A DNA stretch of 64,000 nt from Candidatus Hydrothermarchaeum profundi (GCA_002011125.2 MTMF02000009.1:1850286-1914285), one strand, 5' to 3'; numbered from the stretch's first letter, positions 1 to 64,000 are shown. A program made the numbers and translations. The notes: a model not told the origin generated them from the letters alone.

Positions 1-267
1 ACCAAAGTCCTCTTCTTCTTGGTATCTTGTAGATCTTGCTGTATGAGACGCTATCCTGTGCTCCAGCAACTCCCTACTGAGAGCCACGCTTATTCCGGAA
101 AGGTTGAAAGTGAAAGATATGTGCTCCAATGCACTTGAGTAGTCGTTCTCAACTATCATTCTAACTATCTCTTCATCGCTCATGCCTCCTGGGACACCAC
201 TCACCCTAGCTGACTGGGCTACTAGCTCTATTCCTCCCTCGGTATATTTCAACAGCTCTACCTTCAT
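1..267 (-). CDS. thyX: Flavin-dependent thymidylate synthase ThyX, N-terminal part (runs off left edge)
   Basis: Eighty-nine codons are visible from an ATG at 267 down to base 1, where the gene leaves the window. Residues 69-82 read EHRIASHTARSTRY, which matches the ThyX signature (RHR-x2-S-x4-S-x-R-Y) that binds FAD and dUMP. ThyX makes dTMP from dUMP with methylene-tetrahydropterin or -folate as carbon donor and reduced flavin. The first arginine of the family motif is glutamate here; the following His, Arg and the S-x-R are kept. The C-terminal half cannot be seen, so completeness is unknown. The gene is divergent from the PfkB kinase at 315. Confidence 0.85.
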   Translation of the reverse strand, partial: MKVELLKYTEGGIELVAQSARVSGVPGGMSDEEIVRMIVENDYSSALEHISFTFNLSGISVALSRELLEHRIASHTARSTRYQEEEDFG

Positions 268-314
268 TTTACACCCAAAAATTTTACTTTCTCTAAAGGC
301 ATTTAAATACTTCT

Positions 315-1088
315 ATGGAATTCGCAATAGTAGGAAATCCTACTATAGACCTTGTGAATGATGAAGAGAGGATAGGAGGTGCAGTGATATATACATCTCT
401 CACCATTGCGAATTTAGGGTATCCAGTGACGGTGATCGGAAATCATGGCACTGATTTTAATTTTTCAGACGAGCGTATTGACTCTCGTCTTAAAGAGAGA
501 GGGAGGACTGCTAGATTCTCTTTTAACAGCGGATTTGAGATAATCGAAAAAGGAGAGGCGATATCAGTAAAAGATGTAAAGGGCATAGAAGGCAAAATTA
601 TCCACTGTGCTCCGATATTTAATGAGATTAGTCCTTCACTGTTACGCTACTTAAGAAGAATAACGCCCTTTCTTTCTGCCGACGCTCAGGGATTCCTGCG
701 CAGAGAAAAAATGAAAAAAGTGTATCTCGCTGACTATAGCCTCCCAGTAAAACTCGATTTTCTTAAAGCTTCTGAGGAAGAGTCACTATTTATCGAGGCA
801 GAGAGCGATATACTTTCAATTACTTTAGGGGATAGAGGTGCCAAGATTATAGCGGGAGAGGTCTACAAGATACCGGCTTTTAAGACGAAGGCAGTGGACT
901 GCATTGGCGCTGGAGATGTATTTTGCGGGGCCTTTTTAGTTAGATATATGGAAACAAAGGATGTATACCAATCTGGTTTATTTGCATCAGCGGCTGCATC
1001 TATTTCTTGTGAAGGTAGGGGAATACATTCCATACCACAGAGGAACGAGGTCATTGATAGAATTAGAAAGTATGAAATGAATTACTAA
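315..1088 (+). CDS. PfkB-family carbohydrate kinase
   Basis: A 257-residue protein of the ribokinase/PfkB fold. The glycine-rich start (IVGNPTIDLV, then IGGAVIYTS near residues 21-29) matches the substrate-binding N-terminus, and VDCIGAGDVFCGAF near residue 195 is the PfkB signature 2 with the GAGD anion hole and catalytic Asp. It should phosphorylate a sugar or nucleoside with ATP in the cytoplasm; the substrate cannot be told from sequence. It is shorter than typical ribokinases (about 300 residues), as is common for archaeal members. The ATG lies 15 bases after an AT-rich ATTTAAATAC element, suggesting a leaderless or short-leader transcript. Confidence 0.8.
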   Translation: MEFAIVGNPTIDLVNDEERIGGAVIYTSLTIANLGYPVTVIGNHGTDFNFSDERIDSRLKERGRTARFSFNSGFEIIEKGEAISVKDVKGIEGKIIHCAPIFNEISPSLLRYLRRITPFLSADAQGFLRREKMKKVYLADYSLPVKLDFLKASEEESLFIEAESDILSITLGDRGAKIIAGEVYKIPAFKTKAVDCIGAGDVFCGAFLVRYMETKDVYQSGLFASAAASISCEGRGIHSIPQRNEVIDRIRKYEMNY

Positions 1089-1134
1089 GTCCTCTAACGT
1101 AAAACTCGAATGTTAGTGGAAATCAACTCAGAGG

Positions 1135-1269
1135 TTAATCAGACCCAAGGAAGTTTTTCTTACATTCCTCAGAGCAGAAGTCTTTTCCTTCCATCACAGG
1201 GGCATTACAGTTAATGCACCTATGCTTTGTATCCCATCCAAAATACTTGGGTTTTCCTAGTGCCACCAT
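1135..1269 (-). CDS. Small zinc-ribbon protein, DUF2116-like
   Basis: A 44-residue protein with two Cys pairs (CINC and CSEEC) separated by the stretch APVMEGKDF, the pattern of archaeal DUF2116 zinc ribbons. I chose the ATG at 1267-1269, preceded by GGAGGG; a GTG one codon further in has better spacing. A longer in-frame reading up to 1581 would run over the start of the Hel308 gene and is unlikely. A TATATACC box lies about 40 bases upstream on this strand. Function is unknown; such proteins may bind nucleic acid or protein partners. Confidence 0.65.
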   Translation of the reverse strand: MVALGKPKYFGWDTKHRCINCNAPVMEGKDFCSEECKKNFLGSD

Positions 1270-1378
1270 AACCCTCCAACGAAAATTGGGATATTTCTTA
1301 AGGTATATATGCTTTTGGGTATACTTCCACTGGAAATTGTAATTAAGGTTTTTAAATACCTCCCAATAAACTCTCTCT

Positions 1379-3580
1379 ATGCACGTTGATGAACTCGTTG
1401 ACAGCGGGATTCCTACAAGAGTTATAGAAGTTCTAAAAGATAACGGTATTACAAAACTGTATCCCCCACAGAGAGATGCCGTATATGAAGGACTTCTAGA
1501 TCTTAAGGAGTCTTTTGTCATAGCAGTTCCAACCGCCAGCGGAAAGACTCTAATAGCTGAGCTTCTAATGGTTAAATCCATACTTGACCGAGGGGGAAAA
1601 TGCCTGTATATCGTGCCCTTGAGAGCTCTAGCTAACGAGAAGCTTGAAGAGTTTAGAAAATACGAAAAGTTAGGGATAAGAGTAGCTATCTCTACGGGGG
1701 ATTATGACTCCTCTGATCCCTGGCTTACCAACTATGATATTATAATTACTACGAGCGAAAAAGCAGACTCGCTACTTAGGCATAGAAGCGAATGGCTAGG
1801 GATGGTTAAAGTACTTGTAGCAGATGAGATCCATCTGATAAACGATGCTGGCAGAGGACCTACTCTCGAGGTGACTATAGCTAAACTCAGGCATCTTAAC
1901 CCGCAGCTGATAGTCCTAGGATTAAGCGCAACAATCAAAAATGCAGATGAGATAGCTTCATGGCTTAACGCAAAGCTAATTAAAAGCGAATGGAGGCCAG
2001 TTACCCTGCGAAAAGGAGTGTACTTTAACGGCGAAATCTTATTTGATGACTCAAGTATAATTGAAGTAGAGCCTCTCACTAATGGAGAGCTGTTTAACCT
2101 TGCCCTAGAACCGGTTAAAGAGAGCGGGCAGAGCCTAGTTTTTGTAAATACTAGAGCTAGTACAGAGAGATTTGCACTCGATATCTCGCGGATTTCGAAG
2201 AAATTTATCTCAAACTCAGAAACCAAAGCTTTGAAAGATATAGCTGATGAGGCTCTTAACGTACTTGCTGAACCGACTAGAATATGTAAGAGACTAAGCA
2301 AATGTATTGAATGTGGATCAGCTTTTCATCATGCAGGGCTAGCCGCTGAGCAGAGACGTATCGTTGAAGAAGCTTTCAAGAATAATCTAATAAAAGTCCT
2401 CTCTGCAACACCTACTCTTGCTGCAGGAGTAAATCTGCCTGCTAGGAGAGTTATTATACGAGACTACAAGCGCTATGAGCCTTCTCTAGGACAGTCCCAT
2501 ATACCTGTATTAGAGATTCATCAAATGTGTGGCAGGGCTGGAAGACCGAAATACGATGAGTATGGGGAGGCTATACTAGTAGCAAAAAGCTTTGATGAGA
2601 GGTCTTTTCTGCTTGACAATTATATTTTAGCAGAGCCTGAAGCGATTTATTCAAAGTTAGCTATGGAATCCGTACTCCGGGTTCATACCCTTGCGACGAT
2701 AGTGACAGGGTTTGCGAATACCAAGCAGGGCCTCATAGATTTCTTCTCAAAGACTTTCTTCTCCTTTCAGCAGGACCCTTGGGTACTAGAGGGTGCAATA
2801 ATGAAATCACTCGAGTTTCTAATGCGTGAAAGCCTACTAGAAGAGAAAGGAGAATATATTACCCCAACCCCCTTTGGGAGTAGAACCTCCGAGCTTTACA
2901 TTGACCCTGTAAGCGCGGTAATTTTAAGAAATGCCTTATTTAAAGCGAGAGATAGGGATACAAATGAGATATCATATCTTCAGGCTATCGCTGGTACCCC
3001 TGAACTCGGGAAAATGTATCTGAGGAAGAAAGACTATGATGCATGCCTCGAATTTGCTTATGAGCATGAGAACTATCTACTATTTGGGATACCAAGTGAG
3101 ATAATCGATCCATGGAATTTTGAGGAGTTCCTCTCAAATTTGAAAACTGTAATGTTTTTTAAAGACTGGATAGAGGAGGTAAGTGAAGAATTTCTCTTGA
3201 AAAAGTATAATCTAGGCCCGGGGGATATCCATAATAAGGTAGAGCTAGCTGACTGGCTACTCTACTCTATGGCAGAGATAGGGAAGCTCTTCAAGATACC
3301 TAAGATCAGAGAAGTTTTAAAACTACGTGTGAGGGTAAAGCATGGAATAAAAGAAGAACTTCTACCGCTGATAACTCTCAGAGGTATAGGTAGAGCACGT
3401 GCGAGGAGGTTATTTGCTAGAGGATATAGAACTTTGGGTGATATACGTAAGGCAGATGTAAAAGAGCTTTCTAGAGTTGAGATGATAGGAGAGAAGCTAG
3501 CTAAAAGTATAAAGTCACAACTCGAAGGAAAAGAAGAAAAAGTAGGTATAGAAAGACAAAGTAGACTTGCAGATTTTTAA
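1379..3580 (+). CDS. hel308: Hel308 superfamily 2 DNA helicase
   Basis: A 733-residue ATP-dependent 3'-5' DNA helicase of the Hel308/Hjm family, which acts at stalled replication forks. Visible motifs in order: Q-motif-like LYPPQRDAV (about 26), Walker A PTASGKT (about 51), Walker B DEIH (about 150), LSATI (about 181), motif V around ATPTLAAGVNLPARRV (about 344), motif VI MCGRAGRPKYDEYG (about 383), then the winged-helix and ratchet domains. A helix-hairpin-helix segment near 665-705 (TLRGIGRARARRLF) makes domain 5. Length is normal for the family. The start ATG follows TTTAAATACC. The stop codon overlaps the start of the next gene (TAATG), so the two are probably translated together. Confidence 0.92.
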   Translation: MHVDELVDSGIPTRVIEVLKDNGITKLYPPQRDAVYEGLLDLKESFVIAVPTASGKTLIAELLMVKSILDRGGKCLYIVPLRALANEKLEEFRKYEKLGIRVAISTGDYDSSDPWLTNYDIIITTSEKADSLLRHRSEWLGMVKVLVADEIHLINDAGRGPTLEVTIAKLRHLNPQLIVLGLSATIKNADEIASWLNAKLIKSEWRPVTLRKGVYFNGEILFDDSSIIEVEPLTNGELFNLALEPVKESGQSLVFVNTRASTERFALDISRISKKFISNSETKALKDIADEALNVLAEPTRICKRLSKCIECGSAFHHAGLAAEQRRIVEEAFKNNLIKVLSATPTLAAGVNLPARRVIIRDYKRYEPSLGQSHIPVLEIHQMCGRAGRPKYDEYGEAILVAKSFDERSFLLDNYILAEPEAIYSKLAMESVLRVHTLATIVTGFANTKQGLIDFFSKTFFSFQQDPWVLEGAIMKSLEFLMRESLLEEKGEYITPTPFGSRTSELYIDPVSAVILRNALFKARDRDTNEISYLQAIAGTPELGKMYLRKKDYDACLEFAYEHENYLLFGIPSEIIDPWNFEEFLSNLKTVMFFKDWIEEVSEEFLLKKYNLGPGDIHNKVELADWLLYSMAEIGKLFKIPKIREVLKLRVRVKHGIKEELLPLITLRGIGRARARRLFARGYRTLGDIRKADVKELSRVEMIGEKLAKSIKSQLEGKEEKVGIERQSRLADF

Positions 3581-3909
3581 TGGAGAAACTTTATTTTATC
3601 GTAATTCTTTTATTCGATAGAGTTACGTTGGGTAATAGGATGTACCCTGTGCTGTTAGAACTCTTCTTTTCGAAAGATTCCTCTGAGGTTGGAAAAGTTA
3701 GAGAGATCGCAGTTAAGGCCTTGAAAAAGCTAGATGTAGCCGTTTTAGTGGAGAGGGATATTTCAGAATATTCTAATACGGAACTAGCTGCGAGATATGG
3801 GATAAAATATTTCCCCTCCCTTCTCCTGAACCATGCTTACAAGATAGGAATCCCCAGATCTGAAAGAGAACTACTCTGGATATTCAGGAGATATGGATTA
3901 AAAGTATAG
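3580..3909 (+). CDS. Thioredoxin-fold protein without CXXC
   Basis: A 109-residue protein whose ATG overlaps the Hel308 stop. The C-terminal half (ELAARYGIKYFPSLLLN, about residues 74-90) fits the thioredoxin-fold region with the cis-proline loop (FPS), but no CXXC or CXXS active site is present in the N-terminal strand-helix region. It is therefore likely a non-catalytic thioredoxin-like protein. The first 17 residues are hydrophobic but continue into what looks like the first beta strand. It ends in TAG. Coupling with hel308 suggests a shared transcript; a shared function is only a guess. Confidence 0.55.
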   Translation: MEKLYFIVILLFDRVTLGNRMYPVLLELFFSKDSSEVGKVREIAVKALKKLDVAVLVERDISEYSNTELAARYGIKYFPSLLLNHAYKIGIPRSERELLWIFRRYGLKV

Positions 3910-3947
3910 ATATCCTTTTCTAACTAGCAACCAATGGACATCGCTAA

Positions 3948-4706
3948 TCAAATGCTTGGAAGATTTGAAATCCCGCCGCTAATGAAGATAGCACCCAGTA
4001 TTATGCTCAGTATTGCGGTAAAAAGTGCAACTACTTTATAAACACCCTCTCTAGTTAATGACTTTTTATATCCAAAAGTGGCTAGAACTCCCAACAAAGA
4101 GTTGTTAAGTATAACTCCAAAAGTGAAGATGCCTATCATAACGGCTCCGATAAAAGTCTTATCAGCTATTCCAGCAGTTGTAGCTAGTACAAAAACGAGC
4201 ATCTGTGTAGGAGTCTCTGCCCCCAGAGCATGAATTCCTCCAATCATGAAGGCAGTTTTACCTCCATAGCCACTTTCCAAGATTTTTCGGGTTTTTCTTT
4301 CTTTTCCTATAAGTTTTGCTGCTAATATATCATATGCTGTTAGTATACCGTTAAGAAGAAGCGCCCATCTTGGGAGTAATCGAAAATCTGAGTTAGCGTG
4401 TTTATAGAGAGAATAAAAAACATATCCTCCCAAGAAAATCAATGTAAAACCAACTACCTTTTCCATTATAGTTAGAAACTCTTTAGGGATAGAAAGACCT
4501 AGCCACAGACCCACTAAACCTATAAAAGCCACTATAGTACCATGACCAATACTATAGAAAAAGCTAAGGATTAAGCCCCGATGAACACTCGTTTGTGAGC
4601 TTGTTATATCGAATATAGCTGCGATATGATCGTAGTCTAGTCCATGTTTAAAACCAAGGAAAAGAGAAGCAATAATAAGTAAAAATACCTGAGTATTATG
4701 AAACAT
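3948..4706 (-). CDS. NiCoT-family nickel/cobalt transporter
   Basis: A 252-residue polytopic membrane protein. HGLDYDH at residues 20-26 is the H-x4-D-H signature of the NiCoT high-affinity Ni/Co permeases, and HG in SIGHGTIVAF (about 52) plus GGIHALGAETPT (about 157) match later conserved motifs. About seven membrane segments can be counted. It would import nickel (or cobalt) ions, needed here for corrinoids and nickel enzymes. It is transcribed towards the Hel308/thioredoxin pair and diverges from the gene at 4824. A second, unrelated nickel/cobalt importer lies at 23983-26548. Confidence 0.85.
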   Translation of the reverse strand: MFHNTQVFLLIIASLFLGFKHGLDYDHIAAIFDITSSQTSVHRGLILSFFYSIGHGTIVAFIGLVGLWLGLSIPKEFLTIMEKVVGFTLIFLGGYVFYSLYKHANSDFRLLPRWALLLNGILTAYDILAAKLIGKERKTRKILESGYGGKTAFMIGGIHALGAETPTQMLVFVLATTAGIADKTFIGAVMIGIFTFGVILNNSLLGVLATFGYKKSLTREGVYKVVALFTAILSIILGAIFISGGISNLPSI

Positions 4707-4823
4707 GCAACTATCCTAACTTAAATTAGTTTTTATAATTAACGATTCTAATAACATTTATTATCTAAATGAATAAGATTTAAATTTTTTATCATTGTTA
4801 GATATCCCTTTAATTTCGGTATT

Positions 4824-5387
4824 ATGAGATTCCTGCTACTCTTCTTCCTCCTCTTAGCTCTCCCATCAGCTGTTGGAGCCTCAGAAACTGTGCTCTACGT
4901 CGAGCTGACAAGCGGAAAGAACGCCTACTTGACGATAGAAAAAATTTCACCAGAGAACTTTGCCGAGATTAAAAAGCTTATCTCAAATCCTATGGTACAG
5001 TCTGCTATAATTCAAAGATTGGCTGTATTATATTGCGGGAATATACGGGACTTCTCAATAACAGCTAGCGCAGAGCGTGTTTATGTTGATGTCCAATGTG
5101 CTTTCGCAAGCAACGAAGGGAGTTATTGGATGGTTGAAAAGAAGGATCTGACCGGGGAGGCAACTCCATTTTATCTTGAGATAAAACTGCCAAAAGGATA
5201 CGAGCTGGTACATACTGACCCAAATCCTGATGTAATTTCTGGGAACATTCTAAGATGGAAAAAAACAACTATAATACCAATGCTCGTCTATAAAAAAAGC
5301 CATCCATATTTAAGAATCTTCCTAGCGAACTGGGGCGCTACTATTCTCGTTGCTTTAATATATGCACGTAAAAAAGCACTACGATAA
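4824..5387 (+). CDS. Secreted membrane-anchored protein of unknown function
   Basis: A 187-residue protein with a clear signal peptide (MRFLLLFFLLLALPSAVGAS, cut near residue 19) and a C-terminal membrane anchor (ATILVALIYARKKALR). The extracytoplasmic part has two cysteines (near 74 and 93) and is rich in beta-strand-like patterns. I do not recognise the family. Its last 9 bases overlap the end of the convergent thioredoxin-like lipoprotein gene; both are exported, so a shared envelope redox role is possible but unproven. Confidence 0.5.
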   Translation: MRFLLLFFLLLALPSAVGASETVLYVELTSGKNAYLTIEKISPENFAEIKKLISNPMVQSAIIQRLAVLYCGNIRDFSITASAERVYVDVQCAFASNEGSYWMVEKKDLTGEATPFYLEIKLPKGYELVHTDPNPDVISGNILRWKKTTIIPMLVYKKSHPYLRIFLANWGATILVALIYARKKALR

Positions 5388-5738
5388 TGCTTCTTTTAAT
5401 GCGCTCTTTTCTGTGAAACCGATAAAGACGGTCTTCACCCCGCCACTTTGATTGAAAACTACTATAGTAGGAAGGGTACCTGTAATACTATACCTCGCCA
5501 GAAGCTTCCGATTCTCGTCTGCATTTAACTTCAGAAAAACTATTTTGTCGTCGTATTCCTCTTTTAGTCCCTGTATGATCGGCTCTTGTTGTTTACAAAC
5601 TGCACACCACTCGGCATAGAAGTATAAGACTACAGGTTTGCCTGAGTTTAAGGCTGAATTCAATTCCTTCTCGCCAATCTCCTGAGCACTTCCAAGGCAA
5701 CCCGCTATGAGTAAAAGTATAAGTATCCCTTCTCTCAT
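5379..5738 (-). CDS. Exported thioredoxin, probable lipoprotein
   Basis: A 119-residue thioredoxin-fold protein. An N-terminal hydrophobic segment ending in LIAGC looks like a lipobox, so the mature protein is probably lipid-anchored outside the membrane. AEWCAVC (about residues 43-49) is the redox active site, and TLPTIVVF (about 88) gives the cis-proline. It would reduce or exchange disulfides at the cell surface. Its start overlaps the stop of the upstream membrane protein gene (ATGA), so the two form an operon. It ends in TAG; reading through would add only a few residues. Confidence 0.8.
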   Translation of the reverse strand: MREGILILLLIAGCLGSAQEIGEKELNSALNSGKPVVLYFYAEWCAVCKQQEPIIQGLKEEYDDKIVFLKLNADENRKLLARYSITGTLPTIVVFNQSGGVKTVFIGFTEKSALKEALS

Positions 5739-5923
5739 TTTTCTTTAGCCATTTCGAGTAAGATAGCAATACCTAGTACAACGAGTAATAGGCCGAAAAA
5801 GTACGCTATGTAATCTTCAATGGTATAGTCCCTTACACCTGCCTCTGTGGCAGATACTATTTGAAATTCTAATAGCACTGCAACAACGCTTATAATGCGC
5901 ACAGGTAATAAGTGACCTAACAC
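5735..5923 (-). CDS. Small membrane protein
   Basis: Up to 62 residues with a possible signal/anchor (RIISVVAVLLEFQIVSA) and a C-terminal membrane helix (IAYFFGLLLVVLGIAILLEMA). The longest reading starts at GTG 5921-5923, directly after a TATATACTTTT box about 25 bases upstream, so the mRNA is probably leaderless; an inner GTG eight codons on is the alternative. It overlaps the exported thioredoxin start by ATGA. Family not recognised; a membrane partner for the thioredoxin is plausible. Confidence 0.5.
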   Translation of the reverse strand: MLGHLLPVRIISVVAVLLEFQIVSATEAGVRDYTIEDYIAYFFGLLLVVLGIAILLEMAKEK

Positions 5924-6046
5924 CTTATAATAATTTTTCTAAAAGTATATACATAAATAAAAACTCTATTTTTGAGCTATTTACAAAATTTTACTAGGTA
6001 TTTCCTTTGGTTTATAAGGTTAAATCTATACTGGAGATGAAAAACT

Positions 6047-6856
6047 GTGGAACCCTTTAGATTAGCATTCTGGATGTTTCCAGAAAAAATAAAAATAGCA
6101 TTTTATTTACTTTTTTTATTATCTATTACCCTTTTCTTAGTAGGCTTCTATAGTAGGCTTTCTATCTGGATGAAAGGGAAAAACAACTGCGATAAATTAT
6201 CTGGATTAAATAAATTGGGATTGTTAAAACTTATTTTTTTAAAAATGTTTTCTAGAGATTGCATTTTAGCCAAGAGAGTATTCGCACAGAGTTATCTACG
6301 TGGATTCGCATTACTTGGAATAATCTGGAGCCTGATATTAATATTTCTTAGTACAGTCTTAGTCACTGTAGACCATATTTTAGGAACTAACCTTATAACC
6401 GTTAATAACGTCACCTTTCCCTATTATTCCTTTTTATTCGATATAGCTGGTTTCTTTCTGCTTTTTGGACTCATCTTTGCGCTGACGAGGAGATACCTAT
6501 TTGCTAAAAATATCAGCACATTCGAAGATTGGGGTATACTCTTACTGATTCTAATGATAGTAATCACAGGATTTCTCTCAGAAGGGCTGAGACTTGCAGC
6601 CTGGGGTTTAACTGATCTTACTACTCTAGAATCCCCGTTCGGAATGCTTGTAGCTTATTTACTCAGTTCTCTAACAAACTTGGAAGTAGTTGAAACAATA
6701 AACATTCTTAGAATAACGATGGCTTTGCATCTTTTATTCACGATTTTCTTAATAGCATACATTCCATTCTCTAGTCTTTTCCACATGTTTGCAGCGCAGA
6801 TAACAACATTCATATCATCTACACGATACGAGGGTTATATCCATGAAGAAAATTGA
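6047..6856 (+). CDS. Membrane cytochrome b-like subunit (HdrE/DsrM/NarI type)
   Basis: A 269-residue membrane protein with about six hydrophobic helices, starting at GTG 6047. Its layout and its 14-base overlap with a HdrD/DsrK-like iron-sulfur gene identify it as the membrane partner of such a complex: HdrE in Methanosarcina, DsrM in sulfur metabolisers, HmeC in Archaeoglobus. These subunits carry b-type haem and pass electrons between a membrane carrier and the CCG-domain subunit. Candidate haem histidines are in TVDHILG and MALHLLF and FHMFAAQ. Which of the three complex types it belongs to cannot be decided from this protein alone. Confidence 0.65.
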   Translation: MEPFRLAFWMFPEKIKIAFYLLFLLSITLFLVGFYSRLSIWMKGKNNCDKLSGLNKLGLLKLIFLKMFSRDCILAKRVFAQSYLRGFALLGIIWSLILIFLSTVLVTVDHILGTNLITVNNVTFPYYSFLFDIAGFFLLFGLIFALTRRYLFAKNISTFEDWGILLLILMIVITGFLSEGLRLAAWGLTDLTTLESPFGMLVAYLLSSLTNLEVVETINILRITMALHLLFTIFLIAYIPFSSLFHMFAAQITTFISSTRYEGYIHEEN

Positions 6857-8045
6857 CTTGATATCAGGGCTTAATAAAAGAGAGCTAATCGAACTAGACG
6901 CCTGCACGAGATGTAGAAAATGCGTCGAATGGTGTCCAATTGTATCTACTACGGGTAAATATGATAACACTCCTATGGACAAAATTAAGAGTTATAGGAG
7001 CTTTATACAAAATACTCACGGGCTACGAGGGCGCCTTTTAGGTAGTAGAATAGACGAGCGTAAACTCGAAGAGTTCGCTTATAATCTCTATGACTGCACT
7101 TCATGTGGGAGATGCGGCGTAGTATGCCCCGTTGGAATACATTGCCAAGAGCTTTGGGTAGACGTACGAGCGATTATGAGGAAACTTGGATACGGCCCTC
7201 AAGACAAGGTTGACGTTGCCCTCCACATTATGGAAAAAGTGCATAATCCATTCGACTTGCCTATAGAGAAGAGGAACGAGTGGATCCCAGAAGACCTTCT
7301 AGTTCAAGAAAAGGCAGATCTAGCATTCTTTGTAGGATGTGAATTAGCCTACCGAGCCAAGCCTATGGCGGTAGGTGCGGTTAGACTACTTCAAAGCTCT
7401 GAAACACCTTATACCCTTCTAGATGACGAATGGTGCTGTGGATTCCCTCTATATATCCTAGGGGAGAGAGGTATGGAATTTATTGGAGAAGTCAAAAATA
7501 ACGTTAAAAAACTAAGAGAAAAAGGAGTTAAGGAGGTGACTACTTATTGCCCATGCTGCCTTAACGTTATGAAAAGGGGCTGGCCAGAAGTCATAGAGGT
7601 GCCATTCAAAATTTCCCATATCTTCCAGATACTATCAGAAAAAATTAAGGCAGGTAGATTAAAATTCACTAAAAGCTTTGATGGAAAAGTTACTTATCAC
7701 GATCCTTGTTATCTTTCAAGAGGATGGAAGGAGGGTGAAAACATAATAGAAGAACCAAGAAGGATAATAAACAGTATTCCCGGAGCTGATCTAGTTGAGA
7801 TGGAGCACAATAAGAAGCTTTCCTTATGTCCTGGATCTGGAGGAGGATTAAGGAGAATCAATCTTCCTTTATCCCATAAAATGTCGGTACCTGTGTTAAA
7901 GGAAGCGGACGCTACAGGAGCAGAGGTCTTACTCACTGCCTGCCCCGCGGTATATGAAAGGCTGAAGATGACGGTAGAAGAAGGGATATATGCCCCAAAA
8001 GTTGAGATAATGGACTTATTACAATTTGCTTCAAACCACTTATAA
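6843..8045 (+). CDS. CCG-domain iron-sulfur subunit (HdrD/DsrK/HmeD-like)
   Basis: A 400-residue cytoplasmic iron-sulfur protein. Two 4Fe-4S motifs come first (CTRCRKCVEWCP about residue 21; CTSCGRCGVVCP about 86). The first CCG domain is complete: FVGCEL (about 163), WCCGFP (about 199) and CPCC (about 236). The second CCG domain keeps HDPCYL but has LCPGSGGG where CCG is expected and CPAV where CxxC is expected, so its noncubane cluster site is incomplete. The enzyme would reduce a disulfide, possibly CoM-S-S-CoB or a sulfur-carrier persulfide, with electrons from the membrane subunit at 6047. DsrE and TusA genes 600 bases downstream make a sulfur-linked role worth considering. Confidence 0.75.
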   Translation: MKKIDLISGLNKRELIELDACTRCRKCVEWCPIVSTTGKYDNTPMDKIKSYRSFIQNTHGLRGRLLGSRIDERKLEEFAYNLYDCTSCGRCGVVCPVGIHCQELWVDVRAIMRKLGYGPQDKVDVALHIMEKVHNPFDLPIEKRNEWIPEDLLVQEKADLAFFVGCELAYRAKPMAVGAVRLLQSSETPYTLLDDEWCCGFPLYILGERGMEFIGEVKNNVKKLREKGVKEVTTYCPCCLNVMKRGWPEVIEVPFKISHIFQILSEKIKAGRLKFTKSFDGKVTYHDPCYLSRGWKEGENIIEEPRRIINSIPGADLVEMEHNKKLSLCPGSGGGLRRINLPLSHKMSVPVLKEADATGAEVLLTACPAVYERLKMTVEEGIYAPKVEIMDLLQFASNHL

Positions 8046-8131
8046 GACTGGTACTTTTTTTAAAGATTATTAGGCATTAACATTTTTTTATTCAGATGAT
8101 AACTTTTAATTATAGATACATACCATATTAA

Positions 8132-8173
8132 ATGAGGGGGCCATATGTTTGGCTCTGGTGTTGTGTTTTTTAG
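8132..8173 (+). CDS. Candidate leader peptide before the CMD gene
   Basis: A 13-codon ORF, MRGPYVWLWCCVF, ends in TAG whose G is the first base of the GGAGGTGAG ribosome site of the next gene. Its ATG follows an AT-rich TATA-like stretch by about 20 bases, so it may be the 5' end of the transcript. The run of Trp, Leu, Cys codons looks like the control region of an attenuation leader. Readthrough of the TAG as pyrrolysine would add seven codons and end at TGA just inside the CMD gene. There is no direct evidence of translation. Confidence 0.3.
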   Translation: MRGPYVWLWCCVF

Positions 8174-8186
8174 GAGGTGAGTTGTT

Positions 8187-8633
8187 TTGGCTGAGGCTAA
8201 GGAGTTGTCTGCGGAGGAGGCCGACAGGTATATGGAGGAGGTCATGGGCTTTACGCCCAGGATGTTTAAGGTGATTAACACGGTTAACCCTGAGGCTGGT
8301 AAGACCTTCGCGGACTTCTATAACAGTATATGGAAGGACGCCGCTCTTTCTAAGAAGGTTAAGGAGCTTATCTTCACCGCCATAGGCGTCGCCAACATGT
8401 CCCCTAGGTGCCTTATACACGTTATACCCGCGTTAAAGGCAGGGGCTACGACGGCAGAGATATTTGAGGCGGTATCGGTCGGCGTTATAGCCGCTGGCTT
8501 CGTGCCCAACGGCAAGGGCATACCCTACGCCTTCGAATACGCTGCCAAGGTACTAGAGATAGCAGACAAATACAGCAAAGGCGAAGAATGGGAATACCTG
8601 CTGCCGCCAAAATTCGACCACGGCATACATTAA
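8187..8633 (+). CDS. Carboxymuconolactone decarboxylase (AhpD-like) family protein
   Basis: A 148-residue protein with the CMD fold: the segment MSPRCLIHVIPALKAGAT (about residues 72-89) matches the AhpD/CMD motif CxxC...H...A..AGAT. The first cysteine is replaced by serine and only one Cys remains, so a CXXC disulfide mechanism is not possible within one chain. The TTG start follows a strong AGGAGGTGAG site. Codon use (GCC, CTT, AGG) is much richer in G and C than in the flanking genes and resembles mtmB/mtmC, suggesting high expression. DsrE and TusA follow within 16 and 19 bases, forming a likely operon. Confidence 0.75.
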   Translation: MAEAKELSAEEADRYMEEVMGFTPRMFKVINTVNPEAGKTFADFYNSIWKDAALSKKVKELIFTAIGVANMSPRCLIHVIPALKAGATTAEIFEAVSVGVIAAGFVPNGKGIPYAFEYAAKVLEIADKYSKGEEWEYLLPPKFDHGIH

Positions 8634-8648
8634 ACAGTTTGATACCTA

Positions 8649-9017
8649 ATGAGCGATAAAAGGATTATATTCCTATTGAAGACGGGCTTTAATCAACCGG
8701 GCATTACTAGAGCTGCCTTAATGTTTTCCTCTATTAGTGCGGCCATGGACGTAGATACCATTGTTTACTGCGTTCAGGAAGGCGCGGATATCTTAGTTAG
8801 AGGAGCAGTAGACAAGGAAGAAGCTAAGCCGGGTATCCCAACGATAAAGCAACGGCTTGAAGAAGCCATAGATGCGGGGGTTAGATTTGAGATATGTGAC
8901 GCTACAGCTAAGGTTAGAGGAATCAAAAAGGAGGAACTAATTCCTCAAGCCAGGATAGTTGGCGCAGCCAGGTTGATAGACTTGGCCTTGGATAGTGATA
9001 AAGTAATTAGTTTTTGA
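8649..9017 (+). CDS. DsrE-family sulfur-transfer-like protein
   Basis: A 122-residue DsrE/DsrF-fold protein: the N-terminal strand KRIIFLLKTGFNQPG, the helix FSSISAAMDVDTIVYCVQEGADIL and the C-terminal RIVGAARLIDLALDSDKVISF are typical of peroxiredoxin-like DsrE proteins of archaea. Cysteines are at about residues 39 and 84 (YCVQEG, EICDA); the second is where several sulfur-accepting DsrE proteins carry their active cysteine. It lies between the CMD gene and tusA, so persulfide handling between TusA and a partner such as the HdrD/DsrK-like complex is a reasonable inference. Confidence 0.7.
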   Translation: MSDKRIIFLLKTGFNQPGITRAALMFSSISAAMDVDTIVYCVQEGADILVRGAVDKEEAKPGIPTIKQRLEEAIDAGVRFEICDATAKVRGIKKEELIPQARIVGAARLIDLALDSDKVISF

Positions 9018-9035
9018 TATGGAGGGTAAGGGATA

Positions 9036-9275
9036 ATGGTGACTGAGTATAAAGCCGACAGAGTACTTGACGTTAAAGGGCTCACTTGCCCGTATCCTGT
9101 ACTGAAGACTAAGAAATTAATGGATCAAATGAAGCCTGGAGAAATCCTTGAAGTCATTGCTACAGATGATGGCTGTAAGACGGACTTGCCTGCATGGGCA
9201 AAGCGCACTGGAAATGAATTCCTAGGAATGTTTGAGAATACCAACTTCACTAGATTCTTTATTAAGAAAAAGTAG
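9036..9275 (+). CDS. tusA: TusA-family sulfur carrier
   Basis: A 79-residue TusA (SirA-like) protein. CPYPVLKTKK at about residues 18-27 contains the CPxP motif whose Cys carries the persulfide. Length and the fold pattern (LDVKGLTCPYPVL, then GEILEVIATDDGC, then FTRFFIKKK) are complete. It starts at ATG after GGAGGGTAAGG and ends in TAG. It is the last gene of the CMD-dsrE-tusA group and would deliver sulfur in the cytoplasm to tRNA thiolation, cofactor synthesis or an Hdr-like complex. Confidence 0.88.
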   Translation: MVTEYKADRVLDVKGLTCPYPVLKTKKLMDQMKPGEILEVIATDDGCKTDLPAWAKRTGNEFLGMFENTNFTRFFIKKK

Positions 9276-9330
9276 AATACTTCAATAGCCTCACTCAGAG
9301 AAACCATTATATCAAGCCTTATGGTAGATT

Positions 9331-9731
9331 TCACTCAGGTACAATCCTAGAGAATTCATCGAATTTATCATAGTAGGCATCCAGCACATATATTTCTCTT
9401 ATCCCGTTTTCTTGCATAACCAGCACATTTACTGCGTCATCAAAATCAATTTCATATTCTTCAGCCATGAGTGCTGCATTCTCTATTAACTACCCTATCT
9501 AACAGAGGGACCCATTTAATGTTTAAGGATTTCAGAGCCCTCATGGCTAGAGTTAATCTATCTTATCAAAGTTTTCTCTATTTTCTAAGATGAAATAAAA
9601 TACTGCGGATGTTAAGAAAGTAGTAGTAACTCTCTCTATGTTGATTTTAGGAGATAACCGTAAGAGCAAATTTTGCCTCCATGATAATATTCTTCTGGTT
9701 GCTTTAAAGCAACGCATAGGAAGATTCCTAC
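9331..9731 (-). pseudogene. Decayed VapC PIN-domain toxin
   Basis: Reading the minus strand, pieces of one PIN-domain protein lie in different frames. The C-terminal part (EIDFDDAVNVLVMQENGIRE, then VLDAYYDKFDEFSRIVPE and TGA at 9331) is a typical VapC ending with the conserved acidic pair. Upstream, MRALKSLNIKWVPLLDRV is shifted by one frame, and further upstream INIERVTTTFLTSAVFYF is again separated by stops. No intact start is present. The gene sits directly after a damaged antitoxin gene. This is an inactivated toxin-antitoxin locus, or, less likely, repeated sequencing errors. Confidence 0.65.
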
Positions 9732-9732
9732 A

Positions 9733-9992
9733 TTAAAGAATCTCATATAAGCCTGATTTCCTTTCAAGAAACTTTTCTGCCGCCTTTTTCTTTAACTCTG
9801 TAACCTGATACCTCTCTAGTAGACCATCGAAAATCTCTACAGGATTTTCGATCTTTTAACGACTATCAATTTGATACCATCTTCTTCAGGTTTAAATATA
9901 ACCTCATCCCCTTCTCTAATTAAGTATTTCTTACAAATCTCTTTAGGTATGGTAATCTGATATTTAGAAGTCACTTTTGATTTTCCTTTCAA
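9733..9992 (-). pseudogene. Frameshifted VapB (AbrB/SpoVT-type) antitoxin
   Basis: From a TTG at 9990-9992, preceded by AGGAG, the minus strand encodes KVTSKYQITIPKEICKKYLI, the classic swapped-hairpin AbrB DNA-binding domain, and continues to a TAG after SKIL. One frame over, the text goes on as PVEIFDGLLERYQVTELKKK to a TAA at 9733-9735, which is the expected C-terminal toxin-binding tail. One missing base near 9844 would join the two. The truncated 51-residue product could still bind DNA. It is paired with the VapC remnant downstream. Confidence 0.65.
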
Positions 9993-10049
9993 AATAATTC
10001 TCCTTATTATAGCTATTGTCGATTACCGGGCAAAAATTTTATAAAATTT

Positions 10050-10343
10050 ATGAAAATAATCATACTAATGACATATATCGCTACTCTTGTAGATATAAAA
10101 GAAGTAAAGAGGCTACCGCCTGAGATAAGGCCCTACGTTGAATTTAAAGCACAACTCGAGAGCCGGGAATTAACCGGCAATGAGAAAGTTGCCATATTTA
10201 ATATAGCTACTACAACCGCTTATATCCCTGTGTTCCTAGATGAAGGTAAGTCTATAGAAAAAATTAAAAAAGAAATAAAGGAGGATGGACACGCATCAAT
10301 CAACCCTGATAGTCTCAGAAGATTAAGAGGGCTTCTCCATTAG
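10050..10343 (+). CDS. Conserved-looking hypothetical protein
   Basis: An ORF of 97 codons; the second ATG (codon 8, MTYIATLVDIKEV) may be the true start. A TTTTATAAAATTT TATA box lies just before it, fitting a leaderless transcript. The protein is charged and helix-rich, with no cysteines and no membrane segments. The last 21 bases overlap the 3' end of the convergent mtd gene. I do not recognise a family. Confidence 0.5.
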   Translation: MKIIILMTYIATLVDIKEVKRLPPEIRPYVEFKAQLESRELTGNEKVAIFNIATTTAYIPVFLDEGKSIEKIKKEIKEDGHASINPDSLRRLRGLLH

Positions 10344-11141
10344 CTTTCTTTTACTCAAGAGCTTTCCTTCAGCAGAATGCGGTCTTCTTAGGACGTTATC
10401 TTCCCCCTTTTCTATCTTTCTTACCTCATCGCACAGAAGAGCAGCCGCCCTTAATAGTTCATGGGCAGACGCTACTATAGGAATATATTCTTCGGAATCT
10501 TTCACTATAAAGCAACCTTTCACATTAAGCTCTCCAACTTTTTCAGCCATTTCATAAGCTGCCATTGCCATCGACTTAGCATATGGATTGTTTATCCCCG
10601 ATCTTTCTACTGCTTTTTTACTGTCAATAATAATTCTCGGTAGATATTCTTCCCCATTTTTTATTGCATCAATAGATTTGTCGATCTCTTCTTGTAATAC
10701 CCTAAAGGCTCCTGTTATAGATAATACTTTCAGCATCTCAGCATTAAAAATCGCCATCTCTATAGGATCTAAGAATTCCCTCCTAGCGCCTATCATAGAA
10801 TCGCCTTTCACAAAGACATATCCGAGACCCTCTTCTTCTAGTTTATCTTTTATTCTTATTCCCGGAGCATCTCCTATAATCACTGCCTTTTTCTTTGAGA
10901 GATTCTTAATTACCTTAGCCGGTCCAGGAGCTGAAGGGTTTGGAGTTGAATATAGTATAAGGTCTGGGTTTTGCTTCAGTACTTCACTCACAGGCTCTTC
11001 AACATCCTTCGGGCCCATCTTCGCCCCAGATGTCACCACTCTTACTTTTAAATCCTTTCTGTCCGCTCTTTCATCTAATAGAAGCTCTAACACTAGGGAA
11101 GAAGCAATATTCCCTGTTTTAATTACACCTATCTCTACCAT
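10323..11141 (-). CDS. mtd: F420-dependent methylene-tetrahydromethanopterin dehydrogenase
   Basis: A 272-residue Mtd. The start IGVIKTGNIASSLVLELLLDE and GAKMGPKDVE (about 47), YSTPNPSAPGPAKV (about 70), GDAPGIR (about 93), GDSMIGARREFLDP (about 113) and NNPYAKSMAMAAYEMA (about 190) match the family throughout. The enzyme interconverts methylene- and methenyl-H4MPT with coenzyme F420. I place the start at the ATG at 11139-11141, preceded by GGGAGGTAAGAG; eight more in-frame codons upstream are not needed. With CofG and CofH nearby for F420 synthesis and MetVF at 15.7 kb, it shows an archaeal pterin C1 pathway. Confidence 0.93.
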   Translation of the reverse strand: MVEIGVIKTGNIASSLVLELLLDERADRKDLKVRVVTSGAKMGPKDVEEPVSEVLKQNPDLILYSTPNPSAPGPAKVIKNLSKKKAVIIGDAPGIRIKDKLEEEGLGYVFVKGDSMIGARREFLDPIEMAIFNAEMLKVLSITGAFRVLQEEIDKSIDAIKNGEEYLPRIIIDSKKAVERSGINNPYAKSMAMAAYEMAEKVGELNVKGCFIVKDSEEYIPIVASAHELLRAAALLCDEVRKIEKGEDNVLRRPHSAEGKLLSKRKLMEKPS

Positions 11142-11213
11142 ATTTCTCTTACCTCCCACCCCCATCTGGGTCCACTAAATATTTAAATATAGTGGGCTAC
11201 ATCAGGATTTAAT

Positions 11214-11486
11214 ATGTGTTTAAACTATAAGGACGGTAACTGCATAGTGACGAATAAGAAGTGCAAGTTCGGTGAAGACGGAGAGGACCTTTCCATGGGA
11301 GACTGTGATCTTCACGGGGATTACGATGTCTGGGTTACTGATAAGAAGATAATTGTTGCCAAAACTGAAAAAGGGTCTAAAGGAGAAGGAAAAGTTTTAG
11401 GCTATGGATTGAATTTTTTGGTAGCTGATGAACTAGCCTATAAGAAGTCTAAAAAACTGGAATTACCCGTAGATTACATAGAATAG
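11214..11486 (+). CDS. Hypothetical protein with Cys-rich N-terminus
   Basis: A 90-residue protein with four cysteines in the first 30 residues (MCLNYKDGNCIVTNKKCKF and GDCDLHGDYDVW), a likely small metal site, followed by a beta-rich region. The ATG follows TATTTAAATATAGTGGGC by about 25 bases, suggesting a TATA box and short leader. It is followed after 11 bases by the RAM-domain gene and may be in an operon with it. Ends in TAG. Family not recognised. Confidence 0.5.
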   Translation: MCLNYKDGNCIVTNKKCKFGEDGEDLSMGDCDLHGDYDVWVTDKKIIVAKTEKGSKGEGKVLGYGLNFLVADELAYKKSKKLELPVDYIE

Positions 11487-11497
11487 AGGTGAGACAA

Positions 11498-11728
11498 ATG
11501 ATAGGTTTTGTACAAATTGGTACCGAGCTAGGTAAAGAGAGAGAAATAGCAAATAAGCTCCGTAAATTACCTGAAGTTAAAGAAGTCTATGGTACTTTTG
11601 GACACTTCGACATACTGGTTAAGGTAGAAGGAAATACGCCTCAAGACATTGGAGAAATCGTAATCGAGAAGATAAGACGTATTTCCGGAGTAAATATGAC
11701 CGAGACTATCATAACTGTGGAACTTTAA
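11498..11728 (+). CDS. Stand-alone Lrp/AsnC ligand-binding (RAM) domain protein
   Basis: A 76-residue protein made only of the regulatory RAM domain of Lrp-family regulators: MIGFVQIGTELGKEREIANK, then VKEVYGTFGHFDILVKVEG and a C-terminal strand ETIITVEL. No DNA-binding helix-turn-helix is present. Such proteins form dimer or octamer rings and bind amino acids. The ATG at 11498 follows GAGGTGAG with good spacing; a GTG 9 bases earlier overlaps that site and is less likely. Confidence 0.8.
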   Translation: MIGFVQIGTELGKEREIANKLRKLPEVKEVYGTFGHFDILVKVEGNTPQDIGEIVIEKIRRISGVNMTETIITVEL

Positions 11729-11797
11729 CCTGAAAAACTTCTACCTGTACCAAGACAAAGAAATATATCATACCTACGGATATTGACAGTTGTTTAG

Positions 11798-12148
11798 ATG
11801 AAAATAAAAGAAGGAGACTGGATTTATAGAGAGGGATATAGAAAAAAGATACTCTCAGACGAAAAAAATTTAGGAAAAGGAAACTTAGTTCAAATCGTAG
11901 AAATAAAGCCAGGCTGGAAAGTAAAGCCCCATTATCACCAAATACAAACCGAATTTTTCTATATACTTCATGGAGAAGCAACACTATCAATAGGTGGTGA
12001 GGAGTATATAGCAAAGCCGGGTGAATGTTATCTATGCAAGCCAGGCAAAATCCATTTCGTAGAAAATCATGGAGAAGACGACTTCATGCTTCTAGTATTT
12101 AAGACTAATTGGAGAGAGAAAGACTCCTACTGGGAAGTCGATCTCTAA
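11798..12148 (+). CDS. Cupin-domain protein
   Basis: A 116-residue single cupin. HYHQIQTEFFYILHGEATL (about residues 46-64) is cupin motif 1 (HxH...E...G) and KPGECYLCKPGKIHFVEN (about 73-90) is motif 2 with the metal-ligand His. A small metal-binding barrel with unknown substrate; homologues include sugar isomerases and regulators. It lies between the RAM-domain gene and the convergent cofH gene, and its stop touches the end of cofH without overlap. Confidence 0.78.
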   Translation: MKIKEGDWIYREGYRKKILSDEKNLGKGNLVQIVEIKPGWKVKPHYHQIQTEFFYILHGEATLSIGGEEYIAKPGECYLCKPGKIHFVENHGEDDFMLLVFKTNWREKDSYWEVDL

Positions 12149-13249
12149 TTAATGAAGCCAGTTGTATAGGGTATCCCTCTGCCTAGGAACCCTACCTGCC
12201 TCAAGGATCATACGCTCAATTTCTTCTTTAGTTAGCATCCTAGAAGCAACCCCTGCAGCCCTAGATATGTTCTCCTCCATGAGGGTACCTCCAAGATCAT
12301 TAGCACCAAAATTTAACAGCACTTGTGAGAATTTTTCACCAAATTTAACCCAAGAAGCCTGTATATTCCTGAAGTTATCTAAAAAGATTCGAGAGACCGC
12401 TATTATTCTAAGGTCTTCCACGCCTGTGGCACCTCCTCTGCTTTCTCCGGAGAGGTATATAGGTGCATTAAAATGCACAAAAGATAATGGTATGAACTCT
12501 GTGAATCCCCCTGTTTCGTCTTGAATATCCCTTAAAATGCTTAAATGTTTAACTTGATCCTCCGCTGTTTCAATATGGCCGTAAAGCATTGTCGCAGTAG
12601 TGGGTATCCCTAGATTATGCGCCTCTTTTATGGTCTCTATCCACTCTTTGGTAGTGAGTTTAGTTGGACAGATTTTTCTCCTCACATCGTCATCTAGTAT
12701 TTCGGCAGCGGTACCAGGTATAGAATCTAATCCTGCGTTTTTTAATAACTCTAACGTTTCGTGTATGCTAATCCCTGATCTCTCAGAAGCATATTTTATC
12801 TCCATGGGTGAAAAAGCATGGACATGTACAGCTCCAATCTCTTTTATTCTCTTTATAATCTCGGTGTAGAATTCTACATCAATATCCGGGTGTAGCCCGC
12901 CCTGTATACATACCTCGGTTGCGCCCACCTCTAAGGCTTCATGGGCTTTAGCTACTATTTCTTCAAGTTTTAAAAAGAAGGCTTCAGCGTCCCCTAGTCT
13001 TCTTTTAAAAGCGCAGAAACCACAGCTTCCAATACATATATTCGTGAAGTTTATGTTCCTATTGACAACGTAGGTAACAAAATCCCCTACATTCCTCTCC
13101 CTTAACTTATTCGCTACAAGTCCAATAGCAATAAGGTCATCAGCGTTCGCGTGCATTAGCACTAATGCTTCTTCGGGAGTTATCCTTTTTCCGTCTAAAG
13201 CTTTCTCTAATATCTCTTGAACCTCAGGGCTTACGCTAACTAGCTCCAT
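12149..13249 (-). CDS. cofH: FO synthase subunit 2, radical SAM
   Basis: A 366-residue radical-SAM enzyme. TNICIGSCGFCAFKR (about residues 68-82) holds the Cx3Cx2C cluster motif, and the following GATEVCIQGGLHPDID, HVHAFSPMEI and GFTEFIPLSFVHFN segments identify CofH rather than MqnC. CofH joins 5-amino-6-ribitylamino-uracil with tyrosine; with CofG it makes the FO chromophore of F420. The gene overlaps the end of cofG by 10 bases (start ATG at 13247-13249), so the pair is one operon. Confidence 0.93.
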   Translation of the reverse strand: MELVSVSPEVQEILEKALDGKRITPEEALVLMHANADDLIAIGLVANKLRERNVGDFVTYVVNRNINFTNICIGSCGFCAFKRRLGDAEAFFLKLEEIVAKAHEALEVGATEVCIQGGLHPDIDVEFYTEIIKRIKEIGAVHVHAFSPMEIKYASERSGISIHETLELLKNAGLDSIPGTAAEILDDDVRRKICPTKLTTKEWIETIKEAHNLGIPTTATMLYGHIETAEDQVKHLSILRDIQDETGGFTEFIPLSFVHFNAPIYLSGESRGGATGVEDLRIIAVSRIFLDNFRNIQASWVKFGEKFSQVLLNFGANDLGGTLMEENISRAAGVASRMLTKEEIERMILEAGRVPRQRDTLYNWLH

Positions 13250-14235
13250 TTTACTAGGCCCTCAGAATCAGAATATGAATGTATCAAATCCTTGAGCTTC
13301 TCGGAATACCATCCTTTTGATATAAACCTCGGGTAAATGGGTAGCCTCTCTCTAAGCCTAACTCCGAGTTTTCTGGAAACCATTTCTAAATCCTCAATTT
13401 TTGGCCAATCTGCCTCAGGGTTTATATAATCTTTGGTGAAAGGAGAGATCCCCCCTAGATCATTAGCTCCAGCATCCAAATAGAGTTCTAATGATCCCAA
13501 GATTAGATTTGGAGGGACCTGTATACTCATAGTAGGCATTGTCTTTCTTGCAAGCCTTACAGCCTCCACCATATATCGTATAGAAGGCTCTGGGCGATTT
13601 TCCATAGGGGTACCCGGCTTTGGTTTAAAGTTTTGGATTATGACTTCTTGGATATGCCCATATTTATCATTAAGACTTTTTAATAGCTTAATAGAATCTA
13701 AAAGCTCGTCCCAAGTCTCTCCTATACCAATAAGCACGCCGGTTGTAAAAGGTATCCGCAACTTTCCAGCGGTTTCAATTACCTTAATCCTCTCCTTAGG
13801 GTTTTTTCCAGGACTATAATAGTGAGGCATGCCTTCTTGGCATAGTCTCTCGCTAGAATTCTCAAGCATTAACCCCATACTTGCATTGACCTCTCTTAGA
13901 AGCCTCATGTCTTCTTCGCTTATCACTCCCGGATTAGAGTGGGGTAGTAGGCCATATTTTATTGCATCCTCACAAAGCTTGTAAAGATACTCTATTATAC
14001 TGGAATATCCCCAATGTTCTAGTTTTTTCTTTATCTGGGGTATTACCTCCGGTTTTTCACCGAAAGTAAAGAGAGCTTCTTTACACCTTGCCCTTCTACC
14101 TTTCTTAAGTATATCCACAACTTCCCTTTTACTCATTATACGTGGTCTATCAGAACGAAACCCACAATAGCCGCATCTATTCCTACACGCATTAGTCAAG
14201 GGGATGAATACATTCTTTGAGTAAGTTAGTTGCAT
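13240..14235 (-). CDS. cofG: FO synthase subunit 1, radical SAM
   Basis: A 331-residue radical-SAM enzyme with TNACRNRCGYCGFRSD near residues 13-28 (Cx3Cx2C) and the CofG segments EALFTFGEKPE, LLPHSNPGVIS, LMLENSSERL, HYSPGKNP and QNFKPKPGTPM. It performs the second step of FO synthesis. It stands first in the cofG-cofH operon and ends in TAG; reading through that TAG would add only two codons. Both subunits are separate genes, as in archaea, not the fused FbiC of actinobacteria. Confidence 0.93.
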   Translation of the reverse strand: MQLTYSKNVFIPLTNACRNRCGYCGFRSDRPRIMSKREVVDILKKGRRARCKEALFTFGEKPEVIPQIKKKLEHWGYSSIIEYLYKLCEDAIKYGLLPHSNPGVISEEDMRLLREVNASMGLMLENSSERLCQEGMPHYYSPGKNPKERIKVIETAGKLRIPFTTGVLIGIGETWDELLDSIKLLKSLNDKYGHIQEVIIQNFKPKPGTPMENRPEPSIRYMVEAVRLARKTMPTMSIQVPPNLILGSLELYLDAGANDLGGISPFTKDYINPEADWPKIEDLEMVSRKLGVRLRERLPIYPRFISKGWYSEKLKDLIHSYSDSEGLVKWS

Positions 14236-14296
14236 AAGACTTTACCTATTCCTTTACACAAATTTAATTAACGCGTAAAAGCTAAGTATATATGGG

Positions 14297-14926
14297 ATGA
14301 AATGTAAGATTTGTGGGAGAGAAAATTCCTGCTCTTCAATCATCTGTCCTTTAAGCGAGAGCAAAAAACAAGAGCAAGAAAAAACTAACTTAATTACTTT
14401 ATGGTCTAATAAGCTCCCTACTGAAAGCAAAAAAGACCCCTGGAATTTCTTTTACTCTATCGTTGGCTTCTTTGTATTAGGATTTATGGGGTCTTGGTAC
14501 TTTTTCAAGGATGGAGAGAAGATATTCAATGAGGACCTGGGTATAGTGCCAAGAGTTTTCAAGGCTTCAGCAGATAACCTTGCAAGAGGAGAGATATCTC
14601 TATACTTTGAGGTATATAACTGGAGCAAAGAAAAAGTCGTGCTAGAAGATGTTGACTGCCTTATCTCTATAAACAATACGCCAATACAACAATGTTCCGT
14701 AAAAATTGAATGCGAGATAGAACCCGGAGAAAACAAGGATCTAAAGCTAAAAGTTCCATTCTCATATGCAGAAGCGGGTAAAGCCGTGGTGGAAATACTA
14801 TCCGCTAGAAGACCCCGGTGGAACATATCCGGGGTCTCAGAGTTCCGCCTCCCCAAAGGCAAAACAAAACTGGTTTTCTCTCAAGATATTTACGTCGATG
14901 GTTATGGCAAAAATATGTATATCTAG
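14297..14926 (+). CDS. Membrane-anchored protein with zinc-knuckle N-terminus and LEA14-like domain
   Basis: A 209-residue protein in three parts: MKCKICGRENSCSSIICPL (four Cys, likely metal-binding), a membrane helix (YSIVGFFVLGFMGSWYFF, about 55-72), and a beta-rich domain from about 85 whose EISLYFEVYNWSKEKVVLEDVD pattern and EIEPGENKDLKLKVPF resemble LEA14/WHy domains. The role is unknown. It ends in TAG, and the 218 bases after it hold no convincing gene. The ATG follows AAGTATATATGGG, a TATA box close to the start. Confidence 0.55.
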   Translation: MKCKICGRENSCSSIICPLSESKKQEQEKTNLITLWSNKLPTESKKDPWNFFYSIVGFFVLGFMGSWYFFKDGEKIFNEDLGIVPRVFKASADNLARGEISLYFEVYNWSKEKVVLEDVDCLISINNTPIQQCSVKIECEIEPGENKDLKLKVPFSYAEAGKAVVEILSARRPRWNISGVSEFRLPKGKTKLVFSQDIYVDGYGKNMYI

Positions 14927-15144
14927 TATTTTTTGGGTTGAAGTATATTGAATTTTAATAATTTTTTATCAGAGGAAAAGGGCATTTTTCGCCTGTTTTC
15001 TAGCATCTTCATCCCTATCTATGTCTTTTTTAGTTGTATAAAAAAAATAAGCTTAAATCTGGATTTTTTCATGTTTAAATGATGATTTCAATGTAAATAG
15101 AGAATTTATCATAGCTTTATCTCTAATGCGTGCAAAAAAATTTT

Positions 15145-15291
15145 TTAGACCTCAAACATGCCTATCCGGGGCTTCTTCTTAGGCTTTTCTTTGGGCCATA
15201 TGTTCTGGAAGATATCATCCTCTACTACAATGCCCTCTCCTACCTTAAGGTTCCACACGTCTTCAACGGTCACTTTCTTTTTACATACCAT
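15145..15291 (-). CDS. Small antitoxin-like protein
   Basis: A 48-residue ORF, MVCKKKVTVEDVWNLKVGEG followed by IVVEDDIFQNIW and a basic tail KPKKKPRIGMFEV. It starts six bases after the stop of a BrnT/RelE-like toxin gene, on the same strand. Size, position and mixed acidic/basic character fit an antitoxin placed downstream of its toxin, as in brnT-brnA. No DNA-binding motif is evident. The gene is too short for ordinary ORF searches. Confidence 0.5.
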   Translation of the reverse strand: MVCKKKVTVEDVWNLKVGEGIVVEDDIFQNIWPKEKPKKKPRIGMFEV

Positions 15292-15297
15292 GATCCT

Positions 15298-15564
15298 TTA
15301 TTTCACCTTCTTTTTATATAGCCTTTTCTCTTTATCATTGGCATCTCTTGCTGTAATCCCTTTCATGTAGAACATGTCTTTATAGGGTTCAGCGATTACA
15401 GCTAATATTCTTCCATAGTAACTGCACAGGATCAAGTATCTGTTATGCGTCGTCCTTTTAACGAACTTTTTACCTTTTAGAGCCTGGTTGACTTGCGACC
15501 TAGACAAACCATGCCTGGCGATATGCTGCTCGGCCTTCTTAGTCCACTTAACCCTGATCTTCAT
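15298..15564 (-). CDS. BrnT/RelE-like toxin candidate
   Basis: An 88-residue basic protein. KIRVKWTKKAEQHIARHGLS, then QVNQALKGKKFVKRTTHNRY, LILCSYYGRILAVIAEP and MKGITARDANDKEKRLYKK give the beta-strand/helix order and the C-terminal arginine/aspartate-rich helix of BrnT-type RelE-fold ribonucleases (compare their ARxA..E.R.Y ending). I start it at the ATG at 15562-15564; 15 more codons upstream are hydrophobic and look like intergenic AT-rich DNA. It lies first in a two-gene unit with the 48-residue protein. Confidence 0.6.
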   Translation of the reverse strand: MKIRVKWTKKAEQHIARHGLSRSQVNQALKGKKFVKRTTHNRYLILCSYYGRILAVIAEPYKDMFYMKGITARDANDKEKRLYKKKVK

Positions 15565-15714
15565 GAATACCCAAAGCAAAAAAAAGCCTATGAAATAAGA
15601 AAAAAACATATAAAAACCGAATTTAAATAGTTAGACATCTTATTTTTAGTGGGAATACCGACTCCTAAAAAAATCTTTAAATAACATGAAGATTAGTTCT
15701 TTCTGGGTTTTAAC

Positions 15715-16407
15715 ATGATAGTGAGAAAACTAAAAGAAGTGGATGAACTACAACAAATGCTACAAAACTATAAGAGAGTAGCAATAATAGGTTGCGCGGG
15801 CTGCTATGGAGAGGGAGGAGTTAAAGGAGTAAAAAATACAGCAGCTGCGCTCAGAGAAAGGGGGATAAACATAGTAGCAGAAGGATTTACGGGAAGACAA
15901 TGTGCGTGGATGGAGTGGGCCTCAGAGAAAGGCTTGTCAGGTGAGGAAGCCATAACAAACCTTGCAAAAAACGTTGAATTAGAGAAGATTAAAAGCGCTG
16001 ACGCCTTTTTATCCTTGGCATGCGCCGTAGGAGCTCAAACTCTATTGAATTTCGTAGGAAATAGAGCATTGCTTCCCGGTTTTAACACATTTCTCAAGGG
16101 GAGGAGAGAGGGAGAAATATTTAAAGAGCAATGCCTAGGGTGCGGCAACTGCATGATCCATCGTACAGGAGGCCTGTGTCCTGTGACAAAATGTCCCAAA
16201 AGCGACATGAATGGGCCATGCGGGGGAGTTAGGACTAATGGCAACTGCGAGGTTCACCCAGACAGAGAATGCATTTGGCTGAGGATATATAGGCGACTTA
16301 AAGAGATAGGAGAGCTTGATAGGTTAAAGGAGAGAATTCCCGAGAAGGATTTCTCCCTAAGGACGCATCCAAGAACCTTGCCTAGAGGAGGGTGGTGCGA
16401 TGTATAG
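15715..16407 (+). CDS. metV: MetV-type zinc/iron-sulfur partner of methylene-tetrahydropterin reductase
   Basis: A 230-residue cysteine-rich protein of the MetV (MTHFR C-terminal domain) family. Motifs: IIGCAGCYGEGGVKGV (about residues 24-39), GRQCAWMEWA (about 61), a ferredoxin-like CLGCGNCMIH (about 139), CPVTKCPKSDMNGPCGG (about 154) and CEVHPDRECIW (about 180). In acetogens MetV pairs with MetF and feeds electrons to methylene-tetrahydrofolate reduction. The stop overlaps the metF start by 8 bases, confirming an operon. The ATG at 15715 follows AAATAACATGAAG; a TATA-like ATCTTTAAATAAC is upstream. Confidence 0.85.
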   Translation: MIVRKLKEVDELQQMLQNYKRVAIIGCAGCYGEGGVKGVKNTAAALRERGINIVAEGFTGRQCAWMEWASEKGLSGEEAITNLAKNVELEKIKSADAFLSLACAVGAQTLLNFVGNRALLPGFNTFLKGRREGEIFKEQCLGCGNCMIHRTGGLCPVTKCPKSDMNGPCGGVRTNGNCEVHPDRECIWLRIYRRLKEIGELDRLKERIPEKDFSLRTHPRTLPRGGWCDV

Positions 16408-17287
16408 TAAACTCATGAAATCTCTAAAGGAAGAAGAATTTACTATAAGCGGGGAAATAGACCCTCCGAAAGGAGCTAACAGAGAAACTATAGTGCACCA
16501 AGCTAAGCTATTAAAAGACCATGTCGTCGCTGCAAATGTCACAGATAACCCATTAGGAATAGTTATAATGAACACACTAGTTCCCTGCCATATAATGCAA
16601 AACGAGGTCGGACTTGAGGCTGTTTATCAGATGACATGTAGGGATAGAAATAGGATAGCGATGCAGGCGGACTTGCTTGGGGCAGCTGCCCTTGGGATAC
16701 GCAATGTCCTCGCTCTATCAGGAGATCATCCGAGATGGGGCGATCATCCTCAGGCAAAACCGGTTTTTGACCTCGACTCAGTACAGTTAACTGCGATGAT
16801 CAGAAAAATGGTCGATGAGAAAAAAGACTGGGCTGGAAACGATCTTGATGTCGCTCCACAGATGCATATAGGTGTAGGACTCACAGCAAATATGGTATCA
16901 CTAGAAGCCGAGATAATAAAGCTCGAGAAGAAGATTGAAGCGGGAGCCGAGTTTGTTCAAACCCAGCTTATATATGATACTAAAGTGATGGAGAAGCTAA
17001 AAGAGGCGACATCACATTTAGACGTTCCAATCTTGATAGGTGTTGCTCCCTTAAAATCCGTGGGTATGGCAAAGTTCATGGCAAAGAATGTTCCTGGAGT
17101 CGTAATACCCGACGACATGATGAAAAGGCTTGAAGACTCAAAGAATATAAGAGAAACGACAATAGATATAACCGCAGATCTTATCCGAGAAATAAAAGAA
17201 CTAGGATTTGCAGGCGTACATATAATGCCCGTAGGGATGGAGGATGCTGTAGGGGAGATAATAAAAAGATCCGGAGTTAAGAAATAA
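16400..17287 (+). CDS. metF: Methylene-tetrahydropterin/folate reductase MetF
   Basis: A 295-residue TIM-barrel reductase. GEIDPPKGANRE (about residues 17-28), VTDNPLGIV (about 46), QMTCRDRNRIAMQADLLGAAALGIRNVLALSGDHP (spread over 73-110) and EFVQTQLIYD (about 184) are MetF hallmarks. It reduces methylene- to methyl-tetrahydropterin, or runs in reverse to oxidise methyl groups. Methanogens use the unrelated F420-dependent Mer for this step, so MetVF next to an F420-dependent Mtd (10323) is an uncommon mix. Whether the pterin is H4MPT or folate is inference; Mtd argues for H4MPT. Confidence 0.88.
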   Translation: MYSKLMKSLKEEEFTISGEIDPPKGANRETIVHQAKLLKDHVVAANVTDNPLGIVIMNTLVPCHIMQNEVGLEAVYQMTCRDRNRIAMQADLLGAAALGIRNVLALSGDHPRWGDHPQAKPVFDLDSVQLTAMIRKMVDEKKDWAGNDLDVAPQMHIGVGLTANMVSLEAEIIKLEKKIEAGAEFVQTQLIYDTKVMEKLKEATSHLDVPILIGVAPLKSVGMAKFMAKNVPGVVIPDDMMKRLEDSKNIRETTIDITADLIREIKELGFAGVHIMPVGMEDAVGEIIKRSGVKK

Positions 17288-17289
17288 AC

Positions 17290-19071
17290 TTATTCCACTC
17301 TCTTCGAGTATACACGTAATATATCCTGCCTAGTGACTATCCCAATAATTCTAGAAGGATTTTCTTTATCCACTACAAAAAAAGTCTGAATTCCAGTGTT
17401 ATCCATATTTTTTATAACATCGAAAAGAGAGCACTCGGGATAGATTATGGGGGGATCGCTAAGTATATCGCCAACACGAGTTTCACCCCACTTTTCGAAC
17501 GGTATATCCATAATTCTCTTTAAGGTAACAGCGCCAATAAGCCTACCATTGTCAACCACAGGCAACGAATCCAGTCCATATTTTATATGAACTACCGCTT
17601 TGCTCAGCATTGTGTCTGGAGGAACTGAGATGAACTCCTGCCTGGTGGCCTCCATAACTGTAGGTATCTTGAGAAGAGACATGAAATACTCTCGCATATG
17701 AGCAGGAGAATCCAGTCTCGTCGGAACTTTCTCGCTATAAATGGATTTATCACCTGTCAAAATCAATGATCCTACAATAGCAACCATAGCTGGAAAAAGA
17801 AGCGAAAAGTCATTAGTCATCTCACTAACCATGATAATAACTGCGACTGGTGCTCTTGCCACACCACCAAATAAAGCCATCATCCCGATAACTACAAATG
17901 CGGGAATAGCCTCAATAGGAACAATTGCAGGGAAAAACATGTTAAAAACCGCACCAATCACTCCTCCTACCATCGCTCCAATAAATAGTCCCGGAGCAAA
18001 TACTCCTCCACTACCCCCCGAGCCTATAGTAAATGAAGTCATAAATATTTTAGTAAAAAGTAGTATAAGCATGATCTTTATTGGGAGATAGTTATACATC
18101 GCGAGTTGTATAAAACCATATCCCATTGCTAGTCCACCAATCCCCGCTACACCACCATGTTCTGGAATTAATGTAGCTAGAATAACTGCTGAAACACCCA
18201 CAATAGCCGCGCCTACAGCTGGCTTAAAGTGAACCGGTATTCTCAGAGCTTTAAAGAAATCTCTCGTTTTATAAAAAGAAAATATGTAAAGCCTCCCTAT
18301 AACTGCACAAGCCACTCCAAGAATAACGAAAAGAGGAATTTGCCCAATATTCCACGGGTAATGCTCTGCATAGAACACAGGATCAAATCCCTCGAAGGAA
18401 GAGAAAATGCTAAAGCCAACTATAGAGGCTATAACGGAGGGTATAAGCGCCTCTTTCTCGAAGTCGTTCATATATAGTATCTCTGTACTAAGAAGTGCCC
18501 CACCTAAAGGAGCTTTAAAGATGCTTCCTACACCCGCACCTATCCCTACCGTCACAGCTAACCTTCTATCATGAGCATTTAGTTTCAAAATAGAGCCTAT
18601 AATAGAGCCAAATCCAGCAGCTACTTGAGCAATTGGACCTTCCCTCCCAGCACTGCCTCCGGTAGATATAGTTAAAATCGATGCAACCATTTTAACAAGC
18701 GGTATCCGTTTCTTAATAACTCCTTCCTCCTTATGGAATGCCCGTATAGCAGCGTCAGTACCATGTCCTTCTGCCTCTGGAGCAATAGTGAATACAATCA
18801 TGCCAGAAAGCAGGCCTCCTAGAGTCATTATTACTGGAATCGCCCAAAGTCTAGATGGCTTGTCCCAATTGAGAGTTTCGCTCAAACCTTTTCCGGACTC
18901 TGGAGGAAAAAATCCGGCTCCATATCCAAGAAAATAGTATGTTCCATATTTAAGACCTTCATAAAAGATTATGGAACCAATCCCTGCAACTATGCCGATA
19001 AGCAATCCTATGAGTGTCCATTTCTTTAGATAGCTTATCTCAGCACTTTTTAGGAGTTCATTAAGATGCAT
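17290..19071 (-). CDS. ClC-family chloride channel/antiporter with CBS domains
   Basis: A 593-residue membrane protein. The three ClC anion-binding motifs are visible: GGSAGREGPIAQVAAGFGS (about 136-154), where the gating glutamate sits in GREGP; GSGGSGGVFAPGLFIGA (about 347-363); and a preceding ILEVxG-like GGLAMGYG region. The glutamate of GREGP is the external gate. The last 130 residues hold two CBS domains (LPVVDNGRLIGAVTLKRI; TFFVVDKENPSRIIGIVTR) that usually sense adenine nucleotides. Convergent with metF, with only two bases between their ends. Confidence 0.9.
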   Translation of the reverse strand: MHLNELLKSAEISYLKKWTLIGLLIGIVAGIGSIIFYEGLKYGTYYFLGYGAGFFPPESGKGLSETLNWDKPSRLWAIPVIMTLGGLLSGMIVFTIAPEAEGHGTDAAIRAFHKEEGVIKKRIPLVKMVASILTISTGGSAGREGPIAQVAAGFGSIIGSILKLNAHDRRLAVTVGIGAGVGSIFKAPLGGALLSTEILYMNDFEKEALIPSVIASIVGFSIFSSFEGFDPVFYAEHYPWNIGQIPLFVILGVACAVIGRLYIFSFYKTRDFFKALRIPVHFKPAVGAAIVGVSAVILATLIPEHGGVAGIGGLAMGYGFIQLAMYNYLPIKIMLILLFTKIFMTSFTIGSGGSGGVFAPGLFIGAMVGGVIGAVFNMFFPAIVPIEAIPAFVVIGMMALFGGVARAPVAVIIMVSEMTNDFSLLFPAMVAIVGSLILTGDKSIYSEKVPTRLDSPAHMREYFMSLLKIPTVMEATRQEFISVPPDTMLSKAVVHIKYGLDSLPVVDNGRLIGAVTLKRIMDIPFEKWGETRVGDILSDPPIIYPECSLFDVIKNMDNTGIQTFFVVDKENPSRIIGIVTRQDILRVYSKRVE

Positions 19072-19156
19072 TAAAACAAGTCTATAATATTATTGATAAG
19101 ATAAAAGTTTCCTAGCTACGTTAATTATAAATAATCTTCAGACCTAACGGCTGGTA

Positions 19157-20152
19157 ATGATTGGGATGATCCTCTGTGGGGGCTATGGCAAGAGGCTTAG
19201 CCCTTTAACTGAAAGCATACCAAAGGCTCTAATAGAGATAAAAGACGGGTACACCATCCTCGATAAACAGCTTTTTGATTTTAGGAATGCTGGCGTAGAC
19301 GAAGTTATTTTATTAACTGGGTATCTCTCTGAACGGATAGAAGAGAGATATGGAGATAATTATAATGGAATGAGAATCCTTTATGAAAAAGAGAATAAGC
19401 CCCTAGGTACTTTAATGGCTATAAAAATGGGACTGAATAGAGCTGGAGAGGATGTAGTAATCCGGAATGGAGATGTAGTTTCAGATGTAAATATTAGAAA
19501 GATGGCAACCAGAGCAAAACAGTCTACCTATCCAATCACTGTTTATATAACTAGGATGAGAAGCCCATATGGGGTTGTTGAGATAGGAGAGGATAGCATA
19601 AAATCCTTCGAGGAAAAACCTCTACTAGATTATTATATAAACGCCGGTATCTACTATGCTAAGCAAGAAGCCTTTGAACTATTTGAAGGATTTGACTCAG
19701 GAGATGTGGAGAAGACCCTGTTTCCCATATTAGCTAGAGATAACAAACTTGGATTCTACAAGGAAGATGCCTTCTGGATGTCCATCGATACCACAAAGGA
19801 TCTAGAGGAGATCAGACGGGAATATGAAAATAGAAAAGACAAACCATGGGGATGGGAGAAGATCCAAATTAGTACCGAGAAATATCTTACAAAAGAACTC
19901 TATATAAAAGAAGGGTATCAAACGTCATTCCACTATCATAACAATAAAGATGAAACTATGTTTGTGATCAAAGGCTCAGGTTATATTCAGTTCAAGAACA
20001 AAAAAGAATATTTCAAGAAAAATGACAAACTTAGGATAAAGCCTAAAGTACCTCACTCGATTCATGCCTATGAAAATACGATAATTCAGGAAGTCTCTAC
20101 GCCACATCCTCTAGATACCGTGAGAGTCGAAGACCTTTATGGCCGAGAGTAG
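19157..20152 (+). CDS. Sugar-phosphate nucleotidyltransferase fused to a cupin domain
   Basis: A 331-residue two-domain protein. Residues 1-220 form a nucleotidyltransferase with [18 protein letters not shown] (about 8-25, the NTP-binding GxGxRL loop and lysine) and the NAGIYYA segment. Residues 225-331 form a cupin of the ManC type ([20 protein letters not shown], about 251-270, then [11 protein letters not shown]). This arrangement is that of mannose-1-phosphate guanylyltransferases fused to phosphomannose isomerase-like cupins; the exact sugar is uncertain. Product would feed glycan synthesis. Ends in TAG. Confidence 0.75.
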
Positions 20153-20260
20153 AATTTTATATTATTTTAGCTTCTTTTCAGAGGACCCATCACTTTTCCT
20201 GCGCTCTAGGATAAGAGAGTTATAGGTAATAACTCACTTGTTTATGTAAGGTGTTTAGAA

Positions 20261-20506
20261 ATGGAAGTAAAGCTGTATTGTATTTGGTGTGGTGGAAAAC
20301 TAGGAGTAGAAGATGAACACATATTTTGCTTTAACTGCGATACGATATACTCTAACATCCTCCTATCTGAAAGTGAAGTAAAAAAAGAAAACCAGATAAT
20401 ATTTGAGAAAAGCATTAGCATCGATTGTTTAAGTATTAAAGATCAGAAAAATCCGTCTATTGAAAACCATACTTTCCTACTAGAATCAGCTGCAATCTAT
20501 GAATAA
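20261..20506 (+). CDS. Small zinc-ribbon hypothetical protein
   Basis: An 81-residue protein whose first 27 residues hold CIWCGGKL and CFNCDTIY, a four-cysteine zinc ribbon; the rest is acidic and without recognised motifs. The gene stands alone between the sugar nucleotidyltransferase and orc1, and a strong hairpin directly follows it. Function unknown. Confidence 0.5.
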   Translation: MEVKLYCIWCGGKLGVEDEHIFCFNCDTIYSNILLSESEVKKENQIIFEKSISIDCLSIKDQKNPSIENHTFLLESAAIYE

Positions 20507-20507
20507 C

Positions 20508-20555
20508 GAGAGGGAACCTCCATCGCTAATACCCCCTTTGTGGCGGCTCCCTCTC
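20508..20555 (+). terminator. Hairpin terminator after the zinc-ribbon gene
   Basis: GAGAGGGA at 20508-20515 pairs with TCCCTCTC at 20548-20555, with two further G-C pairs inside, and is followed by an AT-rich tract. It lies between the zinc-ribbon gene and orc1 and probably ends the upstream transcript. Confidence 0.55.
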
Positions 20556-20607
20556 TCATTTATTATTTGGAAATATTTATACATGCATAAAAAAAATGTG
20601 ATATTAT

Positions 20608-21714
20608 ATGGGGAAATTTAAGGATATATTGGCGTATGACGAAACGCTTTTTAAAGATGAAAGAGTCTTCGATCAGGATTATATTCCCAAAGACTTTAAT
20701 TACCGTGATTCTCAGCTAGAGGCTATTGCAGTATGTATCAGACCCGCATTAAGAGGAGGAAGACCAATAAATGCTAGAATATTTGGCCCTCCAGCAACAG
20801 GGAAAACCACCGCAGTAAAACTTGCTTTTAAAGATGTTGAAGAGGTTACAGATAAAGTTGCTTGTGTCCATATAAACTGCCAGGTACATTCATCAAAATT
20901 TGCAGTATTCTCACAAATTCATAAGAAAGTAGTTGGCCATGCTCCACCTGAAACGGGAGTACCTTTTCCTAGGGTTTATGAGGCTGTATTCAAAAAATTA
21001 GCGAGAAACGGAAAAAGTCTAATCGTAGCATTAGATGATATGAACTACTTATTTTATGATAGACATGCCAATGAGATAATCTATGATATCTTAAGGGCTT
21101 ATGAGATATTTCCTGGCGCAAAAACAGCTATCTTTAGTATCTTATCTGAGCTGGAGTTTCCTTATAAGCTTGACTCAAAGGTAGCCTCAATGTTTAGACC
21201 CCAAGAAATATTCTTTCAACCTTACAAATATAGCGAAATTTTGGATATTCTAAAAGACCGTGCAGAAGTTGGGTTCTACCCCGGAGTAATATCAGAGGAC
21301 CTCATCGAAAAGATAGCCGAATATGCTTTTTCAAATGGCGACTTAAGGGTAGGCATCGAAATATTAAGAGTGAGCGCCCTGATAGCTGAAGCAGAGGCCT
21401 CAAGAAAAGTGAAATTAGAACACGTAGAGAAAGCTCTCGAAAAATCAAAGAATCTCCATTTAAAAAATCTTATCAACTCGCTTAGTTCTGAAGAATTAGA
21501 ACTCCTAAAGATATTGGCATCAGAAAAAGAGAATGAATCAGGTAAGGTTTATGAAATATTTAAAAAAAATACGGGTTTAAGCTATACGAAATTTTATAGG
21601 ATTATAGAAAAGCTTGAGGGGATAAGACTAATAGATACAAAGTTTGCAGATAAAAGCGGGAAAGGAAGAACCAGGAACATTTTCCTTAGAGTAGATAAAA
21701 ATGAGATACCATGA
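20608..21714 (+). CDS. Orc1/Cdc6 replication initiator
   Basis: A 368-residue AAA+ protein of the archaeal Orc1/Cdc6 family. [12 protein letters not shown] (about residues 60-71) is Walker [12 protein letters not shown] (about 138-148) Walker B, and [18 protein letters not shown] (about 249) sensor 2; a C-terminal winged helix spans about 295-365. It binds origin repeats and loads MCM. A TATA-like element (ATATTTATACATGC) precedes the ATG. No clear set of origin-recognition repeats is seen beside the gene. It overlaps the trm56 start by 4 bases (ATGA). Confidence 0.9.
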
Positions 21715-22214
21715 TCGAAGTTCTTAGACTCGGCCATAGACCTCTACGGGACAAAAGAATCACTACTCACACGGGGCTAGTTGCCAGAGCATTTGGTGCT
21801 GACGGCATAGTGTTGACTACCGAGGACAACGCTGTTATAAATAGCATAAAAAAAGTCGTGAAAAACTGGGGCGGCAATTTCTATGTAAAAGTTATTAAAG
21901 ACTGGGAGAGCTATATCAAAAATTGGAGGGGAGTAGTTGTTCACCTTACCATGTATGGTTTACCTGTAGAAGAGACTATTCGGGACTTAAGAGGCAAGGA
22001 TCTATTAATTATTGTAGGCTCACAGAAAGTTCCAAAAGAAGTATTTGAGCTAGCTGACTTCAATGTATCTATTGGCACCCAACCTCACTCGGAGGTAAGC
22101 GCCTTAGCGATATTCTTAGATAGACTTTTTGAAGGTAGAGAACTCTATAAGGAATTTAACGGACATTTAAAAATTATTCCTTCTGAAAAATCAAAGAAAC
22201 TCCAAAAAATTTAA
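21711..22214 (+). CDS. trm56: tRNA (cytidine-56 2'-O)-methyltransferase
   Basis: A 167-residue SPOUT methyltransferase of the archaeal Trm56 family (COG1303). The N-terminus [31 protein letters not shown] is diagnostic (spread over residues 3-33), and the knot region holds [36 protein letters not shown]. It methylates the ribose of C56 in the tRNA T-loop using SAM. It is translationally coupled to orc1 and followed by tfe, an all-information-processing cluster. Confidence 0.9.
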
Positions 22215-22276
22215 TAATAACCAGTACTAATAACATATTGGTGGCAGCCTAGTGAAATTTGTCTGGAGGCACTCTT

Positions 22277-22792
22277 GTGGATAACGGTAAAACAATTCTA
22301 GCGAATCCTGAAATAAAACAGTTAATTCTTGAACTTGTTGGTGAAGAAGGATTAGATGTAGTCAGAGTCTTAATGGGGAAAAAAGCAACAGATGAAGAAA
22401 TTGCAGAAGAAACGGCCCTAAAAATAAATACTGTGCGAAAAATCCTGTATAAACTCTACGATTATAGACTCGCCAGGTACATTAGAACCAAAGATAAAGA
22501 GATTGGATGGTATATTTATACATGGGAACTCGACTTAGACCGGGCATCAGAAATAGTTTCTGCTAGAAAACAAAGAATTCTTGAAGAGTTAAGTAAGCAA
22601 TTAGAATTTGAAATGAACCATGTATTTTTCAGCTGTAAAAACGACTTTTCAAAAATTCCTTTCGGAGAGGCAAGTGAAAACAACTTCAGATGCCCGAAAT
22701 GCAATGGGATTTTAGAGTATGTAGATAATCAAGAGAATATAATGAAACTCGAAAAGGAAATAGAGAGACTTAAAAGAACTTTAAAACACTAA
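22277..22792 (+). CDS. tfe: Transcription factor E (TFIIE-alpha homologue)
   Basis: A 171-residue TFE: an N-terminal winged helix (about residues 10-85, with ATDEEIAEETALKINTVRKI) and a C-terminal zinc-ribbon region followed by a coiled coil (MKLEKEIERLKRTL). TFE helps open promoters with RNA polymerase. I chose the GTG at 22277-22279 because GGAGG lies 8-9 bases upstream; an upstream in-frame TTG overlaps that site. The ribbon shows only three of the usual four cysteines (FFSCKNDF, then CPKC): the second is replaced by Phe, so metal binding may be weakened. Confidence 0.85.
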   Translation: MDNGKTILANPEIKQLILELVGEEGLDVVRVLMGKKATDEEIAEETALKINTVRKILYKLYDYRLARYIRTKDKEIGWYIYTWELDLDRASEIVSARKQRILEELSKQLEFEMNHVFFSCKNDFSKIPFGEASENNFRCPKCNGILEYVDNQENIMKLEKEIERLKRTLKH

Positions 22793-22796
22793 TTTT

Positions 22797-23294
22797 ATGA
22801 AAGACTTAGAAATTTTTAGAAAATTAAATTGCCCAGAAAATGTGATCCAACATTGTCTTGCAGTTTCCAAAAATGCTGTTCTAATAGCTGAAAAGGTAAG
22901 AATACCTATAGACAAAGAGCTGGTAAGACTAGGTGGACTTTTTCATGACATTGGAAGATGTAGAACCCACAGTATACGCCATGCCATTGAAGGAAGCAAA
23001 TTAATCCGTAAACTAGATTTAGGAGAAGAGATTGCCAATATAGCCGAACGGCATATAGGAGCAGGCATTACACCAGAGGAAGCTAAAAAATTAGGACTCC
23101 CGGTTAAGGATTATACTCCTCGGAGTCCAGAAGAAAAAATAGTAGCTTATGCAGACAATCTAACTCAAGGGAATGGCATGATATCCTTTGAGGAGAGCCT
23201 CAAGAGATTTAAAAGGGAATTGGGGGAAGATCACCCCTCGATAAAGAGAATGATAGACCTCCATAAGGAAATACAGGCGTGGATTAATAGATAG
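22797..23294 (+). CDS. HD-domain phosphohydrolase (HDIG type)
   Basis: A 165-residue protein with H at the start of the domain (IQHCLAVSKNA), GGLFHDIGRCRTH (about residues 46-58, the HD pair), IAERHIGAGI and YADNLTQGN (about 119). These are the metal ligands of HD phosphohydrolases; the family is widespread in archaea as a stand-alone HDIG protein, substrate unknown. It starts 4 bases after tfe. Its last 11 bases overlap the convergent ACT-domain gene. Confidence 0.8.
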   Translation: MKDLEIFRKLNCPENVIQHCLAVSKNAVLIAEKVRIPIDKELVRLGGLFHDIGRCRTHSIRHAIEGSKLIRKLDLGEEIANIAERHIGAGITPEEAKKLGLPVKDYTPRSPEEKIVAYADNLTQGNGMISFEESLKRFKRELGEDHPSIKRMIDLHKEIQAWINR

Positions 23295-23787
23295 TGATTT
23301 TTTTTATCCCTTCAAGGCTTTTTAATTCCTCAAGGAGTTCTCCACTTATCTCATGCTCCGTAATTACAGTAAGCTCGGGATTTTCTGTGAGATAGGGGTC
23401 ATCTGCAATCGCCTGTCTTATTGAAATCCCATGCTCAGCGATCTTGCTTGCGACTCTGCCGATAATTCCAGGTTCTGATGCATCTTCAGGGGATATAACA
23501 ACTACTCCTAGACCCAAATGGGGGGCTGCGTCTCTTAAAAAAGCAATTGAATGAAGGTTTTGAAAGACTTTTTTAAGATTTTCGTTTTTTATTATCCTTT
23601 CAACTGTCGCATCAACAGCCCGCCTGTCTACACCTAACTCATTAGCTATCTGAGCATGCGCGACCTCTATACCTCCTGCGGATATTCTCCTATTTTTCCC
23701 TATTTGAAATCCTTTTTTTAATAAGAATTGAGCTACCTTCATTTGAGCAGGATACCCTTTGAAATATTTCTCAATTTCCGCCCACAT
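23284..23787 (-). CDS. ACT-domain regulator of amino-acid metabolism (COG2150-like)
   Basis: A 167-residue protein. The first part holds a helix-turn-helix-like region (GGIEVAHAQIANELGVDRRAVDATVERI, about 38-66) and the C-terminal part an ACT domain (GLGVVVISPEDASEPGIIGRVASKIAEHGISIRQAIADDP, about 90-130, then LTVITEHEISGELLEELK). Archaeal proteins of this layout are predicted amino-acid-responsive regulators. It stands alone and converges on the HD-domain gene. Confidence 0.75.
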   Translation of the reverse strand: MWAEIEKYFKGYPAQMKVAQFLLKKGFQIGKNRRISAGGIEVAHAQIANELGVDRRAVDATVERIIKNENLKKVFQNLHSIAFLRDAAPHLGLGVVVISPEDASEPGIIGRVASKIAEHGISIRQAIADDPYLTENPELTVITEHEISGELLEELKSLEGIKKITIY

Positions 23788-23883
23788 ATACTTAGTTCTA
23801 TTTAGTTATTTTTTCTTATAAATCCATGCATTGAGATTCATGCTATATGCTATTTTTTAATGAAATGTTATCTTAGTACTATA

Positions 23884-23910
23884 GTGTTACTATATAGGAA
23901 ATAGTAATAC
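23884..23910 (+). promoter_or_regulatory. Palindromic operator candidate before the nickel/cobalt importer
   Basis: GTGTTAC at 23884-23890 and GTAATAC at 23904-23910 form an imperfect palindrome with a 13-base spacer (extended match GTGTTACTAT / ATAGTAATAC). A third half-site, GTGTTACTAT, covers the start codon of the first importer gene at 23975-23984. TATA-like AAGTATATATAG lies between. The spacing and half-site resemble NikR-type nickel operators, so nickel repression of the operon is plausible; the regulator itself is not in the window. Confidence 0.4.
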
Positions 23911-23982
23911 AATTAGTATATAAGAAGAAATTTTTACGCAGAAAAGTATATATAGTATTATTTTTTTAAAAAAAGTGTTACT

Positions 23983-24624
23983 ATGCATATTCCAGACGGC
24001 TTTATACCTCTATGGCAATGCGCGATATATTTTGCAATCGCATTACCTTTCATAATAAAGTCATTCAAATGGGCTCGAAAGGAGATGGGAGAAGCTAATC
24101 TACCACTCTTTGCTACTCTTGCTGCAGGCATTTTTGCAATCCAGGGATTAAACATCCCTATACCTTGGGGAACAAGTGGCCACATGGTAGGCGGTGTTAT
24201 GACCGCAATCCTCCTTGGAAGCCCTTATGCTGGAGTACTTTTACTGACTATAGTACTGATGATTCAAAGCTTACTATTCGCAGATGGAGGAATCACCACA
24301 TTAGGTGCAAACATCCTTGACATGGGAATAATAAGCACTTACGTGGGATTTTACATATTTAAAAGCTTAAAATATAGATTAAACATATCGGTTGCATCCT
24401 TTACTGGAGCATGGCTAGGGTTATTCTTATCGTCATTAGCTGTAGCCATACAACTTGCTATTGCAGGCACTTTTCCTTTAATTCAAGGGCTTTTTTTTAT
24501 GGGGCTCTATCATACTATTATCGGCCTAATAGCTGAGGGAACTCTAACAAGCATAGTTATTACGACCTGCCTAAAAGTAAGTCCTGGGCTTTTCCCAGCC
24601 ATATCGGAGGAGGCAATGCGATGA
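23983..24624 (+). CDS. nikM: Nickel/cobalt ECF importer, substrate-specificity subunit (NikM/CbiM)
   Basis: A 213-residue membrane protein starting MHIPDGFIPLWQ, the conserved N-terminus whose Met-His wraps the metal ion. About six to seven membrane helices; SGHMVGGVMTAILLGSPYAG and QSLLFADGGITTLGANILDMG are CbiM/NikM signatures. MHIPDG, and the PDGLE-type partner that follows, favour nickel over cobalt, but this is not certain. First gene of a four-gene operon (24-26.5 kb), which continues with overlapping starts and stops. Confidence 0.88.
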   Translation: MHIPDGFIPLWQCAIYFAIALPFIIKSFKWARKEMGEANLPLFATLAAGIFAIQGLNIPIPWGTSGHMVGGVMTAILLGSPYAGVLLLTIVLMIQSLLFADGGITTLGANILDMGIISTYVGFYIFKSLKYRLNISVASFTGAWLGLFLSSLAVAIQLAIAGTFPLIQGLFFMGLYHTIIGLIAEGTLTSIVITTCLKVSPGLFPAISEEAMR

Positions 24625-24923
24625 ATATTAAAAGAATTGTTATTGTAGGTTTAGGGATCTCTCTTTTAATCTCTGTTCTATCCCCTTATCTAGCTTCAAC
24701 TAATCCTGATGGGCTCGAAAGTACTGCTCAAAAATTTGAAGACGTTATAGGCAAGGAGTATCACGCGATACAATCGCCATTTTCAGATTACTTAGTGCCC
24801 CAATTCGGTGATAGCAAAAAATCAAGCATGCTAGCATTAGTATTAGGAACGCTAATAACTTTTGGAGTTGGCTACATTGTCGTTAAAGTCATAAGAAAAC
24901 GGGATTTTCATGCAAATAATTGA
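24621..24923 (+). CDS. nikN: PDGLE-domain accessory subunit of the nickel/cobalt importer
   Basis: A 100-residue protein with two membrane helices (VIVGLGISLLISVLSPYLA; MLALVLGTLITFGVGYIVV) flanking NPDGLESTAQKFE, the PDGLE motif of NikN/CbiN-like small subunits, which hold the metal path of the S component. It overlaps nikM by 4 bases (ATGA) and the ATPase gene by 14 bases. Confidence 0.82.
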   Translation: MNIKRIVIVGLGISLLISVLSPYLASTNPDGLESTAQKFEDVIGKEYHAIQSPFSDYLVPQFGDSKKSSMLALVLGTLITFGVGYIVVKVIRKRDFHANN

Positions 24924-25785
24924 AACCAAAAACCTACGATACGTTTACTCCGACGGAACAGAAGCCCTCAAAAACGTAAATTTCCAAGCCTACGAAAATG
25001 AGATAGTGGCTGTGGTAGGCGCTAATGGCGCGGGGAAGACTACTCTATTTAAGCATTTTAATGGACTCTTAAAACCAACTTCGGGTAAAGTCTTAATTAA
25101 TGGAGAGGAAATAAGAAAAGATAATCTTCTTCAAGTACGTAAGACGGTAGGACTAGTATTCCAAAACCCTGACGACCAGCTTTTTGCACCAACCGTAAAA
25201 CAAGATGTAGCATTTGGGCCGATGAATCTTGGGCTTCCAGAAGATGTCGTAACACATAGAGTTAGAGAGTCCCTAGAGCTAGTTGGGATGTCAGGATTCG
25301 AAGACAGGACACCTCATAACCTAAGTTTCGGCGAGAAGAAAAGGATTGCAATAGCAGGCGTCCTAGCGATGCAGCCCCGTGTTTTGGTGCTTGACGAGCC
25401 TACCTCAGGGTTAGATCCTCAAGGCGTGGTTAAGATCATAGAACTTCTTATAACACTCAAAAAATTAGATATTAGCAGTGTAGTAGCGACACACGATGTA
25501 GATATTGTCCCAATATTTGCCGATAGGGTTTATCTATTACACCACGGAGAAGTTGCCTTAGAGGGAACCCCGGAGGATATCTTTAATGAAAGCCTTATAG
25601 AGGAATCACATCTCAGACTCCCATATATAGCCCAACTTCTCAAGAACTTAAAAGAAGAAGGTTACGATATTGACCTCAAGCTAACTGTGTCTGAAGCGAC
25701 AGACGAGATTGTGAAATTATTGAGGGAGATAAATGGAACTTCTAGATCTAGAAAGAGAGGCATCGAGAGACAGCACGATTCATAG
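24910..25785 (+). CDS. nikO: ATPase subunit of the nickel/cobalt importer
   Basis: A 291-residue ABC ATPase of the CbiO/EcfA type. Walker A GANGAGKTT (about residues 36-44), Q-loop VFQNPDDQLF (about 84-93), signature LSFGEKKRIAIAG (about 139-151), Walker B VLVLDEPTSGLDP (about 159-171) and switch His in VATHDVD. The dimer drives the transporter. The QNPDDQLFAPTVKQDVAFGP segment is typical of ECF ATPases. Its 3' end overlaps the permease gene by 53 bases. Confidence 0.9.
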   Translation: MQIIETKNLRYVYSDGTEALKNVNFQAYENEIVAVVGANGAGKTTLFKHFNGLLKPTSGKVLINGEEIRKDNLLQVRKTVGLVFQNPDDQLFAPTVKQDVAFGPMNLGLPEDVVTHRVRESLELVGMSGFEDRTPHNLSFGEKKRIAIAGVLAMQPRVLVLDEPTSGLDPQGVVKIIELLITLKKLDISSVVATHDVDIVPIFADRVYLLHHGEVALEGTPEDIFNESLIEESHLRLPYIAQLLKNLKEEGYDIDLKLTVSEATDEIVKLLREINGTSRSRKRGIERQHDS

Positions 25786-26548
25786 AATAGATAGCAAAAT
25801 AAAAGTTATTTCGTTTCTTTTATTAGTTTTTTCTGCTGTATTTATTGGTAGAAGCATAAGCTCAGATTTCTTAAGCCGCATAATTAGTTTAGCCGTATTA
25901 GAGGCTTATCTGCTAGTGATCGTATCATTGGCAAGATTGGATAAATCTTTATTTCTGAAGAGAGTTCTAATGATACTTCCCTTTGGAGGAACAGTAGCGG
26001 TACTAAAACCTTTTGTTGAAGAAGGGGTTCCGATATATACTTTTCCTTTAGGGATTACTGTAACCTACGAAGGTATTAGTGAGGCTATTCTACTCTTATT
26101 TATAATGGTGGTATCAATCTCTTCTATAGTAGTCCTTTCATCTACAACTACAATCCAGGGATTAATAAATTCGATGAAAAAAATAGGATTCCCAAAAGAG
26201 CTAGCTCTCCTATTCGGTATGACATTAAGGTATATCTTCCTGTATGGTGAAACTCTTCAGAAAATTTTAGATGCCCAACGGTCAAGATGCTTTAGCATTA
26301 GAAATAGGAGAGTTAAACTTAGGTACATATTAGAACAATTAGGCTATACCGTAATGATGCTTTTTATAAGGTCTTATGAACACGGTCTAAAAATATACCA
26401 AAGCATGATAAGTAGGTGCTACACCTCTGATTCTACTCTTCTTTTAAGCCAAAGAGGGGTTACTTCTAAAGATATTTTATTCGCAATAGTCAATATCTCC
26501 GTGATCGGAAGTGCAATTTACATTAGCAGCTATGGAATCCCCCCATAA
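25733..26548 (+). CDS. nikQ: Transmembrane coupling subunit (NikQ/CbiQ)
   Basis: A 271-residue membrane protein of the EcfT/CbiQ family. The start STIHRIDSKIKVISFLLL matches the family's SxLHxxDPRxK entry, and the two coupling-helix motifs appear as AQRSRCFSI (about 182) and YQSMISRCYTSDS (about 226), variants of the usual A-R-G boxes. Last gene of the operon; a perfect short palindrome 51 bases downstream likely terminates it. The 53-base overlap with nikO is larger than usual but both reading frames are well conserved. Confidence 0.85.
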   Translation: MELLDLEREASRDSTIHRIDSKIKVISFLLLVFSAVFIGRSISSDFLSRIISLAVLEAYLLVIVSLARLDKSLFLKRVLMILPFGGTVAVLKPFVEEGVPIYTFPLGITVTYEGISEAILLLFIMVVSISSIVVLSSTTTIQGLINSMKKIGFPKELALLFGMTLRYIFLYGETLQKILDAQRSRCFSIRNRRVKLRYILEQLGYTVMMLFIRSYEHGLKIYQSMISRCYTSDSTLLLSQRGVTSKDILFAIVNISVIGSAIYISSYGIPP

Positions 26549-26598
26549 TATTAAGCAATCCGCTCTTTAGGATTATCGAAAGCCTATTTGATAAAAAT

Positions 26599-26616
26599 AA
26601 TTCCTCCCGAGGAATT
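26599..26616 (+). terminator. Palindromic terminator after the nickel/cobalt operon
   Basis: AATTCCTC, two C, GAGGAATT: a perfect 8-base-pair palindrome 51 bases after nikQ. A second hairpin, CTCTTA/TAAGAG, follows at 26645-26665. One or both probably end the operon transcript. Confidence 0.5.
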
Positions 26617-26696
26617 ACCAACACAGCACTTTTCATCTAAAAATCTCTTAACCATCAGCTAAGAGAGGCTTCCTTTATAAAAAGAAACTGATAAAA

Positions 26697-26757
26697 ACTA
26701 CTGGAGTGTCGATGGTGGTCCCGGATAGCATGGTGACGCCGGCACGGTGCTTAGTAG
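26697..26757 (-). ncRNA. GC-rich hairpin segment directly after a tRNA, candidate small RNA
   Basis: A GC-rich island in AT-rich DNA, closed by ACTACT (26697-26702) and AGTAGT (26753-26758). Inside, GTGTCG (26706-26711) pairs with CGGCAC (26740-26745) and GTCCC pairs with GGTGAC around a short loop. The outer stem takes in the discriminator base of the neighbouring tRNA. On the minus strand it follows the tRNA and is itself followed by TTTTTATC, so it may be a cotranscribed RNA or an elaborate terminator. No C/D or H/ACA boxes are seen. Strand is inferred. Confidence 0.35.
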
Positions 26758-26830
26758 TGGGCCCGAAGGGATTTGAACCCTCGACCACCCGGTTATGAGC
26801 CGGGCGCTCTAACCGCTAAGCTACGGGCCC
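26758..26830 (-). tRNA. tRNA with CAU anticodon (Ile2 likely, or Met)
   Basis: A 73-base cloverleaf: acceptor GGGCCCG/CGGGCCC with discriminator A, D arm GCTTAGCGGTTAGAGC, anticodon arm CCCGG-CTCATAA-CCGGG (anticodon CAU) and T arm GAGGG-TTCAAAT-CCCTT. No encoded CCA. The GGGCC acceptor with A73 is characteristic of isoleucine tRNAs, so this is probably the AUA-reading Ile2 whose C34 becomes agmatidine in archaea, rather than an elongator Met tRNA. No intron. Confidence 0.9.
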
Positions 26831-26924
26831 TTCTAACCTCAGATAAATTCATTCAAAAATAAATATATTTCGCCAGAATATTTTGATAAAATATTAATAT
26901 ATATTCTTTTATATATTATTGTTG

Positions 26925-27611
26925 ATGACTAAAGAAAAGGGGGGAGAGGAATTTTTTAAGATACTCTCGCATCCTATACGCTTGAGATTAATTGAATTAA
27001 TACATGAAAACATCCAGTTAAGTTATAGCGAGATCCTTAATACTCTTAAAATAGATGCAGGTCAACTAAATTTTCATCTTAAAAATATGAGAGAACTCTA
27101 TGTAAAATCCAAGGGATATTATATGCTAAACGAAAAAGGAGTGTTTGCATATTCTCTCATCAATAAAGTAAGAAAAATGGAGAGATTAAGAGAATTTAGG
27201 ATTTCCCTCAAAACTGCTCCGCTTTATAAGAGAGTTGTAGCCTCTCTCATCGACGCCGTGCTTTTCGTAGGTTCTCCAGTGACTGTGGTATTGCTTATAA
27301 GCCTACTTACACCGCCTAAAGCTCTTGATCCCATACTGCTAACAGTTTTCGCCATGCTTATAATGTTTTTATCCCTCCTAGTGCTGGCTCCTATGGAGGC
27401 TAGCACTGGGCAGACTATAGGAAAATACATCACTGGGATTAGAGTCGTAAAGGACAGCGGAAGGAAGATAGACTTGTCTGAGAGTACTATTAGAAATGTA
27501 GGGAAGATATATTTTCTACCACTAGATTTACTTTTGGGACTTATGGTTAGGCGGAAAGGTTATCTTAGATTTACATGTTTTATGACCAAATCAGTAGTAG
27601 TTGAAGTATAA
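26925..27611 (+). CDS. ArsR-like winged helix fused to an RDD membrane domain
   Basis: A 228-residue protein. Residues about 8-75 form an ArsR-type winged helix (FFKILSHPIRLRLIELIHEN, then DAGQLNFHLKNMRELY). From about 100 an RDD membrane domain follows (YKRVVASLIDAVLFVGSPVTV, then GQTIGKYITGIRVV and SESTIRNVGKIYFLPLDLL). A DNA-binding head on a membrane domain suggests a membrane-tethered regulator. ATG 26925 lies just after TTTTATATATTATTG, so the mRNA is probably leaderless. It sits directly upstream of mtbC, which may be coincidence. Confidence 0.7.
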   Translation: MTKEKGGEEFFKILSHPIRLRLIELIHENIQLSYSEILNTLKIDAGQLNFHLKNMRELYVKSKGYYMLNEKGVFAYSLINKVRKMERLREFRISLKTAPLYKRVVASLIDAVLFVGSPVTVVLLISLLTPPKALDPILLTVFAMLIMFLSLLVLAPMEASTGQTIGKYITGIRVVKDSGRKIDLSESTIRNVGKIYFLPLDLLLGLMVRRKGYLRFTCFMTKSVVVEV

Positions 27612-27719
27612 ATTGTGAAAATGAACCGGCAGTACTTACCCTCATCAAATGGAAGATTTTTTATAGCTATAAATTCCATAAAAGTAGTAAAACCAACAAA
27701 AGAGAGAGGTGGGTGAACT

Positions 27720-27761
27720 TTGAAATCCTGTAAAAATAGAAGGAGGGTTAAGTATGAGTAA
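27720..27761 (+). CDS. Candidate leader ORF overlapping the mtbC start
   Basis: TTG at 27720 follows GAGGTGGG with good spacing and opens a 13-codon ORF, MKSCKNRRRVKYE, whose TAA lies inside the mtbC start region (8-base overlap). The mtbC ribosome site GGAGGG is inside this ORF, so its translation could open or block that site. Similar short ORFs precede mttC and the CMD gene. No direct proof of translation. Confidence 0.3.
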   Translation: MKSCKNRRRVKYE

Positions 27762-28401
27762 AGAAGAGATTTTGAAGAAAGCAGCTGACGCTATTTTAAA
27801 ACAAGACGAGAAGGCTGCTGTTGAAGTTGCAAAGGAAGCGTTAGAAGCGGGTTTAGACCCTGTTGAAGTGATTGAAAAGGGATTTACAGAAGGTATCAGA
27901 GAAGTGGGGGACCTCTTCGATAGGGGTAAGCTTTTTCTCCCGCATGTAATGCTATCAGCAGACGCCATGAAAAAAGCCATCGCAGTTCTTGAGCCTGCTA
28001 TCGGCGAAGGTAAGGGAAAAGAAAAAGTGGGGACCGTCGTAATTGGAACCGTTGAAGGAGATATCCATGAAATCGGGAAAGGAATTGTTTCTATCATGCT
28101 TCAAGTGGCTGGATTCGAGGTCCATGACTTGGGTAGGGACGTGCCATTAAAAAAATTCATAGAAGCCGCAAAGGAAACAAACGCCAACATAGTCGGTGCC
28201 TCAGCTTTAATGACGACTTCCTTACCCGGGCAAAAAGAGCTAATAAATCTGTTGAAAGACGCAGGCATCAGAGATAAGGTTAAGATGATGGTAGGGGGTG
28301 CACCTGCCACTGAGAAATGGGCGCAGAAGATAGGGGCTGACGCCTACGCTGAGAATGCCACAGAGGCTGTGGCAAAGGCAAAAGAATTGGTAACATCATA
28401 A
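27754..28401 (+). CDS. mtbC: Dimethylamine corrinoid protein
   Basis: A 215-residue methyltransferase corrinoid protein. The helical cap domain (1-90: EEILKKAADAILKQDEKAAV, LFLPHVMLSADAM) is followed by a B12-binding Rossmann domain with GDIHEIGKGI (about 107-116, the DxHxxG motif whose His binds cobalt), GASALMTTSLPGQ (about 150) and VGGAPATEKW (about 179). It carries the methyl group from MtbB to the downstream acceptor and is kept reduced by RamA. Named from its place directly upstream of mtbB. AAGGAGGGTTAAGT precedes the ATG. Confidence 0.9.
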   Translation: MSKEEILKKAADAILKQDEKAAVEVAKEALEAGLDPVEVIEKGFTEGIREVGDLFDRGKLFLPHVMLSADAMKKAIAVLEPAIGEGKGKEKVGTVVIGTVEGDIHEIGKGIVSIMLQVAGFEVHDLGRDVPLKKFIEAAKETNANIVGASALMTTSLPGQKELINLLKDAGIRDKVKMMVGGAPATEKWAQKIGADAYAENATEAVAKAKELVTS

Positions 28402-28403
28402 GG

Positions 28404-28474
28404 CCTTCAACCCCCAATCGCCGGTTCGAATGGGTCAAAGGGCCTTTGATGAGAACCAGGGTATAGGTTGAAGG
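28404..28474 (+). promoter_or_regulatory. Nested hairpin between mtbC and mtbB
   Basis: Three nested inverted repeats form one long hairpin: CCTTCAAC (28404-28411) with GTTGAAGG (28467-28474), GGTTC (28423-28427) with GAACC (28453-28457), and the palindrome TCAAAGG-G-CCTTTGA (28435-28449). It starts right after the mtbC stop and ends 30 bases before the mtbB start, which has its own AGGAGGTGAAG site. It could stabilise processed transcripts or set the MtbC:MtbB ratio. The other two corrinoid/methyltransferase pairs have only 17- and 35-base gaps and no such structure. Confidence 0.55.
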
Positions 28475-28504
28475 AATATAAAAAAGGAATTAGGAGGTGA
28501 AGTT

Positions 28505-29911
28505 ATGGATTACCGTGTTAGAATTGGAGACGGCTCATTAAAATACCTCTCCAAGAAAGAGATAAAGGAAGACATTGAAGACGGAACCAAGGACGCTGCT
28601 GACCGCGGAGAAATACCAGAACTAACTGATGACGATAAAGAGAGGCTACTTGAAATAGTAACCGAGCCTAATAAGATCGTCAGCGTTTCACCGGGCGAAG
28701 AGGTAGTTATGACAAATGACGTAGGAACACTCACTATCCAAGGTGACCAAGGGAACAGCGGGGTAGGACTACCGCTAGATCGTATACAATGTATACTTAC
28801 TCAAGAGCGTGCTTTTGGATCTGACACAATGGAACTAGCCCACACCGATTACAGCTTCAAACCCGTTAAGCCCATCATAGCAATGGAACAACAAGCTCTC
28901 GAACAGGCAGAACTATTAACAGTGATACCAGTCTTCTATGGAGCAATGCCAAACCTTGGACAGTACTATGTTATAGACGGGCCTTTCCCAAATCCGAATG
29001 ATCTATATAGAGATCTGAAAATAAAAGAAGCTCGCGAGAGCCAGGAGGAATGCGCTGAGCATGCCTCGAACAATATGAGTTGGATAGGTCAAAGACTTTG
29101 GGAGGTAGGATGCGAAGGACTAAACTTCGATACTACCGCCGCAGCCGGAGATACCGACTTCTATGCTACTCTGACAGCTACTGAAGAGTTAAAGAAGACT
29201 ACCTCTGAAATGTGCATAGAAATGGGCATGGCCGCAGAATACGTGCTCGGGATGCATGGGGAGCTAAAATATGGTGGCGAGCTTCTAGCAGGCCTGTATC
29301 CACATCAGCAAGTAAAAGTCGCAGAAAAAGCAGGAGTAGATATATTTGGTCCAGTAGTGAATACCAATACTAGCAAGTCTTTTCCATGGAATATTGCAAG
29401 AGCGCTTACTTTCGTGAAGGAATGCGTAAAACAGTCCAATATACCCATACATGTCAACATGGGAATGGGCGTAGGCGGAATCCCCATGTACGAGACGCCG
29501 CCAGTAGATGCCGTTACAAGGGCTTCTAAGGCAATGGTTCAGATTGCCCACGTCGACGGTATATAGATGGGAGTCGGCGACCCGGTGGGCATGCCTATAA
29601 GCCATATAATGGCATCTGGCATGGGCGGACTTAGAACAGCGGGAGACCTAGTTGCTAGAATGCAGATGAGCAAAAAAATGAGGATTAATGAAGCCAAGGA
29701 GTATGTAGCGAAAAAGCTAAACTTAACTCCAAGCGAGCTCTCAGACGAGTATGTCATGAGAGAAGTGAGAGAAGAGCTGGATATAGGGATTATAACACCA
29801 GTACCGGGAGCAGCGAAAGGGATAGAAGCTAAAGTCAGGATCGCTGAGCTACTGGATATAACTATAAATCCGGTAGAGAGACTAAAAAATAAAGAAAAAT
29901 TCAAAAGCTAA
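28505..29911 (+). CDS. mtbB: Dimethylamine methyltransferase with in-frame amber (pyrrolysine) codon
   Basis: A 468-residue enzyme read through TAG at 29564-29566 (codon 354; M. barkeri MtbB has Pyl at 356). Matching segments: [90 protein letters not shown] before the amber, and [21 protein letters not shown] and [17 protein letters not shown] after it. It moves one methyl from dimethylamine to MtbC. Pyrrolysine binds the amine in the barrel. Without readthrough the product would lack about 114 conserved residues. Two hairpin terminators follow. Confidence 0.95.
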
Positions 29912-29974
29912 GTAACCCTCCGGCCAGTAGCTGGCTATGGGTTACTTTATATCCCCCCAAGCTCTTTGGGGGGA
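29912..29974 (+). terminator. Tandem hairpin terminators after mtbB
   Basis: GTAACCC (29912-29918) pairs with GGGTTAC (29939-29945), followed by TTTATAT; directly after, ATCCCCCCAA pairs with TTTGGGGGGAT (29951-29974), followed by a T-rich tract. Two strong stems in a row point to firm transcription termination of a highly expressed operon. Confidence 0.7.
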
Positions 29975-30060
29975 TTTATTTTCTCTTTGTGTTAAACAAC
30001 TTTTCCAAGCCATATCACTTTCTAAATTTAATGATGTTATAGAGATTTTATATAACCAGT

Positions 30061-30957
30061 ATGTTAGAACTCTACGATAAAGTAAGGAAGGAAATTGTAG
30101 GCAGAGATCGAGAGCTTTTAAGAATTTTATCTGCTTTAGAAGCCAAAAAACATTTGTTACTTGAGGGACCGCCAGGTACCTCAAAGTCAACCATCTTGAG
30201 GACTATAACTAGGCTGTCTAATATCCCTTTTTATCTTTTAGAGGGTAATATCGATTTAACTCCAGCAAAGCTGGTTGGTCACTTTAATCCAGCAGAAGTT
30301 ATATCTGATAATTATAAACCGGAATACTTCAATAAAGGCCCCTTAACAAAAGCCATGGAAGAGGGCGGATTCCTTTATATTGAAGAATTTAATCGAATGC
30401 CGGCAGATGCTACAAATGTGCTATTAGTAGCTATGGAAGAAGGAGAGATAAATATTCCCAGATACGGTAAAGTAGTAGCCAAACCAGGTTTTACCGTGAT
30501 ATGCGCTCAAAACCCTCTTGACGATGTAGGTACTCTTCGTGTGAGCAGAGCATTTCTAGATAGAGTATGCAGAATAAAGCTTGACTATCAATCCGAAGAA
30601 GAAGAAATTAAAATCGTAGAAGAGAGAACAGGAACAAAAAATAAAGACTTAATTAAATTAGCGGTTAAACTGGCAAGAGAAACTAGAGACCATCCCGATT
30701 TGAAATTAGGAGTCTCTATTAGAGGACCTATTGATATGGTTCAAATAGCCGAAAAGATGCTTAGGCTTGATTTAGATGAAAGGGAAGCTCTTTTAGACTC
30801 GATGATGCTGGCTTTCAGCGGAAAAGTATGGCTTGATGAGCTTTCTGAAAAATCTCAAGAAGAGGTCCTAGAAGAAATATTTAATCAAATATATACTCCC
30901 ACGGGCGCTACTAAAAAAAAAGTAAGCCTGGAACTAATAAGAAAGGAGAAGAACTAA
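30061..30957 (+). CDS. MoxR-family AAA+ ATPase
   Basis: A 298-residue AAA+ protein: Walker A EGPPGTSKST (about 37-46), GNIDLTPAKLVGHFNP (about 62-77, typical MoxR insert), Walker B FLYIEEFNRMP (about 104-114), sensor CAQNPLDDVGTLRVSRAFLDRV (about 151-172). The usual lysine of GxGKT is serine-shifted to TSKST, keeping Lys. MoxR ATPases work with VWA proteins as metal- or cofactor-insertion chaperones, and a VWA gene follows directly. The RamA and DUF2284 genes are close by, so a role in maturing methylamine enzymes can be imagined but is not shown. Confidence 0.85.
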   Translation: MLELYDKVRKEIVGRDRELLRILSALEAKKHLLLEGPPGTSKSTILRTITRLSNIPFYLLEGNIDLTPAKLVGHFNPAEVISDNYKPEYFNKGPLTKAMEEGGFLYIEEFNRMPADATNVLLVAMEEGEINIPRYGKVVAKPGFTVICAQNPLDDVGTLRVSRAFLDRVCRIKLDYQSEEEEIKIVEERTGTKNKDLIKLAVKLARETRDHPDLKLGVSIRGPIDMVQIAEKMLRLDLDEREALLDSMMLAFSGKVWLDELSEKSQEEVLEEIFNQIYTPTGATKKKVSLELIRKEKN

Positions 30958-31844
30958 CGCAACTTGAATCTGATGATAGCGAAGAAAAACCAAGCATCGA
31001 TATAGAAAAAGAATTCGAAAAATCCCCATATCATCTCGCGAAATACTTCAATGCTAATCCTGAAGAACTAGCGAAGGTATTCAGTTCTAAGAAAGCTCTT
31101 AAGATATATGGCGATATTTCCAGCATGCTTAAACCTGAAACAAAAGAAATAGCAAAGAAGTATATTAGGAGGCTCATTATAAAACTTGGAGTATCGCTGG
31201 CCAATCCAGGATATCAGCGAGATAAGATTGTTCCCTTGAATGATATAACACTATCAGACGATATCGAGATAGATAGAACAATCGAGAAAATTATACAGGC
31301 CCCGGAACTTCCCTTAGAGGATAACATCACCGTTTTAGGCAGAAAGAAGAAGAAACAAGATATCGTGCTAATGTTAGATAGGAGCTTTTCTATGAAGGGG
31401 ATCAAAACCGTCTTGTCAGCTATAACTGCCTCTGCGATTTCTTTACATTTTAAGGGGAATGTATCTGTCCTATTTTTTAACGATAAATCAAAATTCATTA
31501 AAAAAAGAAACCAAAAGATGGTTTTAGATTCTATAGTAGATAAGATTCTCGATTTAGATGTAGAAGGAGGAACAAATATAAGGAAAGCCCTTGAAATGGG
31601 CCTACAAGAAATATCATCCTCAGACAAAAAAAGAGGACTACTTCTTACAGATGGTAACTGGACGGTAGGAGCTAATCCCTTAAGTGTGGCACAGAAGTAT
31701 GATAAGCTAGACGTAATCTGCTTCCCACCAGCTAATAGTGAGAAATCCAAGCTTTTAGCATTAAAAGGAAACGGAACCCTAGAATATGTTGAAAGGGAAG
31801 AGGATATTTTCAGAGCAATATTAAGCTGCCTACGGCTAAACTAG
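30957..31844 (+). CDS. VWA-domain partner of MoxR with unusual start
   Basis: The VWA domain (IVLMLDRSFSMKGIKT, a MIDAS D-x-S-x-S; GGTNIRKALEMG; LLTDGNWTVG) is clear. An in-frame coding stretch runs upstream without ATG, GTG or TTG back to 30915. The first ATG, at 31125, would leave that stretch untranslated. The MoxR stop overlaps an ACG as TAACG at 30955-30959, just where TAATG is expected, 8 bases after AGGAG; I take ACG as a possible start (about 295 residues). Alternatives are start at 31125 (239 residues) or a -1 slip on the nine-A run at 30913-30921, fusing MoxR and VWA. Ends in TAG. Confidence 0.7.
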   Translation, partial: TQLESDDSEEKPSIDIEKEFEKSPYHLAKYFNANPEELAKVFSSKKALKIYGDISSMLKPETKEIAKKYIRRLIIKLGVSLANPGYQRDKIVPLNDITLSDDIEIDRTIEKIIQAPELPLEDNITVLGRKKKKQDIVLMLDRSFSMKGIKTVLSAITASAISLHFKGNVSVLFFNDKSKFIKKRNQKMVLDSIVDKILDLDVEGGTNIRKALEMGLQEISSSDKKRGLLLTDGNWTVGANPLSVAQKYDKLDVICFPPANSEKSKLLALKGNGTLEYVEREEDIFRAILSCLRLN

Positions 31845-32425
31845 TTTTTCATATTATATCCGATGAGCAGAGTACCGTCCTTGCTTTTCTCGCAACCCAG
31901 TAAACGCTTCAAGTATTCATCAGAAGGTGTACAAGGGCTACCTGATACTATATCTTCAAGCTCTTCAAATTCCTGGAGCTCTGGAAAAGGAAGAGGCGGC
32001 ATAAGAAAATAAGGCTTTCCTTTTGGAAGTTTATTCTTATACAGTACAAAGTCAGGACCCATAAAAATAACATCTTTCCTTTTTTTCATTTCTTCCAGCT
32101 TTTTGGATCCAACCCATTCTCCAAGAATCTCCCCATCTTCGTCAACCATTACCACCCACGGGCGGGAGGGTTCCCTAAATGTTTTATCAAATAATATCAC
32201 CCATGTCTCGTCCCTTGATAAAGCCTCGAAAGTACCCTCGTTTAAAAAGTCCATCATGCCTTGTACCGCCCCTCTCTCCTGTGCTTTCTTCTCAAGCCTC
32301 AAAATCTCCTCTTTTTCATCCTGGGTAAGAAGTCTTACATCCAGTACTCCTTTAAGGTTCCTAAGCCTAAACATTATCCTTTCGTGGAGGTCTTTTGTTA
32401 CTCCACTAGTACTAGGCCGTTCCAT
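31841..32425 (-). CDS. Hypothetical soluble protein
   Basis: A 194-residue protein without membrane segments, rich in Glu and Lys, with VVMVDEDGEILGEWVGSKK near the middle and a Cys pair near the C-terminus (GSPCTPSDEYL, LLGCEKS). Family not recognised. Its start lies inside the end of the DUF2284 gene (28-base overlap), so the two are an operon. It shares the tetranucleotide CTAG with the convergent VWA gene: both end in TAG there. Confidence 0.45.
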   Translation of the reverse strand: MERPSTSGVTKDLHERIMFRLRNLKGVLDVRLLTQDEKEEILRLEKKAQERGAVQGMMDFLNEGTFEALSRDETWVILFDKTFREPSRPWVVMVDEDGEILGEWVGSKKLEEMKKRKDVIFMGPDFVLYKNKLPKGKPYFLMPPLPFPELQEFEELEDIVSGSPCTPSDEYLKRLLGCEKSKDGTLLIGYNMKN

Positions 32426-32994
32426 CTTACATTCTCCTGCGAAGATAATCCTAATGGCATGCCTATGTTTTTACAGGTCCTATAAACATCTATCCCTACA
32501 CCTTCTAACGAGGGTCTGGCCTTAAAAGGTTGATGACATAACTCCCCTTTTTTAGGGTCAGCGCACTCCTCGCAAAGCTTACAATTACCGCCAATCAGTC
32601 CCGTAGCAAGATAGTAGCCCAGCTTAAAAGCTTCTCTTTCGACTGCATTAACTATCTCATGCAACTTAAGCTCATACTTCTCATAAACCTCTTTCTCAAG
32701 TTTATCCACAAGATTTTTAGAAATAGGCTCATTTGACTTATCTAAAGAATCAACGTTCTCCATCTCAAGCTGAATGAATATTGCCTTTTTATACTTTGAT
32801 AAAATCTTCCTAAATTCATCAAATGGTATGGAATTAGGAGGACAGAAATAATATCTATTATATCCATCGCATGGGGGTACCTGACACTTTAATAAAACCC
32901 GCCTATCCATTACTATCGATCCCACATCAATAATCTTCGCCCTAGTAGCCCCTTCCCTTAGACTAACCTCTACGAGCTTCTCAAGCTTATTCAT
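32398..32994 (-). CDS. DUF2284 predicted metal-binding protein
   Basis: A 198-residue cysteine-rich protein. Segments CQVPPCDGYNRYYFCPPNS (about 38-56), GGNCKLCEECADPKKGELCHQP (about 131-152, split for length in the family) and the ending GIDVYRTCKNIGMPL match the DUF2284 family, thought to bind iron-sulfur clusters or other metals. The ATG at 32992-32994 follows AGGTGGGATTC; longer reading to 33075 overlaps the promoter of ramA. DUF2284 proteins are frequent in methylotrophic and methanogenic archaea and acetogens. Confidence 0.78.
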   Translation of the reverse strand: MNKLEKLVEVSLREGATRAKIIDVGSIVMDRRVLLKCQVPPCDGYNRYYFCPPNSIPFDEFRKILSKYKKAIFIQLEMENVDSLDKSNEPISKNLVDKLEKEVYEKYELKLHEIVNAVEREAFKLGYYLATGLIGGNCKLCEECADPKKGELCHQPFKARPSLEGVGIDVYRTCKNIGMPLGLSSQENVRWNGLVLVE

Positions 32995-33113
32995 TGAATC
33001 CCACCTAAATATTATTTTCCGAGTCCTACTACTCAGATAAACATTAACAAGCCTAAAAAAATTTTCTAGAAACAATTTTATTTTTCGAAGGCAATATTCG
33101 ATGCTGATAGTTT

Positions 33114-34745
33114 ATGAAGAGGTACGGGATTGCTTTGGATATGGGCACTAGCGGTTTCCGCGCCCAAGCGATAGATTTGGATGAGGGGGAAATAATCTCA
33201 ACATCAATTACTCTGCGACATCCTATACCCGGAGCTAACGTTATGGACCATGTGACTTTCGCAATAGACGTTGGAACTGATATAACCCACGACCTAATAG
33301 TAATGACAGTAAACAAGCTAATAACAACCCTAAAAATTGACCCGACAAGAGTAGAAAGACTAGCGGTATGTGGTAATCCCTTTCAGCTTTCACTTTTCCA
33401 AAAACTTGAGATACGAGACCTAGCATACGCGGGGGAATCTAAATTAAAGGCTTTAGGAGTAAAACCGCCTAAAAGAGATGCGACCATAATGGATGCCGAA
33501 ACTATTGGACTCAATATAAACCCTGAGGCAAATGTGCTTATACCCCCAGCGGTAAAACATGAAATAGGAGCAGATGCCTTAGCAATGATGCTAAAAACAG
33601 ATTTCCTCGAAAATTCGCCAAGTATAGTCACAGACTACGGAACTAATGCAGAAATGGCGCTAAATGTAGATGGCCAGATATATTCAGGATCTGCTGCCGC
33701 AGGTCCTGCCCTAGAGGGACAACAAATTAAGGAGGGCATGCTAGCTGCTCCAGGTGCTATATCTGATGTAGATCCTGAAGACTCAAAATGGCGTTGCTCC
33801 GTTTTAAGTAAAGAGCTAATGGCTGAAGAGGGAGACCTAATAGATCCCCGCACTGGAGAAATATTTAAAAAAGGGGTCATGCACGGCAAAGTAAAAGGAA
33901 TAACCGGTACTGGCGTTATAGCTGCTATCGCTAGAGGACTACAAGAAGGGTTGGTTGTACCACCAAAGATTAAGACTCCAGACAATAAGGTCCACCTTCA
34001 AGATGGTATTACGATAACTGAGGATGACATAGTCGAGGCTGGAAAAGCTATAGGAGCTATTAGAGCAGGCCATATGACGTTGATAAATGAAGCTGGAATA
34101 AGTATGGAGGAAGTTGAAACAGCCTATATGGCTGGCGCCTTAGGAACGTATGTAGATGCAATTAAAGCTCAGAAAGTAGGCCTAGTGCCATCTACGTGCA
34201 AAAACCTAGTGCAAGTCGGAAACACCTCTCTTTCACTAGCGAGGGATCTGATTTTTGAACCTGAAAAGCTTGAAGAACTCCAAGATTACGCAAACAAGTT
34301 AAGGGCAAAACATGTTATGTTCGCGATATCAAATACCTTCAGAAACATCTTCGTTATAGAGCTTTCTCTTTGGACTGAAGGAATGCCCTTCAGCATGTAT
34401 AATGACATGTTAAAGATGTATAAATTACCGCCAATACCTATGAAGAATGTCAATGCAAAAGTGAATAAAATTGTTCAGAGAGATATTCCAATACTGGGTA
34501 AATATGGAATCACCGTTGTTGAAGATGTAGGTATAATTCTTTCAACTAGAGTATCAGAGTGCATTTACTGTAAAAAATGTATTAGAGAATGTCCTGAGGA
34601 GGCAATAGAGATAATAGAAAAAGATGGTAAGCGAATAGCATTAATAAGATCTGATAAGTGCAATGGAACAGCGTGTCGAAGGTGCGAGATAATTTGTCCT
34701 AAAAATACCCTTAAGCTAAGAGAACTAAAGATAAATACAACCTAA
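33114..34745 (+). CDS. ramA: Corrinoid protein reductive activase RamA
   Basis: A 543-residue RamA. The N-terminal ATPase/ASKHA-like region shows ALDMGTSGFRAQAIDL (about 7-22) and VTDYGTNAEMAL (about 170); the C-terminus has two 4Fe-4S motifs, CIYCKKCIRECPEEAIE (about 484) and CNGTACRRCEIICPKN (about 510). RamA reduces Co(II) corrinoid proteins to active Co(I) with ATP for all three methylamines. The second cluster motif is CNGTAC..C...CP, as in M. barkeri RamA. A TATA-like AATTTTATTTTTC lies about 40 bases before the ATG. It converges with mtmB. Confidence 0.93.
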   Translation: MKRYGIALDMGTSGFRAQAIDLDEGEIISTSITLRHPIPGANVMDHVTFAIDVGTDITHDLIVMTVNKLITTLKIDPTRVERLAVCGNPFQLSLFQKLEIRDLAYAGESKLKALGVKPPKRDATIMDAETIGLNINPEANVLIPPAVKHEIGADALAMMLKTDFLENSPSIVTDYGTNAEMALNVDGQIYSGSAAAGPALEGQQIKEGMLAAPGAISDVDPEDSKWRCSVLSKELMAEEGDLIDPRTGEIFKKGVMHGKVKGITGTGVIAAIARGLQEGLVVPPKIKTPDNKVHLQDGITITEDDIVEAGKAIGAIRAGHMTLINEAGISMEEVETAYMAGALGTYVDAIKAQKVGLVPSTCKNLVQVGNTSLSLARDLIFEPEKLEELQDYANKLRAKHVMFAISNTFRNIFVIELSLWTEGMPFSMYNDMLKMYKLPPIPMKNVNAKVNKIVQRDIPILGKYGITVVEDVGIILSTRVSECIYCKKCIRECPEEAIEIIEKDGKRIALIRSDKCNGTACRRCEIICPKNTLKLRELKINTT

Positions 34746-34775
34746 ACACTTCTTCAAAGAAAAAATAAAAAATAA

Positions 34776-34792
34776 GGGGAGAAATCCTCCCC
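34776..34792. terminator. Bidirectional terminator between ramA and mtmB
   Basis: GGGGAG and CTCCCC with a five-base loop. On the minus strand it is followed by a long T-rich run, on the plus strand by a short AT-rich tract, so it can serve both convergent genes. Confidence 0.6.
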
Positions 34793-34812
34793 AAAGAGTA
34801 TATTCTTTACCT

Positions 34813-36192
34813 CTACTTGATGTCAACGCCGAGTTCCCGTAGAGTGTTCACGGCCTTATCATACACCTGCAGGTGCTCCTCAGTAGGAACAACCTTAACC
34901 ACGTCATAACACTCCTGGAACCTCTTACCCTTAGGCGCCGTCTTATAGTCACTCTCGTACTTCTTAATCAAATTATCCAAGATCACGTTAACCTCACTGA
35001 TATCCATGCCAGCCACAGCAATAGCCGCCTCACCCATAATCCGGGCCTCCATACCAGTCGTATAATCCAACGCAACGCCCTTAGCACTAGCACTACCACT
35101 AACAAGCTCACGGCCACTAGCAGTGTCAGTAATAGCCTGAGCAGCCGTCTCCAACAAACACATCTCAGTACACGGACCCGCCAACGGATAATACTGGTTC
35201 GAAGTCAACAAATGAGTATTCTCATCAATAGCCCTAGCCGTATGCCCAGCCACCTGCAGGGTCTCACGCGCAGTAGTGATACCCCACCTGATATGGATAG
35301 GCCCATCCAAGTGATAACTCCCATTCAACAAGGTGAAGCTCGTCAAATGAGTAGCCACGTTACAGATCGAGGTCTCCTCGACCCCGCCAGCATAGCCACC
35401 AAAGATAGGCATCTGCTCCACCATAATAATATCACCATTCTGAACCCAACCAGCAATCATATGCAGGCCACCATTATCAATCTTAAGCTCATTCAACTGA
35501 CTGATCTCATGGCTATCACAAGGCCTCAAGCCACCCAGGAGATCCCCGGCAAGACGCCCCGCACTCGTCAAGGGCGTCTCTGGGCCCTAAACCGCCATAT
35601 AGGGTCTCCCAGCCTTACGACAAGCCTCACGGATATAATACAACTCAAACAGAGTAGCCTTAATCTCCCAAGGACTACCGCTAGTAGCCTCATTACCCTC
35701 AATAGTAGCCAACACACCATTCACAATAGTATCCACCGTAGGCTCCTGAGCATAACTCTGAAACATCGGGATAAAAATATCCTCACTAACAGGAGCACCC
35801 GTAGGACCGCCCTGAATAACAGGCTTAAAACCAGGATTACCACGACGCTGCGCCATATCCACTGCGTCCTGATACTCGCCCAACACGAGCTTCCTAGGCG
35901 CCTTCTTAATAGACTCAAGAACCTCGTCCTCAGAGACCCTGATAACCCTTCCGGTGTCAATATTATAGATCCCAGTCTCCACCAACATCTCCAAGCCGGC
36001 CTGGAACAAGTTATCAATCAGCTCACTGTCCGTAGGAATAATCTCACCCGAAAACTTGATGTTATACTTCTCCTTCATCTTAGCAGCATTCTGCGGGATA
36101 ATCTTATAATCCCAGTCACGCTCACTAACCTTCTCCCCACTAATCGACCTATTATAGGTCTCATACACATCTAAAGGCCTACCAACCGCCAA
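34813..36192 (-). CDS. mtmB: Monomethylamine methyltransferase with in-frame amber (pyrrolysine) codon
   Basis: A 459-residue enzyme read through TAG at 35587-35589, which is codon 202, exactly the pyrrolysine position of M. barkeri MtmB. The sequence around it reads GRPYMAV, then the amber, then GPETPLTSAG. Other matches: IVQGGPTG-like VIQGGPTGAPVSEDIF, VDTIVNGV, SHEISQLNELKID, EQMPIFGGYAGG, HLDGPIHIRWG, NQYYPLAGPCTEMCLLE and TGMEARIMGE. It moves the methyl of monomethylamine to MtmC. TTG start after GGAGGTGAG. Codon use is strongly C-ending, a sign of high expression. Confidence 0.95.
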
Positions 36193-36227
36193 AACAACTC
36201 ACCTCCAACAATAAACAATTATTATCC

Positions 36228-36872
36228 TTAGTCGCCAACAAGCTCCTTCGCAATCCTCACAGCCTCAGCACCATTCGGACAATAAGCGTCACCGCCAATC
36301 TCATCCACCCACTCCTGGTTAACAGGCGCACCGCCAAACAACGTCTTCACCTTATCCCGGATCCCAGCCTCCTTCAAAGCCTTAACAATCTCCCTCTGAC
36401 CAGGACGCGTAGTAGTCATAAGAGCACTAGCACCAACGATATCAGCATTAACCTCCTTAGCGGTCTCAACGAACTTATCGATAGGAGCATCCCGGCCAAT
36501 ATCAATCACATCAAAGCCAGCGCCCTGAAGCATAGCAGCAACAACGTTCTTACCGATCTCATGGATATCCCCCTCAACAGTACCGATAACCACTACCTTA
36601 CCCATCTTCTCCCCAGACTCCATGATCTTAGGCTTCAAGACCTCAAGACCCGCCTGCATAGCCTCCGCAGCCATCAAGATCTGAGGCAAAAAGATCTTGG
36701 CCTCATCAAAAAGGTCGCTGATAGTCATCATACCCCTACCCAAGCCGTCATTAATAGCCTCAAAAGGCTCAATGCCCGCCTCCAACGCCTCCTTAGCCGC
36801 AGAGCTAGCCAAGTCAGCATCATAGGTCTCCACGGCTTTCTTCAACTTATCAAGAATCTCCTGCTTAAACAA
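36228..36872 (-). CDS. mtmC: Monomethylamine corrinoid protein
   Basis: A 214-residue corrinoid protein like MtbC: helical cap (1-90, KIFLPQILMAAEAMQAG) and B12 domain with GDIHEIGKNV (about 108), GASALMTTTRPGQ and FGGAPVNQEW. It accepts the methyl group from MtmB. It starts at TTG after GGGGGTGAT and lies 35 bases before mtmB and about 100 bases after the small membrane protein of the Amt module. Identity as MtmC follows from this position, since the corrinoid proteins are alike. Confidence 0.9.
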   Translation of the reverse strand: MFKQEILDKLKKAVETYDADLASSAAKEALEAGIEPFEAINDGLGRGMMTISDLFDEAKIFLPQILMAAEAMQAGLEVLKPKIMESGEKMGKVVVIGTVEGDIHEIGKNVVAAMLQGAGFDVIDIGRDAPIDKFVETAKEVNADIVGASALMTTTRPGQREIVKALKEAGIRDKVKTLFGGAPVNQEWVDEIGGDAYCPNGAEAVRIAKELVGD

Positions 36873-36978
36873 GCCAAATCACCCCCGAATCCAAAAAACC
36901 TTTTTCTTAATTTATTATATGTTCTTATGGTTTAAATGTTACGGTTCCAAAAAAATAAAAAAAAGGAAGAAAGGGAAA

Positions 36979-37245
36979 TCACTCGGATTTCTCGGTTGCT
37001 TTTTTGAGTTCTTCTATGAAGCCCTCATAACCAGGCAACGTCCCTTCTTCCAGCCATTTATCCACAGCTTCTTCGTATTCCTGGTTTTCCATTTTAATCT
37101 GCCAGTAGTGCCACCAGATCCAGAGTAGTGTTGAGATTGCTACGAAGAGTTTTGTCAAACCCCACAGAGGCGATACAACCTCCATGTTCTCTGCACCAGT
37201 CCAGTCTGTTACTCCTGTTGCAATTAACAGCATTATGCTTACCAT
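36979..37245 (-). CDS. Small membrane protein of the methylamine transporter module
   Basis: An 88-residue protein with two hydrophobic stretches (SIMLLIATGVTDW; GLTKLFVAISTLLWIWWHYW) and an acidic cytoplasmic tail. It overlaps the Amt-like gene by 7 bases and lies just upstream of mtmC on the same strand. I do not recognise the family; an accessory subunit of the transporter is the natural guess. Confidence 0.55.
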   Translation of the reverse strand: MVSIMLLIATGVTDWTGAENMEVVSPLWGLTKLFVAISTLLWIWWHYWQIKMENQEYEEAVDKWLEEGTLPGYEGFIEELKKATEKSE

Positions 37246-38843
37246 CTCAACTCACCTCGTTCCTCAAACTCTTTTTGTAGCCTTATAGCATCCTTTATTA
37301 AGTCCTCTGGACTCGGCACTCCGAGGTAATCTTTTCTACCAGTGTCTTTACTGTACGCATTGATATTCAATAGTAGGTTTCTCCCAGGCTTAGAACCCTG
37401 CTTAGCTTTTAATAGGATTCTATGAGCCTCGATTCCCTGGACCTTATCGATCTCCGAGAAGTCCTCTGGCCTGTATGGTGGGAAATACGGGTACATTTCA
37501 CCGACTGCTGGAGAAGCTATATCAAGTCCTGCAAGCTCTACTAGCGGTGGAACTCTGAGTAATCCTAGCTTCTTGAATATCCAGCTAGCACCAAAGCCGA
37601 AGAGGAATGCCCAACCTGCTTCCCAAACTGCAAGCATGAAATTACCCCAAGGCGTGGTTACCCCTTGTAGTTCGTCGAAACCAAGAGGACCTCCTCCGGC
37701 AGGATATCCCCAAAGCAATATGCCTGCATATATAAGTCCTAGTACTCCCGAATAGCCGTGGACAGCACACGCTCCTACTGCGTCGTCGATCTTGAATCTC
37801 TTTTCTACCCAGTAGTGTAGCTTATATATTATTGGAATGGTTATGAACCCTAGGAGAAACGCTTGCATCGGGTGATAAAGATCGTTTCCTGCCGAGGCTG
37901 CGATGACTCCAGCAAGCCCTCCTGAAAAAATCCAGAAGGGATTCCCTTTGCTCGCGAAGAATCCTCCCATGAAACCTCCGGTTAGAGACAATAAGAAGTT
38001 GGTCCCAATAGCAGAATTACTTGTTGGATTACCATATATGTTAACCGTTCCCCAATAGGACATCTCCATTGTCGGATCCCATGCTAGGGCTGTCGGTATG
38101 TTGCAAGCAAAATAGAATCCCCAGAACCCTGTATATATAAGGAACAATCCTATACATGTCAACCACTGGTTGTGGAGAGGGACATCCCTTGGATTTCCCT
38201 TTTCATCGAATCTTCCAATTCTAGGTCCCAAGTTTATTAGAACTCCAAGAGTATACCATCCCGCAATAGTGTGGATAATGCCACTAGCGTATGCATCGTG
38301 AGAGCCAAAGTATTTTACAGTCCATCCCCAGGGAGACCACGCCTGAGATGCTAGCCAGATCCATACAAAGGACCCTAGGAATACTGACATTAACAAAAAT
38401 GCTCCTACTCTGCACCTTTCAATAACCGCACCAGAAAGGATTGAGCCCTCTGTCAGAGAAAAGAGCAGGAACGCTGCCCAGAATGCTAACATAAAGTGGT
38501 CCTGCATATGCGTTGTCATCAATGGACTCCACGGAGCATAATCGGCTGGATCAACTATCTCTGGATATTGCCCTGGTATCAGGAAAGTGGACCAATGAGG
38601 ACCTGAGAATGCTGCATACACCCACCATCCGAAGATATAGAACGTGAAGATGATGAGTGGGAACAGCATTGCATTTTTCATCAGCGTATGACCAACGTTC
38701 TTCCTTCTAGACACCCCGACTTCGTATGTACAGAATCCTACGTGTATCAGGAACATGACTATCACTGTCACCCAGTAATACCACTCCTGATACAGATACG
38801 CTAACTGCCATATTCTTTCAGCTAGCGGATACGGTTCTACCAT
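37239..38843 (-). CDS. Amt/Rh-family transporter, probably for methylamine or ammonium
   Basis: A 534-residue membrane protein of the Amt superfamily, about 100 residues longer than usual because of a soluble C-terminal tail. Signatures: SLTEGSILSGAVIERCRV (about 128-145, the AERM region), IIHTIAGWYTLGVL (about 190, first His of the twin-His pair) and DDAVGACAVHGYSGVLGLIYAG (about 353, second His). In canonical Amt the first site reads DxAGxxxVH; here it is HDAYASGIIH. Placed upstream of mtmC-mtmB, it most likely takes up methylammonium, an ammonium analogue. ATG at 38841-38843 follows AGGAGGTG. Confidence 0.82.
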   Translation of the reverse strand: MVEPYPLAERIWQLAYLYQEWYYWVTVIVMFLIHVGFCTYEVGVSRRKNVGHTLMKNAMLFPLIIFTFYIFGWWVYAAFSGPHWSTFLIPGQYPEIVDPADYAPWSPLMTTHMQDHFMLAFWAAFLLFSLTEGSILSGAVIERCRVGAFLLMSVFLGSFVWIWLASQAWSPWGWTVKYFGSHDAYASGIIHTIAGWYTLGVLINLGPRIGRFDEKGNPRDVPLHNQWLTCIGLFLIYTGFWGFYFACNIPTALAWDPTMEMSYWGTVNIYGNPTSNSAIGTNFLLSLTGGFMGGFFASKGNPFWIFSGGLAGVIAASAGNDLYHPMQAFLLGFITIPIIYKLHYWVEKRFKIDDAVGACAVHGYSGVLGLIYAGILLWGYPAGGGPLGFDELQGVTTPWGNFMLAVWEAGWAFLFGFGASWIFKKLGLLRVPPLVELAGLDIASPAVGEMYPYFPPYRPEDFSEIDKVQGIEAHRILLKAKQGSKPGRNLLLNINAYSKDTGRKDYLGVPSPEDLIKDAIRLQKEFEERGELRW

Positions 38844-39274
38844 AGAATACACCTCCTAATCGTTTCCTCCCCCCTTAGGTACTTCCCTTCTATCACTTAA
38901 GCACCTCCTACTAACCTCTTTGGACTAGGCAAGTTGGGGTTTAGTGGGTTATGTTATTTAAAATTTTCTATTTTGAATTGTAGTGAATATGATTCTTTTT
39001 CTTAAGAAATGTATTAATTAATGCTATTATCAAGTTAAAATACTTTATAAAATCTGAAAATTAAAAATAAATAACAATATGATATTGTTAGCTAAAATAA
39101 TTCTTATTTAATCTTTAAAATATTCCCTTAGAAGGTAATGTAACGAAAATTAAAATATCCCATAACATCACGCACCAGCTTCTTATTTTCAGCTTACTTT
39201 AGTAGTGTAAGCAAAAAGTTTTTATGATGACTCATAGAATCATGGGAAGTTAGAAAATAGAATACTGTGATATC
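38844..39274. other. Long AT-rich intergenic region upstream of the Amt-like gene
   Basis: No gene is seen in these 431 bases. The part next to the Amt-like gene (38860-38960) is richer in G and on the minus strand contains a second AGGAGGTG with no useful ORF after it. The rest is very AT-rich and holds a perfect palindrome at 39072-39090. The length suggests a regulated promoter for the amt-mtmC-mtmB operon. Confidence 0.5.
39072..39090. promoter_or_regulatory. Perfect 9-1-9 palindrome, operator candidate
   Basis: TAACAATAT-G-ATATTGTTA is a perfect 19-base palindrome in the AT-rich gap between the Amt-like gene (minus strand) and the DUF4013 gene (plus strand). It fits a dimeric repressor site. 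It lies about 230 bases from the Amt-like start. No other copy was noticed in the window. Confidence 0.35.
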
Positions 39275-39892
39275 ATGGAACTAAAAAATATCCTACTCGA
39301 TTCTCTGAGGACCGCATTAGAACTCCCAAATAGTATCCTCAGGTATATCATACTAGTCATTCTAAGTTTAATTCCCTTAGTAAACCTTACAGTCCTCGGA
39401 TATGCATACCGCTATATTGAGGAGGAGGGATTTCCTGAGCTTAGGGGGTTTGGCAAGATGTTCATTAAGGGATTTAAAATTGCCATGGTACTAACAAGTT
39501 ATTTGTTCTTGCCTATCTTCATACTTTTCGTTTTAATGATAAAAGCAGGCATATACGTGGAGTCGCACCTTGAACTAACACTTCTTACCTATAGCGTATC
39601 TTTTCTCCTAGCTATCCCAATGTTCATTGGGATTATTTTGATGATAGTGCATGATGATTACGTTAAAGCTTTCGACTTGATAAAAATCTTCAAGATTTTG
39701 AGAGGAGTATATATTGAGTACTTAATATGGCTTGCCATAACTTTCCTAGCTGGTCTATTGATTTTAACAATATATGGAGTAGAAAAAATAGGATGGATTT
39801 TTGGATCTGCTATTTTCCCCTTCTACGTCATCTTCGTTTTGAGGTCTTCCTACTTGATGTATCAATACGGCGAAAACGTATCCAAATCTTAA
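39275..39892 (+). CDS. DUF4013 membrane protein
   Basis: A 205-residue protein with about five membrane helices. The start LLDSLRTALELPNSILRYII followed by SLIPLVNLTVLGYAYRYIEE and GFGKMFIKGFKIAMVLTSYLFLP is the pattern of archaeal and bacterial DUF4013 proteins. Function unknown. It precedes tgtA by 48 bases and may share its transcript. Confidence 0.7.
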   Translation: MELKNILLDSLRTALELPNSILRYIILVILSLIPLVNLTVLGYAYRYIEEEGFPELRGFGKMFIKGFKIAMVLTSYLFLPIFILFVLMIKAGIYVESHLELTLLTYSVSFLLAIPMFIGIILMIVHDDYVKAFDLIKIFKILRGVYIEYLIWLAITFLAGLLILTIYGVEKIGWIFGSAIFPFYVIFVLRSSYLMYQYGENVSKS

Positions 39893-39940
39893 GATTTCTT
39901 GAGTCAACTTTTATTATATTCTCTTTCTCTATCATAGGAT

Positions 39941-41848
39941 ATGTTTGAAATAAAATATAGAGACGCGTTGGGGAGGTTAGGCAGGTTTGAGGTACGGGGT
40001 AAGGTCGTCGAAACACCTCTCCTGCTACCGGTAATAAACCCTAAAATACAGCGGGTACCTTTGAAAGAAATTAAGCAAATGGGTTTTTCTGGTATTATAA
40101 CAAACAGCTATATAATAAAAAAAGACCCTGAATTGAGAGAAAGTGCGCTTAAAAAAGGAATCCATAAGACAATAGGTTTCGACGGTTTAATAATGACAGA
40201 CTCGGGTTCTTATCAGCTTTATAGGTACGGAAAAATCGATGCAACCCCTGAAGAAATGGTTAAATTCCAAATTGACATCGGCTCTGATATAGGAGTTATT
40301 TTAGATGTCCCCTCTCTGCCAGACGCTAGTTGGGAAGACGCAAAAAGAAACCTACTAGAAACCCATAGGAGAGGAGAGAAGAGCATGCTTATTCCTAGAA
40401 ACGGGATGTTACTTTCAGGTACAGTGCAGGGCGGAATTTATGCTGACTTACGTGAAGAAAGTGCTAAAAAGATGAGTAAAGTAGGGTTTGATCTGTATCC
40501 TATAGGGGGAGTTGTTTCCTTACTCGAGAATTACCGCTTTAAAGACCTTGCAGAAGTAATAATGCATTCAAAGAAATTCTTACCGGTAGATAAACCTGTT
40601 CACCTTTTTGGATGCGGTCATCCTATAATATTCGCCTTAGCGGTCGCTATGGGATGTGATATATTCGATTCCGCCGCCTATGCTCTTTACGCAAGAGATG
40701 ATAGGTATATCACTTCAATGGGGACCTATAAGCTCGGACAACTTTCTGAGTTCCCATGTACTTGTGATGTCTGCTTAAACACTACTCCAGAGGAGATGAG
40801 GAGTATTGAAAAAGAAGACAGAGAAACTCTCTTAGCAAAACACAACTTATATGCAAGTCTAGAGGAACTAAAGAGAGTCAAACAATCCCTTGTAGACGGT
40901 ACTTTATGGGAACTGGTAAGCATTAGAGCCAGAAGCCACCCTAGTTTACTTGATGCTTTTAAGGTTTTATTAGGATTTGAATTTGTAGAGAAGTTCGATC
41001 CAATGACCAAAAAATCAGCCTTCTTCTATAGTAGCCAAGAGGACCTCGAAAGACCTGAAGTAAAAAGACACTTATATAGACTTAAGAATCTCGAAGTCAA
41101 GGGGGATATACTGATACTTCTTCCAGATGGAGAAAAACCCTATTCTAAAACATATGGCACCTTTAGTGATAGCAAGTATCATCTCTGTGTTGCTTCTCCC
41201 ATCTTCGGTATCATACCTCTTGAACTTGAAGATATTTATCCTCTCGGACAACATGAAATTCCTGAATTTTTAAGAAAACGCATAATAAAAGAAGTTATTA
41301 TGGAATATGCCAGAGGCTTTAAAAAAGTGTATATTTATGGAGAATTAGACATAGATCTGGGTGAAAAACTAGATTCTTTACCAGTACCTGATCTCAAAGA
41401 GGCAGACACCGTAAAAATCAGAGCTATAGGAGACTATCTTTTCGGAAAAGGAGCTGGGGAAATACTCTTCCATGATAGCCGGGTTGAAAGGTCTTCAAAA
41501 GGAAAAATAAGGAGAATAAAATCTGAAGATAACTCTCTCCTTGCAGTCATTAGAGCATCAGACGGCCAGATTATATTAACACCTAAAGGCGCTGAAAGAT
41601 TGCTAAAAATGCCATGCCCAAAAAATAGAGTTATAGTGGATGATAAAGTATCTCAGTTCATACGGGAAGGGAAAAGCGTATTTGCGAAATTTGTCGTAGA
41701 TTGCGATCCAGAGATTAGACCTTACCAAGAAGTAATCGTTGTTGATAGTGATGATGACGTATTAGCTACTGGGACAGCGATACTAAATAAGGAAGAGATG
41801 CTCGCATTTAATAAAGGTGTGGCGGTGAAAGTGAGGCACCATATATGA
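39941..41848 (+). CDS. tgtA: Archaeosine tRNA-guanine transglycosylase
   Basis: A 635-residue ArcTGT. The TIM-barrel domain has ITNSYIIKKDPEL, MTDSGSYQLYRYG (about 87-99, nucleophile Asp region), LDVPSLPD, and the zinc site CTCDVCLNTTPEE (about 278). The C-terminal part ends in a PUA domain (KNRVIVDDKVSQFIREGKSVFAKFV onward). It replaces guanine-15 of tRNA with preQ0, the first step to archaeosine. Length and domains are normal for euryarchaeal enzymes. It overlaps the next gene by 4 bases. Confidence 0.92.
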   Translation: MFEIKYRDALGRLGRFEVRGKVVETPLLLPVINPKIQRVPLKEIKQMGFSGIITNSYIIKKDPELRESALKKGIHKTIGFDGLIMTDSGSYQLYRYGKIDATPEEMVKFQIDIGSDIGVILDVPSLPDASWEDAKRNLLETHRRGEKSMLIPRNGMLLSGTVQGGIYADLREESAKKMSKVGFDLYPIGGVVSLLENYRFKDLAEVIMHSKKFLPVDKPVHLFGCGHPIIFALAVAMGCDIFDSAAYALYARDDRYITSMGTYKLGQLSEFPCTCDVCLNTTPEEMRSIEKEDRETLLAKHNLYASLEELKRVKQSLVDGTLWELVSIRARSHPSLLDAFKVLLGFEFVEKFDPMTKKSAFFYSSQEDLERPEVKRHLYRLKNLEVKGDILILLPDGEKPYSKTYGTFSDSKYHLCVASPIFGIIPLELEDIYPLGQHEIPEFLRKRIIKEVIMEYARGFKKVYIYGELDIDLGEKLDSLPVPDLKEADTVKIRAIGDYLFGKGAGEILFHDSRVERSSKGKIRRIKSEDNSLLAVIRASDGQIILTPKGAERLLKMPCPKNRVIVDDKVSQFIREGKSVFAKFVVDCDPEIRPYQEVIVVDSDDDVLATGTAILNKEEMLAFNKGVAVKVRHHI

Positions 41849-42429
41849 GCCTTGAAAGAGTAATAGAAGAAACGAAAGATTTTTTCTTACCCTACGGCCC
41901 CTTGGGGTTGTTTGCGCTTGCCTTCATAGAGTCATCGTTTTTCATAGTGCCACCAGACGTTCTTCTTATTCCTTTATGTCTTGTTAACCCAGAACTCGCA
42001 TTTTTTTACGCTTCGGTATGCACTATTGGATCAGTTAGTGGCGCAATTTTCGGATATTATATAGGGAAAAAAGGAGGACGTCCTGTACTCCTTAAATACG
42101 CTTCAGAAGATAAAATAAAAAAAGTCGAAGAACTCTTCAGAAAACACGGGACACTAGCTGTCGGCCTTGCAGGATTTACCCCTATACCTTACAAAGTATT
42201 TACCATTTCGTCAGGAGTATTCAACCATAAAATCCACCCATTTATTATTGTCTCGCTAATCGGCAGAGGACTGAGGTTCTTTTCCCTTGCAGCAATAATT
42301 AAACTTTATGGAGATAAGATTATGGGAATTATATCCTCGTACTTCGAAGCTTTTTCTTTAGCTCTTGGTCTAGCGGTTCTATTAATCTATATAGCGTACA
42401 GAAAAATGTCCTCCCCGAAACGATTATAA
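41845..42429 (+). CDS. DedA/VTT-domain membrane protein (YqaA-like)
   Basis: A 194-residue membrane protein. FIESSFFIVPPDVLLIPLCL (about 29-48), GSVSGAIFGYYIGKKGG and TPIPYKVFTISSGVF (about 112-126) match the VTT/SNARE-associated domain of YqaA and DedA proteins, which are lipid scramblases or transporters. The start ATG overlaps the tgtA stop (ATGA). Confidence 0.82.
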   Translation: MSLERVIEETKDFFLPYGPLGLFALAFIESSFFIVPPDVLLIPLCLVNPELAFFYASVCTIGSVSGAIFGYYIGKKGGRPVLLKYASEDKIKKVEELFRKHGTLAVGLAGFTPIPYKVFTISSGVFNHKIHPFIIVSLIGRGLRFFSLAAIIKLYGDKIMGIISSYFEAFSLALGLAVLLIYIAYRKMSSPKRL

Positions 42430-42455
42430 GAGCACTGTGTAGAGAAAAAGGTCTT

Positions 42456-43793
42456 ATGAAAAGGCTGATTATAGCACTTTTATTAATTACTGCAGTAGTA
42501 TACGCTGAGCCTACTCCAGGTCTTTTATGGAGATACGACACTGGAATGCCTATAAGTGATATTGCGATCTCATCTGACGGAAGCAAGATAGTAGCCGCAG
42601 CGGGGGATTATGTTTACATGCTTAACAGAAGCGGAAAGCTTGTTTGGAAAGTCAGATTAGATACTCCCCCTCAAAGTGTCGCCATAACTGAGAAAGGGAA
42701 TGTAATTGCTGGAGATGAAGAATCCGTATACCTTTTCAATACTACGGGTCATGAGATATGGAAAAAATATATTGGAGATTATATTAGAGACCTTTCAACT
42801 GGCGAGGGAAAGATCGCCGCAGGTTCTAAGACCAGGAAACTCTATATGCTGAATGAAGGCGGTGAATTTTTATGGATGCGATCTTTAGACTCAACGGTTT
42901 ATAGAGTTGATATATCTTCTCACAAAGTAGCCGCTGTGACGACTTCTGGGAGGGTTTATGTATTCGATATTCAAGGAGAACCCCTGTGGCAAGTGAATAC
43001 TAACCGTTTTGTTGAAGGGCTTACTATTTTTGGTGAAGATGTAATATCAGGAACAAATTACTTGACATATTGGAGAAACGGGAAAATTATTGGATACTTC
43101 ATCGAGAAAGGCGGCGTTACAGGACTTGATGCCAACTTGGAATACTTACTAGCAGGTTTTGGAGATGGCTATCTATATGCCGTAGAGTATAATAGAAGCC
43201 TTTTATGGAAATATGAGATTGGATCTATCAATGGAGTATCTACTAGTTTGGACGGCAATTATTTCGCTGTAGCATCTGGAGATGAGGTTCTTTTTTTAAC
43301 TCCTCCGGATACTATACCTCCAGCAGTAAAAATAGTGACCCCTAAATCAGAAAGCACTGTTTCGGGGATAGTAAAAATAAGCGCAGAAGTTGATGAAGAC
43401 GTTTCCACCATACAGGTTTTTATAGACGGAAATTATGCATGTGGAATCTTACCTTGCAATTGGGATACAAGCGCTTCAACTGAAGGAATTCATGAGATAA
43501 TGGTTAGGGCAATTGATAGCGGAGGGAATATAGGAGAGGATAAGATTGAAGTGACGGTGAGGAGAACACAGATCTCAAATTTAACCGAGCAAATAGAAGA
43601 AAAGAAAGAAGAGCTGGAAAAAAAGAAAGAGGAACTGGAAGAAAAAGTAGAAATTTTGCCTATTGTGAAGACTTCGTCCTCCAGATACCGAGAGACTCTG
43701 ATAAAAGGAATAATTTTGGTGTTTCTGGCTATATTTTTAATAGGGATAATAAAGAGAAAGAAGAGAAGAAAGTATAGATTCAAGAGAAGGTAA
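42456..43793 (+). CDS. Secreted beta-propeller surface protein with Ig-like domain
   Basis: A 445-residue protein: signal peptide (MKRLIIALLLITAVVYA), a PQQ/WD-like propeller of repeated blades with the pattern GKLVWKVRLDTPPQSVAIT and GEFLWMRSLDSTVYRVDIS (to about 290), an Ig-like domain typical of bacterial adhesins (PPAVKIVTPKSESTVSGIV ... DSGGNIGEDKIEVTV, about 289-368), a charged coiled coil (EEKKEELEKKKEELEEKVE) and a C-terminal membrane helix with a basic tail. It is probably displayed on the cell surface. Confidence 0.78.
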   Translation: MKRLIIALLLITAVVYAEPTPGLLWRYDTGMPISDIAISSDGSKIVAAAGDYVYMLNRSGKLVWKVRLDTPPQSVAITEKGNVIAGDEESVYLFNTTGHEIWKKYIGDYIRDLSTGEGKIAAGSKTRKLYMLNEGGEFLWMRSLDSTVYRVDISSHKVAAVTTSGRVYVFDIQGEPLWQVNTNRFVEGLTIFGEDVISGTNYLTYWRNGKIIGYFIEKGGVTGLDANLEYLLAGFGDGYLYAVEYNRSLLWKYEIGSINGVSTSLDGNYFAVASGDEVLFLTPPDTIPPAVKIVTPKSESTVSGIVKISAEVDEDVSTIQVFIDGNYACGILPCNWDTSASTEGIHEIMVRAIDSGGNIGEDKIEVTVRRTQISNLTEQIEEKKEELEKKKEELEEKVEILPIVKTSSSRYRETLIKGIILVFLAIFLIGIIKRKKRRKYRFKRR

Positions 43794-43805
43794 CTCACTA
43801 ATCTA

Positions 43806-43879
43806 GGGCGGGTGGTCTAGATGGTTATGACGGCAGTCTCACACACTGCAGGTCGAGGGTTCGAATCCCTCCCCGCCCA
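43806..43879 (+). tRNA. tRNA-Val (CAC)
   Basis: A 74-base cloverleaf: acceptor GGGCGGG/CCCGCCC with discriminator A, anticodon arm GCAGT-CTCACAC-ACTGC (anticodon CAC), T arm GAGGG-TTCGAAT-CCCTC. No encoded CCA and no intron. It stands between the surface protein and an alcohol dehydrogenase gene. Confidence 0.93.
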
Positions 43880-43967
43880 TATATCTGAGTCATCAACTGA
43901 GTTAATAGATTTGACTTAAGAAAAAGAGCATACGGCAAGGCATCTACGATAAAAGATTTTAACTACG

Positions 43968-44966
43968 TCATTCTAAACTTAACACAGCCGTTCCTTTGAT
44001 CTTTGATTCTTTGAGCAAACGTAGGACTTTATTAGCTTCGGCAAGTGAGAAAGTAGAAACCTCTGTGCGTATTGGTATATCCCCTGCAAGCTTAAGAAGT
44101 TCCACAGCGTCCTTTCGAGTCATATTAGCAACACTCTGAATACTGCGTTCCCCATAAATTAAGTTATAGTCCATCCTAGGTATAGGGCTCATATAGATCC
44201 CTGCTGTTACTAGCGTTCCTCCCTTGTTTAGAGTTTTCAACGCCTCAGGCACCATCCATCCAGCTGGAGCAAATATGATGGACCCATCCATCTTTTGTGG
44301 AGGAATATCACTCGCCCTTCCTACCCATTCAGCCCCAAGCTGTATAGCTAGCTTTTTATGTTCAGGGCTACGCGTAAACACAAAAACACAACACCCGAGA
44401 TGTCGCGCAACTTGAATAGTAATATGTGCAGATGACCCAAATCCGTAAATCCCGAGATTATGCCCCTCTCGTACACCACTTAATTTTAATGCTCTGTAGC
44501 CTATAACACCAGCACAGAGTAGAGGCGCTGATTCATGAAATGAAAAATCATTAGGTATAGAATAAGTGAAGTCCTCTCTTGCTATAGCATACTCTGCGTA
44601 TCCCCCATCCACATGATATCCTGTAAATTGAGCTTTTTCACAGAGATTTTCAAGGCCGTTAGCACAATATGTACACTTTCTACATGCAGAATACAACCAA
44701 GGCACTCCCACTTTATCACCAGTGTTAAATTTAGTGACTTTGCTACCCTGCTCAACTACTTCCCCTACAATTTGATGCCCCAATATTAACGGCAACTTAG
44801 AGTCCGGCAGTTCCCCTTCAGCTATATGCAAATCCGTACGACATACGCCACATGCTCGCACTCTGATAAGTATTTCCTTCTCGCTTGGGTGTGGTTTAGA
44901 AACTTCTTCCAGTAACAATGGTTCGTCTTCTATAGGTTTCGGGTTTCTGAGTACCATTGCTTTCAT
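43968..44966 (-). CDS. Zinc-dependent alcohol dehydrogenase
   Basis: A 332-residue medium-chain dehydrogenase. Catalytic zinc ligands lie in RACGVCRTDLH (about 38-48) and LGHQIVGEVVE (about 62); structural zinc in CRKCTYCANGLENLC (about 95-109); the Rossmann motif is IYGFGSSAHIT (about 170-180). It oxidises an alcohol or reduces an aldehyde with NAD(P). Substrate cannot be told. The usual GxGxxG is GFGSSA, as in other AdhP-type enzymes. Confidence 0.85.
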   Translation of the reverse strand: MKAMVLRNPKPIEDEPLLLEEVSKPHPSEKEILIRVRACGVCRTDLHIAEGELPDSKLPLILGHQIVGEVVEQGSKVTKFNTGDKVGVPWLYSACRKCTYCANGLENLCEKAQFTGYHVDGGYAEYAIAREDFTYSIPNDFSFHESAPLLCAGVIGYRALKLSGVREGHNLGIYGFGSSAHITIQVARHLGCCVFVFTRSPEHKKLAIQLGAEWVGRASDIPPQKMDGSIIFAPAGWMVPEALKTLNKGGTLVTAGIYMSPIPRMDYNLIYGERSIQSVANMTRKDAVELLKLAGDIPIRTEVSTFSLAEANKVLRLLKESKIKGTAVLSLE

Positions 44967-45011
44967 TGGTTATACACATCCTTGATGTGACTATTAAGGC
45001 TTATTGAAAAC

Positions 45012-45767
45012 TCAACGTATTAGGAGTACGTTAGTCTTTGCGTTTTCTAGCACGTAGAGAGACACATGCCCTAATAAGGCCCTCTCTAATTTGCCAAGAC
45101 CTCTAGGAGCTAATGCAACCAGGTCATAATGATTCGCGTTTTGAAGAATTACATCTCTAACCTGGCCCCCCTCTATCAGCTTTTTCACATTCTTTATCGA
45201 GAGCTGATTTAACATTTCTGCTGCCTTATTTACCGCTTCCTCTCTCTTTTTCTGCTCTTTATTTTCCCTAGCTACCGACAAAACCGTTATTTCTCCTTCT
45301 AAGCCCTTAGCAAACATGCCTGCAAATTTCACGGCACGGCTTGAATGCTTACTCCCATCTGTACAAACGAGGATTTTCTCTAACTTATCCCCCTTACGGT
45401 ATATTAACGTTGGAATATGGGAGTATTCAGCGATTTTTTTTGTAAGTTTTTTATCAGTATCTTTCATTAAAAGTAAATCATAGTGTTTTTCTGCCTCATC
45501 AAGAACCTGTGAGGCAACCGCTCCTCCTCTTTTAAGCATTACAACTTCCTCGCCAAGGCACTTTATTATCTTTTTTAGTGCTTTTTTCTCTTCTTCAGGT
45601 ATTTTTCCAAGTTGTATGCTAAAAGGAGAGTAATATTTCTGCGTTATATCACTTCTAACACATAGCGCTGTTATTTTTCCTTTTAGTGAGGTACAGAGTT
45701 TCATCGCAATTCTAACAAGCCCTTCACTCTCCTGGTAAGGGGGACATAACATAAGTAATATATGCAT
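45012..45767 (-). CDS. Tandem universal stress protein
   Basis: A 251-residue protein of two UspA-type halves. The second (about 125-251) is clearer: EKILVCTDGSKHSSRAVKFA at its start and APRGLGKLERALLGHVSLYVLENAKTNVLLI at its end with the GxGxxxxxLGHVS ATP-binding motif. The first half (HILLMLCPPYQESEGLVRIA) is more divergent. Its start shares one base with the stop of the SulP transporter, so it may regulate that transporter or respond to the same signal. Confidence 0.8.
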   Translation of the reverse strand: MHILLMLCPPYQESEGLVRIAMKLCTSLKGKITALCVRSDITQKYYSPFSIQLGKIPEEEKKALKKIIKCLGEEVVMLKRGGAVASQVLDEAEKHYDLLLMKDTDKKLTKKIAEYSHIPTLIYRKGDKLEKILVCTDGSKHSSRAVKFAGMFAKGLEGEITVLSVARENKEQKKREEAVNKAAEMLNQLSIKNVKKLIEGGQVRDVILQNANHYDLVALAPRGLGKLERALLGHVSLYVLENAKTNVLLIR

Positions 45768-47500
45768 CAGCTCACTCTCACCTTCTCACATTCGTTGAAT
45801 ACGTTTTTACTACATTCTCTACAAATACTTTTATCTAAGTAATAGTTAAAAGCACTTGAGATTGCCTCCTTCTTTGTCTCATGTACTTCTAGGTGCTCAA
45901 TCAGTCCTTCTTTTGACAGCGAGTTAACAATCTCTTCTTCAACATGGATGAGTATGAGCCTTATATTTCTCCTTTCCATCTCATCTACTAAATCTCTAAG
46001 GGCTTCGATTCCTGAGGTGTCCATATAATAGACTGCAGCCATATCTATTATAAGACATTTCATACGATTGCATTTTTCAACTAAATGTAAGATTTCGTCT
46101 CTAATTTGCTCGGCGTTAACAAATATAAAAGGTCCTTCTGGTTTTATTATGAAAAGCTGATCGCACCAGCTTTTTGGCTCTTCAGGTATGGAAATAAAAT
46201 ATCCTGTTTCTTTATCTCTCACAGTAAAATAGATCTTGGTATGCATCGTCTTCCACAAATGAAGAGCGAGAGCTAATACCACGCCTACTATTAGACCGGT
46301 GTCGGGCTTTGTAATTATAGAAACTCCGAAGGTAGTGAAAGCTACCAAGCCGTCATATCTATTTATCCTGTATATCTCCAAAAGTTGCCTTGGCTTAAAA
46401 AGCTTCATTACAGCTAAGATAACGATTACAGCTAAGATGAACTTTGGAAGATAATAAAAGAGAGGTGTTAAAACAGTGATCGAGAGTAATACGAAAAAAC
46501 TGAATATTATTATAGACATGCCAGTACGTGCACCGCTTGACCAATTAACACTAGTACCCGAAAAGCTTCCACAAACAGGATATCCTTGGAAAAGAGAAGT
46601 TAATATATTTGCCAGACCTTGAGCTCTAAATTCTTGTTCAAAATCTACTTTCTCTTTTGTATGATAGATTATAATCTTGGAAATAGAGTATGTTTCAGTC
46701 ATGCCAACTATTGCGATAAGTGCTGCTGACAGCAATAACCCCGGGATGTTAGAAAATCCTGTAATATCCGGAAGAGTGGGCATAGGAAAACCCTTGGGCA
46801 ACGCTCCAACTATCTCTACCCCCGTCTTCTCCATACCAAAGAGGTACACCACAAAAGTAAAGAAAATCAGCATAGTTATTATATCAGGAAACTTTGGATA
46901 GCGTTTCCGGACGAATATCATCACCAAAAAACTGGCTAATGACAGAGAAAATACTAGGACATTAATATTTGAAAGATTATTGACAACATTCAAAAGCATA
47001 AGTATTACATAATCTTCATTAGAACCATGTAACCCTAGGATATATCTTAGCTGAGTTATGGTGATTATTAATGCGGCAGCATTTACAAATCCTATAACAG
47101 CGGCGTGAGAGATAAGATGGAGGATAAATGTCAGATGAAGAACAGCAATGCTCAAAATTATAACACCGACCATTAAGGAAAGCAACGCCGCTAAAGATAC
47201 ATACTCATTTGATCCCGGTTGAGCTATTGGTGAGAGAGCTGTAAACACAAGCATTGTCATAACACCTACAGGTCCTGTAAAAAGTAAGCGGTTACTCCCA
47301 AATAATATACTAACGAGCGGTGCTACGAAACTGGCATATAGTCCATAAATTGGAGGCAACCCCGCAACGAGAGCATACGCCATAGCCTTCGGTATCATGC
47401 TAACGCCTAAGGATACCCCCGCCACAAAATCGAAATACAGATACCTAGACTTATAATTTTTCAACCAAGTGAGTGCCGGTATAAGTTTTTCAAGGTTCAT
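45767..47500 (-). CDS. SulP-family anion transporter with STAS domain
   Basis: A 577-residue protein. Ten or more membrane helices with FDFVAGVSLGVSMIPKAMAYALVAGLPPIYGLYASFVAPLV-type SulP start (about 23-65), FQGYPVCGSFSGTSVNWSSGARTGMS (about 303-328), and a STAS domain (CLIIDMAAVYYMDTSGIEALRDL, about 478-500). The substrate may be sulfate, bicarbonate or another anion. A Cys-rich tail (CRECSKNVFNECEK) is unusual. First gene of a two-gene operon with the tandem Usp. Confidence 0.88.
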   Translation of the reverse strand: MNLEKLIPALTWLKNYKSRYLYFDFVAGVSLGVSMIPKAMAYALVAGLPPIYGLYASFVAPLVSILFGSNRLLFTGPVGVMTMLVFTALSPIAQPGSNEYVSLAALLSLMVGVIILSIAVLHLTFILHLISHAAVIGFVNAAALIITITQLRYILGLHGSNEDYVILMLLNVVNNLSNINVLVFSLSLASFLVMIFVRKRYPKFPDIITMLIFFTFVVYLFGMEKTGVEIVGALPKGFPMPTLPDITGFSNIPGLLLSAALIAIVGMTETYSISKIIIYHTKEKVDFEQEFRAQGLANILTSLFQGYPVCGSFSGTSVNWSSGARTGMSIIIFSFFVLLSITVLTPLFYYLPKFILAVIVILAVMKLFKPRQLLEIYRINRYDGLVAFTTFGVSIITKPDTGLIVGVVLALALHLWKTMHTKIYFTVRDKETGYFISIPEEPKSWCDQLFIIKPEGPFIFVNAEQIRDEILHLVEKCNRMKCLIIDMAAVYYMDTSGIEALRDLVDEMERRNIRLILIHVEEEIVNSLSKEGLIEHLEVHETKKEAISSAFNYYLDKSICRECSKNVFNECEKVRVS

Positions 47501-47834
47501 TTATATTCCCTAAGTAACCTCCCATGCAACACCCTTTAACATTCAAAAGTAAATTATCCTACATCAAAAATCATGATATCGGAATCACCGGAATTCATAT
47601 CAATCATAAATACTTAAAGTTTACTACTATTCTTTAGTTTCTTCCTATTATCCAAAACCGCCTTCATAAGACTTTTATATCACAAAAAAAGAAAAAAAAT
47701 AGAGGTGGATTTTTTGAATTTAAATCTTCATTTAGATAGGGTTAGATGGGGGTATTAGACGGAAAATTTTAAACATTTTTTACATAATATTACGCGTTTT
47801 ATCGCTATCCTTATGCTTATGTATTATCTAAAAA
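47501..47834. other. Intergenic region upstream of mttC
   Basis: No gene is seen. AT-rich DNA with several TATA-like stretches (TTTTATATCAC at about 47690, CATAATATTACG at about 47784). At 47703-47710 a GAGGTGG precedes a short TTG reading of no clear value. The region separates the divergent sulP and mtt operons and probably carries both promoters. Confidence 0.4.
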
Positions 47835-47906
47835 ATGAACGCACTAAAAGAGTCCCAAAAGGAGGTGGACTTATCGGATATTAAATGTAAGGAGGTATAC
47901 CCATGA
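47835..47906 (+). CDS. Candidate leader ORF overlapping the mttC start
   Basis: ATG at 47835 opens 23 codons (MNALKESQKEVDLSDIK, then CKEVYP) and ends in TGA that overlaps the mttC start (ATGA). The mttC ribosome site AAGGAGG lies inside it, as does a second AAAGGAGGTGG. A TATA-like tract lies about 25-40 bases upstream, so this ATG may be the first codon of the mRNA. Translational coupling to mttC is likely if it is translated. Confidence 0.35.
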   Translation: MNALKESQKEVDLSDIKCKEVYP

Positions 47907-48553
47907 GCAAAGATGAGATAATAAAGGCGGCTAAAGAAGCCATCCACAGCTTTGATGCAGACAAAGCAGTGGAAGTTGCAAAAAAAGCTATAGAAGAGGG
48001 GGTTGACCCAGTAGAGGTCATTGAGAAAGGCTTCACAGTAGCGATGCGTGAAGTAGGAGACCTATTCGACCAAGAGAAACTATTTCTCCCTCACGTTATG
48101 GCAGCAGCAGAAGCTATGAAAGCGGCTATAAATGAGCTTACTCCCCATATTAAAGCAGGAGCAAAAACCTCTGAAGCCATGGGCACCGTAGTAATAGGAA
48201 CAATTGAAGGGGATATCCACTCTATTGGTAAAGATATTGTTGCAACCATGCTAAAGATAGCCGGGTTTGATGTCTACGACTTAGGTAGAGACGTACCGTT
48301 AACGGAATTTGTAAACAAGGCAAAGGAAGTAAACGCCAACATCGTTGGAAGTTCTGCTCTGATGACAACAACCATGCCCAACCAAAAAGCTCTAGAAGAA
48401 TCCTTGAAGAGGGCAGGTATTAGAGAGAAAGTTAAGACAATGGTAGGTGGAGCACCAGCTACACAAGAATGGGCAGATAAAATAGGGGCTGACGCTTACG
48501 CTGAGAATGCAAGTGAGGCTATTCTTAAAGCCAAAGAGCTAGTTACAAAATAA
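47903..48553 (+). CDS. mttC: Trimethylamine corrinoid protein
   Basis: A 216-residue corrinoid protein: cap domain (LFLPHVMAAAEAMKA, about 52-66) and B12 domain with GDIHSIGKDIVATML (about 108-122), GSSALMTTTMPNQ and VGGAPATQEWADKIG. It shares many identical segments with MtbC at 27754, which points to duplication. It takes the methyl group from MttB. It lies 17 bases upstream of mttB. Confidence 0.92.
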   Translation: MSKDEIIKAAKEAIHSFDADKAVEVAKKAIEEGVDPVEVIEKGFTVAMREVGDLFDQEKLFLPHVMAAAEAMKAAINELTPHIKAGAKTSEAMGTVVIGTIEGDIHSIGKDIVATMLKIAGFDVYDLGRDVPLTEFVNKAKEVNANIVGSSALMTTTMPNQKALEESLKRAGIREKVKTMVGGAPATQEWADKIGADAYAENASEAILKAKELVTK

Positions 48554-48570
48554 AGAAGGAGGTGAAATAA

Positions 48571-50055
48571 TTGAAAGAAGTTTTAGAGGCAGGTGTCGAC
48601 AGACTTTACGGGGCAGGATTAAACCTGTTTACTAAAGATGAACTCTACGCAATACACGAGGCTACTATGGACGTACTAATGGACCCGGGTATTATGGTTA
48701 CAGAGGAAGACGCTAGAAAAGTATTCGAAGAAAACGGGTGCATTGTAAACCACAAAGAGAAAAACGTTAAGATCCCAGAATATCTCGTGAGAAGAGCTTT
48801 ACAGACCGCTCCATCGAAGTTCCTATTAGCTGGTAGAGATAAGAAATTCGACGTAGTACAAGAAGCAGGAAAAAAAGTAAACTTTACAACCTTTGGTACA
48901 GGAGTAAGGGTCTTTAGATTTATAAATGGCAAACCAACTATCCGAGACTCAACCGAGGCAGATATCGCAGAAACTGCTATTTTAACAGACTGGTGTGAAA
49001 ATATAGAGTACTTTTCTTTACCTGTGTCTGCAAGAGACTGGTCAGACAAAGGAGCACAAGATGTCCATGAGCTTTTCACGTCACTGACAAATACGGCAAA
49101 ACACTTCCAGCATATTGACCCCGTAGGAGATAACATCGACATATACTATGAAATGGGAAAAGCCTTCTACGGAGGCGATGAAGAAGAGTTTAGAAAAAGA
49201 CCGATCTTTTCAATACTCTTATGCCCAACCAGCCCACTGCAACTCCACGATAATGGTACTAAAGTTATCATGAAAGGGGCAGATTATGGAATACCCGTCA
49301 ATGTATTAAGCATGGCTATGTCTGGAGCTACATCTCCTGTACATTTAGCTGGGACTCTAGTAACTCACAACGCTGAAGTACTTGCAGGAATAGTACTATC
49401 ACAACTATACCGCCCTGGAGCACCGGTTTGGTATGGTAGCTCAACTACTACCTTCGACTTAAAAAAAGGAACAGCCCCGGTTGGATCCCCCGAGCTGGGA
49501 TTAATCAGTGCGGCGGTGGCACAATTAGCCCAATATTATGGGCTCCCAAGCTTCGTCGCCGGCACTTAGGCTGATTCCAAAATACCGGATGCACAGGCGG
49601 GCCATGAGAAAACAATTACCACCCTGCTACCAGCTTTGGCAGGTGCCAATACAATATACGGTGCAGGAATGCTTGAGTTGGGCATGACGTTTAGCAGCGC
49701 CCAACTATTGATTGACAACGATATCATCCAAATGGTCCGCAAGGCTGTGCTTGGAATAGAGGTTTCTGAGGAAACTCTTTCTCTAGATGCCATAAAGAAA
49801 GTGGGTATAGGAAAGGACTTTCTAGCTTTGAAACAGACTAGAGACCTAATTGACTTACCCTCGGCGCCTTTGTTGATAAATAGGCTTATGAGGGGAGATT
49901 GGGAGCGTGCCGGCAGTAAAGATCTAGCGACCGTCGCACAGGAGAAAGCTGATGAAATAGTTAAAACACATGAAGTACTGCCGATCGATAAAGACATTCT
50001 AAAGGAAATGGAGAGTGTTCTTAAAAAAGCGGATAAAGCTGCGATATCGGCATAA
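48571..50055 (+). CDS. mttB: Trimethylamine methyltransferase with in-frame amber (pyrrolysine) codon
   Basis: A 494-residue enzyme read through TAG at 49567-49569 (codon 333; M. barkeri MttB has Pyl at 334). Sequence around the amber is PSFVAGT, then Pyl, then [15 protein letters not shown]. Other matches: [65 protein letters not shown] before it and [23 protein letters not shown] after it. Start is TTG after AAGGAGGTGAAATAA. It transfers a methyl from trimethylamine to MttC. Non-pyrrolysine MttB-like enzymes lack the amber, so this one is a true MttB. Confidence 0.95.
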
Positions 50056-50067
50056 ATTTGAATTTAA

Positions 50068-50118
50068 GGACCCCATTTAAGAGGGGAATCGCTAGGCTGG
50101 TTCCCCTCTGGGGTATCC
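50068..50118 (+). terminator. Strong hairpin terminator after mttB
   Basis: AGAGGGGAA pairs with TTCCCCTCT around a 12-base loop, with an outer GGACCCC/GGGGTATCC pairing, followed by ATTTTAGTTTTTTATT. A typical strong stem plus T run at the end of the mtt operon. Confidence 0.7.
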
Positions 50119-50169
50119 TATTTTAGTTTTTTATTAACCATATTTTTTTATATTGGAAATTGAGTAGAA

Positions 50170-50688
50170 ATGAAAAAGATTAGAGGAGGCTTTAAATTAA
50201 AAATCCCATTCAAACTCCCAAGTAGGAAAAAAACATCAGAAGACTTTTGTAGGGAAGGCTATGCTTATATCAATTTATTTCGATACGATGAAGCGGCTAA
50301 TTCATTTAAAAAAGCGTTGGAGATTGAACCCAATAATATAGAGGCCCTTAAGGGTAGGGGTTTGTCTCTTCATATGCTCAAAAAATATTCCGAAGCATTA
50401 GAGATCTTTAATAAAGCTCTAGAAATAGATCCCGATAACGATGTTTTGCTATATAATAGGGGAAGCGCGTTATGCGAGCTTGGGAGATATGAGGAAGCCT
50501 TAAAGGACTTAGAAAGAGCATTAGAGATCAGAGAAAACGCTGGGCCGTGGTTTGGGAAAGCAGCCATCTTGTTTAATATGAAGAGATATGAAGAAGCTCT
50601 AGAGTGCATTGAGAAAGCACTACAACTAGATCCACATTACGTACACGCTAAAGAGCTGCAGGATCAAATTTTAAAGAAACTGGAGTGA
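50170..50688 (+). CDS. TPR-repeat protein
   Basis: A 172-residue protein with four tetratricopeptide repeats from about residue 24: YAYINLFRYDEAANSFKKAL, LSLHMLKKYSEALEIFNKAL, SALCELGRYEEALKDLERAL and AILFNMKRYEEALECIEKAL. The N-terminus is basic. It mediates protein contacts; partner unknown. Overlaps or adjoins the following membrane-anchored gene. Confidence 0.82.
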   Translation: MKKIRGGFKLKIPFKLPSRKKTSEDFCREGYAYINLFRYDEAANSFKKALEIEPNNIEALKGRGLSLHMLKKYSEALEIFNKALEIDPDNDVLLYNRGSALCELGRYEEALKDLERALEIRENAGPWFGKAAILFNMKRYEEALECIEKALQLDPHYVHAKELQDQILKKLE

Positions 50689-50693
50689 GATTT

Positions 50694-51038
50694 ATGGTTT
50701 ACTTTACTCAGTATATGGGGATAATCATTGGAGCTATTCTTGGAGCTTGGATATATCAGTCATACGCGATGAAGCTCCTTAGGAAAATTAGGGATGTGGG
50801 AGCAGTAAATTCAAAAAATGCGGTTACTAAAAAGGAAGTTGGATGTGATCGCGGTTTTAAATCTTGGATAATTGATCAATTTATCAGCCAAGGAGCACTT
50901 GTGAAAACACGTAAAAACCGGATATATTTTAATCAGATAGGTTACGAGGAATACGCAAAGAACGTTAGGAAACAAAGGATAATAGGGTTGGTAATACTTG
51001 GAATAATATTTTTCTTAGGGAGAATTGTCAGAAGCTGA
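50694..51038 (+). CDS. Membrane protein with winged-helix-like middle
   Basis: A 114-residue protein: N-terminal membrane helix (YMGIIIGAILGAWIYQSYAM), a middle part that looks like a small winged helix (CDRGFKSWIIDQFISQGALV, then TRKNRIYFNQIGYEEYAKN), and a C-terminal membrane helix (IIGLVILGIIFFLGRIV). I start it at ATG 50694 after GGAGTGAG; a GTG at 50685 overlapping the TPR stop is also possible. Function unknown. Confidence 0.5.
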   Translation: MVYFTQYMGIIIGAILGAWIYQSYAMKLLRKIRDVGAVNSKNAVTKKEVGCDRGFKSWIIDQFISQGALVKTRKNRIYFNQIGYEEYAKNVRKQRIIGLVILGIIFFLGRIVRS

Positions 51039-51051
51039 ATAGAAAAAGTAG

Positions 51052-51076
51052 GCCGGGAGGGAGTCCATCTCCCGGC
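51052..51076 (+). terminator. Hairpin terminator
   Basis: GCCGGGAG (51052-51059) pairs with CTCCCGGC (51069-51076) around a short loop, after the gene ending at 51038. The flanking AAAAAGTA and TTCC tracts make it usable in either direction, but the regulator gene ends 129 bases away. Confidence 0.55.
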
Positions 51077-51204
51077 TTCCTAGTCGAAAGAGGTTCGTTG
51101 GAGGAGTCTCCTACAAATAAAATATTGTTTTACATGATAATTAACATAGCGTTAAAATGTGTAGAACAAGAGTTTAAATAAGGGTAGATTATTGAAACAC
51201 TTGT

Positions 51205-53781
51205 CTATGTCCCTATAAAGATTTTTCCTTTTTCAGTTATTTCTAGTATTTTATGCTTACCTCTTTTTATATCTAATATTAAGCCCTTATTTTCAAGCTG
51301 TACCAACTTCTTTTTGAGCGTTGCTCTAGTGATATTGAACTTATTTATCACTTCTGTATGTGTTGGTTTTTTGCCAATTCTATTCTCTTGGTAAATGAAT
51401 TTGAGTATTTCTTTAAGGTCATACGATAAGCTTTCATACTCCTTAAGCTTCAGTTCATGCGTTTCTTCTTCTAATAAGCTTATTTCCTGTGAAGTTAGGG
51501 TTTTAGGATCAATAGAAATGATAAGGATATTCTTGCTAATATAAAACAACTCGTTCAAGCGTTGTATAAAGTTTAATGTTTCCCGGAAACCATTTTGAGT
51601 AATTAAATATTCAAGCCTATCGAGCAATACTGCGCTGTTCCTAGTGAGGAAATCTCTAATTTTAGCTTCAATTAAGTCTACCTGCGGGCGGAGCGTATTT
51701 TCACCATAAGAGTGCTCGCTTAACCAGATCACTGGTCCATCAGGAAATACCTCTTTAAAGCTTTCTGGATGTTTCCTACTGATTATCAACCCCTTATATC
51801 CACATTTGATTAGATCCGAGAATACATCTAGTGTTAATTTTAGTTTTCTTTCCTTGACGAGGTAAATATTGCCCTTCTTGACCTCGTACTTAAGCATTTG
51901 CTCCCTTAAGCTGTCCTCTGCTTTTTTCATTTCTGTTATATCGGTCAAGACAAGTAGAACTCCCGCGTAATCCTCACTTATGAAAAAAGGAGTCGAGCTT
52001 ATTATGACAGGGATCTCTTGTTTTGTCTTGGTAACAAGAAACCCCTCGAACTTTTTCCTTTCTTTCTTGAGGGTAGTATTAATCTCTTTACTCATCTTAT
52101 GTTTATAATCAGGCGAGAAAATTTCGATAAGCTGCCGACCTATTAATTCTTCCTTTGAATAACCCAACATCTCCTCTACTTTGGGATTAGCGTATGTAAT
52201 ATAATCGTCAGAATCAACAACAAGTAGGCCTTCCTGCATGTTCTTTACCATGTTTTCGTTGAATTCCTTTAAAGCCCTAAGTTCCTCTTCAGCCTTTTTA
52301 CGTTCCGTGATGTCTGTTATAAATCCCTCTAAAGCTTCGAGTTCTCCATTTTCATCGAATACTCCTCTTCCCTGCTCCCAGACCCACTTCTCCTCACCAT
52401 TTGCGGTTTTAATCCGGTAAACTAGTCTAAAGGGCTCTTTTTGTTTAAGCGCTTTTTGTATTCCTTTCCATACGATATCTCGATACTCCGGCTCGATAAG
52501 GTCTCCATATGCCACTTTTCTATTAGCGATTAAATCTTCAGGATGATAACCGGTTAATTCAAAGCATCCCTCACTTACAAATTCCATCGTCCATTTTGGA
52601 TCATTAGCACATCGGTAAACCATGCCCGGCAGATTACTCATGAGCGTCATCAATGCTCTCCGGCTTTCTTTTAGTTCTTCTTCAACCTTCTTGCGCTCCG
52701 TTATATCCCTAGCGATCGTTTTTGTCCTAATCAACTCTCCGTTATCATCAAATTCAGCAAAAACATTTAAACTTGCAGTAAATATTGTTCCATCCTTCCT
52801 TACAAACTCCCTCTCAAGGTTAAGAAGATACCCCTTTTCTTTCAATCTAGGGAAATCCTCATGAAAGAGTTTTTGGGAATCATCCGTTAAAAAGTCGGTA
52901 AGCGGCCTACCTATTATCTCCTCCTTTAGGTAGCCAAGCATTCGTGCTTCAGTTTCATTACAATCTATTATTATTCCGTTCTTATCTAATGAATGAAACA
53001 TATCCGGAGCGTTATCATAAAAATCGCGATATTTTTTCTCTGACTCCCTGAGTTCTTCTTCAACTTTCCTACGCTCTTCTTCAATCTTTTCCATTTGACG
53101 CATTATTTTGTGAAGTTCTAAGCTCTTTTCTTCTAGTCTCCTTGAATACTCTCTTAAATCAACTGAATCAAGAACCGTTATTTCCTTGTCGTCAAATAGA
53201 TGCGGCTTAAACATGTTTGGAGAATATCTTCCAGAGACTTTTATAGGCTGTAAAAGGAGGTTTCCATTCATCCGAGTTATTTCAGTAAAGATCTGAGCGG
53301 AGGATTTAACGAGGGATATTGTTTCACTTTTGTGCTTTCCTTTTTCTACAGCAAAATAAGCGATACCTTTTTTAATAGAAAGACGTCTGCATATCTTCTC
53401 AAAAAATTTCCCTATTTGGTCATCATCTATATAGGATTTTAAGGAAGTTATACTATCGAATATATATGAAACACCATTGCCACTTTTCTCAATGAACTCA
53501 ACTAACTTTTTTTCTAAATCGACTTGTGTATTTAAATTTGAAAATTCTACTATCTCGATCTTCCCATTAGATACCTCGCCCAAAGTTTTCTTTAAACTAG
53601 AATCAAAACTTACATAAACCAACTTTTGATTTTGTTCTATACAATATTTAGCAAAAGGTTTTACAAAAATTTCGTAATCCTTAATATCATCTACTTGCCA
53701 TACTAAAGTATCACCCGGATTTATTTTCGAAAATAATTTGTCTAATGAAATTATACCTGTAGAGAGTGTATTATGGGACAT
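51205..53781 (-). CDS. Large PAS-sensor regulator with DUF835 and C-terminal winged helix
   Basis: An 858-residue protein without a histidine-kinase domain. Residues 1-200 form a RecA/KaiC-like domain (GIISLDKLFSKINPGDTLVW; YIFDSITSLKSYIDD) lacking a good Walker A. A coiled coil (about 215-250) leads to three PAS domains, each ending in a DITERKK/DITEMKK linker (about 250-370, 372-495, 500-630). A DUF835 domain follows (GLIISRKHPESFKEVFPDG, VLLDRLEYLITQNGF; about 650-770), then a winged helix (THTEVINKFNITRATLKKKLVQLENKGLI). It probably binds DNA in response to a small-molecule or redox signal. Its place between mttCB and the NCS1 module makes methylamine control plausible. Confidence 0.75.
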   Translation of the reverse strand: MSHNTLSTGIISLDKLFSKINPGDTLVWQVDDIKDYEIFVKPFAKYCIEQNQKLVYVSFDSSLKKTLGEVSNGKIEIVEFSNLNTQVDLEKKLVEFIEKSGNGVSYIFDSITSLKSYIDDDQIGKFFEKICRRLSIKKGIAYFAVEKGKHKSETISLVKSSAQIFTEITRMNGNLLLQPIKVSGRYSPNMFKPHLFDDKEITVLDSVDLREYSRRLEEKSLELHKIMRQMEKIEEERRKVEEELRESEKKYRDFYDNAPDMFHSLDKNGIIIDCNETEARMLGYLKEEIIGRPLTDFLTDDSQKLFHEDFPRLKEKGYLLNLEREFVRKDGTIFTASLNVFAEFDDNGELIRTKTIARDITERKKVEEELKESRRALMTLMSNLPGMVYRCANDPKWTMEFVSEGCFELTGYHPEDLIANRKVAYGDLIEPEYRDIVWKGIQKALKQKEPFRLVYRIKTANGEEKWVWEQGRGVFDENGELEALEGFITDITERKKAEEELRALKEFNENMVKNMQEGLLVVDSDDYITYANPKVEEMLGYSKEELIGRQLIEIFSPDYKHKMSKEINTTLKKERKKFEGFLVTKTKQEIPVIISSTPFFISEDYAGVLLVLTDITEMKKAEDSLREQMLKYEVKKGNIYLVKERKLKLTLDVFSDLIKCGYKGLIISRKHPESFKEVFPDGPVIWLSEHSYGENTLRPQVDLIEAKIRDFLTRNSAVLLDRLEYLITQNGFRETLNFIQRLNELFYISKNILIISIDPKTLTSQEISLLEEETHELKLKEYESLSYDLKEILKFIYQENRIGKKPTHTEVINKFNITRATLKKKLVQLENKGLILDIKRGKHKILEITEKGKIFIGT

Positions 53782-54000
53782 ATCTCGAAAATAATTGTGT
53801 TCCCTTCTTATTGAAAAAGTTTATGGTGTTTAATTAAACATATACTTATCTTATATTGTAATTTTTACCGGGATTAAAATTTAATTAATAATTCTCAAAT
53901 ATCTTAAAAATCATATCTTTGAATAAACTTGTTTTTACGTTATTTAACATAAAACTATCGCTATTATTATAGTCATGTATTATTATTTAGTGAATAGTTT

Positions 54001-54293
54001 ATGGAGGATAATGAGGTGAGCCAAGAGGACAAATGCATTCAAAGAAATCCTTATGATGAAGAGTCCTTTTTAACACAGGGGGGACACTTATAGCTGAGTC
54101 TAGTTCAAATAAAAGTATTAAGAAAGAAATTTGTCACATTTTACTATATCTTAGTAGCCCATTTAGGCTATCTAACTACATAGGTCACTCTCGCCAAATA
54201 TCACAATGGCGGAATAGGTCCTACGTGGGCCAAGCGTCCATAAAATGGAAAAGAGTATATACGTCGGTCCAAAAAAATATACAAGACCGATAA
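54001..54293 (+). pseudogene. Possible frameshifted ORF before the NCS1 module
   Basis: ATG 54001 opens 30 codons (MEDNEVSQEDKCIQRNPYDE ...) and stops at TAG 54091. Another frame is open from 54060 to TAA 54291 and reads SSSNKSIKKEICHILLYLSS, then PFRLSNYIGHSRQISQWRNR and onward, without a start codon. One frameshift near 54060-54090 would give one protein of about 97 residues. It may be a decayed gene or chance open frames; the amber at 54091 read as pyrrolysine would only extend the first frame. Confidence 0.3.
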
Positions 54294-54316
54294 GGTTCTA
54301 CTAAGGAGGTGAGGAT

Positions 54317-54439
54317 ATGACGGACAACAGGATCTATAGTCCGGATATAGCAGAAAACATAGTGGCATATATCCTATTTGGATTTTTAATACTGATAGTG
54401 CCACTAATAGAGGTATACAAAGCAATAACGGCGAGTTAA
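54317..54439 (+). CDS. Very small single-span membrane protein
   Basis: A 40-residue ORF with an excellent ribosome site (AAGGAGGTGAGG) before its ATG: MTDNRIYSPDIAENIVAYIL then FGFLILIVPLIEVYKAITAS. One membrane helix spans about residues 15-33. It lies 14 bases before the 98-residue membrane protein and the NCS1 permease, in the same direction, and likely belongs to their operon as a micro-subunit. Confidence 0.6.
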   Translation: MTDNRIYSPDIAENIVAYILFGFLILIVPLIEVYKAITAS

Positions 54440-54453
54440 AGGTGGTGGAACTT

Positions 54454-54750
54454 ATGACTACGTCAAAAACAATGGCAGATGGGGGGGGAGAAGAATTTGA
54501 GAAGTTGCTATACTCAGAGCTAGCTAAAAGACTTGGTGTAGTTGAAGAGGAAATAAGAAAGAATAAATCACTAGTAGATATTATACACCCTAGGGACTTT
54601 TACATTTTAGTGGGCTCAATGATGTTCTTCACACTCTGGTTTTCGCTAGCCACAGGACTAACAGTATTCTATGCATTGGGAGCTATAATTATTGTACTCT
54701 TAGCTATTTGGACAATGTATGCTTGGAAAGTAATTGTAAAGGAGGCCTAA
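54454..54750 (+). CDS. Two-span membrane protein of the NCS1 transporter module
   Basis: A 98-residue protein with an acidic soluble N-terminus (GGEEFEKLLYSELAKRLGVVEE) and two membrane helices (FYILVGSMMFFTLWFSLATGL; VFYALGAIIIVLLAIWTMYAW). ATG 54454 follows AAAGGTGGTGG; upstream GTG codons overlap that site. It ends 3 bases before the permease gene. Family not recognised; an accessory subunit is likely from position. Confidence 0.6.
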   Translation: MTTSKTMADGGGEEFEKLLYSELAKRLGVVEEEIRKNKSLVDIIHPRDFYILVGSMMFFTLWFSLATGLTVFYALGAIIIVLLAIWTMYAWKVIVKEA

Positions 54751-54753
54751 AAA

Positions 54754-56148
54754 ATGGCTGAAGAACAAGAAACAGCTGAAAGAGAAGCTTTGTTTGGTTT
54801 TTTACCTGTGCTGGCACATGAGCGTGTTTATGGTACTTGGGATTATATAGCACTCCAGATCTGTTATGGTATCGCTGCATGGGCATTTCTCGTAGGGAGT
54901 TTTACAGGATATGTCTTACCTGCAAAAGAGGCAGTGCCGGCTATCTTTATTGGTGAAGCACTTCCTCTCGGCATGATGTCCTTTTACGCCATACTATTTG
55001 CAAGGTACGGTGTAGACCAGTTTCTCCTGCCTAGGGCAGCACTAGGGTATCATGGGAACACTTTGCTATTGCTAATATGGATTCCTATCAACTGGGGATG
55101 GATCGCATACGCATCGTTCCTTTTTGGAGAAGCTGTGATTAAGCTCTTACCTGCAATAGGAGCTCCAGTACCTGAGTTCTTTACTACCGAGGTAGGGTAT
55201 GCTTCTGGAGCGACGTTTTGGGCCATAATAGCCTTCATACTAGGATTTATCCCAGCATATTTAGGTCCCCTTGCAGTACGGTGGCTTACTAGGATTGCAG
55301 CTCCTGGAATGACTATTGTTCTATTGGGATTGATTTACTATGTCATCGCAGAATATGGATTATCGAATCTATTCCAGTTGCCGGCGGTAGCTCCATATGA
55401 AGATCCGCTTCTAAATAGAGCGTTCGCTGTAGAGTGGAATGCTGGATTAGGATTCGCATGGGCGTTTTATTATGGCCAATGGTCGAGGATTGCTAAAAGC
55501 GAGACTGCAGCGTTCCATGGCCCATATTGGGGATGGGGCCCCATAATGTGTGTTGCTGTGATCTTTGCGTCGTTCACTATGTTGATAACCGGAGATCTTG
55601 ACCCAACTGCGTGGATGATTCAAGTGGGCGGACCTTCCTGGGGAGTCCTTGGCTTGATTTTAATGGCAGTAGCTAACATAACATCGAATACCCTACTGAT
55701 ATACACACAAGCCATACCAGTTAAATACACTTGGCCAAAAGTAAGTTGGTTTACAGCGGTTGCGACAGCTATCCCTGCGGTAGTATTATTTAACCTTAAA
55801 GTCTTCGAGAATTACAACGTATTTCTAACATTAGTAGGATGTCTTTGGACGGTTTATCCAGCTATACTCTTAGCGGATTTCTATGTTATCAGGCGGGGCA
55901 AGTTTGATCTTAAAGAACTATACTACAAGGGGCCCAAGTACATGTATTGGAGAGGCTTCAACGTAGTTGCAATGTTAATGTTCCCGATTGGATACCTCTT
56001 CTACTTCTCTCTCGTTGATCCTTGGAACGCTACAACTGAGGGAGCCATACTGCCATTCTTCAGGTATACTACTGGACTTATACCGACCTTTGTACTGATA
56101 TTCTTCTTGTATACTGTTATAATGAAAGCGTTGATCAAAGAGCAGTGA
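54754..56148 (+). CDS. NCS1-family permease, candidate methylated-amine transporter
   Basis: A 464-residue membrane protein with about twelve helices of the NCS1 (cytosine/purine/allantoin) family: GTWDYIALQICYGIAAWAFLVGS at the start, ARYGVDQFLLPRAALGYHGN (about 88-107), PAYLGPLAVRWLTRIAAPGM, and TSNTLLIYTQAIPVKYTWPK (about 309-328). The substrate is not fixed by sequence. Methylotrophic archaea use permeases of several families for methylamines, and this gene lies in the same neighbourhood as mttCB, so di- or trimethylamine uptake is a fair inference. A hairpin terminator follows. Confidence 0.75.
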   Translation: MAEEQETAEREALFGFLPVLAHERVYGTWDYIALQICYGIAAWAFLVGSFTGYVLPAKEAVPAIFIGEALPLGMMSFYAILFARYGVDQFLLPRAALGYHGNTLLLLIWIPINWGWIAYASFLFGEAVIKLLPAIGAPVPEFFTTEVGYASGATFWAIIAFILGFIPAYLGPLAVRWLTRIAAPGMTIVLLGLIYYVIAEYGLSNLFQLPAVAPYEDPLLNRAFAVEWNAGLGFAWAFYYGQWSRIAKSETAAFHGPYWGWGPIMCVAVIFASFTMLITGDLDPTAWMIQVGGPSWGVLGLILMAVANITSNTLLIYTQAIPVKYTWPKVSWFTAVATAIPAVVLFNLKVFENYNVFLTLVGCLWTVYPAILLADFYVIRRGKFDLKELYYKGPKYMYWRGFNVVAMLMFPIGYLFYFSLVDPWNATTEGAILPFFRYTTGLIPTFVLIFFLYTVIMKALIKEQ

Positions 56149-56166
56149 AATACGAGCGGGCCTTTT

Positions 56167-56186
56167 AGGGGAGCGGCTCCTCCCCT
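56167..56186 (+). terminator. Hairpin terminator after the NCS1 permease
   Basis: AGGGGAG pairs with CTCCCCT around a short loop and is followed by a long T-rich run (CTTTTTATTTTTTT). A standard terminator for the permease operon. Confidence 0.7.
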
Positions 56187-56294
56187 CTTTTTATTTTTTT
56201 TAAATTTATATCTAATTTCTAATATGTCCACTAGCACAGAAGGTTAGTTAAAATAAAACTAGAAATATATGGAAAAAAAGATAGGGAATGGAGG

Positions 56295-56591
56295 ATGTAC
56301 AAGCAAGAATTAATTCACATTCATCAACTACTATTGTACATTATGAAATTTTTAGATGACAGTGGAGTTCCCCGGAGTTATTTCGAGGAATACTTAAAGC
56401 TGAATATTAGTCCCCATCACATCCATAAAACTAAGGCTGATCATAAATACGCTATTTTTTCATTAGCCTACGGGATATCTAAAGCGTTAGCTGATAATAA
56501 TGAAATCGTTCCAATAGGCCTCGCAGAGGGAATGAAAGAACTCGCAGAAAGAAATAAAGAGGAATGTTTACGGATGAAACGATATATTTAA
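56295..56591 (+). CDS. UPF0058 family protein
   Basis: A 98-residue protein: YKQELIHIHQLLLYIMKFLD (about 2-21) with the HxH-like pair, then ISPHHIHKTKADHKYAIFSLAYGISKAL (about 38-65) rich in histidines, matching the archaeal UPF0058 family, which has helical metal-binding folds. Function unknown. It stands alone. Confidence 0.8.
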   Translation: MYKQELIHIHQLLLYIMKFLDDSGVPRSYFEEYLKLNISPHHIHKTKADHKYAIFSLAYGISKALADNNEIVPIGLAEGMKELAERNKEECLRMKRYI

Positions 56592-56631
56592 CCAATTCTT
56601 TTTTATACTAAAAAACATTTTTTCTCGTGAA

Positions 56632-57183
56632 ATGATATATTTTGTAACAACCAACAAAAACAAATTTATAGAGGCAAAAGAGATTTTCAATAACTTTGGT
56701 CTTAATCTTGAAATTTTGAACATAGAATATAAAGAGATACAGGCAACTACTCTAGAAGAAGTTGTTGTCGAGGCTCTAAACAATATTAGAGAAAAGAATA
56801 TCTTCATCGAAGATGCAGGGTTATTTATCAACAGCCTCAAAGGCTTCCCAGGCGTATACTCTAGGTATGTAGAAGATACGATAGGAAACCAGGGAATTTT
56901 AAAGTTAATGAAGGATGTTAAAGACCGAGATGCGGTATTCAAGTCAGTAGTAGGATATAAAAACAGAGAAATTAAAATATTCGTAGGAGAGGTTGAAGGC
57001 ACTATTGCTCAGGAGATCAGAGGAGAGGGAGGTTTCGGATACGACCCGATCTTTCTTCCAAAAGGTTTTAATAAAACTTTTGCAGAGGATATACATCTAA
57101 AAATGAAGATATCCCACAGAAAAAGAGCACTCGAGAAGCTCGCTAAATATCTAGGAGGATACCATGGCAAGAATACATGCTAG
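56632..57183 (+). CDS. rdgB: XTP/dITP diphosphatase
   Basis: A 183-residue Ham1/RdgB pyrophosphatase. [14 protein letters not shown] (about 6-19) is the nucleotide-binding start, [22 protein letters not shown] (about 59-80) and [13 protein letters not shown] (about 130-142) are catalytic segments, and [11 protein letters not shown] closes the site. It removes non-canonical purine nucleotides. The last 20 bases overlap rps15, so they are cotranscribed. Confidence 0.92.
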
Positions 57184-57619
57184 AAAGAAAGGTAAGGCTG
57201 GATCTACAAGGCCGTATAGGACATCCCCACCAGAGTGGATAGAATATTCTGCGGAGGAAATTGAAACTCTAGTAGTCAAGCTAGCAAAAAGAGGAGAAAC
57301 TCCCAGTAAAATAGGTGTAATTTTAAGGGACCAATATGGTGTGCCCCTAGTAAAACAGATCACAGGAAAGAGTATTACTAAAATCCTTGAGGAAAAAGGA
57401 ATAAAGCAAGATCTTCCTGAGGACCTTGTGAATTTGATTAAAAAAGCTGTAAACTTAGATAAGCATCTATCTTCAAATCCAAAGGATATGAGTTCTAGAA
57501 GAGGAATGCAACTTATTGAATCTAAAATCAGGCGCTTAGCCAAATATTATAGAAGAACCGGCAAGCTTCCTGAAAACTGGAAGTATGATATAAACCAGGC
57601 GAAACTCGTTGTAAAATAA
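57164..57619 (+). CDS. rps15: 30S ribosomal protein uS15
   Basis: A 151-residue archaeal uS15: starts [19 protein letters not shown], then [20 protein letters not shown] (about 22-41), [20 protein letters not shown] and [26 protein letters not shown] (about 110-135). It is the usual archaeal length and binds the central domain of 16S rRNA. Its start lies inside rdgB; a possible ribosome site AGGAGG is at the end of rdgB, 5 bases before ATG. Confidence 0.95.
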
Positions 57620-57631
57620 GAGGCATATCTA

Positions 57632-59056
57632 ATGACTGCTTCTTTTGAGAAGATGCTCGAGGAGTTCAAAAAAGCTGTTGACGATCTTAAGGATCACTAT
57701 AAAGAGAAATCCGTGCGAGTGATTACGCATAATGACGCAGATGGTATCAGTTCTGGAGCTATAGTCCATAAAGCCCTCTTAAGAGAGGGTATAGGGGTGG
57801 TAACTACCTGTGTTAAACAACTTGACGAAAACATATTATCAGACCTCGTAAAAGATGACCCTGAAATTGTCGTATTCACAGATATAGGTAGTGGGCAACT
57901 ACGTGATATATCTTCAAAACTAGGAGGTAACTGCCAAGTAATAATACTTGATCACCATCAGCCGTCAGACTTTTATGTTGAAGAAATCGATCATTTAAAT
58001 CCACATCCTTGGGGAATTGATGGTGCTAGAGAAGTAAGTGGATCTGGAATGACATATTTTTTCGCTAAAGTAATGAACCCAAAAAATATCGATCTTTCTA
58101 CTCTCGCTATCGTAGGAGCTATAGGGGATATTCAAGATGCTGATGGAAGACTAGTTGGCCTAAATGAATTAATAGTGAAGGATGGAGTCACAGCCGGAGT
58201 TTTAAAAGTAGAAAAGGATCTGAGGCTGTTTGGGAGACAGACTAGGCCTTTATATAAGGCATTAGAGTATACTACAGAACCTTTTATACCGGGATTAAGC
58301 GGATCAGAATCATCCTGCATTCAGTTTTTAAGCGACCTAGATATACCTGTTAAAAAAAATGAAGAGTACACTATGCTCGCTGACCTCACTAGAGATGAAA
58401 GAAAAAGACTTGTAACCGCTCTGATACTTAAAATGATTGAACATAAGATTCCTCCAAAAACTGCAGAAAATATTGTTGGTGACGTGTTTACGTTCCTTCA
58501 AGAGGAAAAAAGAACTCCGTTGAGGGATGCTAAAGAGTATGCTACTCTCTTAAATGCCTGTGGTAAAAATGAGGATTTCAGCATTGGTATCGCCGTATGC
58601 TTAGGGGATAGAGGGAATATTTATCATCGATCCTTGGACCTGTTAAGTGACCATAAAAATCATATCTCATCTTGTTTTGAATGGATCTCTGATAATATGA
58701 ACAAAATAAAGGATGGAGGACCAATATACTATTTTCATGCTGAGGGAGAGATTAATGAGAATATCCTTGGAACTGTGACATCTATGGTACTTAATTCTAG
58801 GGTTCTTGAACCTCTAAAACCTGTCATTGGGCTTACCTACACAGATGAAGGAAAAGTAAAAGTTTCTGCGAGAGGTAATAAAGAGCTAATTGAGAGAGGA
58901 TTAAACTTAGGGAAAGCAATGATGCTTTCAGCAGAAAAAGTCGGAGGATCTGGAGGGGGGCATGATATCGCTGCAGGAGCACAAATTGATACGGGTAAGG
59001 AAGGAGAGTTCATTCAAACTGTAGTAGAGATTATTAAGGAGCAGTATGATGGCTAA
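57632..59056 (+). CDS. RecJ-like DHH phosphoesterase (GAN-type)
   Basis: A 474-residue DHH-DHHA1 protein. THNDADGISSGAIVHKAL (about 30-47), VVFTDIGSGQL (about 82) and ILDHHQPSDF (about 105-114) are the DHH metal motifs; GGSGGGHDIAAGAQI (about 436-450) is the DHHA1 GGGH motif. Archaeal members are single-strand nucleases, including GAN that binds the GINS complex. It follows rps15 closely and overlaps pcc1 by 11 bases. Confidence 0.88.
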   Translation: MTASFEKMLEEFKKAVDDLKDHYKEKSVRVITHNDADGISSGAIVHKALLREGIGVVTTCVKQLDENILSDLVKDDPEIVVFTDIGSGQLRDISSKLGGNCQVIILDHHQPSDFYVEEIDHLNPHPWGIDGAREVSGSGMTYFFAKVMNPKNIDLSTLAIVGAIGDIQDADGRLVGLNELIVKDGVTAGVLKVEKDLRLFGRQTRPLYKALEYTTEPFIPGLSGSESSCIQFLSDLDIPVKKNEEYTMLADLTRDERKRLVTALILKMIEHKIPPKTAENIVGDVFTFLQEEKRTPLRDAKEYATLLNACGKNEDFSIGIAVCLGDRGNIYHRSLDLLSDHKNHISSCFEWISDNMNKIKDGGPIYYFHAEGEINENILGTVTSMVLNSRVLEPLKPVIGLTYTDEGKVKVSARGNKELIERGLNLGKAMMLSAEKVGGSGGGHDIAAGAQIDTGKEGEFIQTVVEIIKEQYDG

Positions 59057-59288
59057 GGGAAAAATAGAGTTCTATTATGATAATAGTGAAATTGCGGAAA
59101 AGATAGCTTACCTTCTAGAGTTGGACAATAGAATTGCTCCCAATGCTCTCAAAATTAGCACCTCTTGCGAGGGAAATAAAGTTATAACCAGTCTACAGCA
59201 TAATAACTTGGGAACATTTTTCGCTACAATAGACGACCTAGTCTTTTGCGAAAAGCTGATCTCAAATCTTATGGAGGCTGTAAAATGA
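59046..59288 (+). CDS. pcc1: KEOPS complex subunit Pcc1
   Basis: An 80-residue Pcc1: KIEFYYDNSEIAEKIAYLLE, then PNALKISTSCEGNKVITSLQ and FFATIDDLVFCEKLISNLME. Pcc1 dimerises and bridges KEOPS, which makes t6A37 in tRNA. Either of two tandem ATGs (59046 or 59049) may start it. Its stop overlaps the serS start (ATGA). The order rps15-recJ-pcc1 is common in euryarchaea. Confidence 0.85.
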   Translation: MMAKGKIEFYYDNSEIAEKIAYLLELDNRIAPNALKISTSCEGNKVITSLQHNNLGTFFATIDDLVFCEKLISNLMEAVK

Positions 59289-60808
59289 GATTTGAAATGG
59301 ACGCGAGGTTCATCTGCAGTGGAAGTGTAAAGAGCGAGATTATCGATAACCTGATGAAAACCAAAGTTCCGGTACTTCTTCAGAAAGGAGCTCCTAATGG
59401 CGAAGGAGGAAAAGTGCTTTCATACTCCATTGAAGGTGATGTTATAAAGATTACACTTTCTTCAGGCAGATATGTAAGACCGCATGACGCTATAATGAGG
59501 ATTAATAAACTCCTATCAGCTGAACTTGGAAAATCTCAACACATCGGGATAAGAAAGATTGAAGTGGACCGTTATGAGATCTGGTATAATCTGACTCAAA
59601 AAGCCCTAGGAGAGATTAAACTCCCGTTTACTCGAAAAATTGAGTTCACTAATAGTGAAGCCCATATATTACTGACTGACATCGACCAAGAAGCCCTAGA
59701 AAACAAATATATAGATAGACTCCTAAAGAGACTTGAAGAAAAAATAAGGCATCAGTATACCGCAGGTAAAGGGGAGTATATCGAGACAGTTCGTAGAAGT
59801 ACACCAAAACTCCAGCAATATAGAATGCAGGAGGACCCAACGCAGGAGTTAATGAATAAAAAATGGGTACATCGATTCGGAACAGGTATTTGGACAATTC
59901 TACCCCCATATGCTGCACTGATGCGCGCTATCGAAGAGCTTATTATAGAAAAAGTTGCTAAGCCTCTAAGCTTTCAAGAGGTGTTTTTACCGAAGATAGT
60001 GCCGCTTGAAGTTCAAAGGAAGAAGGGTCAACTTGCTGGAATACCTAATGAAATATGGTGGGTCTGCCCTCCTAGATCAAGAGATCCTGCAGAATGGGAG
60101 ACATTCTCAGACTACGTAAAGATAACCGGTAAAGACGCCTCCGAAGAACTTTATAGAAACCTTGGAAGCCCGATGTTTTCTTTAGCTTATGCCCAATGCG
60201 AGCCCTTTTACGATATATGGGAAGGAAAAGTTATAGACGGCGAAAAGTTGCCCATAAAATTCATAGACAGATATGGGCCTACCTGGAGATATGAAGCAGG
60301 CGGCCTTAAGGGGTTGGAGAGATTAACTGAATTTAAAAGAATAGAGTTTACGTGGCTCGCTTCACCCGAGGAAACAGTTGAAATTAGAGATGAGGTTAGG
60401 GATAAGTGTCTCGAAATTATAGATCAGATATTCGAAATGGAGTGGAGACTAGATGCGACTACCGCCATATATTTAGAACATGCAGGAGAAAAAGTTGAGA
60501 AAGAAGAAAGGAATTACGTCAGAACATATGATTTAACGGTCCTGCTCCCATTTGAAACATCTTCTAGACCTGAAAAAGAACTTGAGATCTCAAGTTTTCA
60601 TGTGCATGAGGACTTTTACGCCAAGAATTTCCATTGGAAAGAGAAGAAGGGTAGGCCATTGTGGTCTGGTTGCGCAGGTATAAGTCCTACAAGGTGGGCT
60701 TATGTCTTTGTAATACGTCACGGTTTAGAGTTTGATGATTGGCCAAAGGAAATAAAGCAGTATATTGGAGATAAGTTGCCGAGTTTACCGGAAAATCTTT
60801 TCATGTAA
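59285..60808 (+). CDS. serS: Seryl-tRNA synthetase, type 2 (methanogen type)
   Basis: A 507-residue atypical SerRS. After a unique N-terminal tRNA-binding domain, the catalytic core has the zinc-site segments WWVCPPRSRDP (about 258-268), AYAQCEPFYDIW (about 302) and GCAGISPTRWAYVFVIRHGLEFDDWP (about 458-483). The TWRYEAGGLKGLERLTEFKRIEFTW region is motif 2. This zinc-dependent SerRS occurs in methanogens and few other archaea. The normal SerRS is not in the window. Type-2 SerRS marks relationship to methanogenic lineages. Start ATG overlaps the pcc1 stop. Confidence 0.93.
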   Translation: MRFEMDARFICSGSVKSEIIDNLMKTKVPVLLQKGAPNGEGGKVLSYSIEGDVIKITLSSGRYVRPHDAIMRINKLLSAELGKSQHIGIRKIEVDRYEIWYNLTQKALGEIKLPFTRKIEFTNSEAHILLTDIDQEALENKYIDRLLKRLEEKIRHQYTAGKGEYIETVRRSTPKLQQYRMQEDPTQELMNKKWVHRFGTGIWTILPPYAALMRAIEELIIEKVAKPLSFQEVFLPKIVPLEVQRKKGQLAGIPNEIWWVCPPRSRDPAEWETFSDYVKITGKDASEELYRNLGSPMFSLAYAQCEPFYDIWEGKVIDGEKLPIKFIDRYGPTWRYEAGGLKGLERLTEFKRIEFTWLASPEETVEIRDEVRDKCLEIIDQIFEMEWRLDATTAIYLEHAGEKVEKEERNYVRTYDLTVLLPFETSSRPEKELEISSFHVHEDFYAKNFHWKEKKGRPLWSGCAGISPTRWAYVFVIRHGLEFDDWPKEIKQYIGDKLPSLPENLFM

Positions 60809-60909
60809 AAGTATTTTTCTATTATTTTATTTGTAAACACAAAATTCTAAAATTTATGTGCATAATAGTTAATTATTTGCACATATATTATATATATTTG
60901 GGAATTAAA

Positions 60910-61224
60910 ATGACAAAATGGGTTAAAAACAATGATTTAGAATACCTCTTCATGAGGAAGGAGAGGAGTTACCAAGGGTTGTCCCCACATATAACGCCAC
61001 ACCTCCCTAAACCCCCCAAACCCCTGAGAAGGAGGATTTGGAGAGCGGTACTGACTCATCCTATTTTTCTGAAATCCTCCTACAACCGCTCTCCATCCTC
61101 TTTCAAATTTAAGAAAAGTAGTTTATTCACTCTTAAAGAAAAAATAGGAGACATAAAACTTGTAGAAATAATGTATTGGAGCAAAAATAACATTAATAAC
61201 TTGAAAGAGATCTTGGGGGAATAA
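60910..61224 (+). CDS. Doubtful ORF covering a repeat-structured region
   Basis: An open frame of 104 codons from ATG 60910, closely preceded by TTATATATATTTGGG, which could be a TATA box. The product starts MTKWVKNNDLEYLFMRKERS, becomes proline- and arginine-rich (SPHITPHLPKPPKPLRRRIW), then lysine-rich. No family is recognised, and its middle is built from two pairs of inverted repeats (61031-61094), so the DNA may instead encode a structured RNA. Base composition here (long C runs) differs from the flanks. Confidence 0.3.
   Translation: MTKWVKNNDLEYLFMRKERSYQGLSPHITPHLPKPPKPLRRRIWRAVLTHPIFLKSSYNRSPSSFKFKKSSLFTLKEKIGDIKLVEIMYWSKNNINNLKEILGE
61031..61094. repeat. Interlocked inverted repeats (A-B-A'-B' order)
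   Basis: GGAGGATTT (61031-61039) is complementary to AAATCCTCC (61072-61080), and GGAGAGCGGT (61040-61049) is complementary to ACCGCTCTCC (61085-61094). The order A, B, A', B' means that the two stems cannot nest; they would form alternative hairpins or a pseudoknot. The interval 60985-61020 before it is C-rich and unpaired. Confidence 0.6.
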
Positions 61225-61725
61225 CTAGTAGGACCTGCCTACCTCATATATGAATATTCGTGGAACATCTTTTATTTCTGTCCATCCTCGAATATAAAAC
61301 TCATATGATACTACTCTTGTTCCTTGTTTCAGCTCCTTTTCTAATAACGGCGCAAGATTAGGATACATCTCGTAGCTTAAATATAGCGCCAAAACATCGC
61401 AATTTCTTACAGCATATGGCTTCTCGTTTTCATGGCCTAAATGCGCCCAGAATCTTGGAGAAAAAATATCATCACATATAATAGTCACCAGCTCTTCTAA
61501 TCCCTCTTTTTTTACCCTTTCCTCTGCCCTTTTTGCTAGTAATGGATTAATCTCTATGCCAACGCATCTTGCTTTAAATTCCCTTGCCCCAACCAGCAGG
61601 ATATTACCTTCGCCACAGCCTAAATCAAAAAGAATTTCATCTTGCTTTAAATCTACTTCCTTAAGCATCTTCTTTGCTACATCTTCTGGAGTAGGATGAT
61701 AAGGAGCCCTAGGGATACTATCCAT
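61225..61725 (-). CDS. Class I SAM-dependent methyltransferase-like protein
   Basis: A 166-residue protein. EILFDLGCGEGNILLVGARE (about 26-45) is the SAM-binding motif I, KARCVGIEINPLLAKRAEER (about 47-66) motif II, and NCDVLALYLSYEMYPNLAPLLEKELKQGTRVVSYEF (about 105-140) the region after motif IV. It resembles small archaeal methyltransferases of unknown target. The ATG at 61723-61725 gives MDSIPRAPYHPTPEDV; the longer frame is hydrophobic and overlaps a promoter. Ends in TAG. Confidence 0.75.
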   Translation of the reverse strand: MDSIPRAPYHPTPEDVAKKMLKEVDLKQDEILFDLGCGEGNILLVGAREFKARCVGIEINPLLAKRAEERVKKEGLEELVTIICDDIFSPRFWAHLGHENEKPYAVRNCDVLALYLSYEMYPNLAPLLEKELKQGTRVVSYEFYIRGWTEIKDVPRIFIYEVGRSY

Positions 61726-61780
61726 ACGATCGGTGCTAGGAATGATAAAATATAAATATATTTTGAATATCAAGAATTTT

Positions 61781-62131
61781 ATGCTTCGAGAAATCAACGC
61801 AATAGAACATGGCAGAAACATGTACATAAATTATACTATGGCGAACACTCATGACCTTCAGGAGGGGGACATTCTCGTAGGAGAGATTAAACGCCACTTC
61901 GATAGTCGGAGAAGATTGAAAAATGTGATTAATAAGCCCTTCGAAGTAGTGTTGAGAAGTACAAGATGGATTGAATTTGACAGAGACCTACCAGAGTTTT
62001 CCAAGTATGATATCCAAGAAGACGACTATATTGAAGTAATATTTAAAGAACTCAGACGGGGAGACGAGACAATAGAAATTTTCCCAGGCGAAAACAGGGA
62101 ATACCTTGACTTCGACCCTGATGAGGAGTAA
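61781..62131 (+). CDS. Hypothetical acidic protein
   Basis: A 116-residue protein from ATG 61781, which follows ATATAAATATATTTTG by about 25 bases (TATA box, likely leaderless). It contains HDLQEGDILVGEIKRHFDSR and a strongly acidic C-terminus (GENREYLDFDPDEE). Family not recognised. It diverges from the methyltransferase and converges on mrp. Confidence 0.5.
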   Translation: MLREINAIEHGRNMYINYTMANTHDLQEGDILVGEIKRHFDSRRRLKNVINKPFEVVLRSTRWIEFDRDLPEFSKYDIQEDDYIEVIFKELRRGDETIEIFPGENREYLDFDPDEE

Positions 62132-62144
62132 TGTACGGCTTAGA

Positions 62145-62987
62145 TTACTCGATTATTTCTTCAATTTTTTGTACTATCTCTATAAAAGCCTTTGATGAGG
62201 GAGAATCGTGCTTTAAAACAAAAGGCGTTCCATTATCACTCGTTTCAACAATCCTTGGATCAAGCGGAATTCGGCCAAGGAAAGGTACCCCATACTCTTT
62301 AGCGAGTTTCTCCCCATTCCCCGCCTTAAAAAGATTTATCTTCTCACCGCAATGAGGACACACAAGCCCGCTCATATTCTCTATTATTCCTATAACCCTG
62401 ACCCCCATCTCTCTAGACATTACAATACCTTTTCTTGCATCAAGTAAAGCTACTTCTTGGGGAGTGGTAACTGTTATCACGCCATCCATGTCATCTTTCA
62501 AGAACTGCATTATACTTAATGTCTCATCACCCGTACCAGGAGGTAGATCCACAATCAAATGATCTAACTCGCCCCAAACAACGTCTGCTAGAAACTGTTC
62601 TATCATCCCCATTATCAAGGGGCCTCTCCATATTACTGCCGATTCTTCAGTAGGCATGAGCAGAGCCATGGATATTAAGCTTATATCGCCTATTTCAGCT
62701 GGGAATATGCCCGCGGGAGTAACATTTGGAGGCATCGGCTTAATTCCTAACATCTTCGGAACATTTGGCCCGGTTATATCAGCATCCAGAATACCTACTT
62801 TGTATCCTTTTAATGCTAATGCTTGAGCTAGGTTAACTGTGACTGTGGTCTTGCCTACCCCTCCTTTTCCGCTCATAATAACTAGCTTATGCCTTATATG
62901 ACTCATCCGGCCCTTAATTGCCTCTATATTTGTTAATTCTTCAAAATCCTCCTCAGAGGGCTCATTGTATAGGTCTTTAAAATCCAT
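62145..62987 (-). CDS. Mrp/NBP35-family iron-sulfur carrier ATPase
   Basis: A 280-residue P-loop ATPase. [20 protein letters not shown] (about 38-57) is the deviant Walker [19 protein letters not shown] (about 63-80) switch [21 protein letters not shown] (about 141-160) Walker B/switch II, and [14 protein letters not shown] (about 208-221) the CxxC that holds a bridging 4Fe-4S cluster. It carries clusters to apoproteins, useful for the many iron-sulfur enzymes here. Confidence 0.9.
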
Positions 62988-63180
62988 CTATGTCTAAGAT
63001 ACTTACTCTTCATTAAAAAAATTTAGGAAGAAGCTTTTCTTTGTAGAGAGTTAACACAAGGATTACTGGCTTCTCATGGTGCATCTACTTTCCCCTTTAT
63101 CCCATTCTCTCTACACGGCCACATTGAAAATTAAAAATATAAATTCAGAAAATATAACGAAAAAGAAGGAGAAAAACAAA

Positions 63181-63585
63181 ATGAAACTCTCACGATTAGG
63201 AGAAGTAAAAGTCAAACAATTAATGACGAAATACATACTCATGGTACAACCAGAAATGACAGTACTAGACGCCATGGAACGCATGATAGAAAAAAACTTC
63301 AGATGCGTATTCGTTGTCAGGGAAACTCCTTACCAAGAGTTAGGGATAGTAACACGATTCGATATTATGGCAAAGGTCCTCGGAAAAGGACTAAACCCTC
63401 TAGAAGTAAGCCTAAGTGAAATACTTGAAAAAAAGATGTACTACATCGACGCAGAGAAACCAGTAAGAGAAGCGGCAGAGATAATGGGAGAAAACCAGAT
63501 CTGCCACCTACCAGTTAAAGAAAACGAGAGAGTCGTAGGAATAATTAGCAGCTCAGATATATTCAAACTATATCTAAAAAAGTAA
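63181..63585 (+). CDS. Two-CBS-domain protein
   Basis: A 134-residue protein with two CBS domains: VKQLMTKYILMVQPEMTVLD with ELGIVTRFDIMAKVL, and LSEILEKKMYYIDAEKPVRE with VVGIISSSDIFKLYL. ATG 63181 follows AAGAAGGAG; 35 more codons upstream in frame look non-coding. It probably senses nucleotides. Its end lies about 45 bases from the 23S rRNA gene on the other strand. Confidence 0.8.
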   Translation: MKLSRLGEVKVKQLMTKYILMVQPEMTVLDAMERMIEKNFRCVFVVRETPYQELGIVTRFDIMAKVLGKGLNPLEVSLSEILEKKMYYIDAEKPVREAAEIMGENQICHLPVKENERVVGIISSSDIFKLYLKK

Positions 63586-63629
63586 GCTTACATAAGCCTA
63601 GCCGATCTAACGCCTATTCCAACAAGCTT

Positions 63630-64000
<371 letters not shown>

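Follow-up and report, generated by a model that had tools for sequence, protein, structure and literature searches.

Methylamine genes with predicted pyrrolysine codons in a probable Hydrothermarchaeota genome without detectable mcrA, in which TAG also ends genes

Introduction

Methylamines in sulfate-rich settings are usually viewed as substrates of methanogens. Among the closest described systems outside that group is the hydrothermarchaeal genome JdFR-18 (2.06 Mb, G+C content 39.1%), which carries mtrH, methylamine-type methyltransferases and more than one kind of dsrA, and no mcr (PMC6775978). Its use of mono-, di- and trimethylamine is considered a lateral gain (PMC6946796), its pyrrolysine (Pyl) cluster has been published (PMC9723677), and sat/apr/dsr genes have been described as well (PMC6759336). 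Guo 2022, in the part of the work that is cited in PMC9499178, adds that its PylS is split into PylSn and PylSc, an arrangement belonging to a class reported in 7 of 75 archaeal genomes (PMC11764691). A second non-methanogenic case is that of the Sifarchaeia, in which UAG ends approximately 20–21% of genes (PMC9723677).

Since the main points of the present system are already published for JdFR-18, it is not newly discovered. The genome described here carries the same core, and its 1.92-Mb contig gives cleaner linkage and makes stop-codon usage measurable.

Methylamine genes of the window

The window, that is, the whole stretch of 64,000 nucleotides that was analysed, contains methyltransferase genes whose predicted substrates are di-, mono- and trimethylamine, each with the gene of its corrinoid protein directly upstream (Table 1). 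When TAG is read as a residue, mtbB, mtmB and mttB contain one internal TAG each, and the family matches of the three read-through proteins cross this codon and are close to full length, which bears out the claim of the earlier note that each gene has a single in-frame TAG at the known Pyl position. Chance is not a sensible explanation for three in-frame TAG codons that each occupy the known position of a separate family. Rfam Pyl-insertion models match at the TAG codons of mtbB and mttB, although they overlap the coding sequence and little is gained from them beyond protein homology. All three corrinoid proteins exceed the cut-off of the pyl_corrinoid family (TIGR02370), with MtbC and MttC being 69% identical to each other, and ramA lies among these genes, as had also been proposed.

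Table 1. Features of the methylamine system (window positions, except for pylT, which is given in locus L060)
Feature	Position	Strand	Evidence
mtbC, dimethylamine corrinoid protein, 215 aa	27754..28401	+	TIGR02370 271 bits (above cut-off); NF041607 MtbC 287 bits
mtbB, dimethylamine methyltransferase, 468 aa	28505..29911	+	TIGR02368 679 bits, residues 2-461
mtbB TAG (Pyl codon 354)	29564-29566	+	PYLIS_2 match 29564-29663
ramA, reductive activator of corrinoid proteins, 543 aa	33114..34745	+	TIGR04270 791 bits, cut-off 500
mtmB, monomethylamine methyltransferase, 459 aa	34813..36192	-	Pfam MtmB 770 bits, residues 7-455
mtmB internal TAG (Pyl codon 202)	35587-35589	-	
mtmB terminal codon TAG, then AGG TAA	34813-34815	-	
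mtmC, monomethylamine corrinoid protein, 214 aa	36228..36872	-	TIGR02370 252 bits; directly upstream of mtmB
Divergent Amt-family transporter, 537 aa	37239..38852	-	Pfam Ammonium_transp 170 bits; TIGR00836 169 bits, below cut-off 343
mttC, trimethylamine corrinoid protein, 216 aa	47903..48553	+	TIGR02370 278 bits
mttB, trimethylamine methyltransferase, 494 aa	48571..50055	+	TIGR02369 707 bits
mttB TAG (Pyl codon 333)	49567-49569	+	PYLIS_3 match 49567-49666
pylT, tRNA-Pyl, anticodon CTA	L060 10583-10652		

The mtbCB, mtmCB and mttCB units are spread over 22 kb and both strands. This dispersal had been described as unlike tight operons; the spread itself stands, but the contrast was over-read, because in Methanosarcinaceae contigs mtbB or mtmB also lies some 0.7–6 kb from mttB and not always in one operon. 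The layout is thus not unusual, and its departure from a tight operon is weakly informative. Among 56 comparison loci (almost all from Methanosarcinaceae, with no hydrothermarchaeal record) and the loci of the Pyl archaeon G050, none of MoxR, VWA, DUF2284 and Amt was found as a conserved partner of mttB or mtmB. Likewise, no common regulatory motif was found upstream of mtbC, amt, mtmC, mttC and ramA or in the gap between pylT and the neighbouring mtbA-like gene, A/T-rich 8-9-mers being present in three of these six regions. The gene of the Amt-family protein, whose nearest solved relative is 6eu6 (E 1.6e-23), precedes mtmCB in the same orientation, and the protein is, at a guess, a plausible candidate for a methylammonium importer.

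Pyrrolysine machinery elsewhere in the genome

The window shares its contig with rRNA genes, Wood-Ljungdahl genes, dsr genes and a complete pyl cluster, PylSc being encoded approximately 0.53 Mb away. The 16S gene lies partly beyond the contig end. A genome-wide search, along the lines suggested in the earlier note, located pylT, pylSn, pylSc, pylB, pylC and pylD, all on this contig and in that order, compactly arranged on a single strand (locus L060). PylSn (97 aa, 97 bits) and PylSc (277 aa, 295 bits) are separate genes, both above their NCBIfam cut-offs, as are PylB, PylC and PylD, and the fold of the tRNA-Pyl is consistent with one base between the acceptor and D stems, a D loop of five bases and a short variable loop. 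The presence of the complete cluster and of tRNA-Pyl on the contig of the window supports the reading of the internal TAG codons as Pyl.

Divergent from the cluster, 158 bp beyond pylT, lies an MtaA/MtbA-type gene. Its product reaches 345 bits with the equivalog model of MtaA (cut-off 400) and 290 bits with that of MtbA (cut-off 600), scores that do not separate MtbA from MtaA specificity. Two proteins of the genome exceed the cut-offs of the MtaA/CmuA subfamily while staying below the MtbA equivalog cut-off.

Taken together with the genes of the window, PylB, PylC and PylD, PylSn plus PylSc and tRNA-Pyl would provide the Pyl-tRNA that reads one UAG each in MtmB, MtbB and MttB. Each enzyme would then hold its amine through Pyl and pass the methyl group to the Co(I) of MtmC, MtbC or MttC, with RamA presumably reactivating the corrinoid once it has been oxidised.

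Probable fate of the methyl groups

The genome (2.19 Mb) contains no match to mcrA at E <= 0.001, a search in which the controls Methanocaldococcus jannaschii and Methanosarcina acetivorans both match, and none to mtrA, for which the methanogen controls match too. This absence is strong evidence, not absolute, as the genome is 97.65% complete and in 19 contigs. Two mtrH-family genes are present, and the outcome for mcr and mtr, which the earlier note had singled out for checking, agrees with a non-methanogen host. The mtrH-family genes, at 9155-10075 and 11158-12105 of locus L065, are clustered with genes for a pair of corrinoid proteins, for an AcsV-like activator and for several methyltransferases of the MtaA/CmuA family, among them a second MtbA-like protein that is 61% identical to the one next to pylT. 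The model of MtgA (glycine betaine methylcorrinoid:tetrahydrofolate methyltransferase) matches one of the MtrH proteins at 305 bits, below its cut-off of 550.

Further along the possible path of the methyl group, two copies of mer exceed the cut-off, mtd and a MetF-type reductase are encoded inside the window, and cdhC is present (678 bits), as are comD/E for CoM synthesis. Genes related to sulfur metabolism comprise dsrA, with three dsr-like pairs, and a full-length aprA-like gene with a score below the cut-off. Given the lack of mcrA and mtrA together with mer, mtd, cdhC, dsrA and the aprA-like gene, the methyl groups likely arrive at methyl-H4MPT and from there go to oxidation or acetyl-CoA, not to methane. 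The transfer from the methyl-corrinoid proteins to H4MPT would most likely proceed either through MtbA-type enzymes to methyl-CoM and from there through an MtrH-family enzyme with a soluble corrinoid protein, or directly through the MtrH-family enzyme. A CoM intermediate is argued for by comD/E and the MtbA-type genes; the lack of mtrA and the clustering of mtrH with corrinoid proteins would allow the direct transfer. Methyl-H4MPT could then be oxidised through Mer and Mtd, with sulfate or sulfite as the putative acceptor, or enter acetyl-CoA through CODH/ACS. We consider it highly probable that a complete Pyl-dependent methylamine catabolism, with its substrate half encoded in the window, is present in a non-methanogenic Hydrothermarchaeota archaeon with sulfate/sulfite-reduction genes, and that the methyl groups are passed to H4MPT.

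The rival account that survives best concerns the last step. The system might serve mainly acetogenesis or assimilation, methyl-H4MPT being joined with CO or CO2 to acetyl-CoA by CODH/ACS in the absence of respiratory methyl oxidation, as suggested by the cdhC match and by the literature on JdFR-18, in which methyl compounds enter the Wood-Ljungdahl pathway and acetogenesis is described as well (PMC6946796). As the sole or main outcome this is unlikely, though a serious contender, because mer, mtd, dsrA and the aprA-like gene amount to an oxidative route with an acceptor; both routes may operate together.

UAG as stop codon and as presumed pyrrolysine codon

Stop-codon usage was surveyed over 422 kb, where a simple codon-usage selection of ORFs gave 344 genes of 120 aa or longer, so that the counts carry some error. 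TAG stands at the end of 63 of them, three of these being Pyl codons, and after correction it ends 60 of 341 genes (18%), where base composition alone predicts 28%. In G050, at equal G+C (39.4%), it ends 6% (10/163), and the difference holds for TAG against the other stops (Fisher p 3e-4) as well as for TAG against TGA (p 2e-5). The TAG:TGA ratio resembles that of the Pyl-less relatives G009 and G021 taken together (p 0.85, on just 51 genes) and is somewhat lower than in G013 (52% G+C, p 0.02). No enrichment of back-up stops was seen within five codons behind TAG (27%, vs 29% behind TAA and 36% behind TGA).

A detail absent from the earlier note is that mtmB itself ends AAG TAG AGG TAA. With its internal and its terminal UAG, one and the same message thus carries this codon in two presumed meanings, Pyl and stop. 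This terminal TAG and a share of TAG stops approximately three times that of G050 at equal G+C are the new details of the present genome. With nearly a fifth of genes ending in TAG, efficient suppression would lengthen many proteins, a point against the proposed Pyl insertion. No additional Pyl genes were found in the approximately 422 kb sampled, the long coding-like stretches behind TAG (loci L078, L079 and L061) being adjacent in-frame genes.

That UAG has been reassigned to Pyl entirely, every terminal TAG being a sense codon, is very improbable. At the end of mtmB, reading through the last TAG would cost just two residues, which such a reassignment could accommodate, but TAG is far too common as a gene end, in a proportion to TGA like that of the Pyl-less relatives and well above that of G050, back-up stops are not in excess, and at L078 one TAG divides two distinct in-frame enzymes. 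A conditional supply of Pyl explains the dual use of UAG most simply and is a candidate mechanism for it. The most inclusive reading can be offered tentatively at best: all three methylamines would be respired with sulfate or sulfite by way of soluble MtrH-family and corrinoid proteins, with neither MCR nor MtrA, while UAG would remain about 18% of stops, including that of mtmB, and either its context or a conditional supply of Pyl would have to determine how it is read.

Host and origin of the genes

The earlier note had excluded Methanomassiliicoccales as host and suggested a Hydrothermarchaeota-like lineage, and both views agree with the genome. There is no mcrA, and PylS is split, being neither fused nor devoid of PylSn; judged from the same two sequence traits, the host is not a member of the Methanosarcinales either. 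The trait set (no mcr, mtrH, dsrA copies, methylamine methyltransferases, a Pyl cluster, split PylS and a G+C content of 39%) fits JdFR-18, and the host, matched through these shared features, is most likely Candidatus Hydrothermarchaeum profundi or a lineage very close to it.

Neither a PylS above the cut-off nor a Pyl-type MttB was found in any of 22 relatives of the same class. G050, a relative at domain level only, is the sole other genome of the set with a true PylS; this PylS is of the fused form, and PylSc is 37% identical to it. The MttB of the window shares 65–70% identity with its Methanosarcinaceae counterparts, and these share at least 71% with one another. Considering these identities of MttB and PylSc, the genes were not copied recently from any of the Methanosarcinaceae sampled. 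In an unrooted tree of 20 MttB sequences, that of the window forms a long branch in the midst of Methanosarcinaceae groups, the direction of transfer being undecidable from the tree. Presence in one of 23 genomes of the class fits the published lateral gain, or else a large number of losses.

Methylotrophic methanogenesis of the Methanosarcinales or Methanomassiliicoccales type, with MCR reducing methyl-CoM, would account for the three methyltransferase-corrinoid units, ramA, the MtbA-type gene and comD/E, all typical of methylotrophic methanogens, as well as for the resemblance of MttB to that of Methanosarcinaceae. It is nevertheless extremely improbable in view of the missing mcrA and mtrA, the dsrA and aprA-like genes and the distance of the split PylS from the fused protein of G050. 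Least probable of all is an assembly or binning chimera of methanogen genes and a hydrothermarchaeal genome, to which the lack of PylS and Pyl-type MttB in the relatives might point, since the window and the pyl cluster share the 1.92-Mb contig with rRNA, Wood-Ljungdahl and dsr genes, MttB falls outside the sampled Methanosarcinaceae by identity, and the independent JdFR-18 assembly has the same published traits (PMC6775978, PMC6946796 and, for what it cites, PMC9499178).

Comparison with known systems

A hydrothermarchaeon that lacks MCR and combines a full Pyl set with genes for sulfate/sulfite reduction may compete for methylamines, and its genome is a useful case for how UAG may serve both as stop and as Pyl. 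JdFR-18 shares with it the methylamine-type methyltransferases, mtrH, the lack of mcr, the Pyl cluster, split PylSn plus PylSc, dsr, a G+C content of 39% and a size of approximately 2.1 Mb (Carr 2019, PMC6775978; Zhou 2020, PMC6946796; Sun 2021, PMC9723677; Guo 2022, as far as cited in PMC9499178). The assemblies differ, with 22 contigs and a longest of 364 kb in JdFR-18 (MTMF00000000) against 19 contigs and a longest of 1.92 Mb here.

The Sifarchaeia (Asgardarchaeota) likewise are non-methanogenic archaea with Pyl machinery, MtbA, no Mcr, approximately 20% UAG stops and a proposed H4MPT route; however, they are without PylSn, have pylS apart from pylBCD, carry UAG in MtbB only and possess MtrAH (PMC9723677), whereas the present genome has three UAG enzymes, a compact pyl cluster, split PylS and no mtrA. 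In Methanosarcina barkeri, with mtmCB, mtbCB, mttCB, mtbA, ramA and pylTSBCD, the enzyme set, the Pyl positions and the activator are alike, the difference being that the present genome is without MCR or MtrA. Genomes of the Methanosarcinales type combine a fused PylS with low TAG use (6% in G050), in contrast to the split PylS and approximately 18% found here. Finally, the separate, adjacent PylSn and PylSc genes are those of the bacterial-type PylSn+PylSc class, here hosted by an archaeon.

Further features within and outside the window

Further features and their positions (G000, source genome; C9, one of its contigs; G044, another archaeal genome)
Feature	Position	Setting
Four genes	window 30061-33075	separate mtbB from ramA
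Divergent Amt-family transporter	window 37239-38852	upstream of mtmCB
Large multi-PAS sensor protein	window 51205-53781	adjoins mttCB region
Three dsrA/dsrB-like pairs	G000 C9:126293-128411, 741986-744147, 1019519-1020743	
Second corrinoid C1 cluster	L065 (G000 C9:1583001-1603000), 1734-17537	outside the window
140-aa open frame	L109 (G044 C63:5798-6205)	unrelated archaeon

The four genes between mtbB and ramA encode a MoxR AAA ATPase, a CoxE-like VWA protein, a protein of 194 aa that matches no family and a DUF2284 metal-binding protein, and could form a cofactor-insertion module. The second corrinoid cluster comprises two MtrH-family genes, two corrinoid proteins, an AcsV-like activator, four MtaA/CmuA-family proteins and a sulfonate-type, SsuA/SaoX-like binding protein; its substrate is possibly a sulfonate or a methoxy compound. 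Elsewhere on the contig, an aprA-like gene precedes the third dsrA/dsrB-like pair by about 2 kb. The match of the G044 frame to trimethylamine methyltransferase is confined to its N-terminal 136 positions, and the frame is possibly a remnant or a contig-edge piece.

Codon 202 of mtmB is a TAG presumably read as pyrrolysine, yet the terminal codon of the same gene (34813-34815, minus strand) is likewise TAG, with TAA two codons further. The multi-PAS sensor gives no clear histidine-kinase call. Finally, the Amt-family transporter scores under the TIGR00836 family cut-off, its nearest solved structure being 6eu6.
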